Shown here piece by piece: positions 1 through 64,000 of a stretch of 64,000 nt of DNA; the stretch's first letter is position 1, and each line of letters opens with the position of its first letter. The DNA lies in NCBI GenBank assembly GCA_017506865.1, contig JAFCMP010000043.1, positions 62,001 through 126,000 on the forward strand, read 5' to 3'. This DNA comes from Tribonema minus (Eukaryota > Sar > Xanthophyceae > Tribonematales > Tribonemataceae). Under the pieces are notes generated by a model. The model did not search any database and had not been told where the DNA came from. It saw only the letters and a list, made by a program, of their open reading frames with translations. Position numbers and translations under genes: made by a program.

Positions 1-8
1 GACGGCGG

Positions 9-350
9 AGCGAGCGAGTGTTGTGATATGGCAGTGTTCAGCAGCAGGCGGAGGTAGACATCATCATCGAGGTGGCTTGTTGGTTTTGTGGCCGAGCTGA
101 GCGAGCGAGTGGTATGCCGTGGCAGTGTTCAACAGCAGGCGGATTTGGGCTTGATTGTGCAGGTGGCGCGTATGTGACACTGGCTGGTGTGGCTGAGTTG
201 AGCGAGTGAGTGATGTGGGGTGGCAGCATTCAGCAGCAGACGGAGGTGGGGCTTTGGTATAGAGGCGACGTGTGACTCCACACAAGTGTGGAAGTGAGGT
301 CAGTCAGCGATTGATAGTATGGTGGCAGTGTTCAGCAGCAGGCAAAGGCT
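9..350. repeat. minisatellite, ~95-100 bp unit, 3-4 copies
   Basis: Diverged tandem units start near 9, 103, 204 and 310, each with a gagcgagtg-like start and a core resembling gcagtgttcagcagcaggcg. The array lies upstream of the first recognisable glycerol-3-phosphate dehydrogenase exon, so it is probably intronic. It may be an acceptor-side echo array of an exon outside the window, but that exon is not visible. Confidence 0.75.
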
Positions 351-657
351 AACATCATCACGATTGCCATCAGCTCTGCCGCGCTCGGACAGCGATGACA
401 CTCAAAAGAATGTGTAGCACAGGGAGTTGTTGCTCGTAGACCACTTGACGTTGAGCGCCCGGGCACTGTCGTGCACATTCACCAATGACCGTGCACATTC
501 ACCAGCGGTGAACCTCGCGCTGGTGCAAGAGCAACGGGTCACAACAGCGGATAGCGTGGTCTGTACATTGCATTCGCCGGCCATGCTTGTTTCTGCACGT
601 CACACTGCAACCCTTTGAAAACCATATCCATCTTGTTGCTGATCTCTATCGCGACAG
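351..657 (+). other. probable intron end of the G3P dehydrogenase gene
   Basis: No coding exon is recognisable here. The stretch ends in a pyrimidine-containing acceptor (cgcgacag, AG at 656-657) directly before the first identifiable dehydrogenase exon. Short open frames on both strands have random-looking composition. Confidence 0.5.
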
Positions 658-3600
658 GAGAGCAATCGGTTCTTGAGCTGCCGCGTCAGGCGCGACGATG
701 CGATTGCGGCGTGGAGCGGAATACGGCCGCTGGTGCGGGACCCGACAAAGATGGGGGAGGGGACAAAGGCGCTGTCCAGAAGCCATGTCGTTGAGGTAAG
801 TGCTTGCAGTACCGTGCTGAGCAGTGCTGCGAGCTCAAGGTGTTGTCTGAAGTTGTAGATGCAAGAGCAGATGCGGGATCCGTCAGAGATGGGGGAGGGG
901 ACGAAGGCGCTGTCTAGGAGCCATGTCGTTAAAGGTAAGTGCTTGCAGTAGCGCGTCGAGCAGTGCTGCGAGTCGAGTGTGTTTGATTTGCAAGCACGTG
1001 GTGGCACGAAAGCTGTGGGGGTGACTCACCCTGGCCAAGTGGCATTTGTGGCATTTGATGCGCGCATGCGGCAACGAGAGGACAAAGTCGTTGAGGTAAG
1101 CGCTTGCAGTAGCGTGATGAGCAGTGCTGCGAGCCGAGTGCGTTCGTCTGGTGAACATGTAGGCGTAGCAGCAAGCACGTGGTGGCACGAAAGCATATGG
1201 GGGAGGCACCCTGGTCAAGTGGCATAAGATGCGCGCATGCGGCAACGAGGGGACGAAAGCGTTGGTCAGGAGGCATGTCGCTGAGGTGCGTTTGCGCACT
1301 GTTATCCCTGCCATCCAGCCGTCAGCCGTCACGACGGTTGTCATGTGAGCAGACTTGGGACAAATGCTTGGGGTACGCTCAGAATAGTATGTAGTAAGCG
1401 ATGTAAACTCTAATCCTAGAGAACAATAAACGACGCTCGACCAGTACGACACGGTGGTATAAGCTCAGCAATCCCGCTGTGTAGATCTTTGTGAGATGGA
1501 TGCCTCGGGAGAAGTGGCTTTAGAGACTGCGCAGTTATGAGCATGCTGTAGGTACTGTCGCGTCACAGAATTGTGATACAAAGTGAAAGGGTGATTCCCT
1601 TGCACCTCCAGTACAGCTGTGCATGAGGCCGATGTGCACATGACGGATTCTTCAGCGCCTTGAAGTTGAAGTTTGGCAGCGCACCTCGTTCACACTTATC
1701 TTACCCTACCCATCTGAGAAGATCACAGTAGATTCAATCATCGTAGCAAGAATGTATGATTTGATGATCAGCTTGTTGCAGCACCTAAGTACAGGCTCAA
1801 TGATGCCTGGCTCATGCATTGCACGGGGCCAGTGGTGATGTTCACAACAGCAGAGGCAAAAGGTGCGGTGCCGAGTCGCCCGACGATCGTCAACAATGCA
1901 GTCATATACATGTTGCTGTGGTGTAGCACCAGTACACATCGCCAGTGTCGCACTGCTGTCTATGGGCTGAAAGGCCCATGTGCAACCTCGTGAGGTCATC
2001 GTTGAGTTTAAATTGTGACATGCGATGGCGCAGAGGCATGTACATGCAGCGGTACTCGCAGTGTGCTCAATCCACTTGGTGGCTGATCACTCCCACGGAT
2101 AGCATTGCGCTGGGGCCTCAGTACACGGGGCCACACAGCGCCATGTGCAGCGCCTCGTGCGGTTTGCCCAATGGTGCAGAGGCACGTACGCATACAGCTG
2201 GATACCGATGTCTATCTCACCTGGTGTCAGCGCACGACTGAGGATAACAGTGCGGCGAGGCTTCAACACGTGTGGACCGTGCACCCTGCATGCGATGTCT
2301 TGTGGTATTTGCCACATGGTTGTGCGTATAACCCTAACCCTACCCTGAGTCTAGTCCTAACCCCAAGTAAGCGGTGCTGCAGCGCCTGCGGCTTCTGGTC
2401 ACTGGAAATGAATAAAAAAAATCGTAGAGCTCATGTTACAAGTGTCATGGCTAGCTACTATTTAACCGTAACGCTACCGAATTCTACCTTAAATCCTAAG
2501 CGCGGTCGTACACGACTGCCCTGTATCAGGGTGAGTGCAGTAGGCCACAAGTATTGTTAGTCTGGGGTTATCAGTACATCAAAGGGCTACGCAGAAGGCA
2601 CTCATTGTGCTCTGAGCTTTCTGCTGCACCATGCAACTGCACAGTCAACTTCAAAGCTGAAGTTTCTTACTAAACAGGTTCCACCGCCGCCATGTACTTG
2701 TGTCATCAGACTCTGCCCAGCGGCCTCATCACCATCACCGGCGGCAAGTGGACTACGTATAGGCGCATGGCGCAGGACACGGTGGACATGATCCTCAAGG
2801 AGGTGCCAGAGGTTAATGCGCAGGTGAGCAGTGCTCAGCGCATTGTTCACCTCATTATTTGGGTGATTATGGCATCCTGAATCTTGCACGTGATCCTCAA
2901 GGAGGTGCCGGAGGTCAACGCGCAGGTGAGTAGTGCTCGGCGCGTTGTTCACCTCATTATTTGGGTGATTGTGGCATCCTGAATCTTGCACACGCGCAGG
3001 TGAGCAGGGCTCAGCGCCTTGGTCACCTTGTTACTTGGGTGATTGTGGCAACCTGGATCTTGCTGACAGTGGACTGGAATTATGATGCTCAAGGAGGTGC
3101 CGGCGGTCGACGCGCAGGTGATTAGTGCTCTGCGCATCGCTCACCTTGTTATTTGGGTGATTGTGGCATCCTGAATCTGTCAGCAGCAGGAGCGTCACTC
3201 ACCGTCACTTCATTGCATGGCGCTGCGCTTTGCAACGACCATGTTCACAAGCACCGTCTGAAAGCATGCGTCTGTCAGCAGCAGGAGTGTGCCTCACCGT
3301 AACTACATCGCATCTCGCCACGCACGCGCGCCCTCGCACTGCGCGTATGCAGGGGTCTTTTGAAAACGGAGTGCGCCACGAGCTCTTGTCCTTTTGCACC
3401 ATCACCGCTTTGAGAAAGAATGCCTTTGTTAGCAGCAACAGCATCACACACTGTCACACTACATGCCCTCGCGCAGCGCCTCTGCAGGAGTCTGTGAAGA
3501 CGGGGTGCACTACGGTCTTATGTTCACTGCATCACGAAGTCACCCACTTGGGAAAGAACGCATCTGTCAGCAGCAGCAGCGTCACTCACTGTCACCATAA

Positions 3601-6600
3601 CGCAGGGGTATTTGAAGACGGAGTGCACCACGATCTCGTGTCCGTTTGCATCACAAAGTCACCGCCTTAAGTCTGTCAGCAAACAGGGAGCGCCACTAAC
3701 TGTCACACACTACGTGGCATCGCACTTGCGCCTCTGCAGGGGTCTCTGAAGACGGAGTGCACCGCCATTTACATTACCAGATTACCGACGTGAGAAAGAA
3801 TGCGCCTGTCAGCAGCAGGACTGTCACTCACTACGCCGCATTGCGCTTGTGCCTACGCAGGGGTCCCTGAAGACTGAGTGCACCGCGGTCTTATGTCCAT
3901 TTACATCACAAAGTCCTTGCCTCAATAAACAGCTCGCCCGTCAGCAGCAGGAGTGTCACTCCCTGTCGCTCATGTTCTTCTGAATTTTTTATCTGCATCA
4001 CAATGGCGCTTGCGCAGGGGTCATTGAAGACGGAGTGCACCACGAGTGAGGCAGCGCTCATCGGCGCGGACCGCGCGGGCATCGTGTGCGCGCAGCAGTT
4101 TGACCGCATCGTCACCACGCTGCGCAGCGAGTACGGCCTGTCTAGCGATGTGGCGCGACACCTCGTCGACAACTACGGCACACGTGCACTGCAGGTACGG
4201 CGTATGTGCGTGTGTGTGAACATACCGCAGGTATGGTAATCGGCGCAATATCGTGTGCCACCTCGTCGACAATTATGGCACGCGCGCGCTGCAGGTACGT
4301 GTGTGGGTATGGTACCTGGTGCAATACCTCGTCGACAACTACGGCACGCGCACGCTGGAGGTATGTACGGCGTGTGTGTGTACATACTTGTAGGTATGGT
4401 ATCTGGTGCAATACCTCGTCGACGACTACGGCACGCGCGCGCTGCAGGTAGGTACGACGTGTTATGTGTACATACCGTAGGTATGGTACCTGGTGTGCAA
4501 TGCGGCGCGGCAGTGCGGCGACGCACAGAAGCTACAACACGCGCGCGCTGCAGTTGAAATGTGTGTGTATACCGTTGGTATGGTATTCGCCGCAATGCAG
4601 CGCGGCGGTGCGGCGAACGCTTGACAGTAGCTGCGCGTCGGAAGTGTGCGCGTGTCGCGTCTACGATGTATTGCTCCTTTCTGCAGGCGCTGCGTGCATA
4701 TGCCGTCCAATGCGGATGCGGGCACTGTTCGCGGCGCGATGATGCGGTGCGGCACGGCCTAGAGTGAGGGTTAGGGTTTCTCGCACATGACTCCGATAGG
4801 CATCTGAACACTGTGCTCACAGTTGCATCGTTCTCCACTCCAGGCGCGCATCACAGAGCGCATCCTTAGACACTGTAGCTTGGCTGTTGACCGCCACAAA
4901 AGGCGTCGGCAAGCATGCGCCATCATCCTGATAGCATTGCCTGTCTCTCTGCGCGTGCATGGGGTCATGCAACCTGCTGTCTCTAAGGGTTGGCGTGCCA
5001 TATTGAACACACACCGTGACGCTTGATACCTGCCTACCCTGTATCTGCGCCGTCCTGTCAAGTACGTTACCCATCTCTCAGCGCGTATTTGGGGTCGTTG
5101 ATAGCGCGCTCTGTCATTAACCCATATCGCACCCACAAACCTAACCCCAACCCTGATACCTGTAATCCGCGCCTCATGTCTGCTATGCCCTGGGGATGCA
5201 GGTGGCGGATATATCACTTTGGTAGCATTACCTGTCTCTCTGCGCGTGCATGGGGTCATGCAGCCTGCTGTCTCTTAAGGGTTGGCGTGCCATATTGTAT
5301 CCACACCGTGACGCTTGACACCTGCCTACCCTGTGTCTGCGCCAGTGTGGGCCGTCTTGTCAAGTACCCGTCTCTCTGCGCATACTTGGTGTCATTGATG
5401 GTGTGCCCTCTCAAGATGGGGTCAGTGATGGTGTGCTCTCTCAAGGACCCATGCCGCACCTACGACCCTCATCCTAACCTTAAGACCTGTGATCCGCGCC
5501 TCATGTCTGCGATGCCAGGTGGCGGAGATAGCGGTGAACCGCGGGGGCTTTCTCGACAAGGCAAATCACCCCCTGCGCCTCTCCGCACAGTACCCGTTCC
5601 TGGACGCAGAGGTCGTGTTTGCAGTCGAACAGGTGAGACAACGGTCACAGAAATCCTTTTGGAAGTGCGTATAGCGCATGGTGCACGAACGCGAAACTGT
5701 CGACATTACGCGCTGCAGCCCGGCTCAGTTCGCTCCCGTGGGTGTGTCTTTCAAGAACTGTCCATGCCTGTGGATGTGACAGACCACTGCCTCATTCTGC
5801 GACACAGTGCGCTTTACCGCGCTCAACACTTTCCAGTTGATGTCATTGAAGTGTCATTGTTACTGGTGTACGTTGCAGAGCCGGCGGTGCTTCTGCTTAC
5901 AAGCCCTCCAGTGACGCGAGATGCTGTGCGTGCGTGCACTGTTATCTTTGCGCAGTATGTAACCACGCACGCACCCTTCTGATCATGCGCCCAACGCAAC
6001 CCGACAGGACTACATGCTCAAGGCGGTGGATGTACTGGCTTGATGCACGCTGCATGCATCATTTGATCGATGATTGACGCAAGCTGCTGTCAGAGGCGCA
6101 TGATGCTGTGCGTGCGTGCACTTCCACCTTTGCACATGCATCTTTACAAAGTAACCCCATGCACCCTTCTCATCATGCGCTCAACACCCCCCCAACAGGA
6201 GTACGCGCTCAAAGCGGTGGACGTACACGCATGCCGCACGCTGCATGCTCAACAAAGTGCGCCGCGCCTTCTGATCATACCCCAGCAGGAGTACTGCGCT
6301 CAAAGCGGTGGACGTGCTCGTGCCGGCACACTGCGTGCATCATTTGATCGAGACTAGCTTTATTCATACCCTCCTGTGGCGCAGGCCATCTTTGCACTTC
6401 CGTCTTCGCGCAGTGCCCACGCACCTTTCTGATCACACCCCCCATGCACCCCCCAACGACAGGAGTACGCGCTCAAAGCGGTGAACGTGCTCGCGCGCCG
6501 CACGCTGCATGCATCATTTCATTGATGATAAATGCAAGCTGTCGTCAAGCCCCCCAGAGGCGCATGATGCTGTGCATGCATGCTCTTCAACAAAGCGCGC

Positions 6601-7085
6601 GGTGCCTTCTGATCATGCGCCCGACGCACCCCCCAACAACAGGAGTGCGTGTTCAAAGCGGTGGACGTGCTCGCGCTGACACGCTGCACGCATCATTTGA
6701 TTGCGAAAAACTGTTTTCAAATCCTCCTGTGGCACATGATGCTGTGCGTGCGCGCACTTCCATCTTTGCACTTGCGTCTTCGCGTGCAATCTACCCCCGC
6801 ACCCTTCTGATCAAATGCGCCCTACGCACCAAACAGGAGTACGCGCTCAAAGCGGTGGACGTGCTCGCGCGCCGCACGCGCCTCGCCTTCATCGACGCCG
6901 CCGCGGCGCGCGCCGCCGCGCCGCGCGTCGTCGAGATCATGGCCGCAGCGCTCGGCTGGGGGCGCGCACGCCGCGCAGCAGAGCTCAGCGAGTGCGAAGA
7001 GTTCCTCGCTACCATGTCACCATCAAAGGCAGCGGAGGCGAAGGCGGCGGAGGTGGCGGCGGCGGCGGCGGTGCCGGCGAGTTGA
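658..7085 (+). CDS. GPD2: mitochondrial FAD-dependent glycerol-3-phosphate dehydrogenase, C-terminal part
   Basis: The enzyme oxidises sn-glycerol 3-phosphate to dihydroxyacetone phosphate and passes electrons through FAD to ubiquinone at the inner mitochondrial membrane. Five phase-0 exons join in frame: 658-795, 2710-2823, 4018-4194, 5519-5632 and 6837-7085 (TGA 7083-7085). In order they encode family hallmarks: AAWSGIRPLVRDP and SRSHVVE, then SGLITITGGKWTTYRRMA of the FAD-binding end, then LSSDVARHLVDNYGTRAL, then PFLDAEVVFAVEQ, and finally EYALKAVDVLARRTRLAFID with VVEIMAAALGW. This is the domain order of animal GPD2, plant SDP6 and yeast Gut2. The N-terminal FAD-binding half is upstream of the window. 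The protein ends in an Ala-rich tail and lacks the EF-hands of animal GPD2. Introns 2-4 and the first visible intron carry exon-edge copies. Family assignment is very secure; exon borders are inferred from phase and homology. Confidence 0.93.
889..1295 (+). repeat. donor-side exon-edge echoes, three copies
   Basis: The 3' edge of exon 658-795 plus its donor (about 750-835) recurs at about 889-975, 1071-1140 and 1240-1295. Each copy keeps the end of the HVVE codons or a remnant, and the gtaagt/gtaagc-like donor followed by gcttgcagta. Similarity falls with distance: the first copy is nearly intact, the third has lost the donor consensus. Confidence 0.85.
1300..2709 (+). other. rest of dehydrogenase intron, with CCCTAA hexamers
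   Basis: No exon is recognised on either strand. A short run of telomere-type CCCTAA/CCTAACC lies at about 2331-2375. The acceptor is tcatcag at 2703-2709. Confidence 0.5.
2824..3180 (+). repeat. donor-side echoes of dehydrogenase exon 2710-2823
   Basis: The exon end encoding ILKEVPEVNAQ plus its gtgag donor recurs downstream with a spacer of about 100 bp containing ttcacctcattatttgggtg. Copies end near 2923, 3000 and 3117; the one near 3000 keeps only the acgcgcag|gtgagc border. Several copies still spell most of KEVPEVNAQ in frame. Confidence 0.88.
3200..4017 (+). repeat. acceptor-side echoes of dehydrogenase exon 4018-4194
   Basis: The acceptor plus first exon bases (gcagggg..., then a gaagacggagtgcacc-like stretch) appear before the real exon at about 3351, 3484, 3603, 3736 and 3858, and finally at the functional site 4011-4045. 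Units of about 125 bp also share a gtcagcagcaggagtgtcac spacer. This single intron therefore carries donor echoes at its left end and acceptor echoes at its right end. Confidence 0.88.
4195..4640 (+). repeat. donor-side echoes of dehydrogenase exon 4018-4194
   Basis: The exon end encoding HLVDNYGTRALQ plus its gtacg/gtatg donor is repeated at about 4258-4297, 4325-4365, 4411-4452 and 4517-4560, with a more ruined copy near 4600-4640. Spacers are about 50-60 bp of the type gtgtgtacataccgtaggta. The nearest copies are almost exact; the farthest barely align. Confidence 0.92.
4920..5518 (+). repeat. acceptor-side echo and long tandem duplication
   Basis: About 150 bp around 4930-5090 (tagcattgcctgtctctctg onward) is repeated at 5223-5395. 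A copy of the acceptor context and exon start (tcatgtctgc...aggtggcgga) lies at 5175-5215, before the real acceptor at 5500-5530. CCCTAA-like hexamers lie at about 5135-5160. Confidence 0.8.
5990..6836 (+). repeat. acceptor-side echoes of the last dehydrogenase exon
   Basis: The sequence acag|gagtacgcgctcaaagcg plus the following GTGGACGTGCTC and its leader recurs with 5' borders at about 6008, 6199, 6288, 6461 and 6641, before the functional copy at 6837. Copies near the true exon are almost exact for about 45 coding bases. The farthest reads actacatgctcaaggcggtg. Confidence 0.92.
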
Positions 7086-8268
7086 GGGAGCGCGTGAGGA
7101 TTGCGCGATCCCGTGTAGCAAGGGAAGGGAGTTTTGACGGTGCGGGGGCGCGGGGGGGCGGGAGTGGGGGGGGGCACCCACACGTTCATCGACTTTCAGC
7201 AGGCGCACCATTCATGTGGATTTTTTTGACATAGAGAGGGCGGATCCGCGGAGGGGATTGTGGAGCTAGACGAAACAAGGTCCAGGGGATGCTTGTTTTT
7301 GTGTGCAAAGGCTTGGCGGCTCTGCTGGCGACTGGACGTACTAGACTTCGACAAGAGCAGCAGTGCTCACACAGTGCTCACACTTTGTGTTAATGGCCAG
7401 CGACTGTAACGATGGATGATGACACACAAGCATGCCATTTCATTTCCCTTGCTCTGTTGAAATTCACACCTGGACTCACAACGATGCTACATTTCCTACC
7501 TTTCACCTTGGGGGGATATCCCAAGCTTTCACCTCCAGGATGCACACATGGTGCACACATTTGATTCATTTACACACATGTGATGCCACCTTTCGGGATC
7601 TCAAAACTCGGCGCATTGTGCGCAGGGGTACACACTGTGTTCATGGCCAGCGACATGTGACGATGGATGACAGACATGCATGCCATCCTCTGCTCTCTAT
7701 TGCACTTCACACCTGTACTCAGTGAGCGCAGTGGTGCTACATTACATATCACCTCCAGGATGCAATGCATGCACACATACGTGATCACTACGCACATGCG
7801 TGCCGCCCTTTCGGGATCTCAAACTTCGGCACATTACGCGCAAGAATTAATAGGGTACAGTACAGGTACAGGAGACATGTGCTCGGGACATTGTGAACTG
7901 TAACAAGAACTAGACCCTGAGCCGGCGAGCAGCACAGGCCACGAGATGCAGCAGCTACGTCCTCGCGCATGGCCGTGACGCGATGAGACTGATGAGTAGT
8001 AGGATCCGCAGCTGCACGTTTGATCCCGAACGGTTGCGCGCCTTTGGCTCACGCTTGTGCCTCTCTCATCTCGGCGAACTGGCCGTGGCGTGCCGTAAGA
8101 GCGCATTGCCGCTGCACAACGACATACACGCCGCAACTACTACTACCAGCCTCCAGCACTCTTAGTTTGAGACCGCCGCAAGTTCTTTCCCAAAGACGGG
8201 CTTGGTGCTTGCACGAGAGCCGTTTGAGGACTACACATCTGCCGCAACTCTCGCGACTTCCTGAAAAC
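7086..8268. other. intergenic region with a diverged tandem repeat
   Basis: No gene is recognised. Units containing atggccagcga and cgatggatgacagaca, or cacctttcgggatctcaaa, recur at about 7390-7440, 7560-7690 and 7745-7830. Confidence 0.6.
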
Positions 8269-10774
8269 ATGATGCTGGCAAAGTTGGCGTTGCTCGCGCT
8301 GCTGATCGTCGCTGGCCAAGCAGCGACGGTGCCTCAGGTACGCATTTGCTCACTGCTCTGCCCGCGCTTTCGCCTGAACTTGGTGCAGGATGGCACACGA
8401 TTTCCCGTTGAACATTATGTGCGCCGAGTATTTATTTCAGCGTGCTACATGCACATGCCACGAGATCAAGCTTGCAACTTGCATGACGGACGCAGCTGAA
8501 CATGGCGCTTTGCAAAGGCGTCATTGGCCATCGCCGCCTCGAGCACAAGCTGCCGGATATGTGGCTCCTGTACAAGGGGGGCTAGACCCCCTTCAAGTTG
8601 GTGCACACAGGGTGTGGCGTGTGTCCGATGCCTCCATTAAAGTTCGTGTCGGCATTGCTGGCGGCGACAACTGCTTCGATGGCACGATCACTGGCTTGGA
8701 CGCAGACATTGATTCCGATGCGATAGTCCCGACGTGCAGCGGTGAACTTGCAAGGGTGCTCCTGAGAGGCCCCCCATTTCATGCTCCACCATGCTGAACT
8801 GCAAATTTTGTTGTGTTTACAACATTGACACCAGCTGCTTCCCAACTCGCACACCCCCCCTCTCACTGACGTCATATCATCTGACATAGCGCTACACGCA
8901 GGTCTGCGAGCGCTGCTGCTGCACTTTTTGTTGAGGCTGTCACAGCGGACACCATGCCGCGATTCATTTTACAGTGCTACAGATACGGTTCTCTCCGCTT
9001 GGCCAACACCGCGGTGGCAACGTCACAGCGCGACAGTAGCTGGCGCCTTGCACTGCAGCGGTCAAGAGACTTGCAAGCCAGTTGACATCAGGTTTACCGC
9101 ATCACCCTCACCGTGTACTTAATGTGTACTCTTGTGTACTCTGTGTGTACTCCTGTGCTGAGCAGCGCCAGCTCGGCCCCAGCGCCACCAAGACCGAGAG
9201 GCCGACCGTCGTCGAGACGGAGAAGCCTCAGAAGACCGAGAAGCCGACCGTCATCAAGACGGAGAAGCCGCAGAAGACCGAGAAGCCCACCATTATCAAG
9301 ACAGAAAAGCCGCAGAAAACCGAGAAGCCCACCGTGGTGAAGACCGAGAAGCCACAGAAGACAGAGAAGCCCACCGTCATCAAGACAGAGAAGCCCACCG
9401 TGGTCAAGACGGAGAAGCCCCACAAGACGGAGAAGCCCACTAGCATCGAGACCAAGAAGCCCAGCGCGCCGCTGGTCGACGCGTGCACGCCCGCCGGCGG
9501 CGTGTGCAGGAACGACTGCGCCACCGACGCGGGCTGCAGCGCCGTGTGCGTTGCGCTCGGGCGCACCTACTTCAACAACCCCTCGCAGTGCGACGACATT
9601 GGCGGCAGCGGCATGCCCGAGAAGTGGTGCCGCAGCCTGGGCTTCGCCGACTGCTGCACGTGAGTGCGAAGTGTCGTCGTGAACGCCTTTGTGGACTCAC
9701 TGTGAACGTGTTCTGGACTCGCCATGAACTGTCGGTTTGTGAACGTTTTGTGGACTTACTGTGATACGCGCAACGGGCGCGCGGCGGCTTTCACGCTTAT
9801 GCCTTGGAGTTTGCGGCTCAATGAATGTGACTGCAGTGGGCTGGGGTGTATTCAGAAAGCGGCGATGATGCTCAGCACTGGTGCCCCATGACCGTTGCGG
9901 ATCGATCGGAGACGATGAAGCACGCGGCATGCTGAACAGTCATTTGCGCTAGAGCAGCGAACGCCCGCTTGAGTGCGTGCTCGAAAGGTCAGGGTGAGGG
10001 TGACCCTAAACACCACTTGTTGTTTGCACGCATGCCTGCAGCTACTTGCGCCGTGCGCTCCGCCACGCGTTCATCCACACTGCGTCCTGCCGCCCCCTGC
10101 GTCAGCCCCGTTTTCTCCAACCCTCGCCCTTCCCGTGTGATGCGACTTGCAGTGGTTATGGTCCCACTTGATGTGCGCACACTCTAAAACATTCAATGCG
10201 TGCCAGGCTGCAGCTGCAAGCGCGGGACGGTACAGCCCGCCCCTAACCCTAACCCGGTTCCGCATGATCAGTGCTCAAAGTCTAGCCAGATTCAAACCTG
10301 ACGCATGCACACTCTGAGACGCTCAATGTGATGCGCGCCCCGGTGCTCTCCACCACTGCAGCAAGCGCGCACACGGCACAGCCTTTCGTCGATCAACCCT
10401 AACCCCGCCTCGCATCATCAGTCCTTGAAGTTGCATCAGTTCAAACCTGATGCATGCACACGTTGAGATGCTCATCGCGATGCGCGCCCCGCCCCTGCCG
10501 CTTGCCGCCGCAGCTGCAAGCGCGCGACGACACAGCCTTCAGTTGCCCGACCCTCACCCTAAACCCGTCTCGCATGATCAATCATTGAACTTGTTCCAGT
10601 TCAAACAGTTCGGACACATGAGGCAAACACATTATGAGACGCTCAACGCAACGCACGCCCCACCCTCGTCCCCCCCGCCGCAGCTGCAAGCTGAAGACGG
10701 CGCAGCCCACCGCCACCCCCACTGCGCAGCCTACCGCGGAGCCTACTGCAGAGCCGACCATGCAGCCCGTCTAA
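8269..10774 (+). CDS. secreted Cys-rich protein with KTEKP repeats
   Basis: Three exons, 8269-8337, 9166-9659 and 10684-10774, join with consistent phases (0, then 2) into 217 residues. Exon 1 encodes a classic signal peptide (MMLAKLALLALLIVAGQA, cleavage probably near residue 18-20). Exon 2 holds about seven imperfect KTEKPT/QKTEKP repeats, residues ~30-127, a basic/acidic Thr-Pro stalk. It is followed by a compact module with ten cysteines from DACTPAGGVC to FADCCTCK. Exon 3 completes the CCTCK end and adds a QPTAEPT-rich tail before TAA. This build suggests a wall, matrix or surface protein with a likely glycosylated stalk. I do not recognise the Cys module. An in-frame TGA at 9661 would end the protein if the second intron is retained. 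Extra exons in the 828-bp first intron cannot be excluded. Confidence 0.75.
9190..9465 (+). repeat. coding repeat array (KTEKP)
   Basis: Imperfect 15-45 bp coding units (gtcatcaagacggagaagcc type) encode the KTEKP stalk of the secreted protein. Third-position changes between units indicate purifying selection on the peptide, or conversion. Confidence 0.85.
9660..10683 (+). repeat. intron with a 40-bp repeat and CCCTAA-linked acceptor echoes
   Basis: Just after the donor, gtgaacg...ttgtggactcactgt recurs about three times (9678-9770). Before the acceptor, the context ccgcagctgcaag plus the exon-start remnant (acg-cacagcc) recurs at about 10205, 10362 and 10510, then at the functional site 10680. 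Each non-functional copy is followed directly by a CCCTAACCC-type stretch. The unit is about 150 bp. Confidence 0.85.
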
Positions 10775-12508
10775 TGCCTGAAGGTGATGGCAGGCGGGCT
10801 GTTCAGCTGCACTCGTTCGCGCTGAACCCCCGCTGCTGCATGCTTTGGTCGCCGCACGTAGCGGCGACGAAGTACTTGCAAGTTATGACAAAATCACACC
10901 TACCTGACGACACGGAGATATCGCTGAGCAATGCTGGCATCTTTTTACTTCAAGTAGTTTTCTTTAGAGCATTTTCCTGTCCCGAGAGGGCGGAGGCAGA
11001 GTTGAAGTAGAGCTACAGGTCGAACCGGTTCTAAGGACAGTGGGCAGTTTTGACATTGGCTCCGTGAGTCTGTGTCCGCCCGAAGCCTTTGCCGACATGT
11101 TGAAGTTATTGGTTTTTGGAAGCCCAGGTGGTCTCGGGCGTAAATGAAACAAAACATTCGAGGTACCTGCTTTGTGAGCCACTCGGGGTCTTGCGATTCA
11201 CTGCTGCGCGTTGTGATCCTGTAGATTGTTTTGTGCTTTTGAGTGTTTAATTGGCCATTTGTTTTGTTGACTGTAGTCTACATCCTTGCAGCATTGCGCT
11301 TGTCATCATGTGATGGAATTCAATTGTCAATTGACGAGTTCATACTTGGTGCGCGCCCTCCCGCCATGAGCACTGCACATCATCATCCACCTCACTGCCA
11401 TTACTTTTTAGCAAGTACATGTGCTTGAGCACTGTTGTAATGCGTTGTGAGACAATGTATTGATCTGGGTTTGCTTTGAGTGTGCACCTTAGTTCAGAGG
11501 GTGACATGCAGCCAAGGTACCCCCAGGGCTCTCTCTGTGATGTCGCACCTGAGGTAATACGTACTTCGAAGTCTTGCTTCACATTCGCAGTTCCAACCCT
11601 CAGTAGGCCCTATCTGGCCAGGTGGACAGAATAAGATGTCCCAACCGCAGTAACGCTAGCAGTAGTGGCCGCAAACACATGCTTGTGAGCGCCAATCTGC
11701 TGTGTGTTGCCGTTGGACTAAGTAGCAGCAGGGGTGTGGTCAGCACATGCATGGTTGCATGCACTGCCAGATCCTCGCATGCATTGATCACTTTGAGTCG
11801 TGCAACTTGGCAATCTCCTGCCACGCGATGAGATAAAACCATTTTGGGGTGTGTGTGCCAGTGTACAAACTTCAAATGCACAGGCGCACACAACAGACGC
11901 AGCAACAAAACACATGGAGCTCAACGATCTTTTGATTCGTTTTTCACACAACACTTTGTGCCTCTGAGCACTGAGCACTGAGCAGCTCCGCGTCAGACGG
12001 CTCAGAGCGTCATGTGTGATGTATGTATGTACACTGTGGCGCCCCCGCTGCTGCCACTCCAAGTTGCGCTTGACAACCTGGCAGCGACCGTACATGATCG
12101 AAGACCGCGCATTGCAGCCGCCTGTGCTTGCTTAATTCTCTGCAACTTGTGAAGTTTACAGAGGCCCTGGCCGCTCGGCAGCTGCAGTGCTCCAGCATGA
12201 CGTCACCACTCAACGGACATACACCGCAAGAAGCGCAGTGGTAGTTTACGCATGTGTTGATGGCCCAACGTGTGCAGTCGTAGCGTAAGAGCTGCGGCCA
12301 TCGCGCCCCAAACGACGAGGACCAAGATGCTGCCAGCTGATGGTCAAACTGATGGCATCATGGTCGAACAGCGGCAGCAGCATCAAGCACCGACCGAACA
12401 CCCTATAAACAGTGCCACCAACACCAACAGGACCACGAAGCGTACGCGGCGCGCAGCCACTCTCTCCGCCATCCTCTATTGCGCAAACGCAGCCTACATA
12501 ATCGCAGG
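10775..12508. other. convergent intergenic region, no gene recognised
   Basis: This lies between the secreted-protein stop (+) and the katanin stop (-). Open frames here are short, Cys/His-rich and without recognisable domains. Composition is more AT-rich than in exons. Confidence 0.5.
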
Positions 12509-15500
12509 CTACTTCCGCCGGTCTCTAAAGTAGACGGCAAACAGGCCTTCCACGCCGTCCGCGCGGCACTGCACGGCATCGCTGGCGTAGAACTCCGACT
12601 GCACGCGCGCCAGCGCTCGACGCAAACGCAGGAAGTGCGCGTGCGCGGCGTCGCAGCGCCGCCGCCGCGCCTCCGCCGCCATGTCGACGCCGAACGGCGG
12701 CGGCGCGCTCCTGCGCAGGCGGGGTATGTAGGTGGGTTTGGCGTGAGAGTGCGTGGAGCGCTGCCTGTTTCTAAACTGCGGTGTTTAGGGTTAGGGTTAG
12801 GGTCAGGTTTAGGGCACCAACGGCGGCGGCGCGCTCCTGCGCAGGCGGGGTATGTAGGTGGGTTTGGCTTGATAGTGCGTGGAGCGCTGCCTGTTTCTAA
12901 ACCGTGGTGATTAGGGTTAGGGTTAGGGTCAGGGTGAGGGCACAAACGGCGGCGGCGCGCTCCTGCGCAGGCGGGGTATGTAGGTAGGTCGGGGTGAACG
13001 CGCGCGTGGTGATACAGTGCGTGCGCTGCCTGTTTCCGGGAGGGATGATAAAGGTTAGGGTTGGGGTTAGGGTTAGGGGCCCGAACGGCGGCGGCGCGCT
13101 CCTGCGGGGGGAACAGCAGGGTATGTATGCCGGTTCGGGGTGAGAGCCCGTGGTGATACAGTCTGAGCGCTGCTTCTTTTTTTCAAAGCTGATGAGTAGG
13201 GTTAGAGTCAGGTTTAGGGTCAGGGGGTGGTGGTCGTGCTGGATGGTTGCCGCTGTGGAACAGTGGCGGCGAATGCGCAGAATGCATGCGTGCAGGCAGC
13301 CCTTGATGCGGGCGCAGCGGGTGTGCGTGCGCAGCACTTAGGGGTGCGCAGTTAGGGTTACGGCAGTGCGCGTGCACTGCCCTTGACCCCAACCGTAACC
13401 TAATGCTAACCCTAAAGAAGCGGCCAATATGCACACACTGGAATTGTCATATAAAGCGGTGGCGGGCACTGCACATTGAGAGACCAGCAGCACCTGGTTT
13501 ACTGCCAGAATAGAAGACTTGAACAGGTGTGATGACTGCGTATGAGGATGATACACTAACCCTAACCCCAACCCCCCTAACCCTAGCTCTAAACCCTAGC
13601 AAGAGGGCGCTCGGCGTGCACTCAGCTCCAGCACATACAGCGTCCACAATCAATCAGGAGTATGATGGTTAAGCATCGAGTGCTTGACAGAGCGGTGGTA
13701 AGCTTGAGATGTGAAGGATGCGAGGCTGTTTGCGCTTGAAATAGTGAGCCTGATGTGTCATACTTCAAGTAGACTGCTCCCACATGCTCTTCAGACACCT
13801 GATCTGTCATACTTGAAGTGTGCTCTCACTACGCGTGCTACATGCCATCAGGCTCATGATGTTATGCATGAACGCTTTGCGCCAATGTGCGGTGGCACCA
13901 AGCGCCTGCCAGGTACTTGGAATATGTTAAAGAGCGTAGTCAACAACCAACGCGTGTTTGCATGGTTTTGTCCAACAGCAACAAGCTAGTTTTGGCGCAC
14001 AGATGCCATTGGAGGCGATACTGCAGTGACTATACATGCATACCCCTTGCGCTTGTGAACAAGGAGTCGGGGGTCACGTACGCCGTGCTGCAGAGCGGCG
14101 CTCAGCAACAGTCCTGCAAGCAAGACACGCCGTGGCGTGCACTGAACACTCACAGTTCAAAGTCAATACAACCGTGGGTGGCTGGTAACTAGCATGGCAG
14201 CATGCATTCATGCATATTCTATACATACTTCAGAAAAGCTGCAGAAGTTATATACAAGTAACAACCAACGTAATCACAGCTGTGCTGCAGCATGCCTTCA
14301 CTCAGCGTCCTGCGGAGGAACGCCTTTCTGTTGTGAACTACAGATCTGATTTGCAGAGTGACCTCGCGGTATACTTCTCAAAGTGGTGTTGCCAAACGTC
14401 ACGTACACTGTATTCAGATCAAAAGTGTGCACTGTCCCCGCACGCACCTGACGTCTGCCACGTGTGCAGAAAACGTGCTGATTATTGTCTACGTGCAGCG
14501 AACTTGAACTTTGCTTTGAGGTGATATTACTAAACATGCGTAGCTGTATTCAAATCCAAGTGTGTGCTGTTCCTGTACTGTCCCTGCACGCACCTGACGT
14601 CTGCCACGTGTGCAGAGAACGTGCTGATTATTGTCTCCGCGCAGCGTAGGCACACCTCTACGCGCCACTCCTGCAAGGCCGATCGACGGTGCGCAGGCAG
14701 CGGGGCAGTCAGATGGTGCTCACCGCATTGCATCACATACTCAAAGCGCGCATGCTTGTGTGGCGATGCATAGGTATGAGCTGTGTATGAGTATGAGTCA
14801 GAGTGCACGGGCTGGCAGCAGGCAGCGGCGCAGTACATCTTCAAGAAACTATAACCTGCTGGTACTGGAGGTTTTATTGGAGCGCGTAGATAATTTTGAG
14901 GAAGCAATTACTGATGGGTAAAGTAAACTTTGCGCTTTTGGTGACAAAGGCTTTGTAACTGTCAGTGTGCAACGTGATGGCGACGGGTGAGCGCTGCCAC
15001 GATATTGCGCTGCTGAGCACGGCCCTTGCAACGACTTCAAAGCGCTCAAATGCTGGAGCTACTGAGGCGACATGGCAGGAATGGGATTGCAACTTCAGCA
15101 CCCTGGCCCCGATTGAAGATGATTTCTTGCCAGGTGGTGGCTCGTCGGGAGAGCAATGCTGACATCTAGGATGCACAACGTATCGCCGAGCACAGGGTCC
15201 GCGCACTTGACGTGAAGTTTGTATGTTGAAGTGTGTGCGTCACCTGAATATCGCACTCCAGAACGTTCTGCAGAATGGGGAGCAGCTGCAGCGCGACCTC
15301 CAGAGAGAAGCCCTCCCACTCGAGGCTGATGGCACCCAGGAAGTTGCTGTGGAAGTTCATGTTGAAGTTCAAGACTGAATTCAGCATCCACACATGTAGG
15401 TAGCGCTGCGACATGTCACACTTTGAAATGATTCCAAATTGATATGAAAGTTGACGTTTAAAATGAGACAAACATCCGCACATGCGGACAGCGACCCGAC

Positions 15501-16471
15501 ATGTCATGAGGCACTAGTGCACTTATACCCATCATTCTAATCGTTACCCTGATCCTGACCTCTGCGCGCATAATAATAAGGGCTTGGGCTTGCCGCACAG
15601 CTTGAAGAGAATGCAGGTGGTCAAGGCCTTCGAGCCAGGCAGACAACTCTGAGAGAAGCAGTGTAGCGCTTCGTAGTTGACGTGCTCCTCCGCCAAAACA
15701 AGAAGGACGCACTTTGTGCCTGTAGGTGCATGAGTTGTAGTTGACAAGTTGCGCAGCGCGCGGCGGGCACTGAGACCACTGCATGCGCCGCCCGACCGAG
15801 GCTAGGGTATGTAAGTATTGCCGTGCACATGTCACAGGCTTGTGGCAGCGCTCATCCTGGCATGTCCGCACTCTGTGCAGACACACGTTGTGCAGCACGT
15901 GCGCGCTCGCCGATGGCAGTACAACTGAACTCGAACATTCGCACGCACGGCCTGGTCTCTGCAGTGACAATCTGCGCAGCATGCAGGAGAGAAGTGTGTC
16001 TGCTGCAGGCTCCCTCCTCCCCCCCCCCCCCCCCCCCCCTTCCCAAGCGCTGCACTGCCTTTCGTGTGCCCTCTGCTTTACTCCTGCTCCTGCGGTGTCG
16101 TCACACGTACCATGGGGGGTGCACACTCGCGGGCTTGCAGCTCTTAACCCTAACCCTAACCCTGACCCTAAGCTGTAGCCCTTGTCCCCGTCAGGCCGTC
16201 CTCTACAGGCACCGCCACTGAAATCGAATCTGGAGTGAATTTTGAGTCTTAATCTTGAGTGACTCCCTGACTGCGACTCATCACCTGGCAACGGCCCACT
16301 GCTCCTCCTCCGCTTCCAGCGTGTTGCCGCCGCGCGCCATCAGTCCTGCGAGCATGCTGAATGCTGCCGCGCCGCCACCGCCAACCCACCTCTCTCTCAA
16401 CGCGCGGAGCTCGTGCAGGCGCGCAGTGAGCTTCGGCGCCAGCGCTGACCGACCCAGCAGCGTCTGCGCTC

Positions 16472-16515
<44 letters not shown>

Positions 16516-16604
16516 GGCGGCGGCAGCAGCAGCAGCGGCGGCGGCAGCAGCAGCGGCAGTAGCAACAGCAGCAGCGGCGGCAGCAGCAGCAGCAGCAGCG
16601 GCGG

Positions 16605-16643
<39 letters not shown>

Positions 16644-19600
16644 CAGCAAAGGCGTGTGTGCAAAGCTGTGGATGTGAACAGGTTCGTGTGCGCGGCTCTC
16701 CGTGCCATCATGATCAGAATAAAGCGAGAGTAGACTAAGTCAGGGCTTGGTGCGCATGCATACGAGTGCAAGCTTTAGAAGTACCTTCACACATCTCCTG
16801 CATGGGATGGCACACCATCTCAGGCTCATGTCAACGCGCTTCCACCTAACCCTACCCCCCAACCCCAACCCCAACCCTAACCCTAATGCTAACCGAACCC
16901 AAGTCAGACCCAGACAACGACACCATTTTGAATAGCAGCACCGCCTTCGCCTGCAGCTCATCGCACTCTACATGTTTCCGTACCAAGCCCAGCCGCTGTA
17001 GAGGCGCCCCCTCCTACTGCACAGGGCAACACGCGCCGAACGCGTCCCCTTTGCAATGATCCCGTCGTCGCTGACTGCAACAATGTGCGTTCGCCTATCC
17101 CTAACCCTAACCCTTACCCAAGTCGAACCCCCACTCAAGGACACCATACTTATTAAACGAGCAGCATAATCTCTGTGCACAGCTCATCGCACTCTACACA
17201 TTCCCGTTCCAAGCCCAGCCGCTGCACAGGCGCCCCCTCCTACTGCACAGCGCAACACGCGCCAACCGCCTCACCTTCGCGATGATCTCGTCATCGGGTT
17301 TGCCTAACCCTAACCCTAACCCAAGTCAGACCCCACGCAACGAGAGGATATTTCAATCAAACGAGCAGCATAAACTCTGTGCACACCTCATCGCACTCTT
17401 CACATACCCATGCCGCTGTACATGAGTACGCACAACAAACGCTGCCCCACCTTCGCTACACCGCGCGCTACACTCTCCCATACCAAGCCCAGCCGCTGTG
17501 AAGGCGCCCCCTCCTACCGCACAGCGCAACGCACGACAAGCGCCGCCCAACCTTTGCGATGATCTCCCTCCTGCTGCACAGCGCGACACGCGCCAAACGT
17601 CTCACCTTCGCGATGATCTCGTCATCACTAACTTCAACGACGACCGGCGGCTCCCAGCGCCGCCCGGGCGTGCGCAGCCTGTGACGCTCCTCCCTCGGCG
17701 AACCGCAAGAGTCGGGCGACAGCGGAGCGCCGCTGCCGCAGTTGCTCGCTGCCACATCTGACTGCAGCAGCGGCTCAGCAGGTGGCGCTGACGCGTCATC
17801 ATTGCCGTCGGGTGCAGCGTAGGGTGTCACAGGGTGCGTGGCGTGCGCAGCGGCGCTGCTGCTGCTGCCGCTGCTGCTGCACCTGAGGCGGGTGGGTGGC
17901 GCGGCGGCGCGGGGATGGGCGTGAGAGTCACAGCTTGAAATTGTGGACGCGAAAGAGCTGGAATGAGGAGTTTTCCTGGACGACAAGTGCTAGGAAATAT
18001 CGTCAAGAACGCAGTGCCGGGCAAAGTGGTTCATGCAGCGTTGCTGGTGACGGCGATGCGTATGTGTGGATGGCAGCATTGTGCGCATCCTTCTCAATGC
18101 AGCACGGCAGGAGTTGATTGCTGCTGTGAACGTGCGCGTATTGCCATAGTCAGCACTGATGGCTAACGACACAAGCAGCTGAGGAATGCGCAGTTGGTGC
18201 TTGTGGCTGCGGTTGGCCGATCAGAGACGAACACGTCGCACCAAATTACTGCAAGTAGCAGTTGAAGATGTATGATGGGCGACCTTATCATACATGGACG
18301 TTACAAACTTCTGCAGTAGCGTGAATGTGGTCAACGTGACGGTACGCCCCGATCTGCATAGCGCACAAAAGACTGTAGCCCGCTCAATACATGCGTACCC
18401 CTGTTCTCGCTACAAAGCACGCTTCACGCGGTGAGCGGTTCCTTTGATCTTGTTTTGTTTTGCTTCTTCGCAATCTTGCGCACCAGCCTGCAGATGTGGC
18501 ACACTCGTCAAGCCAGGTGCTTTTTGGAATCAGCCAGTTACTTCAACACTGCAGCAACGGTGCGTAGTACAGGTGTGGTGGCGTCCGTACTTCCCCACGG
18601 AAGATAAGTTTGAGGAATACGTGAACTGGCACGGGACTGCCTACTTCAAGTGTGGACGCACCTGCTGTGCCCTGGCTCCACAGGGTCCCAGGGATTGTGC
18701 ACCTGCTGGTGCTTCAACTCACTAGGCTGATACCGAACGTCATTGTACTTTGGCTCCGCACGAGCGCTGCCACTGAGCTGAGCGTGGCTGTCACCGTGCT
18801 GAGCATCGCTGCCGCCGTCGTGCTTGGCCGCTGCGCGCGCGTGGAATGGTGACACGCTCTTGCACTGTACATTGCGGTCTCCGCCGTGGGCGTCTCGCTC
18901 CTGCAAAGCGCCACGATGATGATGATTAGCGCACGCGGCCGCGTCCAGCAGTAGGGTTTGGGTTAGGGTCAGGGCTAGCTAGGGTTAGCCGATGAGCGCA
19001 CAAGGTGACAGCGCTCCACTGTAAGTGGTGCACGGTCAGGCTTTGTGGGTGCACATCAGGCGTGGTAGCACTACACATAGCCTTCAATGCAGCGATGACA
19101 CAGGCATGAACCCTGACAGGGGCGTGTATTCTGACTCTAACCCTAACACCCCAATCCTAAGCACTGCTGCGCCGTCAGCCAACTGTTGAGTGTCAATGCA
19201 TGCATGCATACATACATGCGACACACAGCATGCCAATGCAGTTACAACGTGCCCTGATGCCCCTGCAAAGATAGTGTCAAGATCGATGCGCATATGCTGA
19301 AACGGGTGCATGGAGCGAGAGTCGTCGCATCTCTGTGAAGATCAGTTGCGAGACATCGAGTGGCACGTCGACCGATGTATACGGCGCACGCCGCTGCGCG
19401 AGCCGGCGGGCCATATTCTTGCACAGTTCCTGCTTAAGGCTGGGGTTAGGGTTAAGGTTAGGGCTAGAGCCAGGGTTACAGGCCAGGCCTCTATGAGTGG
19501 CGAGGTCACACTGCCCACCTTGGCAGCGGCGGCAGCGGCGGCGGCAGCATCCGCGCGCACCTCGATGCCGCCCTCCACCGGCGGCGCGCCGCCAAACGGC

Positions 19601-22600
19601 AGCACGCCCGCCGCGCGCAGCCCGCTGATGCTGCCGTTCCGCCGCAACCCTGGCCCTGCCGCTTTGGCATCGCACGTGTCTCCGCCGCCGCCGCCGCTGC
19701 TGCCGCCGCAGCTGCCGCTGCCGGCTCTTCTGCTGCCTGCGGCGTCGGCGCTGCCGCTGCTGCCGCAACGGCCGTTGCTGCCGCCGCGGCCGCTGCCGCC
19801 GGCGCCGCTGCTGCCAGCGCTGCCGCCCCGGCCATTGCTGCCGCCGCCGCCATTGTCCCGGATGTGCGCAGCGCTGCCGCCGCCGCCGCCGCCGCTGCTG
19901 CTCACGCGCCGCAGCTGCTGCTGCTGCTGGCGATGCGCCGCCGCCGCCGCTGCAGACGCGTCGCCGCGCGCCGCGCCCGCGCTGTTGCGCCGCGGCAGCG
20001 CAGCGGCAGCGGACAGCACCGCCGCTGCCGCTGCCGCCGTCGGCGCGCGCCTGTGGCCGCTGCCGCTGACGCTGCTGCTGCGGCTCGTGGCAGCGGTTTT
20101 GTGGGCGCTGCCGCTGACGCCGCCGCCGCTGCTGCTGCCGCCGCCACCGCGACCTGTGCCATTGTAAGTCGGCAGCAGCCGCGTGCTGGACTTGTCCGCA
20201 TCAGCCTGGCAGCGCTCAACATGGAGCAGCATGGCGATTGCGCGTGCAGAATAAGAGCGGGTGGGTGTTGCTTAACCCTAACTCTGACCCTTGCCCTCAC
20301 CCTAACCCTAACACTAACCCTTACCCTACCCCGAAGTGGGTTTCACCACGGACGGGACCAGGGATGACAGCGGATGGGTGTTGTTTAAGCCTAACCCTAA
20401 CCTGTCCGCGCATACGCAACGGCAATATGCCGTGCTTCATGATATACCACTTGGGCCTAAGCATGAGCATACTTCTGGTTCTCATGTATGCGCAATCCAA
20501 TCTCAGATGCCTCTCGTGTTGTATGTAATGCTCACCTGCTGTGTGGGGGTCTCTCCACGATGCTTCATGGTCTACCACTTATGTAGGCAGTAATAAAAGC
20601 TACTTCTGGCACTCATGTATGCGCGATCAAATCTCAGATGCCTCTGATGAAAACGAATCAAAAGATCGTAGAGCTCTAGTTGAGAAGGGATGGTTAGCCG
20701 CAAGTGCCTTCCAACAATAACCGTGGTCGCCGCTGTTGCAGTCATTGGCCACGAGTCAAGCAGTGCTATCATATCCACAGCAGTCCAAAGACTTCTGTGT
20801 GCAACCGTTGTTGGATGGGATGCTCACCTGCTGTGTGGGGGTCTCTCCGTCCGGGTCGAGCGGTGCGTCATCGACGTCAAACGCCCAGATGGACACAAAG
20901 TTACTGGTGCTCGTTGCAGCCACCACCTGACCCTCAGGGTTGTAGTGCAGCGCCTGCAGAGGGCACGGCAGACATCGAAAGGGGCACGAGTGTTTGGAAG
21001 ACACACCATGGTTAGAGACAAAACACAACCCGGAGTTCATGCACATGTGCACAGAATATGCAACATCTGCTTGAACAGTAATTGAGACAGATTGCATGTT
21101 TTTCGGCATGAGCGCTAGAAAGACGCACAAGGGCAGACACGCGAAGAAACCCAAAGCTCATGCACGCATGCACACAGAAGTAGTACGCAACATCAGCGTG
21201 GCAGCTCACTGGCTTGAACTGAAGGCGCCAGAGTTGAAGGTTCAGTTGAACATGAGACTCTCTCACAAATGTCGTGGACGAAAGGGTAGCAGTACATTCT
21301 GTATGTAGCCGAGATACAAGACATCTGTAAGTAGTGGACTTGAAAATATAAAACGCTGGATTGAGTAGGAACCAGCAAGTTGGCAGCAGAGTGTTTGAAG
21401 TCCGCGCTAACCCAAACAATAGGGTGCGGGCTGTCATGAGGTATCAAGGTTTGTTGCCTCAGCATCGCACCTGCAGCACGGCCCAGATGCGCACACTTTC
21501 ACCGATTCATTGACACGGGTGTAAGGCTAGGGGAGCAGCTTGCAGACTGAGCGGCGTAGGGGTGAGGGTTAGAATTACCTAGGGTTAGCGTTAACCTAAC
21601 CCTAGGTTACCCTACCCTTGGTAACCTGGGGTTAAAGTTACTCAAACCCGAAGTCCGCATGGCACGGAAGGTGGCAGGGGTACCATGTCTCAGCGGGCCC
21701 TGTGGCCAATCAGGGTGAGGGTCAGGTTATGGGTTATAATTAAGGTTAGGGTGAGAACAGTGCAGCGGCTCACCTGTGGCACGTCCCACGGGACGTCATG
21801 TGTATGCAACAGTCTGGCGGTTGAGGAATCGTTGTCCCAGTCCCAGCACCTCAGTCCGCTGGCGCACGCGCCGTACAGCTGCAGTGCTCAGCAGATGACG
21901 CACACAGCGAGTTTATTAGGCTCAGCGGTGGGTCGAGAGGCCACAGGCACATGGGTACAATGTATGAGTGCACTCAGGTACACCATGAGTTCGCCATACA
22001 GCTGCAGTGCTCCGCAGATGACGCTCACGCCGTACAGCTGCAGTGCTCAGCAAAAGACACGTGTGGGCGAGTATTAGGCACAGTGGCAAGTTTGTGCAGA
22101 CACAGTGGTGGGCCGAAAGGCGACAGGCACGCAGGTACTTCGAAGTACAGTGCATGATTGCACTCATGTACACCATAAGTTTTCCATGCAGCTGCAGCGT
22201 CCATGCAGCTGCAGTGTTCAGCAAAAGACGCGTATGGCGATGAGCTCATCAGACGCAGAGGTGGGTCGCGAGTGTGCGCCACAGGCACACAGATGCAATG
22301 TAGAGTGCGCTTGAGCACATCATGAGTTCACCATGCAGCTGCAGTGCTCAGCAGATGACGCACGTGGCGTTATTGTTAGACACACTGGTGGGTCGAGAGG
22401 CTACAGGCACACAGGTGCAATGTATGAGTGCACTCAAGTACACTATGGGTTCATCAGAATTTCACCTTACAGCTGCAGTGCTCAGCAGATGACGCAACTG
22501 TGGCGTTGTTATTACTAGCAGACACACTGGTGGGTCGAGGGGTCATAGGCACACAGGTACACTTTAGAGTGCAGTTGAGTACACAATGAGTACACCATAC

Positions 22601-25600
22601 AGCTGCAATGCCCAGCAAAAGACGTACATGGCGAGTGCATCAGACACATTGAGGTCATAGGCACACAAGTGCACTATGGGTGCACTTGAGTACACAACCA
22701 CTGCGCCGCATTACTCACCCTGTTGCCCTCGGCGTTGAAGGCCATGGCGTGGAACTGTGAGCTCTCCGGTGACGTCGCGCAGAACAGCTGCGCCGGTGGA
22801 AGGCATGTGGGGGCGCAGCGGGGGAAGAGAGTTCATGATTTTCAGCACGAGGGTGAGCACATGGCGCTGAATCGCCGCACTGGTTGCGCGTAATAGCCGG
22901 AGTTGACGCTGTGCTGATGCTAGCGGATGATGTTAATAATTAAAAAGTGCCGGCGACGTCGCGCATAACAACTGCGCCGGCGGAAGGCACGCATTACCAG
23001 GTCACAGCGGGGGGGGATAGGGGGAGGGAGAGGGATTGAGTGAATCTAGTGCAGGAGGCGGACATCAAGCACATCGCGATGAAGCGCCGCACCAGCAAAA
23101 CGCATTCGCCAGAGTTGAGCTTTTGATGCTCATAATGAGGATAGGCTCTACAGCAGCGGGGGAAGAGAGGTCGATTTGTTTCAGGGTAAAGGTGAGCACC
23201 GTGCGGTGAAGCGCCGCGCTGGTTGCACGCAATAGCCGGAGTTGACGCTGTGCTGATGCTAGTAGGTAATGAGGGTGGGGGCGGGGGGGGGGTCGCTGCT
23301 GTGACAGCCGAGAAGGGGGGGGTGGACCAAGCTCCAGGCTAGAATCAGCGTAGGGGCGATGCTCAGCTAAGTGCGCAATGATCACAGGCGCACGCGTATG
23401 CCGCCACGTGCCGCACAGCACGCCGTACACGCCACCGAAACTGCAATGTCAAATGCGGGCCCTTGCTGTCAGGCCTGCCATTCATTTGCATTAAATTGCA
23501 ATGTGACTGCGAAGCGATGAGGGCACCTGCGGTGCACGTTATTTATTTCTAAGTTAGGGTCAGTGGCGTGCTGCTTGATGAGTGACCAGCGCTGCTCCAA
23601 AGGGACCCACCTTGCATGAAGCACCATTGATGCAGCTGCCTGAGAAGCGATAGAAGTACTATTCACAAAGCATGTCGACAGGACTGCCACCGGGCATCGC
23701 ATGTACTCAAGTGCAACGTGCAGCAGCCGCGGCAGCAGCAGCAGTAGCAGCAGCGCACACAAAGACACCGCCCTCACCTCCATCTCCTCCACGTCGTACA
23801 GCTTCACGGTCCTGTCGCCGACGGCCGCCGCGAGCAAGAATTCCTGCGGATTGAAGCGCAGCGCGCGCACGCCGCTGCCGCCGCCGCTGCCGCCGCCGCA
23901 CGCCGCAAATGCGTGCAGCAGCTTCCCTGCGCGCACGTCCCAGATGCGCACGTCGCCGTCGCGCGCGCCGCTGGCCAGTAGGAAGCCGTCGGGGCTGAAC
24001 TGCACCTCGCATACCTACGGTACAGCGGCGGAACATATTAGTATTATGCAGACGGTTAAAGTGTGGAAGCGCGGCGCAGCTGAGTGATGTGCACGCGAGT
24101 CACTGGCCAATAGGAAGCCGTCGGGCTGAACTGCACCTCGCATACCTACGGTACAGGGGCGGAACATATGCATTGAAAGCTATAGCTGTTGTTTACGCAC
24201 GCGATTCCATTTCGCGATCATGTGCCTGCGACAAAAGTGTGGAAAGGGCGGCGCAGCTGAGTGATGCGCGCGCGCACGCCGCAGCACAGCAGGAAACCAT
24301 CGGGGCTGAACTGCACCTCGCATACCTGCGGTACCGGGGGTGAAACACATGCCTATGGTGAGGGGTTGAGGGGAGGGTTGAGATGAGTGATGCGTGCGCG
24401 CCGCGGGCTGTTGGCTGAACTGCACCTCACATATACCTACGGTAGGTGGGTGGAACGCATGCCCATGACAAGGGGATGAGAGAGCGGCGCACTCAGCAAC
24501 ATGCGCGTTCTGCTGGCCAGCAAGTCGGCGGGGCTGAATGGTGCCTTGCATACCTACGGTAAGGGATAGGGTTAGAATTAGGTAACCCTAACCTTAATCC
24601 TAACCTAACCCTAAGGGGATGACCAACAAAAGCTGCCTGGGCTGAAGTGCACCTCGTAAAGCTCCGGCGGCTGCGCCATGCAGCGCTGCCTCGCTCACAT
24701 CTACACTTCATCACATACAATCAGTGACTCACATTTACACTTCGCCATTCAATCAGTGACACCAGGGGGACAACATGCGCTCAAGCACGTGCCAGCAACG
24801 ACCCGAAGCCCAGGCGTCAAGTCATGGTGGGCATGCCCCTTTCGAACAGGCTGCTTGCTGCCTTCGCCGCACAAAGCGTCGCTCATGCATGGGGTGAGCG
24901 CTCCACAGTCTCGTTGAGCGCTGCCCTGCTGCTGCCACCTGAGCGCTGCCTCGGTCGGTTGCACCCAAGCGCTGCCATGACTGCCTTACGTGCCGCACAC
25001 AAAGCGCTGCTTCACGGTCGCGCCAACTGCTGCACCTTGCTTTATCGCGCTGCCCTGCTCACAACTGAGCCCTGCTACTGCATTCACTTCCGCCTGAGCG
25101 CTGCCTCGCTCTCTGCACCTGAGCGCTGCCTCGCTTCTTTCACCTGAGCGCTGCCTCCCTCCACCTGAGCACTGCCTTGCTGCTGAGCGCTGCCGTGCTT
25201 CTCTCACATGAGCGCTGCCGCACTCCCACCTGAGCGCTGCACCCATCTCTGAGCACAACTGCACTGCTGCGGACCACCTCACCCAACGCCGCACGCCGAC
25301 TGCGAACGGACCTTGCCTGCCAAATGAGCACTGCCTTCAAGCGTCATCTCCCAGCAGCAGCACGCACACAGCCTGAGCGCTGCTGCCGCTGCACGCTGCC
25401 TTGCCGCCGATTGAGCGCTGCCATCAAGCGCAATCTCTCAGCAGCAGCACACACACAAAGCCTGAGCGCTGCTGCCGCCCCCACTTCCCTCACCTCGGCG
25501 CCGTGCCCCTTGAACGTCACGACGCACTCCCGCGTCGCCATGCTCCAGACCTTGACGACCAAGCATCATCCCCCAGCAGCAGCACACGCAATCACACTGA

Positions 25601-28600
25601 GCACTGCTGCCGTGCCCCCCCCTCACCTCGGCGCCGTGCCCCTTGAATGCCATGACGCACTCCCTCATCGCCGTCTTCCAGACCTCAACGATGCAGCATC
25701 ATCTCCCAGCAGCAGCGCATACAACAACTGAGCACTGCTGCCACACCCGCTCTCCCTCACCTCGGCGCCGTGCCCCTTGAACGCCATGATGCACTCCCTG
25801 GCCGCTGCATTCAAAGGCAGTCAGCGCGCGCTGCGTCGCCGCCGAAGGAGCGCTGCCTGCATGCCTCATCTCTTAGCGGCAGCAGCACACACACTTACTG
25901 AGCACTGCTGCCACACACACCCTTCCCTCACCTCGGCGCCGTGCCCCTTGAACGCCATGACGCACTCCTTCGTCGCCGTGTTCCAGACCTTGACGACGCA
26001 GTCGAGCGCGCCGGTCGCCAGATACGCGCTGTCGAACGCGCCGCTGTGCAGCGCCGTCACGTTGCTCATGTGGCCCCGGAAGTTGCGCGCCATCTGTGCG
26101 AGGTGCGCGGGAGCGTGGGGAAGGCGTCAAGACGCATCGTGGAACGCTGAGTTTCTTTACATCTCCCTTGCGCTGATGCACTTTGGGAGAGCACTGGCGA
26201 AGGCGTGTGGTGCCGTGTCTCGGTGAGTCATGGGAGAGTCACAGGCGCTGTGCAGCGCCGTGAATTTGTTCACGTGGCTCCGGATGTTTTAAAAAAGTTA
26301 CGTGCCATCTGTCCCAGATTTACGATCAGTCGGAAAAACTTTGGGACATTGGTTGATAGCTCATACACCGCTCTCTCTCTCATGTTAGTGACACCTCTTG
26401 TGAGAGCACACAATTAAAGCACATGTTTGTCAGCACGCTGAGTCGGAAGAAGCTGCATGCCATGATCCGGAGAATCACAGAGCGGATCCGCACCACGGTA
26501 CGCGGTGTAAGTGAAGTATGTAGATTCAACGTGCAAGCGCAAAATCAGCTTTGGGCGGAAGCTTCACTGGCTTACGTTTTTAAAAGCAAGGTCTCGCTCC
26601 GTGTCTGAGCACAGTGACGTGACCGCGCGCTAAGTGGCGCTGTGCGGCGCTCCAGTGCGATGCCATGTTGCGCACGCGGCAAGTGCATGTGGTGACGTGC
26701 CGTGGAAGTGCATGCGGTGACGTGCCGTGGCGTGTCAGCGACGCACAAGCAGGCCGCTAGGGCCACTGCAAAATCGCGCAGCGCCGTGCACAACGGTCAG
26801 TGAGCGCAGCGCGGTGCCGCCACCGCAGCAGCGCTCATCGCTGGCGGCATTGCTCAGCCTGAGTGAGCGCATCTGTCACCAGCGCCCAGCACTGGCTGCG
26901 CTGCTCAGCCGTGTGCGCCCAGGTCTTGTCGATACAACGCATTCTGGGTACCTGTACAGTGTCGTGTGCAGTGTACAGTGTAGTACATGCATCATCTCGG
27001 TAGCTGTACAGTGTACAGTATCGTGTACACAGTGTGCAGTGTTGTGCAGGTACCGAGATGTGTTGTAGCGTCCCACAATGGTACCGAGATGCGTTGTACC
27101 GACATCAACAACTGGGCGTGCAGCAGCAGCAGCGGCATCAACCATCACAGTGCTCAGCACGGCAGCGCTCTGCAGGAGCGTCACACGGCGCCAGCGCTGT
27201 GCGCGACAGGGGCAGCTGCTCGCTGCCGCCGCCAGCATGTTGAGCACTGTCGCCTCCGGGCATACTGAATGAGGTACATTACCACGTCACATCATGCACA
27301 CTGCGTCAGCAGAAAATGAGATCTCGAGCACAGATGCGACACTGCACACCTGTTGTTTTGAGCTAAGCGATTGTGGCACACGCGCACCCATGCAACCGCG
27401 CTGTGTGTAGATGATGCAAGGTGTGTGACAGCTGGCTTTAAATCGAAGACATGCCTGCCTTCGCCTGTCACACGTTGAATGCTACAACACACTCGCTTAC
27501 TTGCCGTGGCCCCTATCATTAGTTTAGCCCATTGCTTAACGTGAGTTCATAGCTACCAGCAAAGGAATGGTCTGTGGACAAGTGCTGCTGCGTGAAGTTC
27601 ATGTTGACGTTTATGAGTATCAAAGAGCCTGCGGCACAGACTCGATCAGCATGGATGCACTGCAAGCCGTACTACGAGCGCCCGCTGCGTGAGCTGGCTG
27701 ACACACAAAGCATCTGTGAAGCTTTGCACATGCGTGTGTGGGTGTACGCAAGCCACGCTAGACGGCAATTTCAATGTCTTGCGGATCTGATTACTTGAAA
27801 CGCCTAGTGCTGTGTGTGGTGCCTATCTCGCAAGCTCAGGTGCAGCTGCTTTCGCAGCTTGGAGTGCAGTTCTCGGCACCGGGCGCCAACACCACGCCGC
27901 GACGAGGTGTGATGCGCAGCAGCAGTGGGCAGGACTTCAAGTGCAACTGGCAGGTCCCCTAGAAACTAGGGGTACAGCCTGGCTCGGAGCACTGCAATCA
28001 TGTTCTTAAGACAGAACCGGTCTGCTGCTTGCGAGCATGCCTGCATGCACTGTGAATGTGTATGATGCTATCGCTTGAGAACGACGTGTTGCAACCTGTG
28101 TCTCACACGGACGTGCATCTTGAGGCATGTGCGACAACAACAACAACAAGTCTCCTGCAATGGGACCGTTCAGCACAAGCCAGTATGGAGCCATTCAGTT
28201 CTGGAGCTTGACAAGCGTCACTTCACAGATTAGCCAGCTCAGCAGGAACGGTATGAGTGCTTAAACGGGCACCTTCAACCCCGTTCTGCTGCGCACAAAG
28301 CCTCGAACCTGCCTATCTTGATTTTCAATCTCAGGCAGAAAGCTCCAAGAGGATCATTGCTAAGAGTCAAGCCTTAAATTCCTCGTGCAAAATTTTGCAA
28401 GTATGTAATTCTTGGAGGTGCACATGATATGTCAATGAGTTGAAGCGCACCTTCCCCACAGTGAGGTCATACTGCTTCACAGCTCCTCCGCTGCTCCCAC
28501 TGTACAGGTTCTCTTCCGCATGGTCAAAGCAGACACACTCTATGGGAGAGCTGTTGCCCGCCAGGCTCCAGATGTGGTTTGCTCTCCCAATCTTCCATAC

Positions 28601-28741
28601 ATTCACCCTCTTGTCCTCCCCTCCCGTCGCCAGCACCGCTCCGTGGGGTCCGATGGCAACGCAGTTGACCTTGGTGCTGTGAGCAACGAACTCGTGGGCT
28701 TTGAATCCAGCCGGCCGCTGCGGCTCGTGGCCGTAGCTCAT
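12509..28741 (-). CDS. KATNB1: katanin p80 WD40 subunit (KATNB1-like)
   Basis: Katanin p80 targets and stimulates the p60 AAA ATPase that severs microtubules. Twelve exons on the minus strand join in phase to 790 residues: 28741-28451, 26093-25932, 24014-23778, 22787-22719, 21878-21774, 20953-20828, 20205-19519, 17761-17606, 16463-16285, 15325-15244, 14670-14594 and 12710-12509. Residues 1-330 form a seven-bladed propeller starting EFVAHSTKVNCVAIGP, with KVNVWKIG, VVKVWNTA, DVRIWDVRAGKLLHAF, TVKLYDVEEME, LRCWDWDND and FVSIWAFDVDD. Residues ~331-600 are Gly/Ser/Ala-rich linker. Residues ~600-790 match con80, the p60-binding domain: APKLTARLHELRALRERW, SLEVALQLLPILQNVL, CLRCAETIISTFSAHV and APPPFGVDMAAEARRRRC. 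The linker exon could instead end at 19480. The start ATG gives the usual short N-terminus. Introns make up about 85% of the gene and hold most of the echo arrays. Confidence 0.93.
12711..13135 (-). repeat. acceptor-side echoes with TTAGGG, four units
   Basis: The border of the last katanin exon (+ strand ggcggcggcgcgctcctgcg then caggcggggtatgtaggt) recurs near 12820-12870, 12948-12990 and 13087-13135 after the functional copy at 12697-12745. Each unit of about 125-135 bp contains two or three TTAGGG hexamers and a gagcgctgcctgtttc spacer. Confidence 0.92.
13190..13600 (-). repeat. interstitial telomere-type hexamers, both orientations
   Basis: TTAGGG-type runs lie at about 13198-13225 and 13353. 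CCCTAA-type runs lie at about 13388-13415 and 13555-13600, all inside the last katanin intron. Confidence 0.75.
14427..14593 (-). repeat. donor-side echo of katanin exon 14670-14594
   Basis: About 70 bp spanning the exon end and donor (cgcacctgacgtctgccacg onward on the + strand) at 14588-14650 is repeated at 14440-14505 with few changes. The spacing is about 147 bp. Confidence 0.85.
16464..16660 (-). repeat. (CTG)n tract abutting a katanin splice acceptor
   Basis: A nearly pure CAG/CGG triplet tract (+ strand), read as CTG/CCG on the coding strand, runs for about 180 bp up to the acceptor gagcgcag at 16464. If read through it would add a long Leu/Pro tract in the con80 frame, so I place it in the intron, where it takes the place of a pyrimidine tract. 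Confidence 0.7.
16930..17605 (-). repeat. donor-side echoes of katanin exon 17761-17606, with CCCTAA
   Basis: Units of about 200 bp repeat the donor border (+ strand accttcgcgatgatctcgtc), the block aagcccagccgctg...gcgccccctcctac, and a CCCTAACCC run. Copies lie at about 16930-17160, 17170-17400 and 17400-17605. The copy at 17275-17296 keeps codons for the end DDEIIAK. Confidence 0.88.
17762..19518 (-). other. katanin intron containing an opposite-strand open frame
   Basis: This 1.76-kb intron holds TTAGGG-like repeats at 18950-18985 and CCCTAAC at 19135-19150. It also has an unusual + strand hydrophobic open frame at about 18540-18955, described as a finding. Confidence 0.45.
20206..20827 (-). 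repeat. donor-side echo and telomere-type tandem units
   Basis: The donor border of katanin exon 20953-20828 (+ strand tgctcacctgctgtgtgggg) is repeated at 20529-20548. About 90 bp (gcttcatg...accactt...ctcatgtatgcgc...atctcagatgcctct) occurs at 20432-20515 and again at 20560-20645. Near the left end the pair gcgg(g/a)tgggtgttg(c/t)ttaa plus CCTAACC occurs at 20256 and 20370. Confidence 0.85.
21879..22718 (-). repeat. acceptor-side echoes of katanin exon 21878-21774, about nine copies
   Basis: The + strand motif acagctgcagtgctcagcag is the reverse of the acceptor gctgagcactgcag|CTGTA. After the functional site at 21872-21892 it recurs near 21996, 22032, 22188, 22204, 22333, 22468 and 22598, with more ruined copies between. 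Units of about 130-150 bp share ggtgggtcgagagg, acaggcacacaggt and tgagtgcactcaagtacacc. Confidence 0.92.
22788..23290 (-). repeat. acceptor-side echo and duplicated block in a katanin intron
   Basis: The exon border at 22770-22805 (gtgacgtcgcgcagaacagc, then tgcgccggtggaaggca) is repeated at 22948-22990. A larger block (ggggaagagag...ggtgagcac...ttgacgctgtgctgatgcta) at 22820-22925 is repeated at 23158-23265. Confidence 0.85.
24015..24670 (-). repeat. acceptor-side echoes of katanin exon 24014-23778, five copies
   Basis: The functional border (+ strand ctgaactgcacctcgcatac then ctacggtacag) is followed at higher coordinates by copies at about 24127-24160, 24305-24340, 24415-24450, 24533-24565 and 24641-24665. 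The unit also carries gaacatatg/gaacgcatgcc. A TTAGGG/CCCTAA cluster lies at 24566-24616. Confidence 0.92.
24890..25400 (-). repeat. minisatellite of TGAGCGCTGCC units
   Basis: About 15 copies of tgagcgctgcc or close variants occur at 10-40 bp spacing. The core is the GAGCRCTG spacer motif seen in echo arrays elsewhere in the window. Confidence 0.85.
25460..25931 (-). repeat. donor-side echoes of katanin exon 26093-25932, three copies
   Basis: The functional border (+ strand tccctcacctcggcgccgtg then ccccttgaacgccatgac) is copied at 25752-25800, 25620-25670 and 25488-25540. These keep frame for most of KECVMAFKGHGAE. The unit is about 130-170 bp with a spacer cagcagcagcacacac...ctgagc(a/g)ctgctgcc. 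Confidence 0.93.
26094..26480 (-). repeat. decayed acceptor-side echoes of katanin exon 26093-25932
   Basis: Sequence like the exon start (+ strand ctgtgcagcgccgt, tggc(c/t)ccgga, catctgt) recurs at about 26240-26312, and more faintly at 26437-26475. These copies are much more diverged than donor-side ones of the same exon. Confidence 0.65.
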
Positions 28742-29029
28742 AGGAGCTCGCTTTTCACTGTGTGTCTCACGTAACCGAAAACTTTAACCGAAAACTTCAA
28801 CTTGAGCCCATGATGAACCAAACTTCCACTTTGTTCTCATCATCGCCAACTTTCCGGAGCGCTCGCAGTGAGTCACATCTTCTACATATAGTGGCGGAGA
28901 GACGTACTCAGAGCGGGCAGTGGTTGCTGCAAACTTTATCTGTTTGTGCTCAACAGCGCAAGCAGCCACACAGCCGCGTGAGACACAGGAGCTGGGAAGG
29001 AAAAAGAGGACAAGCGTTAAAGTCAGGCG
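28742..29029. promoter_or_regulatory. divergent promoter between katanin p80 and LYR gene
   Basis: Only 288 bp separate the two divergent start codons, so the promoters must overlap or be shared. I see no convincing TATA box. A direct repeat aaccgaaaactt(t/c)aac lies at 28773-28800, close to the katanin start. Confidence 0.6.
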
Positions 29030-30404
29030 ATGATAATAAAGAGACCGCCAAATCGGGAAGCGATCCGGTTGTACAGGGAAATACTGCGGGGATGCAAGCA
29101 GTTTCACTGGTGCAACGAGAAGGGGGAACCGTGGTCTCGCGTGTTGAAGGAGAGCGCGAGGAATGAGTTCGAGCAGGCCAGAGAAGAACGAGTAAGTGCC
29201 AACGAAACAGACTCAGCTTGTCTGCTTTCAAAAGAAGCAGTCTCGTGTACTGGAGCACTTGCTTCGCGAGCACTGATATGGCGGCACTGTTTGTTGAGGC
29301 GCAAAGTTCCTGTTAGCCACCTGGGTAGCCCACTTGCTTTCTGTATCAGCAGCAGCATGTCAATCACCAGTACACGAAACCATCAGTTGCACTCAAAAGT
29401 ACTTGAAAGTCATTCAAGCTGCATGTCTTCAGCAGCAATACATGTACATGCACCGCAATTAGAAGCTGCCCACCTTATGGTGATCACTGAGACATCTTCA
29501 ACGTCAAGGACGTCTTGTGGACAAGAGTGTTGCCGACCTTAGTTGCGTCAAGCGGTTACATCAGATTAGCATTGGTGTTGCCAACCTTAGTTGCGCCAAG
29601 CTGTTACATCAGATTAGAATCAGTCACACATGGCTTCAGTGGTCGTGGGGGTAGCAGCCCCATATGGCAGCATTGCGCCTGCGGCTGTTGCAGGCAGCAT
29701 GACTCGAGTTGTCTTTCTCCACTGTAGCTCTGCATGGCAACACATCAATTCAAGGCGGAGCACACGCTGAGCGCTGTTGCCAGGTGCCAGAACACATCCA
29801 CTGAGCTCTTTCACCAAATATTCGTGAACATAATGGCCAGTGTGATTTCATCCCGGCTGGTGTGCATGCAGAACCTTAACAGCAACAGCACTGCAGCAAT
29901 GCCACCATGAGATGCATTGACATTATGTGTGCTGTGCTGTTGTGTAGCTCATACGTCCAAGGAACTCTGTTCGAGCCCTGGTGACTTGCATGGTTTCTCC
30001 TTTGTGCATGACTTTCATATTGCTGCACCCAATGGTTTGTGGCATACTCAATAGCATGGATGTGGTCGTGGTAAATCGGCAAACAAGAACCGCCTATATA
30101 CTGCATACTGTTATCTCGTAGGAACATACGACATTGACGTGTCACGTGCCACGTGCCACAAGCTGGTGCTGCGATTTTCTCACGCACAGGGTGCCAGCTC
30201 CAATAAGGCTGTACACTGATAGTTGGGGCTGACATTGTGCTGTTTGCTGGTGTCCGCTTCTGCCTGTTGCGCTTGCAGGATCCGTTGTTAGTGGCCAAGA
30301 TGTTGGTGGTGGGCCGCCAGTGTCTCAACGACACACTGTACAAGTATGATACGACCAACGCTAAGATCTCAGAGAAGATCGAAACAACAAGAAACAGAAA
30401 ATGA
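29030..30404 (+). CDS. LYR-motif (complex 1 LYR family) protein
   Basis: Two phase-0 exons, 29030-29191 and 30279-30404 (TGA), encode 95 residues. Residues 9-15 read EAIRLYREILR, the defining L-Y-R tripeptide near the N-terminus, followed by a basic helix (SRVLKESARNEFEQAREER) and DPLLVAKMLVVGRQCLNDTL. LYR proteins are small mitochondrial factors that bind acyl carrier protein and help assemble respiratory complexes or Fe-S clusters. The size and three-helix layout fit, but I cannot name the member. A first exon upstream of 29030 is possible, since the N-terminus is short. It is divergently transcribed from katanin p80. Confidence 0.85.
29520..29622 (+). repeat. 52-bp tandem duplication in the LYR intron
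   Basis: The unit ttgccgaccttagttgcgtc...gttacatcagattag occurs twice in direct succession (29528 and 29579 starts). It is not derived from a visible exon edge. Confidence 0.8.
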
Positions 30405-31155
30405 ACTGTTTTTCCCCTGTTGCTGCAGTTTTCTTGCACGTATGAGCCACCGCCTGCCTTTCGCGCGCTTTTTTAGCGCCTGTATGTGAGTTGTCGCGAT
30501 GCTCAGGAGTACACTGCCCCCCTCCGCTGTGAGTACACTTGCCGCTGGGAGTACGGTGGTGGACCTCTTCGCAGAGTGTAGAGTGGGAGGTACGAGCAGG
30601 CGGGTGTGTGAGGCTGGCGTTCGCTGGCCGCCGGCGTGTGTAGCGCCGTCCTGGGTGCAGCACTTCATCGCAGTGGCTGTGCTTGGTGGAGCTTTACCTG
30701 CTATTGGGGGGAGCGCGGCCGGTGTTGTGGAAATATAAGCCACTCTGGGCCGAAGGAGCCAGCCCCTCCGTGTGTAAGGAGCTTGGTTCCCTGAGGTAAG
30801 AGTCAGTTATATGGCGCAAGATGCCGACCAGCCACCGGTTGTCTTGGCACACAGCCTTTGCTTCAACCTTATTGTGGGCCTGGGCTTGTTGCGAGGCGAG
30901 AGCGCTACCAGTGGTTCTGCTGCCGCGTTCTGCAGCTGCGTGCGGCGTACGCACATTCTGATTAGTATAACTGCTCTCGTTGCCTTGTCCCCAGCGTCAA
31001 TCACGGTACGGTGCTTTGTCAGGGACAAGCAGGAGAGGACGCGCAAGACAGCCAAATGGCTCGGAGGCGAGCATGTCAAGGATCGCAACGCTCATGAGAG
31101 GGTACTGACAGCCACCGACCACTGACGCGTAGCGTGCCATTGTCTGCACAGCAAC
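30405..31155. other. intergenic region upstream of ankyrin gene
   Basis: No gene is recognised. A gaaatataag box at about 30729 is a possible TATA-like element, but it lies more than 400 bp from the start codon. Confidence 0.4.
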
Positions 31156-32415
31156 ATGGGCTGCTCGTCGTCAAAGTCAGCCGGTGTCGCCGCGCCTGGC
31201 TCAGGTCGCAGCGCCGCTTCTGCAGCAGTCGTTCCCCCTGGCGCTCCGAGCACTCCGCAGCAGCAGCGGCAGCAGCATGTTGTGCACACCACTCCTGATC
31301 GGAGTGAGCAACGCACCAGCAGCACGCAGGTCCAGCTGCGGGATCAGGCAGCAGCGGCGGCGGCGGATGCTGGCGGCGACGCGGAGGCAGCTTTCGATGC
31401 AGCGGCGCCGCCACCTGCGCACCCTGCACAATTGAAAGGTGACCAGCCCGGCGTCGCCGCTGCCGGTGACGGCCACGGCGACACTGGCGCAGCCAGCACC
31501 GTGGTGGCTCAAGCAGCAGCGGTGGATGCTCGCCAGCAGCAGGAGGGCGACGGCACAGCCGCAGGGCAGCCGGCAGCAGCGGCGGGGGCGCCGACAGCGG
31601 CAGCAGCAGCAGCGCCGGCGCCGCTGTCGCCCGAGACGTCGCTACGCGTCGCGCACGAGCTCGCGCAGGCGCAGTATATGTCAATGGTGCACAAGAAGCG
31701 CGCCAAGGCGACGGCGGTGACGGCGGACGCCGCGCGCGCGACACTGCTGCACGCGGCCGTCCTCGGCGGCTCGGTCGCCGCTGCGGAGCGCGCGCTCGCG
31801 CTCGGCGCGCGCGTCAACGACCGCGACGCGCTGCGCAACGCGCCGCTGCACCTCGCCGCGGCGCACGGCAACGCCGCGATGGCGCGCCACCTGCTGAGCC
31901 GCGGCGCGCGCGCGAACGTCGCCAACAGCGGCGGCTGGTCGCCGCTGCACTACGCCGTGCTCGGCGGGCGCCCCGACGTCGCCGAGGCGCTGCTGCTGCA
32001 CGGCGCGTGGGCGCTCTTCCGCGACAACGCGGGGTCCACGCCGCTGCACGTCGTGTGCACGCGCGCGGGGCAGTTCGACGTGCTCGCCGCGCTCGTCGCG
32101 CTGCTCGCGGCGCACGGCGGCGGCGCGCCGTGCCTCGAGGCGCTCGACGGCGCGGGCCAGACGCCGCTGCTCGTCGCCGCCGGCTGCGGCAACCTCGCGG
32201 CGGCGCGCATTCTGCTGTCGCACGGCGCGAGCGCGCACCTGCCGGACGTCGGCGTGGGACTGACGGACGTCATGATGCGGCGCCACGTGCCCGCCGCCGT
32301 GCAGGCGGAGATGAACACGCTGCTGCTGACGTGGCAGCGCGGCGGCGGCGGCGGCCATGGCGGCAGCATGCCGCCGCCGCCGCCACTGCCGCCTGTGACG
32401 GCGGCGCAGCAGTGA
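31156..32415 (+). CDS. N-myristoylation-type ankyrin-repeat protein
   Basis: A single-exon frame of 419 codons plus TGA. It begins MGCSSSKS: Gly2 with Ser6 fits N-myristoylation and Cys3 could be palmitoylated, so plasma-membrane or flagellar membrane anchoring is likely. Residues ~10-180 are Ala/Gln/Gly-rich and disordered. Residues ~195-375 hold about five ankyrin repeats with the TPLH-type signature (ATLLHAAVLGG, APLHLAAAHGN, SPLHYAVLGGRPDVAEALL, TPLHVVC, TPLLVAAGCGN). The tail is Gly/Pro-rich and ends TAAQQ. Ankyrin repeats bind proteins; the partner is unknown. Its last ~105 bp including the stop are duplicated just downstream. Confidence 0.85.
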   Translation: MGCSSSKSAGVAAPGSGRSAASAAVVPPGAPSTPQQQRQQHVVHTTPDRSEQRTSSTQVQLRDQAAAAAADAGGDAEAAFDAAAPPPAHPAQLKGDQPGVAAAGDGHGDTGAASTVVAQAAAVDARQQQEGDGTAAGQPAAAAGAPTAAAAAAPAPLSPETSLRVAHELAQAQYMSMVHKKRAKATAVTADAARATLLHAAVLGGSVAAAERALALGARVNDRDALRNAPLHLAAAHGNAAMARHLLSRGARANVANSGGWSPLHYAVLGGRPDVAEALLLHGAWALFRDNAGSTPLHVVCTRAGQFDVLAALVALLAAHGGGAPCLEALDGAGQTPLLVAAGCGNLAAARILLSHGASAHLPDVGVGLTDVMMRRHVPAAVQAEMNTLLLTWQRGGGGGHGGSMPPPPPLPPVTAAQQ

Positions 32416-32531
32416 GCTGGTTTGCAGAGATGAACACGCTGCTGCTGACGTGGCAGCGCGGAGGCGGCGGCGGCGGCGGCCACGGCGGCAGCATGCCGCC
32501 GCCGCCGCCTGTAACGGCGGCGCAGCAGTGA
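32416..32531 (+). repeat. downstream echo of the ankyrin gene end, stop codon included
   Basis: The stretch 32308-32424 (from gagatgaacacgctgctg through the Gly and Pro codon tracts to gcggcgcagcagtgagctgg) is repeated at 32427-32541. The copy is preceded by ttgcag, an acceptor-like border. Confidence 0.9.
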
Positions 32532-34671
32532 GCTGGCTGGCGTGCAGCGCTTCGCTGCTCTGGCGGGGAGCTGCTGCACCAGCGCAAGCGCAGCCCGTCG
32601 CGCATGCGCGGCGCGTCGCGCCAGCGAAACCCGTCGTTAGAACACATCGTATTGGCCGGCGCTGCTCGTGCCGCCGCTTCAGTGAGCATGGGTAGTCCGC
32701 AAGAAAGTGCAGGTGATGTCATCGGCCACGGTGGCGATTCGCTCCGACGCGCAGCCATGCTGCAACAGCAGCACAGCAGGGGACACGATGACGACATGGC
32801 AGGCGTCGCGTGGCGCGCTGCGTGGCTGCGCTCGCGGCGTCGTCGCCCGCAACAGGCGCGTCCGCGCGTCCTGGGCCGTCACTGCGTGGTTGGCGACAAA
32901 AACGGAGCGGCGCTGTCGCGTCAGGCCCTGGAGCAATTACACCACAGCACTGCGGTGCGATCAAGCGACGCCCGCCTGCCGCTGCTTATGCCGGCGGCTT
33001 CGGCGCATGTCCAAATCTCCGCCGCCGCTCCGGCCGCTGTGCGGCACTGCCTACAGTGGCACGCCGCCCGCACTTGCGGCAGTGCGGCGCATGCGCGGTA
33101 CTCCGGCTGGCGAAGGAGCAGGGGCAAGGGTGGGGCGCACAAGGAGCTACTCATACCGCTCACGCATGCGCTGGCGTTGCCAAAAGCACGCGCGTTTCGT
33201 CGCCGCGAATGCATGCGCCCGCTACAAAACTGCCCCTGCGCCGTGCCGTGCAACGGGGGACACCTGCAGATAGCGGAGGCGGCAGAGGCCCTGGCAACGC
33301 AGTCCCTTGGGACGCTTGCGCGCCGAATGGGCTGAGCCGCAGCAGGAGGGGAACCATCGAGGGGAGGGGACGCAGTAGGCGGCAGCAGGCGGCGGCGGCA
33401 GGAGCGCAGGAGCCGAGAGCGGGAGAGCACGCCGGCTTGTGCTGGCGGACGGGACACCATGCTGCTGTTCAGTTGCGGTTGTCAGCGGCTCAGCAGCACC
33501 GTGCAGGGATCGCGTGCGCTTGGGGGGGAGGGCGAGGGGGGGGAAGGACAAAGAGCGGACAGGCGTTGCGCAAGGGCAGCGACTCGGTAGCGCATGCCAC
33601 AATTGGCTGCAGGCCTTTGGGCCTGTGCGCCATCGGAGGCGTGGCCCGCAGCAGTGCACCCTTTTCAGGCAAGTCACAAGTTGAAGTTGCTGCGGCTGCA
33701 GCGAACCGCAGCCGCGCGTTGCCCCTGCCGCGCGGGGAGCGAGGACCAATGCCGCTCTGTGGCCTGCGGAAGCCGACTCGCTATCAGTGTTTTAAGTAGC
33801 GTTTTGTCATGGAGTGAGTGTAGCAAGTTGTGGTGTCGGTCGGTACAGCGGTGCACACAAAAGGGATTGGCAGTCTGTGGACTTTTCTCAAAGCGCCTTG
33901 ATTCTCTGCTTGGTTGCGAGTGAGTGTGCTTGAGTGCATCTGTCTGTCGCAGTGAGGCTGGTGATGACTGAAATTGCACGCGCAGGAAAGCTGTATATTC
34001 ACATCGTAGACGGCATCATGTCACGACATACTTGTCTGACGGCTTCGATTCTGGAAGGTGTGTCGCGACATGCTTTGTAGTTGTCGAAAAGACGGGGTGG
34101 CTAAAGACGGGGTGGCTAGCAGCAGCAGGCGACATGTGTGACAGGAACGGCATATGACAGGCATGTTGCGACACAGGCGCCTTGATGACGTGAAGTTTTG
34201 CCGGTAAGAGCGAGTTGAAGCAGAAGCTGAAGTGCGTTATTGTACTGTACACCCGTCCTGTGTTGCAGCCCTACTGTCCTCAAAACCATAGTCAGGCTCT
34301 TTTATTGCACGAATTGCACGAGAAAACAAGACACACCAAAGACGCAGCAGTTTCGCGGAAAATTGCGAGCGGTGCGCACCACCGTCGTCTCACATCACAA
34401 TGCCTGACCGACCGTTCAACCCGAACTTCTGGCTGCAATGTCGCGACTTTGTGAAGCACTTCTAAGATGTATGGGCTGTGTGCATCCGCTGCAGTGCATA
34501 CTATATGGATGTGTGCTGAGTTCACGCGCAGGTGACCTGCGTGCCCTGCCTCATCCTGATCATCCAAGGAAGTTTAAGTATGGTTTGAAAACTTCAACAA
34601 GTTAAAGATCAAAAGGTGAAGTTAGAAGATTTGAAACTTCAAAGGGGGCGCGCGAACTGAGGACTAAGCTC
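32532..34671. other. GC-rich region with overlapping open frames, no gene assigned
   Basis: From 32560 to 33800 several long frames overlap on both strands (+ 32810-33799, + 32604-33335, - 33749-33222). Their composition is rich in Cys, His, Trp and Arg and shows no domain, which is what high GC produces by chance. From 33800 to 34671 the sequence is more AT-rich, with nothing recognised. Confidence 0.45.
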
Positions 34672-36140
34672 TTGCTGTCGTCGCCTTCGATATCCCACGA
34701 CATGAGCACCCAGGCAGCACTGGCATCAGTGGCTGCAGCAGCTCGCCTTTGGGGAGACACAGCCTTTTCCGACGTGATCATTACGTTCGGTACTGTGGCG
34801 TCCATGTCACAGCGCGAGGGCGCTGCGAACCACAAGAGGAAGAGAGGAGCAGGCGGCAAGGGTGCTAAGAAAAAGGACAATAGCGCTGCCAGCGATCATC
34901 CCGATAGCGAGGCATGGCCCCCTGGAGCCAGGCAGCTGCACGCTCATGCCACCGTTCTCATCGTCCACAGTGTGCTAGAGACCAAGCTGAGTCGTTGGAC
35001 GGGGCCAGAAAGTCCCGTCCTCATCAACATCGAGCTCGACGATGAAGCAGAAGTGGCCGCTTTTGAGGATGCCATGTGGGGCATGTACCACGGAAAACTT
35101 CGTACAGAGGACATGACGGTGGAGCGCGCGCTTCTCATCGCACGGCTGGCGGACGCTCACGCTGTTGAGATCGTGCTCTCTACCGCCATCGAATGGCTCA
35201 ACCGGCAAGCTGACCTGGCCTGGGATGATGCACTGCGCCTCTGCGAAGCGCCTGCCAGCGTGCGCACTCGTCTCGAGCTCAAAAGTGCACAAACGGCGAT
35301 GCTGGCGCGCGCAGGGGACCTAGAGAAGGCACTGAACGACGCGCAGGTACGCAAGCAGTTGCCCGAGCTGCCGGAAACAGCGCTCGTGGCACTGCTGAGC
35401 GATGACCGGCTCGCAGTCGCAGCGGAAAGCACGGTAGTGGCGCTCACCGTCAGGTGGGCACAGGCGCGAGGGCTGACAACAGTGCCTGACGCAGTAGCGA
35501 GCTGCATCCGGCTCAAGCATCTCGACATCGGATTCCTAGCGGCGTCGCGCACTTCTTCCCTCAGTGGACGCGCCACGCGCTGGCGCTGCTGTTCATCGGC
35601 AAAGCCTCGCCGAGCGCATGGCGGGAGATGCGAGCGACGCGGATCGTGCCAGAGGTACTTGCGGGTACCAACGAGGTTGAGCGTGCCAAGTCCTCTGTCG
35701 GCGCGGTCAGGTACAGGGTTGTCATGTCGTTAAGTGACCTGGCGAACGTGTTCAACGATGCTGTAGAGAAGGGTAGTGTTCGACGCCTACAGCCCACAGG
35801 CAGCATGCACTACGCCGGCTATAGGTGGTACCTGAGGGCCCAGGTCGCCCCTGTACCTGAAAATCCTTCCTGTTACACCGAAGGTGTGTTTGTCCAGCAA
35901 GCAATGGATGCAAACAAGTGCGTTCGTGGGTGGATCACGCACAGACTCACAGTCACCTGCAACGCCCAAGTTCAGACAAATAATATCGAGCGCTCTGAAC
36001 AGGTGGGCTCGGCGACCACTTTTGGACATGGGTTTTTCGACTTTTTGGCAGTAGCTTTGAACGCTTGGGATATCCGCAAGTTCGAAGGGTGGGCGGACGA
36101 TGCAGGCAACATCACCTTCAATGTCAGGGTCGACCTCTAG
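34672..36140 (+). CDS. BTB/POZ-BACK protein with MATH-like C-terminus, one frame break
   Basis: The first frame starts at 34672 (or Met at 34702) and encodes a BTB domain (FSDVIITFG, then a basic nuclear-signal-like insert NHKRKRGAGGKGAKKK, then LHAHATVLIVHSVLETKL and VAAFEDAMWGMYHGKL). A BACK-like helical region follows, ending LKHLDIGFL near 35537. There coherent sequence moves to another frame (SGVAHFFPQWTRHALALLF, then WREMRATRIV) and runs to TAG at 36140. The last ~130 residues (YRWYLRAQV, GHGFFDFLAVAL, ITFNVRVDL) resemble a MATH/TRAF fold. BTB-BACK proteins are usually Cullin-3 adaptors. The break equals one missing base near 35537; a sequencing error or a fresh mutation are both possible. 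Order BTB then MATH is the reverse of the common MATH-BTB layout. Confidence 0.75.
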
Positions 36141-37246
36141 GACCTGCACAGCGCGATATGCACCGCATGCGATGCGCACAGCAATTACATGTTACTTCGG
36201 TCATCTGAGCCTCACTGGCGGTGTTGTTGTGTCTCCTTGTTGTGCCTATCGCTCGTGATTCTTGTACATCTTCCTAGCATGGTTCTGGAGCTACATATGC
36301 ATGTACTAGAGGTAGGTGCGTCATGATGTCAGTTTCTTTTGCTGCAAAAAGTCTCTTGTACATGCAAACATTTGTATTTTTTCGTTGCGTGCAGTGATTT
36401 TTTCTCTGGAGTGCATTGCGTCCGCAGTGCGTTGCTTGTGGCCCGTGGGCATCTGTCCTTCCCTATTCCGCTGAGTCATGACTGTTGTACAAACAAAACA
36501 ATTTGGCAGCAAGGGGGTCTTCAGGCAGAGAACCTTGGGGGGGGGGGGGTCACCGGAGCGTCACACTCCAGTCAACTTGAAGTAGATGGTGCCCAAAAGG
36601 AATTGCAGGACTACGCTGTGCTTGCAGCTCACCAGCCAGCCTTTGCGCGTTGCATGCGACGACGCTCAGTCGGAGCTGGTATACTCTGCTGCAATTTCCT
36701 CGGCAACTCTGGCAACACGTCTGCAGCTTCACAAGCTCGAAGCTGGCGTCTCAGCACTGCAGCTGCCAGGATGGATGGCTTGCAGCTCCCCACCGCCAGC
36801 AGCAGGACATGGGGCGTCTTCGAGGTGTGCAAGCTGATCGCGCGTCCAGGCTCACAATGGCTCACGCGATATTTCGCCGCTCGTAAACCTGCGAGCTTGA
36901 GATCGTGACTCGCACGAGGTGCCGACCAAATGTTTGCAGACACCGCTGATCTTCGCGCCTCTCGACAGTGACCCCCTGCATTCCTATAGTGCCAATTGCA
37001 TTCCTGTGCTTGGGCTGCGTTGGTATCATCCACTGGTGGTCACTGTGTTGATGTCATCCACTGCTGGTCACTGTATCGTTCAGTTCAAAGAAGTGCACTT
37101 CACTGTGGTTGCAGTCCCATAGCCACCATCTTGCAGTACCGGAGCTCTCCACCGTCATCAACTCTGTCTGGCCCATACACCTCTTTGATTGGTCCATCGG
37201 TTGCTGACTCATGCAGCTGTGTTGAAAGTCAGCAGTGGCAGCAATC
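36141..37246. other. intergenic region, nothing recognised
   Basis: No coding frame with a known domain. A run of 11 G lies at about 36538-36549. Confidence 0.45.
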
Positions 37247-39000
37247 ATGTCAACAGACAACACCAGAAAATGCGAATTCTGGCGAAAACTTCACGACGAT
37301 GTGACTCACTCTTCATGTTTTCAACACCCCATAATGCGGCTACAATGCGGCTCGCTTCACGATCGTGCGGCAAACACCCCTTCAAACCCCCGCCACAGTG
37401 CGCCCGCTTCTGTGCGTTCAGCTTCGCGCCCCAACCACAACGCCCCTGCACCAGCTGATCTGCCTCAACCCTACCCCTAACCTAGCCCTAACCCTCGTCT
37501 GCCACCAGGACACTCTCCGCAACCCTTTGCGCGACGACGCAGACCTCAGCAAAGCCCTGGCGCGTTTCAACCACAAAAACAGGAGCCCCGCAGGCCTGCT
37601 CGCGGCGGCGCACGCGCTCGAGCGCGACGTCCCCAACTTCAACTTCTACGGTGACGTGCTCCCCGCGGTCCAGCACTACGCGCTGCAGCTGCCGGACCTC
37701 TTTGCGGAGCAGCGCCACGTGCTGCCGCTGTGCAGGAGCGGCGACGAGGCGCCCGTGTCGCTGACGCGGCGGCAGGTGAGCGCTGCTGCAAGCGAGAAGC
37801 CGATTGTCATTACAAACGTATTCTTCGCCGCTGCAGGCGAGAAGCCGATGGTCACTACAAACGCATACTCCAAAGTATAATATACTCAGGTCAAAGTCAC
37901 TTGCATTGCAAGACCTCATCTGCACCCTGACCTTGACATCCTGGACCTGTGGGCAACAGCACAACGAGTGATATGGGCGGTCGCTTAAGGGGATTCCGGA
38001 CGCTGCCAACGCGCTGACCCAACAACCCCTGCTCTAGGGCTTGTCCGTGTTGTTGGGGCGCAGTTCAGACAAGGCTGTTGCTGAGGGGTCAACTTCACAG
38101 TTGCATAGGACATCCGGCCTCCCTTGGAGCCTTTATAAATGCAAGTCCTCAAGTACAACGAGGCCTCAATTTCGCCGCAGCTGGTAGTGGCCAGGCCAAG
38201 GCGTGGGCGTCCTCCTGAACTATGCCCAAAATGCGCACTCACTGTGGCGATGCCTCTTTTGGAACGATTGCCATGGTCACTGCCACAGGCAAAACGGTTA
38301 CTGTGGTGGACTTTATTGTGGTCCTGGCCACTGCCACAGCCGTCGGTCACCGTTAGCTCACGTGCGGTCCTTGCTGGCGCAGGTGCGCAGCTGCCACAGG
38401 CAAATCAATCACTGTAAACTCATGAACTACTGGTATGGTCCTTGTTGCCGCCCGCAGCTGCGCAGCCTGCTCGCGTGCAGCGTGTTCCAGGGGGCCGGCG
38501 GGTCACCGACTGACTGAGGAACGGTTGCCATGGTCACTGCCACACGCAAATCGGTCCCTGCAAACTTATGAACTTCAAGTATGGTCCTTGCTGACGCAGG
38601 TGCGCAGCCTGCTCGCGTGCAGCGTGTTCCAGGGGCTCGGCGCATCAGCGGACCGTCACCGCTTCGGCGTGCTCGACTGGGGGCGGCTGCTCAGCAGCAG
38701 CGCAGCAGGCGTCGCCGTAGAGCGCCTCAAGTGCCTCCTGTACTACTTCCACTGCGAAGCGGCGGAGGAGGCTGCCGCCGCTGCAGATGATGCCGCAGCC
38801 GCTGCCGCGACGGCCGCCGCTGCCGCCGCCGCTGCGGGCGCCGAAGCCGTATGCGCGGCTGTCGCTGCTGCCAATGGTGGCGCCGCTGCAGCCCCTGCAG
38901 CAGCAGCAGCGCAGACGCCAGCTGACGCTGCGTCAGCAGCGACACCCGCGCCGGCAGCAGCCAAACCGGAGAACTCATCTTCACCAGAAGACCGCCAACC

Positions 39001-39031
<31 letters not shown>

Positions 39032-40108
39032 GAGCAGGAGACGATTCAGTTCCAGCGCCGCGTACTCGCCGCCGCCGCGCGGCCGCGCTGGGCGGAGAGC
39101 GCCGTGCGCGTGAGCGCGGACGTGCGCCTCTCGAGCGCGGCGCGCATCGAGGACTTCGGCGACGCGGACGCCGTCGTCGACTTTGCCAACCGGCAGCTGC
39201 ACCTCGGCATCGTCAAGGCGAGCGCGACGCAGGAGGAGGTGCTGTTCTCGACGCGCCCGGAGCTCTTCGCGGCGCTGCTCGTGTGCGAGACGATGGAGGA
39301 GAACGAGGCCATCGTCATCAGCGGCGCGCGCGCGTTTTGTGACTACACGGGCTACCGCGCCAGCTTCCGCTTCCGCGCGCCGCCGGCGGACGCGGACGCG
39401 GGCGCGGCGCAGCAGCAGCAGCAGCAGCAGCAGCGTAAGGATCCGCAAGCTGGATCACATGCCGAGCAGCCGCCGCTGCAGCAGCAGCACGAGGAGCCCC
39501 AGGAGCAGCCGGCGCCGCAGGGCAGCGCGGCAGCGGCGGACGCAGCGCCGCAGCAGCAGCCGCCGCAACGCCGCGCGCAGCACATCCTGGCCATGGACGC
39601 GTTCGTCGCGGACAGCGCGGGCGCGCAGTTTTTGCGCGGCGCCGTCGAGCGCGACCTCAACAAGGCGTACGTGGGCTTCGCCGCGCTGCGCGAGCGCCGC
39701 TGCGCCGCTGCCGTCGCGACGGGCCTGTGGGGCTGCGGCGTCTTCGGCGGCGACCCCGTCCTCAAGTTCCTGCAGCAGGCGCTCGCCGCGTCGCAGGCGC
39801 GCGTCGCGCTGCGCTTCTCGACGTTCCGCGACCCGCGCCTCGAGGAGGAGCTGCGCGCGCTGCTGCTGGTGATGCTCAGCAACCGCGCCACCGTCGCCGA
39901 CGTGTATGCTGCTATTCTGAGCTACCCGCATGCGCGCGCGAAGCGCGCGCGGCATGGCGCGGCGGGCGACGCGGCGGCGGCGCCCGCGCTGGGCCTAGCT
40001 GCGCACGTTATGCAGCAGCTCGGCGGCCGCGGCGGCGGAGGCGGCGGCGGCGGCGGCGGCGGCGGTGGTAGCGGCAGCGGGGGCAGCGGCGATGGTGGTA
40101 GTGGGTAG
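37247..40108 (+). CDS. PARG: poly(ADP-ribose) glycohydrolase
   Basis: PARG hydrolyses ribose-ribose bonds in poly(ADP-ribose). Exons 37509-37775 and 38600-40108 (TAG) are secure. A first exon 37247-37300 (MSTDNTRKCEFWRKLHDD) fits in phase and content but is less certain; together they give 609 residues. Exon 2 holds the helical N-terminal catalytic region (VLPAVQHYALQLPDLF, VSLTRRQ). Exon 3 holds VRSLLACSVFQG, VVDFANRQLHLGI, the catalytic QEE at residues 318-320 (SATQEEVLFSTRPELF), FCDYTGYRASF, DLNKAYVGFAALRERR, LWGCGVFGGDPVLKFLQQAL and VADVYAAIL. The usual GGG loop before QEE is replaced by HLG, as I recall for a divergent PARG-like subgroup. Ala- and Gln-rich insertions at residues ~150-245 and ~380-430 interrupt the fold. 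The Gly-rich tail is unusual. Confidence 0.93.
37776..37870 (+). repeat. short tandem duplication after a PARG donor
   Basis: The block gcgagaagccgat(t/g)gtca(t/c)tacaaacg occurs at 37793 and 37839, just after the donor of exon 37509-37775. Confidence 0.75.
38250..38599 (+). repeat. acceptor-side echoes of PARG exon 38600-40108
   Basis: The exon start (gtgcgcagcctgctcgcgtg then cagcgtgttccagggg) is present almost exactly at 38456-38493, about 145 bp before the functional copy. A shorter remnant lies at 38378-38398. The leader (ttgccatggtcactgccaca...tatggtccttg) recurs at 38268, 38315 and 38526. Confidence 0.92.
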
Positions 40109-40590
40109 GCGTGGCACAGGGGCGCGCGTGCACACGAGTGCATATACATGCATACCTGCTTGTACTTGTAGTATGTAGGTCAACATATCATAGTCTTTCG
40201 GAGCTAGGGACTACACATGCTAAAACATGCTGACGTGGCGCTGGTAGACGCTCGCTGTGCTTGTTTGCGATGGGCTTGAGCGGTCAGAGGCCTTTTGTGC
40301 AAGTAAACTTTCTGCAGTGTGCGAAGAGCAGATCAGCAGCATAGTGTAGCACTTTGCCGGCAAGCTGCTTGTGGCATACATGCCCACTTCATACATTGTT
40401 TTTGACAAATGTACTCTTTGAAGCACACATCCATCATGAGTGTCGCTTCGTTCATTGACTGATGCACGCTGGCGCGATTTCAAAAATTAAAAAACTTTTT
40501 CTTTTTATCAGCAGGCGAGTCACCGCACTCCATACTTCACTTCAAACAGTCAGCCCAGGGACACACCACGAACCTACGCCACTTTGCCAG
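40109..40590. other. intergenic region, nothing recognised
   Basis: AT-richer than the flanking exons. It must hold the PARG 3' end and the promoter of the hydrolase gene. No clear motifs are seen. Confidence 0.45.
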
Positions 40591-43500
40591 ATGAGGGTTT
40601 TCCGCGCAGGCGCTGCTCTTGCATCTGCGGTGGTGCAACAAAGCGCCGCATTCTCTGGCCTGGCTTCGCTGAGCATGTCGGCATCCGGCACTGCAGCTGC
40701 AGTGGATGTGACAACCTTCAGAACGTGGACGCAAACGAGCCCTCAGGCAGCGGCCGAGAGTTTCCAGCCAGCGGAATTTCAATGCGCTCGGTGGGCTTTT
40801 AACCCTCATGTGCATACAATTTTCGGGAGTGGGGAGGTGGCGAAGCGCGTGTTCAGAAAGGATGGCCCGGCGGTCGACTACAGGTGCGCGTCAACCTGTT
40901 GTCCAATCTACAAGCAACGAGTCACCAAGAGCGTGCAGTGCTTGCGTCAAGCGCGGCATAACAGCATCGATGGTTAAGGCTGTGCAGCTCGAGTTAGAGC
41001 ACAAATAGGGTTGAACGCGTTTTGATGCGCCGACCGCGCATCGCGCATCGTCGTGTACTACGGCACTGCTGGCCCCATTTTTTGCTGCTGCAGCATCATC
41101 AGGTGATGCCTCCTCATTTCCGCTTTCTTGGTGCATCGGTGCAAGAAGTTGCCAGCGCATGGTGATGTAGGTGCTGGAAAGTTGCATGCAAGTTTGATCA
41201 CAACGAAGTGTGCATTCAGTCAACAAGTGCGTCCAAGCTTGCGCTGACATCACTGCCTCATACGGCGCACATGCCTGTCCTCACGTGCTTTCGTGTCCTT
41301 GATGCTGTTCTTTCCACCCACCCTGGCACCTTGTGCTGCCGGCTGCTGTCTCCAGGAGAGAACGGTGAGTGCGTGAACTTCTTGATTGCGCAAAAAAGTC
41401 ATGTCACAAGTTGTCAACACACGGCACATGTACCGAGATCTGCTAGCAACCTTGACCTCAACCATTTGGGCGCCCTGATTGAGAACTCATGTAAAGTATC
41501 CAAACGTATCTGCTCTCTGCGCAATATAGCTGCCAGCTCGTGACATAATGCAGCTTGACGCCTCTTGCGGAAACTGTTGTCTGCAAAAACCATGTTGCTA
41601 TGCAGGTGATCACTGCGCCTGCGAGGGATGGCTCAGAATGCGTACAAGCACAGCATGAAGGCCGTCTTGATGTCACGGCGCTCTTCAACTCCCCAGTTTG
41701 GTGTTGCACGCACCTTGCAGAGTAGGTGCGGGGCATTCTGGCAGTTTGGCTGGACTGCTGTCACTTGATCATTTGCACAGCGTTGCCACCCTGTGCGGAG
41801 GCGGCAGCGCCGACATGGTGGGTGTGTACTGTGGTAGCATTGCTCAGAGACTCTAGGGGCAGCGAGCTCTGGCGCAACCTGCGCTTGTGGACATCTCCGC
41901 TACGATCAGTTATAGTACGCCCTGGTGTCGAGAGCACGTCGTTCCAAACACGATGAGTGGCGCGACATGGGGTATAGGATAGGGTTAGGGTTAACCCTAA
42001 CCCTAACCCTAAGGAACGGCGTAAACGCTTGCTGCCAGTGTGCTTTCACTAATACATGACAATGCATTTGAGAAAGCGGAGGCGGCGGCGCTGGTGGCGG
42101 CTCGTACCAATCACCACAACTTGTCTGCGACATGTGACTCTCCGTCACGAATGGCTCTCTTCCAAGACAGGGGGGCATCCAACGCCATCATTGTCCCCCC
42201 AAACGCACGTGTGCGCAGGCTAGACACGCCGGACGGAGACTTCATCGACGTCGACTTCTACGACGGGGGGGCGAACAGCGACGGGGGGGAGGGGGCGGCA
42301 GCGGCGGGGGGCGGGAAAATTGCAGTGCTAACGCACGGTCTGGAGAGCACGAGCACCGCGCCCCTCACGGCGCGCATGGCGCTGGCATTCGCGGCCAAGG
42401 GCTACAGGGTCGCGGTGCTGTGCTTCCGCAGCTGCAGCGGCGAGGACAACCGCACGCTCGGCGCGTACCACATGGGGTTCACCGACGACCTCGGGTTCCT
42501 CGTGGAGACGGTGAGAGAGCGCTGACGCGAGCTGAGCGCTGATGCGGGATGCGCAAAGAGTGTGACTTTATTCTGAAGCGTACGCTCGGCGCGTACCACA
42601 TGGGGTTCACCAACGACCTGGGGTTCCTCGTGGAGACGGTGAGAGGTTGAGCGCTGGTGCAGGATGCGCAAAGTGCAACCCCATATAGAGAAAATGTGCG
42701 CTCAGCGCGTACCACGTGGTGTTCACAGAGATCTGGGGGCTGCTCGTGGAGACGTTGAGAGCGCAGGCTGAGCGCTGATGCAGACGGTGCAGACGGAGCA
42801 CTGATGCAGAATCCTGAGCGCTGATGCAGGACGCGCAAGTGCGTCTCTAGTTTAACTTACTGTTTGAAGGGGTACGCTAGGTGCATACAGTACCACGTGG
42901 GGTTCACATACGACCTGGGGCTCCTAGTGACGACGGTAAGAGCGCTGGCTGAGCACTGACGCAGGATGCGCAAATGAGACTCTGTACGAAGGGGTACGCT
43001 GCGGCGCATACCACACGTGGGTTTTCACCGATGACATCTGATTCCTCGTGGTTGGAGAGAGAGCGCTGACTCCAGGGCGAGCACTGCTGCAGGTGGCACA
43101 CATATTCGTTCGTTGCGCCTTGCCTTCATTCACACATACACTCAGGCTGGCACCGTGCCTGAGTCGGACTTCCACGCCAGTAGGGATGCCATCGCATTGG
43201 GTGCATGCCACGCACTCTGAAGTACACACATATACACACACATACTCACTGATCCACAAGTGGTGGTCATTGTGAAGACGGCACGCATTCAGACAACGGG
43301 CGGCGTCCACAAGCTGCCATACATGTAGACTATATCTATAAATTGCCATACCGGCATGAAAGTGTCACATCGCGTGAGGTTTCGTTGCTGGTCTGAGGGT
43401 CCTTACGAGAAGGGCGAGCGCTGGCATAGGATGCCTACATCTGGCATCGTTTGCTCCGTGAAGGGGGGAGCATCACTTTCTGAGGGGTTAAAGGATGGCC

Positions 43501-46500
43501 CGATGTTGAGAGGATCCCAAGCGCCATACCTAACCCTAGCCCTAACCCTGCGGTGAGCGTGCAAGTCAGTAGTCTAGCGCGCCCACTATTGCTGAGCACT
43601 GCCGTGATCGCGGTGCGCCATTGCGGGCCATGCGGTGCTTACAGATGGTTGGCTGCGTGCAGGTGCCAATGCGGCGACGTTCAGGCGTTGCGCCGTACGG
43701 GGGGGATGCGCAGTCTAGACCTTAGGGCCGAGCGATGATGAGCAGAGGCGGCATCAATGAGTCACACTTGTCATTGAATCAGACTTGTCATTGTTGAGTC
43801 AGGTTCATCACCAATGTCTCAGACTCATCATCAATAACTCAGACTCAATTTCAGACTCATCATCGATGAGGCATGATCCCGGACTCACCACCGCCCGAGC
43901 TTACGCTGCAGTCTCCGCTCTCACTACTGCTCTCACTTTCCGCAGCTGCGCAAGCGCCACCCTTACGACCTCATCTTCCTCAGCGGGTTCAGTCATCTTG
44001 TTTAAATCATGAGAATGAGTCAGACTCAACATTGATCAGTCATGACCCCTACTTCGCCACCGCTCAAGTTCACGATGCACGTGCCACTTTTGCTACTGCT
44101 CTCTCTCTCCGCAGCTGCGCAAGCGCCACCCATCCGACCCCATCTTTCTCAGTGGTTTCAGCCTGGGAGGCAACGTCATCAGCAAGTACCTGGGGGAGAT
44201 AGGCAGCAGGGCTCAGGAGCTGGGGATAATCGGGGCGAGCGTATCTTGCGTGCCTTTCGACGCAGTGGGCTGCCAAGAGCAGGTGCGACCATGTCAAAAC
44301 TTCAAGTACCACCAGTTGCTCTCGGATACCTTTTCCTTGCTAAATACGCAACATGTTGACACTGGCGACCTGCAATTGAGCCTTGCCCACTCAACGCGAT
44401 GGCGTGAACGCATGAATACGCAACGTATTTTCATTGGCGACCTGCAATTGAGCCATGCTCACTCAGCGCGATGGCATGAATGCATGCGAAACCCGCATCG
44501 CAAGCTTGTGGTTCTGCACACTGTGGGTGTCGTGCTTCCATACTCGTGTGTCATTGCTCCAGGGGCGAGGGCGGCTTCAGAGATACTCCTCGCTGAATGC
44601 GCAATGTATGCATATCATGCGGGTGATGGCACGAATGCACTTGAAGTCTGCGCCACAATTTCGCGAGCCACGTGATTGTCGGGTTTCGGTGTTCCTGTCA
44701 CGACTCCTCAACTAGCATTTTGTTTCTGTCTACTTCCTCCAGAAATGTGCAATGCATTCATCTTGTCGACCTTGGCGCCCCTGCCACTTCCTTTTCTGCT
44801 ACCCCGCCACTTAGGGTTAGGGTTAGGGCTAGGTTACCCTAACCCTAACCCTCACTCAGCGCTCAGCAGCATTGCGTGTCAGTGCTCACAGCCAGGCACA
44901 AACCCCGCCTCCAGGGGCCTTTTTCAACATGCTGCTGGCCCGTTGTGCCGTGGGCACTGGCGCTGCAGTCGGCGCGCTGAGCACTGATGATACCCATACA
45001 TACCCATACCTATAGCAGCACTGAGAGGACGGCACTTTCAGTCGCCTGTGCCTCACAAACAACACCTGTGGACCTGTTGTCTGGTCTGCGTACACTTGTG
45101 CACTGCAGATTTGGCTCGGGCTTCATTAGGCGCGTCTACAGCGGCAACTCCCTCGTGCTGAGCACTGATGATACCCATAAATACTCACACGAATACCTAC
45201 CTACCCCCTTGCGCTGCAGATCGACTCTGGCTTCAACAGGCTCGTGTACAGCGGCAACTTCCTGGCGCTGAGCACTGATGATATCCATACATCTCCTATA
45301 CACACACCTATGCGCTGCAGATGGACTCGTGCTTCAACATGCGTGTCTACGACAACCTTAAATACATGATGAGCACTGATGTTACCCATACATGCCAACA
45401 CCTATACCTACGCAGATCGACTCGGGCTTCAACAGGCGCGTGTACAGCGGCAACTTCCTGGTGCTGAGCGCTGATGTTAACCATTGAAATACATACCCTA
45501 TACCTACGCAGATCGACTCAGGCTTCAACAGGCGCGTGTACAGCGGCAACTTCCTCAAGTCCCTCAAGCCCAAGATCGCGCGCAAGTTTGCCGACCCGGC
45601 GCTTGCGGAGCAGGTGAGTGACCTTCTTTACTTCAGTGACCTTACTTCTTCCCAGAATGCGCAAACAACGCAGTCTGCGTAGAAGTGCCGGGGCTCGTTC
45701 CTCGACGTGTACGTGGTGACATTGTGTCGCGCAAAGTCAATGACCGTGCGCTGGCAGACCAGGTCCATGTCTGCAGACTTGTACATTCGTCATGACACTG
45801 TGGCGCGCGAATTCGCTGACGATACTTCAAGAAGCAGCGACTGCGCAATTCAACAACGCGCCCCCTTGTGCAACTGTCCTGGGTAGCCACAACACCATGC
45901 GCAGGTTCATCAATTCGCAGTACATTCGCCACGGCAACTCTGCTGAAGCACGCAGAACGAGATTGCATCGCGCTCTTGCCGATGTTTTGCTCGCTGTTGT
46001 GTTGCCCGTGTGCTCCTCATGGCACTCAACTGTCTGCCGCGACCTGTTTCTGCTGATGCAGGCGAAGAAGGTTCTCGATCTGGAGGCCACGCGCATTGAG
46101 ATTGCATTGTGCACTAGGGGTTAGTATTACGGTTAGGGTTTTGGTTCCTGTGCTCGTGCATGTCACGTTACGTTGTGCTGCGTTGCCTGTGTGGCTTAAT
46201 GACCATCAAACTGCCTGCCGTGGCCCATTTCTCCTGACGCAGGCGAAGAAGGTTCTCGATCTGGAGGCCATCTTAGCGTGCTCCTCCATCGGGGAGTTTG
46301 ATGACCTCTACATTGCCAAGGTGACATGCCATGTGCTAACGTGATCTCATTAGCGCTGCAAGCACTGGTTTACGCTTGAAGGTCACCCCGAAAAAAGTCA
46401 ACATGTGCCATCGCTTGCGATCATTCTAAGGCATGGTGTCAAGGCCTGCGAACAGAGAGCTGTCATACAGTCTCAGGAACAGACTCAGAAATTTGTGCCC

Positions 46501-48258
46501 ATGGTTGCACTTGAACTTTGTGAAGCACTTGGAGATGGCGTATGTCTGTTTTGCTGGTGAACTTGGGTATGCTCAGCTGCTAGTCCCAATCGTGCGTCAA
46601 TGGCTACATACCCAATGCGAGCGTAGCCCCACAGCAACGTTTGCTCACCGCATGCTGCAAGCATCCCCCCTGTGAGGCACAGGAAGCGCGCCGTGCTTCC
46701 GAGTGAGGAAGATCATGCTCAAGTGTACCCGTAACCTCAAGTTGGTGTTCGTTCACATCGTGTGCACCTCAGTCAGTAGCGCATGGCTTATGATGACAAA
46801 GCTTGGTGTGTCCGTTCCTGGATCTGAGATGACCAAATGTCAATGCACATCAAGTTTTGTAGTGATACGTGGACCTCTGCCAAACCCTAAGCCTAACACC
46901 TGACCTAAGCGTACACTAACCCTTGCGATATTTTCACACCACTCTGACTTCGCGAATGTGTGTTAGAGTACCGAGGTGGGGTGCCACTGACATTTTATCA
47001 TTGACCCTCTCTTTCTTACTTTTTTTTTGAAGCATCATACCATGGTCACGTGCGCAGCTTCAACTCCACCACCTTGAATTCGAGATTAAACACCCTACCT
47101 TTATCGTACCACATGTTGCAATCATTCACATCAGGTTGACGACGCAGGTGTGCGTCAGCTTGCCAGTATTCAGTGCGTCCGACACCTTCAAATACTTACG
47201 TCCACTGTACATATGCGTCAGCATATCAGTATGCTGTGTGTCTTACATCTTCTCAAAACCTCACGCCCCCTGTACAAGTGCGGTGGCATGTCAGTCTGCA
47301 GTGCGTCTGACATTGTCTCAAAATCTCACATTCGCTGTTTCCCATCAAACCTTTCTCAGGTGTACGGCTTTGACTCCGCTACCGACTACTACATCAAGAA
47401 CCAATCGGGACCATTCTTGAAGAAGGTTACGGTTCCGCTGCTCGCCATCCAAGCGCGCGACGACCCGTTTATGCGGGCCGACACCCTTCCCACGCAGGAG
47501 ACGTGTGAGGGCGCGCCAATTAAGCTCGCGTATTACGACAAGGGAGGTACGTCAACAGTTTGTTTTGCATGTTTTATGCCCCCTTGCAAGGGGCGTACTT
47601 GAAGGTGTTCGTTTGTTTGTGCGCTCATTTTAATGCAGATCTTTTACAACAAGTACGACCGGGTCGGTATGTCAACAAAGTGATCGCCAATTCGCACTGA
47701 TACAGTTTCAAGGTGTTCACATGCATGTAGTTTCTGGTTGCAACCTGGACATCCACAGCTGGGCTTTTTCGCGCCCTATGCGAGAACTATTGAAAAGTAC
47801 GTCGACACTTCCTGTGTTATGCTTGCCCGATATCTCAAGCGCGAAAGGACACGCATGCCATTGTTTGGCTGTGGCGTGCTTCCTGAGTATTGTACAGGAT
47901 ATAGTCAACATTCGCTCTACTTGCCTTCCTCGCTGTGACACTGAAGAATCAGTAACATGACTGTGTCAAGCTTGCCCCTGCAAGCACACTTTCTAGCGGA
48001 TTCAGCGTATACCATTGACCCTGCAAGCACACTTTCTAGCGGATTCAGCGTATACCATTGACCCTGCAAGCACACTTTCTAGCGGATTCAGCGTATACAA
48101 CTGACCCTGCTGTGCTGCCCCCCCGGTGCGCCCCCCTCGCGCTTTTAGGTCACTGCGCGTTCATCTCCAGAGACAGGGCCGACAGGGAGAACAACGGCTG
48201 GCTGCCGCTGCAGCTGGCGCGCTTCGCGGAACACCTCGAGACGGCGCACGCCTCCTGA
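40591..48258 (+). CDS. alpha/beta hydrolase, YheT/ABHD1-3 type
   Basis: Seven exons, 40591-40883, 42219-42510, 44115-44282, 45512-45613, 46243-46320, 47360-47546 and 48149-48258, join with matching phases into 409 residues. The N-terminus (~60 residues, Ala/Ser-rich) may be an organelle transit peptide. ARWAFNPHVHTIFG is the family N-terminal motif, followed by TPDGDFIDVDF. LTHGLEST is the oxyanion region and FRSCSGEDNR the following strand-loop. Ser211 in SGFSLGGN is the nucleophile; D345 or D346 (ARDDPF) and His375 (KGGHCAF) complete the triad. FNRRVYSGNFLKSLK and FDDLYIAKVYGFDSATDYY also match the family. Members are esterases or phospholipase-like enzymes; the substrate here is unknown. 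Introns 2, 3 and 4 hold well-preserved echo arrays. Confidence 0.93.
41962..42015. repeat. inverted telomere-type hexamers
   Basis: TTAGGG-type repeats run directly into CCCTAA-type repeats (gggttagggttaaccctaac junction near 41985), forming a perfect small palindrome in the first hydrolase intron. Confidence 0.9.
42511..43092 (+). repeat. donor-side echoes of hydrolase exon 42219-42510, four copies
   Basis: The exon end encoding RTLGAYHMGFTDDLGFLVET plus gtgag donor is followed by copies ending at about 42640, 42757, 42936 and 43055. The first differs by a few bases. Later ones are reduced to gcgtaccac...gttcac...ctcgtgg. Spacers contain one to three gagc(a/g)ctga(t/c)gcagga(t/c)gcgcaaa units. 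Confidence 0.94.
43740..44114 (+). repeat. acceptor-side echo of hydrolase exon 44115-44282 and TCA-rich repeats
   Basis: The leader ctactgctctc and border ccgcagctgcgcaagcgccaccc are present at 43920-43965, continuing as a copy of exon codons for DLIFLSGFS, before the functional site at 44093-44160. The flank at 43755-43870 is a simple repeat of (g/a)agtcagactcatcatc(g/a)atg type. Confidence 0.9.
44810..44862. repeat. second inverted telomere-type hexamer block
   Basis: The sequence gggttagggttagggctagg is followed at once by ttaccctaaccctaaccctc, a TTAGGG/CCCTAA inversion in the third hydrolase intron. Confidence 0.88.
44915..45511 (+). repeat. acceptor-side echoes of hydrolase exon 45512-45613, four to five copies
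   Basis: Exon-start copies (gcag|atcgactcgggcttcaacag then gcgcgtgtacagcggcaactt) lie at about 45110, 45219, 45321 and 45417 before the functional copy at 45512. A ruined copy lies near 44922. Each is followed by gctgagcactgatg(a/t)ta(a/c)cc and catac-rich spacer. The copy at 45417 is identical to the exon over about 45 bp save one base. Confidence 0.95.
45985..46242 (+). repeat. acceptor-side echo of hydrolase exon 46243-46320
   Basis: The border gcaggcgaagaaggttctcg, followed by atctggaggcca, occurs at 46059-46091 and again at the functional site 46240-46271. The leader (tgcccgtgtg...ctcaactgtctgccgcgacc) is duplicated too, spacing about 180 bp. Confidence 0.92.
47140..47359 (+). repeat. 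~75-bp tandem triplet before the sixth hydrolase exon
   Basis: Three diverged units with (g/a)tcag...cagt(a/g)(t/c)(g/t)cagtgcgtc(c/t)gaca...ctcaaa start near 47150, 47215 and 47286, just upstream of the acceptor at 47359. Confidence 0.75.
47985..48115 (+). repeat. nearly perfect 56-bp triplication
   Basis: The unit ccctgcaagcacactttcta...gcggattcagcgtatacca occurs three times in direct succession (about 47972, 48018 and 48062 starts). Near identity implies recent expansion, in the last hydrolase intron. Confidence 0.92.
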
Positions 48259-49901
48259 GGCATTTGTGAGAGCATCTCTTAAGATCTCGAGCACACTTTC
48301 TCAACAATGATGCCAAGAACATATTATTGCAGGAGATCGCGCAACTTCAAAACGGCTGTTACAGCGCTTTCAGCGCGTGATCCCGCTTGGGGAACGACGC
48401 AGCGGCGCCCAGATGCAGCGCGAGAACGTCAGCCTGGTAACTGTGGTCAGGGGCTTTCACATGCCGACGTCAGCATACTATGGCTGGTTCCCTGGAGGGT
48501 TTGTTCTGCATAGGACGCTGTGAGTGTGCTGGGCAGGGATGCCCCGCAGCATGGCGCCCATGACACACCACCACTTGTGGTGTCTCAGTGCTCAGGCAGC
48601 AGTGCTCAGGCAGTGGCGATGGCGCTCGCAGCGCTGCAACGTTGCACGCTGCACGCAACCTGCATGGCGAAATGGGGGGGGGGGCTGGGGTCTCGGCGCT
48701 CTCTGCCCTCACGCGATGACGTTATCATTACTTAGGAAAGGCACCGCGTTTAACGCTGCAAGTAACATGGAGACGCTTGTTGCAGCAGCAATGTGTTGTA
48801 CTGCGTAGCATGTCAAGCGCTCCGCGGTCGCTGCGATCAATGATTAGCACTAGCGCGCATTGCCCGCACTTGCGCGGGCGTGCATTACTATGTATAGGTA
48901 GTAGGTCGCGCTGATCTGCAGCAGCTGTGAATGATGACCCTTATGCCACGGTCTTACAGTTTGCCTGTCAACCTTGCCTTGCTCAGTGTGCGCCACACTT
49001 CGTGGTGAAGGATGCCAGCAGCACTGGCACAGTTGGGTCAATTTCAAAGCACCGCTGCACAGGCACCAGTGGCAGCAGTTGCGGCAGCTGCGGTGGCCCT
49101 GTGGTGTCATGCCATCGTTGCAGCGCAGCAATTGGCCAGGGGCCTCGTTGCAAATGCAAACTCAAGTTGCTCTTTTGGGTGATGAGGAGTTTTACTGACG
49201 GATCTCAGCATCACCCGAACGTGTAGTACTTTCACAGTTGCGCCCTGTCGTTGGTGCCGACACACAACAAGTCATTGTAACGCCACTCATTCAACTGCTG
49301 CATAGGAAATGAGCGTCGCATCAAATACACCAAGCATGGTGTTGGTGCACTTGTCCTCAGCAGAGAAGAAACAGTGCGCTCGGATCCGCATTACAGGCCG
49401 TGTGCAACAGCTCCGTGGTTATAGTGTCATGAAAGGATCTGAGCATCTCCTGATTTTGTAGTTGATTCATATGCCAAGCGGTGGCGGCGGCGGCGGCAGC
49501 GGAGCCTCAGAAGGCGGCAGGCCACCCGTCTTCATCTGCTGGTCGGGGCACGCACTGTAACTCTGCGCACAGATATCGCCAGCAAGCCGGACAACCGAGG
49601 ACTCCGCAGCAGCGCATTCTTCACGCTAGTTCTGCTTTTGCGTTAAATGCTGTGGCGAGAGCAGCAGCGTTTCAAAAAAAAATTGGTAGGTTTATTCTCG
49701 CTTGGGGTAGGTATGCAGAGGTGGGGTCAAATCTCTCAGTTTGTGAAGCCGACCAGCTCTGCACCTAGACAACGCGTAGCTGCAGCGTATCTCAGGCCCG
49801 AGTGCTTCGCAGCCGTATCTTGCGCTGGCCGGCGTCAGAGCTTCACGGTGTGTGCGGTGAGAGGAGCAGCCTTGGGTGGCAGACAAGGGGCTTAGTGGGC
49901 G
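48259..49901. other. intergenic region, no gene recognised
   Basis: Open frames are short and domain-free on both strands. An in-frame TAG at 49893 precedes the next gene's start codon. Confidence 0.45.
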
Positions 49902-50886
49902 ATGGCCGTGAAAAGAAGGGCCAAGCGAGGCAAAGCACCCGCCGCTGAAGCCGACGCGCAGCAGAACGTCGCAGAAGCATCTTCCCGGGCCGCTCAAGCC
50001 GCCCAGTCTGACCCACAGCTAGCGGATCTCGAGTCCGGTTTGCTGGCGAAAGCTGCAGCTGCAGCAGCGGCAGCGGCAGCAGCAGCCGAAGACCAGGACG
50101 TCGCGGGCCTGCCTACTGTGGTGGTCCCCACAGGATCAGATGGATGTCACAATTGTGAGAGGCTGGGAGGGCGCGAGGGTACGGTGGGGGCTGCAGCGGC
50201 TGCGGAGTGGCCATGGCGCACCCTGCCTCCAAAGACGGTGAAAGAGTACATGGCTTACGTGAGGACCTTAGAGCAGGGCAGCGGCGGCAGCAGCAGCGTT
50301 CGGCTGCAGGTGTCTGACCTCAGAGCGCAGCTCTCTGACGTGAGGTGCGCCACCTGCAGAGATCACCTCCACGCAGCTCTCGACAAAGCCCTGGCGGACG
50401 GCCACCTGCAGCTGCACAAGCAGCTCAGGCTCAACGTAGAGGACGACGGCACGGCGCTCGTGCTATCTGCGCCGACGTCGCTGGACGCGCTGACCAAGCT
50501 CTCCCGAGTCGTCCAGGCCGCTGCCGGCATCACCTCTGCCGAGCAGCAAGATGGATCCGCAGACGGATCTTCTCCCTCTTTACCGCGGGCGCGCCTGCAA
50601 GTCAGTGGCGCCGCCGGCAAGGCGCCGCCCGCCGCCACCGCCGCCGCTGCCGCCGCCGAACTCACCGTGGAGGAGCAGCAGGAGCGCGCTCGGCTGCTCT
50701 CGGCGAAGGAGCTCGCGGAGTGCCTCAGGGACCAGGCCGCCGCCGCCACCGCCATCGGCCTCTCGTCGCCCCCCGAGCCCGGCATCCACCAGCTGCTCGA
50801 CGAGCTGCACGAGCGGCGCAAGAAGGCGGAGGAGCTGTGCGCAGAGCTGGCGGCGAGCATCGCGAACGAGGACGGCGGCAGCAGCA

Positions 50887-50919
<33 letters not shown>

Positions 50920-53900
50920 TGGAGTGGAACCCCAAGTTCGCGCAGCTGCTGCAGCCCGCGGACCTCAACGTCGGCGCGTGGCTGCGCGAGCTCACGGCGG
51001 TCGTCACCGCGGTGTGCGCGCTGCAGACGGTGGCGTTCCTGACGGGCGACGACGCGATCGCGGCGGCGCTCGCGCGCCTCGCGGACGGCGTCACGTCGTC
51101 CTACGAGGCGTCCCTCGCGCGCCTGCTCGCGGCGGCGACGGACGCGTCCGAGGACGCCGCGCGCGCGCCCGCCTCCCCGCAGCCGCACATGGTGGCGCTC
51201 TTTCTCGCGAGCAACGTGCGGCGCGGACTCGCGCGGCAGCTCGCCGCCAAGCGCGCCGAGCTCGCCGCGCTGCACGACGGCGTCGCCGCGGCGCTGTCCA
51301 CGCCGCAGGCGCGGCTCGCCGTCGCGCGCGCCGAGCGCGCGCGCGCCGCGTGGGAGGCGCCGCTGCTCGCGGAGGCGTTCGGCGACAACGACGCTTTCGC
51401 GCAGCGCGTGCTCGCCGCGCGCCTGCAGCTCGTGTGCGGCGACGGCGGCGGCGGCGGCGGCGGCGGCGGCTGGCCTCACGGCGAGACGCTCGTGGCGGAG
51501 CAGCAGATGGACATGCAGCTCGCGCGCGGGGTGGCGGAGTGGGAGCAGCGGCTGGAGGCGGTGCGCGCGGACGCGGCGGCGGCGTTCGACGCACTGCTCG
51601 CGCCGGACGTGTACCCGCAGACGCCCGCGCTCGCGGCGGCGCTGCACGCGTGGCGCGGCGACTTCGAGGCGGCGTGGGCGGACAGCGAGCAGAAGAAGAT
51701 GCTCAAGGTGGGTGGCGGTGTCGTTGTTGGTCGGGTTTTGCTGCGTCGTGTGTCTGCGGGAGTGGTGGGACGATAGGCGCTACGGGGTGGCGACGGCGCG
51801 CTCTGCACACACATCTGTGGAGCACTGCTCCGTTTAGCGCTGTAAGCAGCCCATTGTACAGTACAGCACACTTACTGACCCCTTCAGCGCTGTAAGCAGC
51901 CCATCGTACAGTACAGTCCACTTACAGTTCAGTCCACTTACAGTACAGTATAGTTAGAGTAAGGTTACAGTACAGTACATACAGTACAGTGCAGGCGTGG
52001 ACTCGACTGCCGGCCACAGCGCTTGCGGCGATGCGCTCTCAAGATTTTGCAGGTTTCTTTGCCAGTCAGCTGAGGCGTTCATGTACCTGTTTTGAGAAGC
52101 GCAGGCAGTGATTGCTCGCTACGTCCAGAACACAGACTTGTAGATCTGCCGAATCCATTTGCAGCCTCTTGAATCGTGAACGGCGCCGCAAGATGATGTC
52201 TTCTACAACTTCTTGCTGTTGAAGTGCCGTCGGTGCGCTCATCTGATTGATGTTAAAGTTCAGCGTACGCTGTATACAGCCATCGCTCTCATGACGGCCA
52301 AAGTCGTGCCAGGTCGCATTGGTTCTAAGTGTTTGCCAGTCAATAGGGCAGTGCATTTCTGCTGGCCTGTGGCACAGCAGCGTGTATGCGACCGTGTATG
52401 CAATGGTGTGTTGAAGTTGCAGGGTAACTGCGAATACCAAAAAATCACTTCTGCGTAGGCGGCAGTTCTGTGCCATCACATGCAATCGGTTTGCGCGCCA
52501 CATGCAGTGGCCAAGCCTTCATGGCGTCCATGCCTGGCGTTTGCAGGGGGTACAACACTTTAGGGGTTAGAAATACGGTTAACAGCGGTCATGGCTCTGC
52601 TGCACACCGAGGACATGGGGCAGTCTCTCTACATGCAGGCCGTAAACAGTAGCAAAGTCAGCAGCTGCAGGTGCACATGTACTCGGTTGCCCATCGCACT
52701 GGCTTCTTGAATGTGCCACACTGGCAGTAGTGCAGATCAACTGTCGAAGGCTTTCACTTTACACCCAGCAGCCCCGCACATTTCAAAGACTGGCCTTGCC
52801 GTCAGAATGACCGCGCGCACACCCACTCATCCACACAAGTGAGTAACCGAGTGACTCTACTCTACTCCACCCGAAACCGCGCGCACCGCAGGGCCACGCG
52901 AGTCAGAACGCGGTCACCAGCCACTCGGAGCGGTTTGCGCGTGTGAAACTCGCTCTCAAGGCTGTCAGCGACGAGCGTGCCAAGATCGCCAAGGTCACCA
53001 AGCGGCGTCAGATCACTGCCGGCGGCGGCAGCAGCGGCGGCGGCAGCAGCGGCGGCGGCGATGGCGATGGCGATGCTGCGGCTGCGGCGGAGGAGGCGCG
53101 TCAGGAGATGGAGCTGACGGAGCGCGAGCAGAAGCTCAATCAGGTGCGCTTTGGTGCGGCGCTGTGGTTATACTGGTGATGGTGTATCGTACAGCAAGTA
53201 GACAATCAGTTACGCTTTACTTCAGTAAAACCATTAGGCGCGCTTTGGTGCGGCATTGTGGTCTTGATGGTGGTGGTGCAATGTACTTCAAGGTGATGCA
53301 GACACCACAAGAGGGCGGGGTCTACAGTAACCTGGTGTATTTCAGGAAGACGATCAGGTGCGCTTTGCTTCAAGAAGACCATCAGGTGCGCTTTGGCGCG
53401 GCGTTGTGTGTGTGTTGGTGGTGTAATGTAGTTGAAGAAGACAAGCAGGTGCGCTTTGCTTCAAGAAGACCATCAGGTGCGCTATGGCGCGGCGCATTGT
53501 AGTTGTGCTGATTGTGGTGTAAATGTACTAGAAGAAGACAGTCAGCTGCGCTTTGGCGCAGCGTTGTGGTTATGCTGGTGGTTGTGTAACGTACTTCAAG
53601 AGGACAATTCGGCTGAGGCATCAAAGGGTGTTGTGGGAGTAAGAGGGAGTATGGTCAGGTTTTGCTGAGCACTGATGGCAAAGGATGACACCGCCAGTGG
53701 GTGGGATCCAAGCTAAGTTGACAGTCACCAATGCCGCTCATGAGCATTCATCAAGGTGCCAGATCTGCTGTCGCTCGCGCACTCCACTCAACATGTGCCA
53801 CACATTGTCACTCTTGACGCAACTGCTGCATCTTAGGCGCGCGAATCAGCGACATTGGCGACCTCACGAGACCCTCATTGCACTCAGCTCGGCCACGCAC

Positions 53901-56900
53901 CACCACAGCACGCGCTCTGCACAGAAGCCCTGTTCACTGCAACACTCTCATCACCGCTCAACGTAAAAACATACCCCCCCAAACCCCCCTCACTCTCGCA
54001 CCGCAGGAGCGCCAGCTGGCGCACCAGAAGCAGGTCAGCGCCAAGCTCGACTACCGCGCCTTCATGGTGCGCCTGCTCTCCGCGCGCCACTGGCAGCTGC
54101 GCGAGTTCTACGCGCGGCAGGGCGCGCGCATCGCGGGCCGCGACGCCGCGGCGCGGCGCCTGTGCGGCGGCGCGGCGGCGGCGGCCGCGCGCCTGCAGGC
54201 GGCGGCGGCGGCTGCGGCGCTGGAGGCAGCGGCGGCGGCGTGCAGCGCGTGGGCGGCGCAGCGCATTGAGCGGCAGCTGCTGCAGCTGGAGGCGAAGGAG
54301 CAGGCAGGCGCGGCGGCGCGGCGCCAGCGGAAGGTTCCCGCGCGCAGCAGCGGCGGCAGCAGCAGCAGCGGCAGCGGCGGCGCAGTCGCCAGCGGCAGCG
54401 GCGGCGCAGTCGCCAGCGGCGGCGGCGCTGCGGCAGCGCACAACGAAGCCGCTGCTGCCGCCGCCGCTGCTGCTGCTACTGCTGCAACGGAGGCAAAGGC
54501 TGCGGCGGCAGCTGCAGTGAGAGTCAACGCGCCAGCAGCGGTGGTGGCGCCGCCTGAGGCCGTCCAAGCAGCGCCCATTGTCATCGAAGCGGTTCATGAC
54601 TCAGACGGCTGGTGGCAGAAGTACGATCCCGCTGATGTCGACGGCGACGGCGGGTTTGTGACGATCTCGCGCGGCAAGCAGGCGCGCCCGCGCAAGCAGC
54701 AGCAGGCGGCGGCAGCGGCGGCTGCGCCCGTTGCGGCACCGTCCAGCGGCAGCATTGCTCCTCAGGTGCGGGCAGCCGCGGCCACTGCGACGTCGCCCGC
54801 CAACAAGGAAGCTGTCAGCACGGCGCCCGCGCAGCAGTGGCAGCAGCAGCAGGCGCGAGCGGCATCTCCGGGGGGAGCGTCTCGGTCATTCGCGCAGGCC
54901 CCCGCGACGCACCCGCTGCAGCCGCTACGCGCACAGCCGCCGCCGCCGCCGCAGCAGCAGCAGCAGCAGCGGCCCGTGACAAAGGCTCCAGCAAAGCCAG
55001 TGGCGGCACCGACTCCTTCCGCTAGCCGACCGCTGCCGCCAGCTGCCTCTTCGCCGCCGCCTGGCGACAAGGCCGCTGCGGCAGCGACGGCGGTTGCGGT
55101 TGCCGCCGACGTCAAGCTCGCTGACAAGGCAGCGGCGCTAGAGGTGCTGACGCCTGATGGCGCGTCTGCGACCGGAACCGTGGCGCCAGAAGTTGAAGTG
55201 CCGGTGCCCGCCGCCACTTCGTCGAATGCCAGCTCTCCCGCCAAGGTGGCGGCTGCTGAGATGCCCAAGTCAGCCGCCGCAACGGCAGCACCAACAGCAG
55301 CACCAGCTGCAGCGGCGGCAGAGCTGGCAGCGCGCCACAAGGCGCTGGCAAAGTCTGCGCCCGCTGCGCCGCTGTCACCAGCCGCTCCGACTGTCGTCGA
55401 ATGCAGTACTGCCGCGGCGCTGGCAGTGGTGACTGCGGCGGAGCTTGTGGTGGATACGGAGGCGAGCGGCAGCAGCGGCGCAGACAGGTGCGCCGGCGCG
55501 GCGCCGCAGCGGCCGCCGAGCCCTGCTGCCATGCCGCTTGTGCGCGTCAACGGCATCGCCATCCAGTTCGGCTCGCTGGAGGTGGTGGAGCTGGAGGAGG
55601 AGGAGCTGGCAGCAGCAGATGCTCAGCAGCAGCAGCAGCAGCACCGGCAGTGCTCAGCAAGCGCCGCCCCAGCCGCCGCTGCCGGCAGCGCTGAGGTCGC
55701 TGCTGCTGCCGCCGCCGCCAGCGCACCCGCTGAGCAGTGCCGTGATCACGCTGCCGACGCGGGCACTGCGCCGCTGCAGACCGGCGCGCCGGCGCCGCCG
55801 CAGCAGCAGCAGCGGTCGCAGCACAGCACGCAGGCGGGCGCGGCGAACGGCAACGGGTGCGACGCGCCTCTGCGCGATGTGCAAGCCGCGGACGCCGCCG
55901 GCGGCGCGAGCGAGCCCGTACCGCAGGTCAGCGACGACAGCGCAGCGGCAGCAGCGGCAGGAGTGACGGTCACAGATGGCGCGCCGCCCACGGCGGCAGG
56001 TGATGCTGCTGCGGAGCCGGACGCGGAGGCAGGGGCGGGGGAGGAGGCGGCGCCGATGACTGCGCTGCAGCCGCAGCAGCAGCAGCAGCTGCTGCCGCCG
56101 CAGCCCTACAACCCGTATCTCGCTGCGCAGCACATGCAGCACGGCGGCGGCGCCCCGTACATGCACGGGCCGCCCATGTACCCTCACTATGGGGGCAACG
56201 GCGGCGGCGGTGCGATGGGCTACATGAACGGCGGCCACCACGTGCCGTACATGCACCACCACGGCGGCATGATGGACATGCCGCCGCAGCAGCAGCAGCA
56301 GCAGCAGCCGCCGCACGGTGGCGTGCACGAAGGCTCCGGGCCGCCGCACCCGCCCGGCGCCGGCGGCCCGCACGCGCAGCGCCACGCCGGCCCTGCGCCG
56401 CCGCAGCAGCAGCAGCAGCCGCAGCAGCACCAGCAGCCGGTTTACTATCCGCCGCCGCACTTCTATGGGGGGGGTATGATGGACGGCCAGGGGGGGTATG
56501 GGTACCCGCACATGAACGGCGCGGGCCCCATGCACATGCCGCCGCCGCACCAGCAGATGGGCGGTATGGGCATGGGCATGCCGTTCCAGCCTCAGTACAT
56601 GGCGCAGCCGCCACAGTACACAGGCGGCGGCGCCATGAACGGCGGCAACAGGCGCGGTGCTGCGCAGCAGCATGGCGGGGAGGCCGGCGGCGGCGGCGGA
56701 TATGTGCCGCAGCCCATGCCCATGCCGGGGGGGGGGTTCATGTACCCGCAGTACCCCCCCTTTCAGCAGGCCATGGCGCTGCCGCCGCCGCCGCACCAGC
56801 AGCAGCTGCAGGTGGATCAGCAGCAGCAGCAGCAGCAGCCGCAGCAGGCGGCGGCGGCGGCGGGGGAGGGGCAGGGGGACGCGCAGCAGCCTGAAGGGCA

Positions 56901-57321
56901 GGACGGCACGGACATGGAGCTGCACTGCCACGAGCAGTACCCGCAGCTGCCGCCGCCGACGCAGCAGGCGCCGCAGCACAACTACTACCAGCAGCAGCAC
57001 CAGCAGCAGCAGCAGCAGGCGCAGCAGCAGCAGGCCGGAAAGCAGTTCTCGCCGCGGTGGGGGCGGAACGGGGGGCGCGGCTCGCGCCACAGAAAGGGCA
57101 GAGGGGACGGGTGGAGGGGGCCGGGGGGGGCTGTGGCAGTTACAGCGCCGGTGACGCCAGCAGCAGACACGATTTTGCAACAGAAGGAGTGTGAACAGGC
57201 GAGCATGAACGGTGTCGTGACGAACGGCGCTGCTGCCACCGGCAGCGGCAGCGCCGACGGCACGGGCACGGCAGGCGCTGTTGACGCACCCGCCGCGGCC
57301 GCCGTGAAGTGCGAGTCGTGA
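49902..57321 (+). CDS. large coiled-coil protein with low-complexity C-terminus, family unknown
   Basis: Three phase-0 exons, 49902-51707, 52892-53143 and 54007-57321 (TGA), encode 1790 residues. The start follows an in-frame TAG at 49893. Residues ~1-60 are basic/Ala-rich. EWPWRTLPPKTVKEYMAYVRTLEQ at ~103-126 is the most conserved-looking segment. Residues ~250-600 are largely helical, Ala/Glu/Arg-rich. Exon 2 and the start of exon 3 (MELTEREQKLNQ, QLAHQKQVSAKLDYRAFMVRLL) form an evident coiled coil. From ~760 on it is disordered: Ala, Pro and Gln tracts, then a YNPYLAAQHMQHGG to YPQLPPP region rich in Tyr, Met, Gly, His and Gln, and an RGG-like patch (RWGRNGGRGSRHRKGRG) near the end. Such a tail is typical of RNA-granule or scaffold proteins, which is only an inference. 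I do not recognise the family. Confidence 0.8.
53144..53625 (+). repeat. donor-side echoes of exon 52892-53143, six or more copies
   Basis: The border atcag|gtgcgctttgg(t/c)gcgg plus (c/a)(g/t)tgtggttatgctggtgg recurs near 53236, 53354, 53384, 53445, 53474 and 53547. Spacers contain ttcaa(g/t)aagac(c/g)atcagg, so the exon-end codons for NQ are replaced by a DHQ-type remnant in most copies. Confidence 0.9.
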
Positions 57322-59016
57322 GCTATGAGTCACGAGCCGTGATTCATGAATCGTGAGTCGTGATGATCATGAGGGTTTGGGGGGCGAAGGCAGGCACTCT
57401 GTGCTGATAGGCGTACGCGCGTGCGAGAGAGAGAGAGAGTGAGAGAGAGAGGGGTGCAGACGTTTTCTGGTGCTATCGGCGCGCCATGGTCAGTTTTGTT
57501 TAGGCAGCAGCGGCGGGGGATCACACAAAGAGCGTGCGCGTTGATGACGAGGAAATCGATGCAACTTGTCGTCATTTCTGCTGGTTGCAGTGTTCAGGCG
57601 GAGTGCACTGGGGGCGAGAGGACGCGGTTGACTTGCGAAACAAATGAAACATTGGGTCATCTTGGCGTGAGTGCGATATGTACGCGTTTGCATTTGGTGC
57701 TGTTTGCTTTCTGTTAGAGCGCTGACTGTGAATGGGTGCTCACTTGACAATGGTTCACATGCACAAAACAAACGCCGTGATGCATTTACGAGAGTGCATG
57801 ACAAAGTACATGACAAATTCCATAGTGTATGCTCAAATATGCTGTGAGCAATGGTAAGTGCAGTTTTCAAAGTATATATAGGTGTGTTGGAAATGCGGTG
57901 GTGCACACTAGCAAGGGTGCAGCGGACGAGGCTCAGAGGCATTGCCGGTGGTGGGCCAGATGAAAGTGAATATCCAAACACCCATGTTGTCATATGGTAC
58001 GAATGTAGCAATGCGTTGCAAATCTACCACCTATGTCACCGCAGCACACTGATATACTGAAAGTCATGGGGGCTATACTGCTGTTTCATGTGCTGATTGC
58101 AGTGTGTCGTGACAGGCATTGATTGGCAAGTAAAGGCAACCACAAGGCCAATACAGCACAGCAGTGAGATAACAGCCAGAAGGCGACATTGATTGCTTCA
58201 GGACGTGTGTGATTTGTCACGAAACACGTGTTGCGATCAAGCAGGGGAGAGTCGCCGCAGGCTCTCCAGCCGCTTCTGCTTTCTTAGAAAAACAGCATAT
58301 ACAGAGGCTGCTGTACAGATCGTGCAAGGAAAGCGACGTGAAGCCTCGAGGCAATCTGTTGCAGAACCGCAACATGCCTTACGCGCAGCGAGGCCCATTG
58401 CGCACCTCACAGCGCGAGACAACGTCGCACGTGCCTCCTGCGACGGGCATGCTCACAGGAGCGTCACACACGCACCACAACTTCAACATAGCGACGAGCT
58501 GCAGTCGTACATGAATGTTGTGTCTGCTGCACTGCCGACTACTAACATCACGACGCCTGGCATCGCCCAGCAGACGCAGCCTCAAGTGTTGTACTGCCAA
58601 GCTGCGTCTATCTCTTCCCCTCTGTCCTGCGTTAATCCCCCCTGCACGCCCGCTCAAATGGCGCAAGCAGGCATGCGCTCCTGCTGACGGCTGCGCCCTG
58701 CCGCAAGCTGAACAGTCGCAGCACACCCCACAAGCAAGGGTGCGCCGCTTGCTGCACGGCGGTGCACTGCCGCAACTGCTGCCACCCGCGGCTGCCGCTG
58801 CTGCCGCCACTGCCGCCATCGCCGCTGCTGCCGCCGCGGCCGCCGCTGCTGCCGCCGCTGCCGCTGCCGCCGCCACTGTCGCCGCCGCCGTCGCTGCCGC
58901 CACCGACACCGCTGCCGCCGCCGCTGTTGCCGCTGCCGCCGCTGCCGCCGCCGCTACCGCTGTTGCCGCTGCCACTGCTGCCGCCACCGCAGGCGCCGCT
59001 GCTACCGCCACCGCCG

Positions 59017-59047
<31 letters not shown>

Positions 59048-59156
59048 CGCTGCCACTGCTGCCGCCACCGCCGCCGCCGCCGCCGCTGCTGTGCCGCGTC
59101 ACACGCAAGCATGCACAGCTGCCGGAGTCCACTCGCTACCCACTAGCCGACGCCCA
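57322..59156. other. convergent intergenic region with a triplet-repeat tract
   Basis: No gene is recognised. A long imperfect tract of (GCCGCCGCT)n runs from about 58775 to 59095 on the + strand. It is open in most frames on both strands, encoding Ala, Pro/Leu or Gly/Ser runs, so open frames here carry no weight. A gagagagag run lies at 57424-57450. Confidence 0.5.
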
Positions 59157-59698
59157 TCACATGCCACCCACGGGCATCTCCGCCGGCGCCGCGACTGCTG
59201 CCGCTGCACCCGCCGGCCGCGCGCCTGCCGCCGTGGGATGCCACGGCGGCAGCACGCTTAGCACAAACGCCGCAAAGAAGTAGACAACGTCCAGCACGCG
59301 GCCGCCGCCGCGAGGCGCAATGGCGCCGCCGCCGATCGTGGCCGACAGCGCCGGCGCCGCTGCTGCCGGCGCCGGCGCCGCTGCTGCTGCTGCGGGGGCG
59401 CCGCGGGCGGCGCGCGCTGCCGCGGCGGCGCGCTCATCCGCTGCAAGGTGGCCGCGCCGCCCCGCCGCCAGCAGCGCCTGCGCCAGCCCCGCGTGCAGCG
59501 CATATGCCAGCAGGCCCGCCAGCATCAGGCCCAGAATAGCGAGCCTGTCGCTGGTGTCCGTCATCATGATCACGAAGATGAAGATCTTGACCAGCGTCAT
59601 GGCATCCAAGAATGGCCGCCGCGCCCCCGCCGCGTCTGCCGCCGCCGCCGCCGCCGCCGCCGCTGCCTGCTCCTCCGCGGTCAGGCCCTGCCCTGCGC

Positions 59699-59748
<50 letters not shown>

Positions 59749-61015
59749 TTGCCGGGATCGCGATGCCGCACGCGGCGCACTGCCGCTTGCGCAACCGCGG
59801 GCACGGGCACCAGGTCTGCATCGGGCGACGCTGGCGCGCGCGCAGCCCCTGTGGCAGTGTGCTGTTGAGCAATGTGGTCTTTGTAAGCACGGCTCAGGAG
59901 GGCGTGATCGGCGGCGTACGCGTCGCTGCTGGCGTGAGCGCGCTTGCGTGCGGTGCCCGCGGGCAGCGCAGACTCTTGAGCGCTGCTGCCCGGAGCTTGC
60001 GCGAGCCAGCGGAGCAGGGGGGCGACGCTCGCCATGGAGGTCGGCGGCACCGCTGCGAAGCCGCTGCCTCCGCTTCTGCCACTGCTCTGCTGCTGCTGCT
60101 GTTGCTGCAGCGCTGTCGCGCTCTGCACGCGATCGTCCTGAGCTTGCAGAAACGCCTCGTGTGCGGCGCGCAGCCGCGCGGCGGCAGCAGCAGCAGCAGC
60201 AGCAGTGCCGCTGTCGCCGTCGTCATGTTCCACCATGATCGCCCGCGCCGCGCCTGCTCCTGACACCACTGCTCCAATGCCGCCGCCAGTGCCAGCGCCA
60301 CTGATGCTGCTGCTATTGGCCATCAGGGACGCAGCTGACTGTGCTAGCGCAGCTGCAGCCCTCGCGTACACTAGCTCCCCTGGCGGCACAGGCCTGCTTG
60401 TCGCTGGTGGTGTGGCTGGCGGCGCCGCTGCCGTACGAGTCGAGGCAGCGTACGATGCACGTGCGCCTGGTGCCACCACCACGTGGAAGCTGTGCGGCTG
60501 GCATGGGTCGTCCAACTGCAGCGAGGCACGCAGCAGAACAAGCATCGCATGCGTACAACGGATTGAGCCAGGACGCATGTGCAGTTTTGTGAAAAAGCTC
60601 ATTCCAGTAGACTCAGCGCTGTCCCGCCAGCAACATGAGCGAACCCATCGTCAACCTGCAGTGGCGCAGTCGCTGACAACGGCAGCGATACACCTGGAAT
60701 TACATCACATACAGGGTGAAACAACATGCTCGGAAGTGTCGATGAGCGAAAACACCGACCAACTCACAGGAGGGGTGTGCAACCGCCTGCGCTTACCGGC
60801 CGGATGAGATCTAACAACTGCTCTCCATCGGAACAAATCCTTCCGTGATAAATCAGTCGCTGTGCCGATGGCGAAGGCTCTCCCTGGAGCAGTTCCGTCA
60901 GCGCCTCTTTGACATCCAAGACGCTGGCAGTGGGAGGGAGCTGAAGGGCATATGTGCCACTGCTGCCGCTGGCGCCAGGGGTCTTGACAACGATACTGTA
61001 CGATTCTTCACTCAT
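59157..61015 (-). CDS. HERPUD-like ubiquitin-domain ER membrane protein
   Basis: Two phase-0 exons on the minus strand, 61015-60797 and 60515-59157 (TGA), encode 525 residues. Residues 5-95 form a ubiquitin-like fold (YSIVVKTPG, SVLDVKEALTELL, SAQRLIYHGRICSDGEQLLDLIRP, then HSFHVVV), with the RLIY-GK-L-D pattern of HERPUD/Usa1-type domains. A long Ala/Gln/Gly-rich linker follows. Residues ~375-420 hold a double membrane segment (VKIFIFVIMMTD, then AILGLMLAGLLAYAL). A C-terminal hydrophobic stretch (VVYFFAAFVLSVLPPW) resembles the FFASLLP end of HERPUD1. HERPUD proteins scaffold the Hrd1 ubiquitin ligase in ER-associated degradation. The ubiquitin-like domain is clear; the HERPUD link rests on layout and short motifs. 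The 281-bp intron shows no echo copies. Confidence 0.72.
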
Positions 61016-61150
61016 GAGAGCGCGCAACAGTGCACACCGTGCTGCCAGAATGTTGCTCTCTGAACACGGTACACGTGTCAAACGTAACCGAAAAGTGCAC
61101 ACTTGAAGTACTGCCATCCGCATCCGCTCTTCCTGCACGCGCGTGTCGTC
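61016..61150. promoter_or_regulatory. divergent promoter of HERPUD-like and PY-motif genes
   Basis: Only 135 bp separate the start codons at 61015 (-) and 61151 (+). Shared regulation is likely if both starts are right. No TATA box is evident. Confidence 0.55.
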
Positions 61151-63877
61151 ATGCAGCGGCAACATTGGGCCGGTACAGTACTGCTGGCCGTCGCTGGCGA
61201 CAGCGCGCCGGTACAAGCGCATGTAGAGCTGCAGGCATTGCCGCACGCTCTGTTGGTGCAGGTTCGCAGCGATGATGGGCTGACGAGGAGGACGTTGACA
61301 TACGACGAAGCGCGGCGGATGGTGTTTGACGCTTTCTCAAATGGCAGGGCTGTGGAAAGACACATGAGCGAGGTGATCATGAATCTTGCGACCCACTTAC
61401 AGACAGACGTGGTTTTGTGCGAGCGTTGAGCCGAAAACTGTGTTTTTATCGGTCCTCGTGCTGCTCTGAGCGTTCTCTAGCCTCATAGACCAATGGCTGA
61501 GTCGCTTGAAGCTTCTTGAGGACAGCAGGAGGCAGCTCCAGAGGTCTCAGTTCGAGTTGGTTCATGGTGCTCGAAGTTGAAGACGGCGTTTTCGAGATCC
61601 ATTTTGCAAACTTTTTAAAAAGGTTGCAAGGCGCAGTGGAAGCATGTCTGCTGAGCCTGTCAGAGTTGTACTTGTTCAGCAGGCAGCATGTGCGTGCACC
61701 AACACCACTAATGTGCTTGTGACTCTCAACTGCTGCAGGTCGTCTCGTGGGACGACGTGCAAGAACTAGGCAATGCTGCAAGGTATGAGCCACCGTTGCC
61801 ATCAAATACAGACCAACAATGTGCAGTGCAAAGTGTCTCGCTGGTAAATTTGGCGCTTGGCAGCTGCACATGGTTGGAAAAGGGTCTTTCATCCATCATC
61901 TCAGGTCTCTTGCACAAAGCAGGCCTGCACTGTTCAGCGTCTCACTCCACATTGTGTGCCAGGTCTGAGAGCAGAAAGGCAAGCTGGCTGACGCCTGCCT
62001 GTTGCAATGCTAATTGCTGGGAGCTCAGCAGGGAAATGCGGTGGCGGAAGACGAAATGATTTAAGTACACTGCACAAGAACTTGCAGCGTGCAGCAGCAG
62101 CGGGCCGGTGGCATGCCTGTGCCTTCTAACCATGGTCATACTTGTAACGTGTTCGAACAGCATGAGCGGGCGTACAAACAAGTGTTGCCGCCGTGATGAC
62201 AGCCTCAATTGCGCGTCACCATCGCCCTAACCTTGAGGCCAGCGACACCGCGCAGCAAAACCCATGCACAACTGCGCAGTGCATCGCGTCGCACTCGGCT
62301 GCGAAAGACGTACTGATGCGAAACTACTCGCAAGACCGCCACGCTCACCAGCGGGACGCATCTGTGTGTCGCTGCTCAGCAATGCAGCCGCAAGCACCGC
62401 GCGGCAACTGCTGCAGGTATGATCACACAGCATGACCATGCCTGACTCTAACCCTAACCCTAACGTAACCCTGTGCCACTGCACGCACGTTCACATACCG
62501 CGAACGTGCCTGACTCTAACCCTAACCCCAACGTGATCCTGTGCGCACAGGTCCTGGGCCACGGCGAGCGGCGGCGCGCCGCCCCCCGCGGCGCTCGAGT
62601 GGCTGGCGTGGCACATTCAGCTGAGCACTGATGCCCAGCACATCACCTTCCCAGGCTCGCCTTCACGCGCCAGCGCTTCATACGCCGCGACGCGCAGACA
62701 GCGCCCCGGCTACCAAGAAGGCTACAACAGTGATGATGACAGCGGTGTCGATGGCGGCGCGCTGATATTCGAGGCGGACGATGCGGAGGTGTGGTGCCTC
62801 GGGCGCCGCGTACGGGTACACTGTACTGTGCATGAACTCTCGCCGACGTACCGGCTCCACATGCGCGTGCGACGCGGCAGCAGCAGCGGCAGCAGCAGCA
62901 CTGACGAGGCAACGCTCATCGTGACGCTCGAAGACCTGCGCCGCGCGCTGTCGGCGTGGGTACGTAGCGACGCTACGGCGGCGGCGGCGGCGGCGGCGCT
63001 CGCGCACACGGGCGGCGGCGCGCGCGGCCGCCGCGCCGACGCGGCGCTGCGGCGCTGGGTCGTGTGCGGCGCGCCGCCGGACCGCGCGCACCTCGTGACG
63101 TGGCTGCTGTGGCGCGTGGCACTGGTGCCCGCCGCCGCTGCCGATCCCGGCAGCAGCAGCGGCAGCAGCAGCTGCGGCAGCGGAGACGACGATGATGGTC
63201 ATGAGCGGCGACCGTACATGCGCGTGAACGGCGGCGGCGGCGGCGCGGCGCACGGCGCGCGGCTCGTGCTGCTGGCGGCGGGAGCGCACGGAGAGGGCGG
63301 CGCTGCCACTGCTGCGGATGCGCCGTCGGAGGCGCTGCCGTCGTATCACAGCAGCGTGCGCGGTGGCGACGCGGCGAGCAGCGCGTGCGGTGGCGACTGG
63401 TACGATGCGCACCCGTACGGTACGTACGGCGCGCGCCACGCTGCGTCTTGCAGCGCTCTGCCTTCATACGACAGCGGCGATGACGCAACGGACGCCGACG
63501 ACGCGGGCCACGATGCTGATGACTATGCGTATGGTGCGCCGCCGCCGCCGCCGCCATACGACGCGGCAGCTTCGGAGAGCAGAGAGGCATGGCTCAGCCA
63601 CAGCGCGCCCGCCGATGGCGACCGTGTGCAGCAGCAGCGCTCGACATCGCGGCGTCTCAGCCAGACCGCGCCCGACCTGAGCAGTGCTGAAGAGGCAGAG
63701 ATGATTGAAGTTGAGGGTGAAGTTGAAGCGGCGCGGGAGCTGGCCGCCACGGCGGCGCTGGCGCGTGCGCGGCGCGGCGGGAACAAGCTGTACGGCTGGA
63801 GCGTGCGGCGCACGGAGGCCAAGGGGGGCGCGTCTGTGAGGGGGTGGACGGAGGACAGGTGGGCCGCATATTGGTGA
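61151..63877 (+). CDS. PY-motif protein of unknown family
   Basis: Three exons, 61151-61372, 61739-61782 and 62551-63877 (TGA), join in phase (0, then 2) into 530 residues. The junctions read ERHMSE|VVSWDDVQELGNAA and then RSWATASGGAPPPAALEWLAWH. The N-terminal ~90 residues look globular (LTYDEARRMVFDAFSNGRAVE). The middle holds VTLEDLRRALSAWVRSD and AHLVTWLLWRVALV. The C-terminal third has LPSY at 351-354 and 392-395 and a PPPPPPY at ~419-425, typical ligands for WW domains of Nedd4-type ubiquitin ligases, then an acidic patch and KLYGWSVRR near the end. It may be a ligase adaptor, which would suit its neighbour, but this is inference. Exons 1-2 are less certain than exon 3. Confidence 0.62.
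62435..62550 (+). repeat. CCCTAA-bearing tandem pair before a splice acceptor
   Basis: The unit tgcctgactctaaccctaac...cgt(a/g)a(c/t)cctgtgc occurs at 62449 and 62509, ending at the functional acceptor gcgcacag (62550). The first copy has the cognate ctgtgccactgcacg remnant. Confidence 0.85.
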
Positions 63878-64000
63878 TGTTAGGCGGTGAATTGGACAGT
63901 AGGTCAGGTTTCCAGAGCAGTTGGGTAGTTGGCAGGTTGCAAGCTGTGGGCCGCATATTGGTGAATTCAGGCGAGAATTGGACAGTATGTAGGTCAGGTT
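63859..64000 (+). repeat. echo of a gene end across its stop codon
   Basis: The last coding bases and stop (gtgggccgcatattggtga, 63859-63877), plus the next ~40 bp (ggcg...gaattggacagta...ggtcaggtt), recur from 63946 to the window edge. The spacing is 87 bp. The array may continue outside the window. Confidence 0.9.

Follow-up and report, generated by a model that had tools for sequence, protein, structure and literature searches.

Introns of the alga Tribonema minus contain tandem copies of the adjacent exon edge and splice site

In the yellow-green alga Tribonema minus, a stramenopile, many introns hold imperfect tandem repeats of the neighboring exon edge and of the splice site next to it. 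The pattern was first noted in a window of 64,000 nucleotides of T. minus DNA (contig JAFCMP010000043.1, positions 62,001 to 126,000), and it is confirmed here as real and as extending beyond that window: in a sample of dynein introns from elsewhere in the genome, 20 of 39 carry such copies (11 donor and 14 acceptor arrays). The copies probably arise by local tandem duplication that is anchored at the splice junction, has one end in exonic DNA and stays silent through use of the outermost splice sites, a reading that we hold with slightly better than even confidence.

Twelve introns in four genes of the window were placed by protein homology or from an annotated protein: three in glycerol-3-phosphate dehydrogenase (GlpD-like), seven in an ABHD hydrolase, one in PARG and one of several in katanin p80. 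The alignment of the joined GlpD-like protein to glycerol-3-phosphate dehydrogenase structures extends across each of its three introns and has a gap close to the first join, and the eight-exon ABHD join made through the outermost sites is the annotated T. minus protein P0001. The katanin join is gap-free at the junction when aligned to a Phaeothamnion protein; an annotated T. minus katanin was absent from the four matches over 1e-60. For each intron, the comparison took in at most 150 nt of flanking exon. Exon-edge copies were found in eight of the 12 window introns, forming four donor arrays 3′ of the true donor and seven acceptor arrays 5′ of the true acceptor (Table 1), as expected from the original prediction that donor copies follow donors and acceptor copies precede acceptors. 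Each window array holds one to five copies at the threshold used, fewer than the one to about nine first claimed. The pattern had been ascribed to at least six of eight genes; it is firm in these four, and the exon-edge evidence is weaker for two more, the KTEKP-repeat gene (which also shows longer repeats at 10198-10707 in a self-comparison of the window) and a gene at 49.9-57.3 kb, in which each of the three donor copies over threshold includes only 5 nt of exon. The statement that the repeats consistently straddle splice sites needs a qualification: internal-only repeats are also present in six of the 12 window introns (one adjoins an acceptor). Since the window had been chosen for the exon-edge pattern, its counts are kept separate from the dynein counts. 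Further repeats, counted with none of these genes, lie at 729-1264 and 62419-62550, and the Rfam search of the window gave no match at gathering score. A tandem duplication was also seen at 32308..32536 (+) in a gene identified by its ankyrin domains; its copies start at 32308 and 32427 and it spans the stop codon at 32413, thus straddling an edge of coding sequence other than a splice site.

Table 1. Introns in the window that carry exon-edge copies, with the positions of the copies
Feature	Position	Strand	Copies and other repeats
GlpD-like intron 1	2824..4017	+	donor copies 2885-2955, 3082-3146; acceptor copies 3341-3382, 3476-3514, 3601-3633, 3717-3763, 3856-3887
GlpD-like intron 2	4195..5518	+	donor copies 4259-4299, 4317-4386, 4401-4450; extra duplication adjoining acceptor, intron positions 734-995 and 1025-1322 of 1324
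GlpD-like intron 3	5633..6836	+	five acceptor copies 5979-6050, 6191-6241, 6286-6329, 6429-6505, 6609-6676
KTEKP-repeat gene intron (weaker evidence)	9660..10683	+	junctions by eye; one acceptor copy over threshold, 10505-10537
Katanin p80 (KATNB1-like) intron	24015..25931	-	three donor copies 25466-25553, 25601-25685, 25732-25805; five acceptor copies 24094-24169, 24271-24334, 24413-24444, 24503-24561, 24630-24667; internal repeats too
PARG intron	37776..38599	+	one acceptor copy 38424-38508; one 38-bp internal pair; PARG domain in downstream exon
ABHD intron 3	42511..44114	+	four donor copies 42579-42656, 42699-42771, 42890-42947, 42996-43070; acceptor copy 43924-43992
ABHD intron 4	44283..45511	+	acceptor copies 45105-45154, 45216-45263, 45298-45350, 45401-45459; 72-bp internal tandem pair
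ABHD intron 5	45614..46242	+	one acceptor copy 46034-46089
Gene at 49.9-57.3 kb, donor-side repeats (weaker evidence)	53144..53608	+	donor by eye; three copies over threshold

The dynein introns were placed by protein homology and picked blind to repeats. From 52 exon pairs, 49 introns were placed, and one duplicate locus and nine introns with a junction score below 4.3 (a threshold fixed only once the intron list had been seen) were dropped. Comparison with their own intron at z > 4 gave matches for 13 of 39 donor edges and 13 of 39 acceptor edges, and none of the 78 exon edges matched at z > 4 when set against one random intron from another locus. Five of the introns have arrays at both the donor and the acceptor. 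In a further sample outside the window, five kinesin exon pairs in four of eight loci yielded three placed introns (two pairs were unplaced), two of which carry exon-edge copies; one 41-bp internal pair was found in a kinesin intron.

The 25 dynein arrays have a unit spacing of 66-215 bp (mean 140), to which the exon contributes 10-105 nt (mean 57) and the intron 43-158 nt; nine of the 25 unit lengths are divisible by three. The mean spacing comes near the size of a nucleosome. Of 29 donor copies, 28 align up to the final base of the exon, and of 49 acceptor copies, 48 align from its first base onward, in part by design, as the query was centered on the junction. Homology on the intron side, past the splice site, beats 40 shuffles in 59 of the 78 copies, and therefore the unit includes intron sequence. 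The copies decay like near-neutral, non-coding DNA: copy-to-copy divergence in the exon-like parts is 17.3, 14.1 and 22.1% by codon position, compared with 16.2% in the intron-like parts, and 26 of 31 indels in the exon-like parts shift the frame. Frameshifts and neutral divergence speak against a coding role.

Arrays that touch a junction outnumber internal-only arrays by 25 to 1 in the dynein introns. The one purely internal duplication ends 4 nt before an acceptor. When the 19 introns without arrays (9,459 bp) were searched under relaxed settings, one clear internal duplication and two pairs of 26-27 nt came up. The leading alternative is that plain tandem duplication, a simple and already known process, acts uniformly along the gene, that selection clears the exonic events, and that the survivors at junctions are easier to see. 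This model expects ~57% of arrays to be internal, against the 1 of 26 found (P about 1e-8), and at reduced visibility of internal arrays P is 3e-5 at half power and 0.006 at quarter power; these values assume independent arrays, yet the arrays tend to fall in the same genes (permutation p 0.01), and the inputs (D, x) were transcribed by hand from earlier array tables, with the array spacing for the first intron of L060 entered as half of 308. Because one 1832-bp intron contains a repeat element of ~875 bp, the calculation was rerun without the element, giving 56% expected and P = 2e-8, 6e-5 at half power and 0.008 at quarter power. In favor of the uniform model, the exon-like parts diverge from the true exon by 8.9% at codon position 1 and 7.5% at position 2, below the 17.3 and 14.1% measured between copies; a slowly evolving exon partner would thus keep junction arrays visible for longer. 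The internal-only repeats of the window fit this model too. However, as the intronic part alone is recognizable in 59 of 78 copies, detection power as low as a quarter is unlikely, and we consider uniform duplication an unlikely account, although the best placed of the alternatives. That the repeats straddle splice sites beyond chance, as originally proposed, is borne out in this sample.

Intron growth is usually ascribed to transposons and drift. In the dynein sample, introns with arrays have a median length of 774 bp, compared with 485 bp for those without, and 519 bp after the copies are removed; with the copies gone, the length excess is gone, and array introns are thus longer by about the amount of their copies. 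Local duplication anchored at splice junctions fits the length difference in this genome sample, and the earlier suggestion of a mechanism of intron growth gains support, although the extra room in longer introns may itself favor arrays.

The other earlier suggestion, a splicing-related structure, fares less well. If the copies were functional, they could serve as spare splice sites for spliceosome recruitment or for stepwise (recursive or nested) intron removal, in keeping with the paired donor and acceptor arrays of five dynein introns and with the acceptor AG: 48 of 49 copies retain it, against the ~41 predicted from neutral decay (P 0.002, copies treated as independent). The donor GT, in contrast, is retained in 23 of 29 copies, matching the neutral rate; the exon-like parts are frameshifted and decay at the pace of the intron-like parts; and 19 of 39 dynein introns do without arrays. 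By eye, only some acceptor arrays belong to exons that begin with GT, as ratchet-type recursive splicing needs. A function of this kind is improbable as a general explanation, and AG retention leaves a small opening for it.

A mobile element family bearing splice sites, such as an introner, is very improbable: a TGAGC[AG]CTG motif does recur in introns of several genes, but the units come from the adjacent exon, and genome searches with the GlpD-like (window 2600-7200) and ABHD (42400-46400) genes, which score only the best candidates and pass over very common words, found no dispersed family. Beyond the window, the matches were simple tracts, GGC-type or telomere-like, and a single one of 65 bases at 77%, as anticipated by the view that one local process, and not one transposon family, is at work. 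An assembly artefact is similarly hard to credit, as the same pattern occurs on several contigs and the copies, 76-98% identical to the true edge, have diverged further than duplicated reads would.

A search for a second genomic copy of L060 or ABHD yielded nothing more than a repeat element, simple tracts and one short match. Of two locus pairs, C146/C385 is 99.75% identical. The divergent one, L075/L076 (BLAST identity 94.4-94.5%), was compared as alleles to look for new duplications and has six gaps of at least 8 bases, one of them an end effect; the largest remaining gap, of 72 bp, lies inside an open reading frame, and no array intron was placed in this pair.

Exons flanking arrays are richer in GC (64.7% compared with 61.4%, p 0.025; donor edge p 0.09, acceptor p 0.04), a weak link of arrays to GC-rich coding sequence. 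Canonical G4 motifs were absent from exon edges with (0/25) and without (0/53) arrays and were found in 1/25 and 3/53 intron edges, respectively. A looser two-G motif occurs in 14/25 exon edges with arrays and 17/53 without (Fisher p 0.052), an excess that may stem from GC alone. Inspection by eye of the exon-side ends of the duplications found no common motif either, and so no breakpoint signature emerged.

Junction-anchored duplication remains the reading that we prefer; the molecular cause and the choice of splice site we infer along the following lines. A segment of ~140 bp, comprising tens of nucleotides of exon end or start, the splice site and intron, would duplicate head to tail, sometimes repeatedly, with at least one end falling preferentially in GC-rich exonic DNA; duplications with both ends in exons would be purged, and later copies could arise from slippage or unequal exchange inside the array. 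The outermost donor and acceptor would still be used, and the copies would be silent because they leave with the intron, harmless, decaying neutrally and making it longer. Exon definition may favor the outermost sites, which would win because the copies lack the remainder of the exon. The scarcity of intron-internal duplications in the dynein sample falls outside every one of these steps that is supported directly, and AG retention above the neutral level is a second, small counterpoint. If true, duplication that requires an exon would be a general, overlooked way for introns to grow. That it is a leading source of intron lengthening in T. minus and arose separately in birds is a tentative proposal, which we think possible but rather doubtful. 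The lineage of T. minus is very distant from birds, in which such copies first received a name, and this small-genomed alga is a tractable system for studying breakage at exon edges, the sparing of intron interiors and the means by which the spliceosome passes over up to five near-perfect decoy sites.

Among known systems, introners likewise affect introns genome-wide, but they are described as dispersed multi-copy families (PMC9860276), whereas T. minus units appear private to each junction; for the two genes searched, with best candidates scored, no similar element was found across unrelated introns. Intron gain by AGGT exon duplication is also a local tandem duplication tied to splicing, but the model, as set out in PMC3443670, builds the intron from exon sequence, while T. 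minus units hold intron sequence (59 of 78 copies) and existing splice sites; an exon-only origin does not apply. A single tandem duplication already described involves the same type of segment, one that runs from the end of an intron through the 3′ splice site into the start of an exon; as described, it created an intron and inserted an exon, whereas T. minus shows many events within existing introns and no added exons in the models used. The original prediction held that neither introners nor exon duplication describes the arrays, yet their anatomy is shared by the exon stuttering (sequence stuttering) described on chicken dot chromosomes (Hron et al. 2026, PMC12954441). As reported there, imperfect tandem blocks, tens to hundreds of bp long and within one intron, copy the lateral part of an exon with its donor or acceptor, in several copies, linked to GC-rich coding sequence and leaving the coding sequence intact; the exon part has a median of 36 nt in chicken and a mean of 57 nt in T. 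minus. In T. minus the blocks are confined to one intron (for the GlpD-like and ABHD genes, only simple tracts and one short match lie elsewhere), the copies run from the edge of the exon across the splice site beside it, partly by query design, and the GC association is weak. The chicken study demonstrated length variation within the species. It found exon copies in a subset of genes, mainly on special chromosomes and in 3.4% of dot-chromosome introns in its own screen, whereas the T. minus sample, spread over several contigs, has them in 20 of its 39 introns; the two screens differ, and their percentages do not compare directly. Purely intronic repeats are widespread beside the exon copies in chicken (PMC12954441), unlike in the T. 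minus dynein sample, where they are almost missing (1/39; 6/12 introns of the window have internal-only repeats). Judged from sequence, the T. minus arrays look like an independent case of exon-stuttering anatomy in a stramenopile alga and, in the sample studied, look more junction-anchored than their chicken counterparts.

Within the window, an exon edge together with its splice site is copied in imperfect tandem arrays inside 8 of the 12 introns whose ends could be set by homology, giving four donor and seven acceptor arrays, and, as the original prediction held, donor copies lie 3' of the true donor and acceptor copies 5' of the true acceptor. The prediction extended this pattern to most genes of the window; for two more of them, with junctions set by eye, it stands only as weaker cases of exon-edge copying. 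Repeats lying wholly within the intron occur in six of the 12, one of them adjoining an acceptor. In the ankyrin gene a tandem duplication spans the stop codon, so such echoes can also form at an edge of coding sequence where no splice site lies. The 312-residue product of joined exons from the alpha/beta hydrolase gene (ABHD) is 100% identical, along its full length, to 'Alpha/beta hydrolase protein [Tribonema minus]', and the complete eight-exon join, its first exons (the microexon listed below among them) placed with the help of the annotated protein, yields all 384 residues of the latter; the window is accordingly assigned to this yellow-green alga. Further genes here encode glycerol-3-phosphate dehydrogenase (GlpD), PARG, an ankyrin protein and katanin p80. 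The assembly comprises 158 Mb in 554 contigs; two of its contigs (L075 and L076) resemble allelic copies (94.4-94.5% identity), with a 72-bp indel within an open reading frame.

Positions of individual features (window coordinates unless stated)
Feature	Position	Remark
ABHD microexon, 9 nt	41356-41364	needed to yield the annotated protein
Ankyrin gene, tandem duplication	32308-32536	spans the stop codon
CCCTAA/TTAGGG telomere-like tracts in introns	e.g. near 42000, 44820, 62450	
Element of ~875 bp in a dynein intron	~1963-2837 of fetched stretch L060	dozens of full or partial genome matches elsewhere, 70-98% identity

Because the window had been picked for the pattern and was therefore biased, an independent sample was drawn from exon-by-exon matches of two dynein domains. 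From 20 fetched stretches, 52 neighbouring exon pairs gave 49 in-frame introns with GT-AG ends, and removal of one duplicate locus and nine junctions with poor scores left 39. When 45-nt exon edges were compared with their own introns, 13/39 donors and 13/39 acceptors exceeded z = 4, against 4/38 and 2/39 for exon stretches 45-90 nt off the junction and 0/78 for edges compared with one random intron of another locus. Self-BLAST found arrays in 20 of the 39 introns (11 donor, 14 acceptor); the sole internal-only duplication stops 4 nt before the acceptor, and when the introns free of arrays (19, totalling 9,459 bp) were searched under relaxed settings, nothing further emerged but two 26-27 nt pairs. 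At kinesin loci, two of the three placed introns carry arrays, along with one short internal pair. The duplication pattern is real and strongly junction-anchored.

Best supported among the explanations is a model in which local tandem duplications leave the outermost splice sites in use, so that the copies are spliced away silently. Differences between true edge and copy at codon positions 1, 2 and 3 amount to 8.9, 7.5 and 17.4% (intron-like parts 13.1%), and those between copies to 17.3, 14.1 and 22.1% (16.2%), about as expected for a constrained true exon and unconstrained copies; frame-shifting indels account for 26/31 of those in the exon-like parts of copies. Across the 51 window and dynein introns, the donor GT is retained in 23/29 copies, matching the neutral-decay prediction, whereas the acceptor AG is retained in 48/49, above it (P = 0.002, with copies treated as independent; donor versus acceptor, Fisher p = 0.009). 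This acceptor excess is the sole clear sign of constraint on the copies.

Plain tandem duplication followed by selection, with units of the observed size placed uniformly, predicts that 57% (own introns) or 61% (all 39 introns) of duplications should be internal, yet only 1/26 was (P = 1e-8). The discrepancy persists if internal duplications are half (P = 3e-5) or a quarter (P = 0.006) as visible, and also without the repeat element in the longest intron (56% expected; P = 2e-8, 6e-5 and 0.008, respectively). Low detection power is an unlikely explanation of the junction excess, since the intronic part of the unit is recognisable by itself in 59/78 copies. The exon part spans 10-105 nt (mean 57; never more than two thirds of a unit; 54 ± 18 nt when measured at the exon-side end in 33 arrays), and its lengths fit uniform placement poorly (KS p = 0.013).

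A mobile family is rejected as far as the genome searches reach, which scored a limited number of candidates and skipped very common words: among the best-scored candidates, the GlpD stretch matched, besides itself, short GGC-type tracts only, and for the ABHD stretch the matches were confined to telomere-like tracts plus a single short one at 77%. Of the telomere-like sequences in introns, CTAACCCTAA occurs six times in five of the 51 introns (0.01 expected), and the ABHD tract matches many other contigs. Separately, the 9-mers TGAGCACTG and TGAGCGCTG each occur 11 times in the 51 introns, against ~0.7 and 0.8 expected; in the exon stretches the first is absent and the second appears once.

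Dynein introns with arrays are longer (median 774 bp, n = 20, versus 485 bp, n = 19; p = 2e-4), and with the copies subtracted the medians are 519 and 485 bp (p = 0.89). Arrays thus go with longer introns; the reverse may also apply, longer introns offering more room for arrays. Arrays cluster by gene (p = 0.01), and exon GC beside them is higher (64.7 versus 61.4%, p = 0.025). The exon edges contain no canonical G4 motif; a less strict two-G motif occurs somewhat more often at edges with arrays (14/25) than at those without (17/53; p = 0.052).

A literature search on stuttering terms returned, among the matches listed, PMC12954441 alone. That article (Hron et al. 2026) describes 'exon stuttering' in chicken, where copies of the lateral portion of an exon, joined to the adjacent donor or acceptor, are spread along the intron. 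The copied exon sequence measures 20-187 nt (median 36), and 236 introns of 115 genes are affected, 190 of these introns lying on dot chromosomes; GC-rich genes of gerbil are also mentioned there, data not shown. In a potato gene, a single junction-spanning duplication created a new intron (PMC4974935). Among the matches listed, which did not extend to subscription papers, there was no report of exon-edge copying in Tribonema or another alga. The Tribonema pattern is of the same kind as the exon stuttering of birds, but differs from it in that purely intronic arrays are nearly absent from the dynein sample and that the copies are apparently frequent in ordinary genes.
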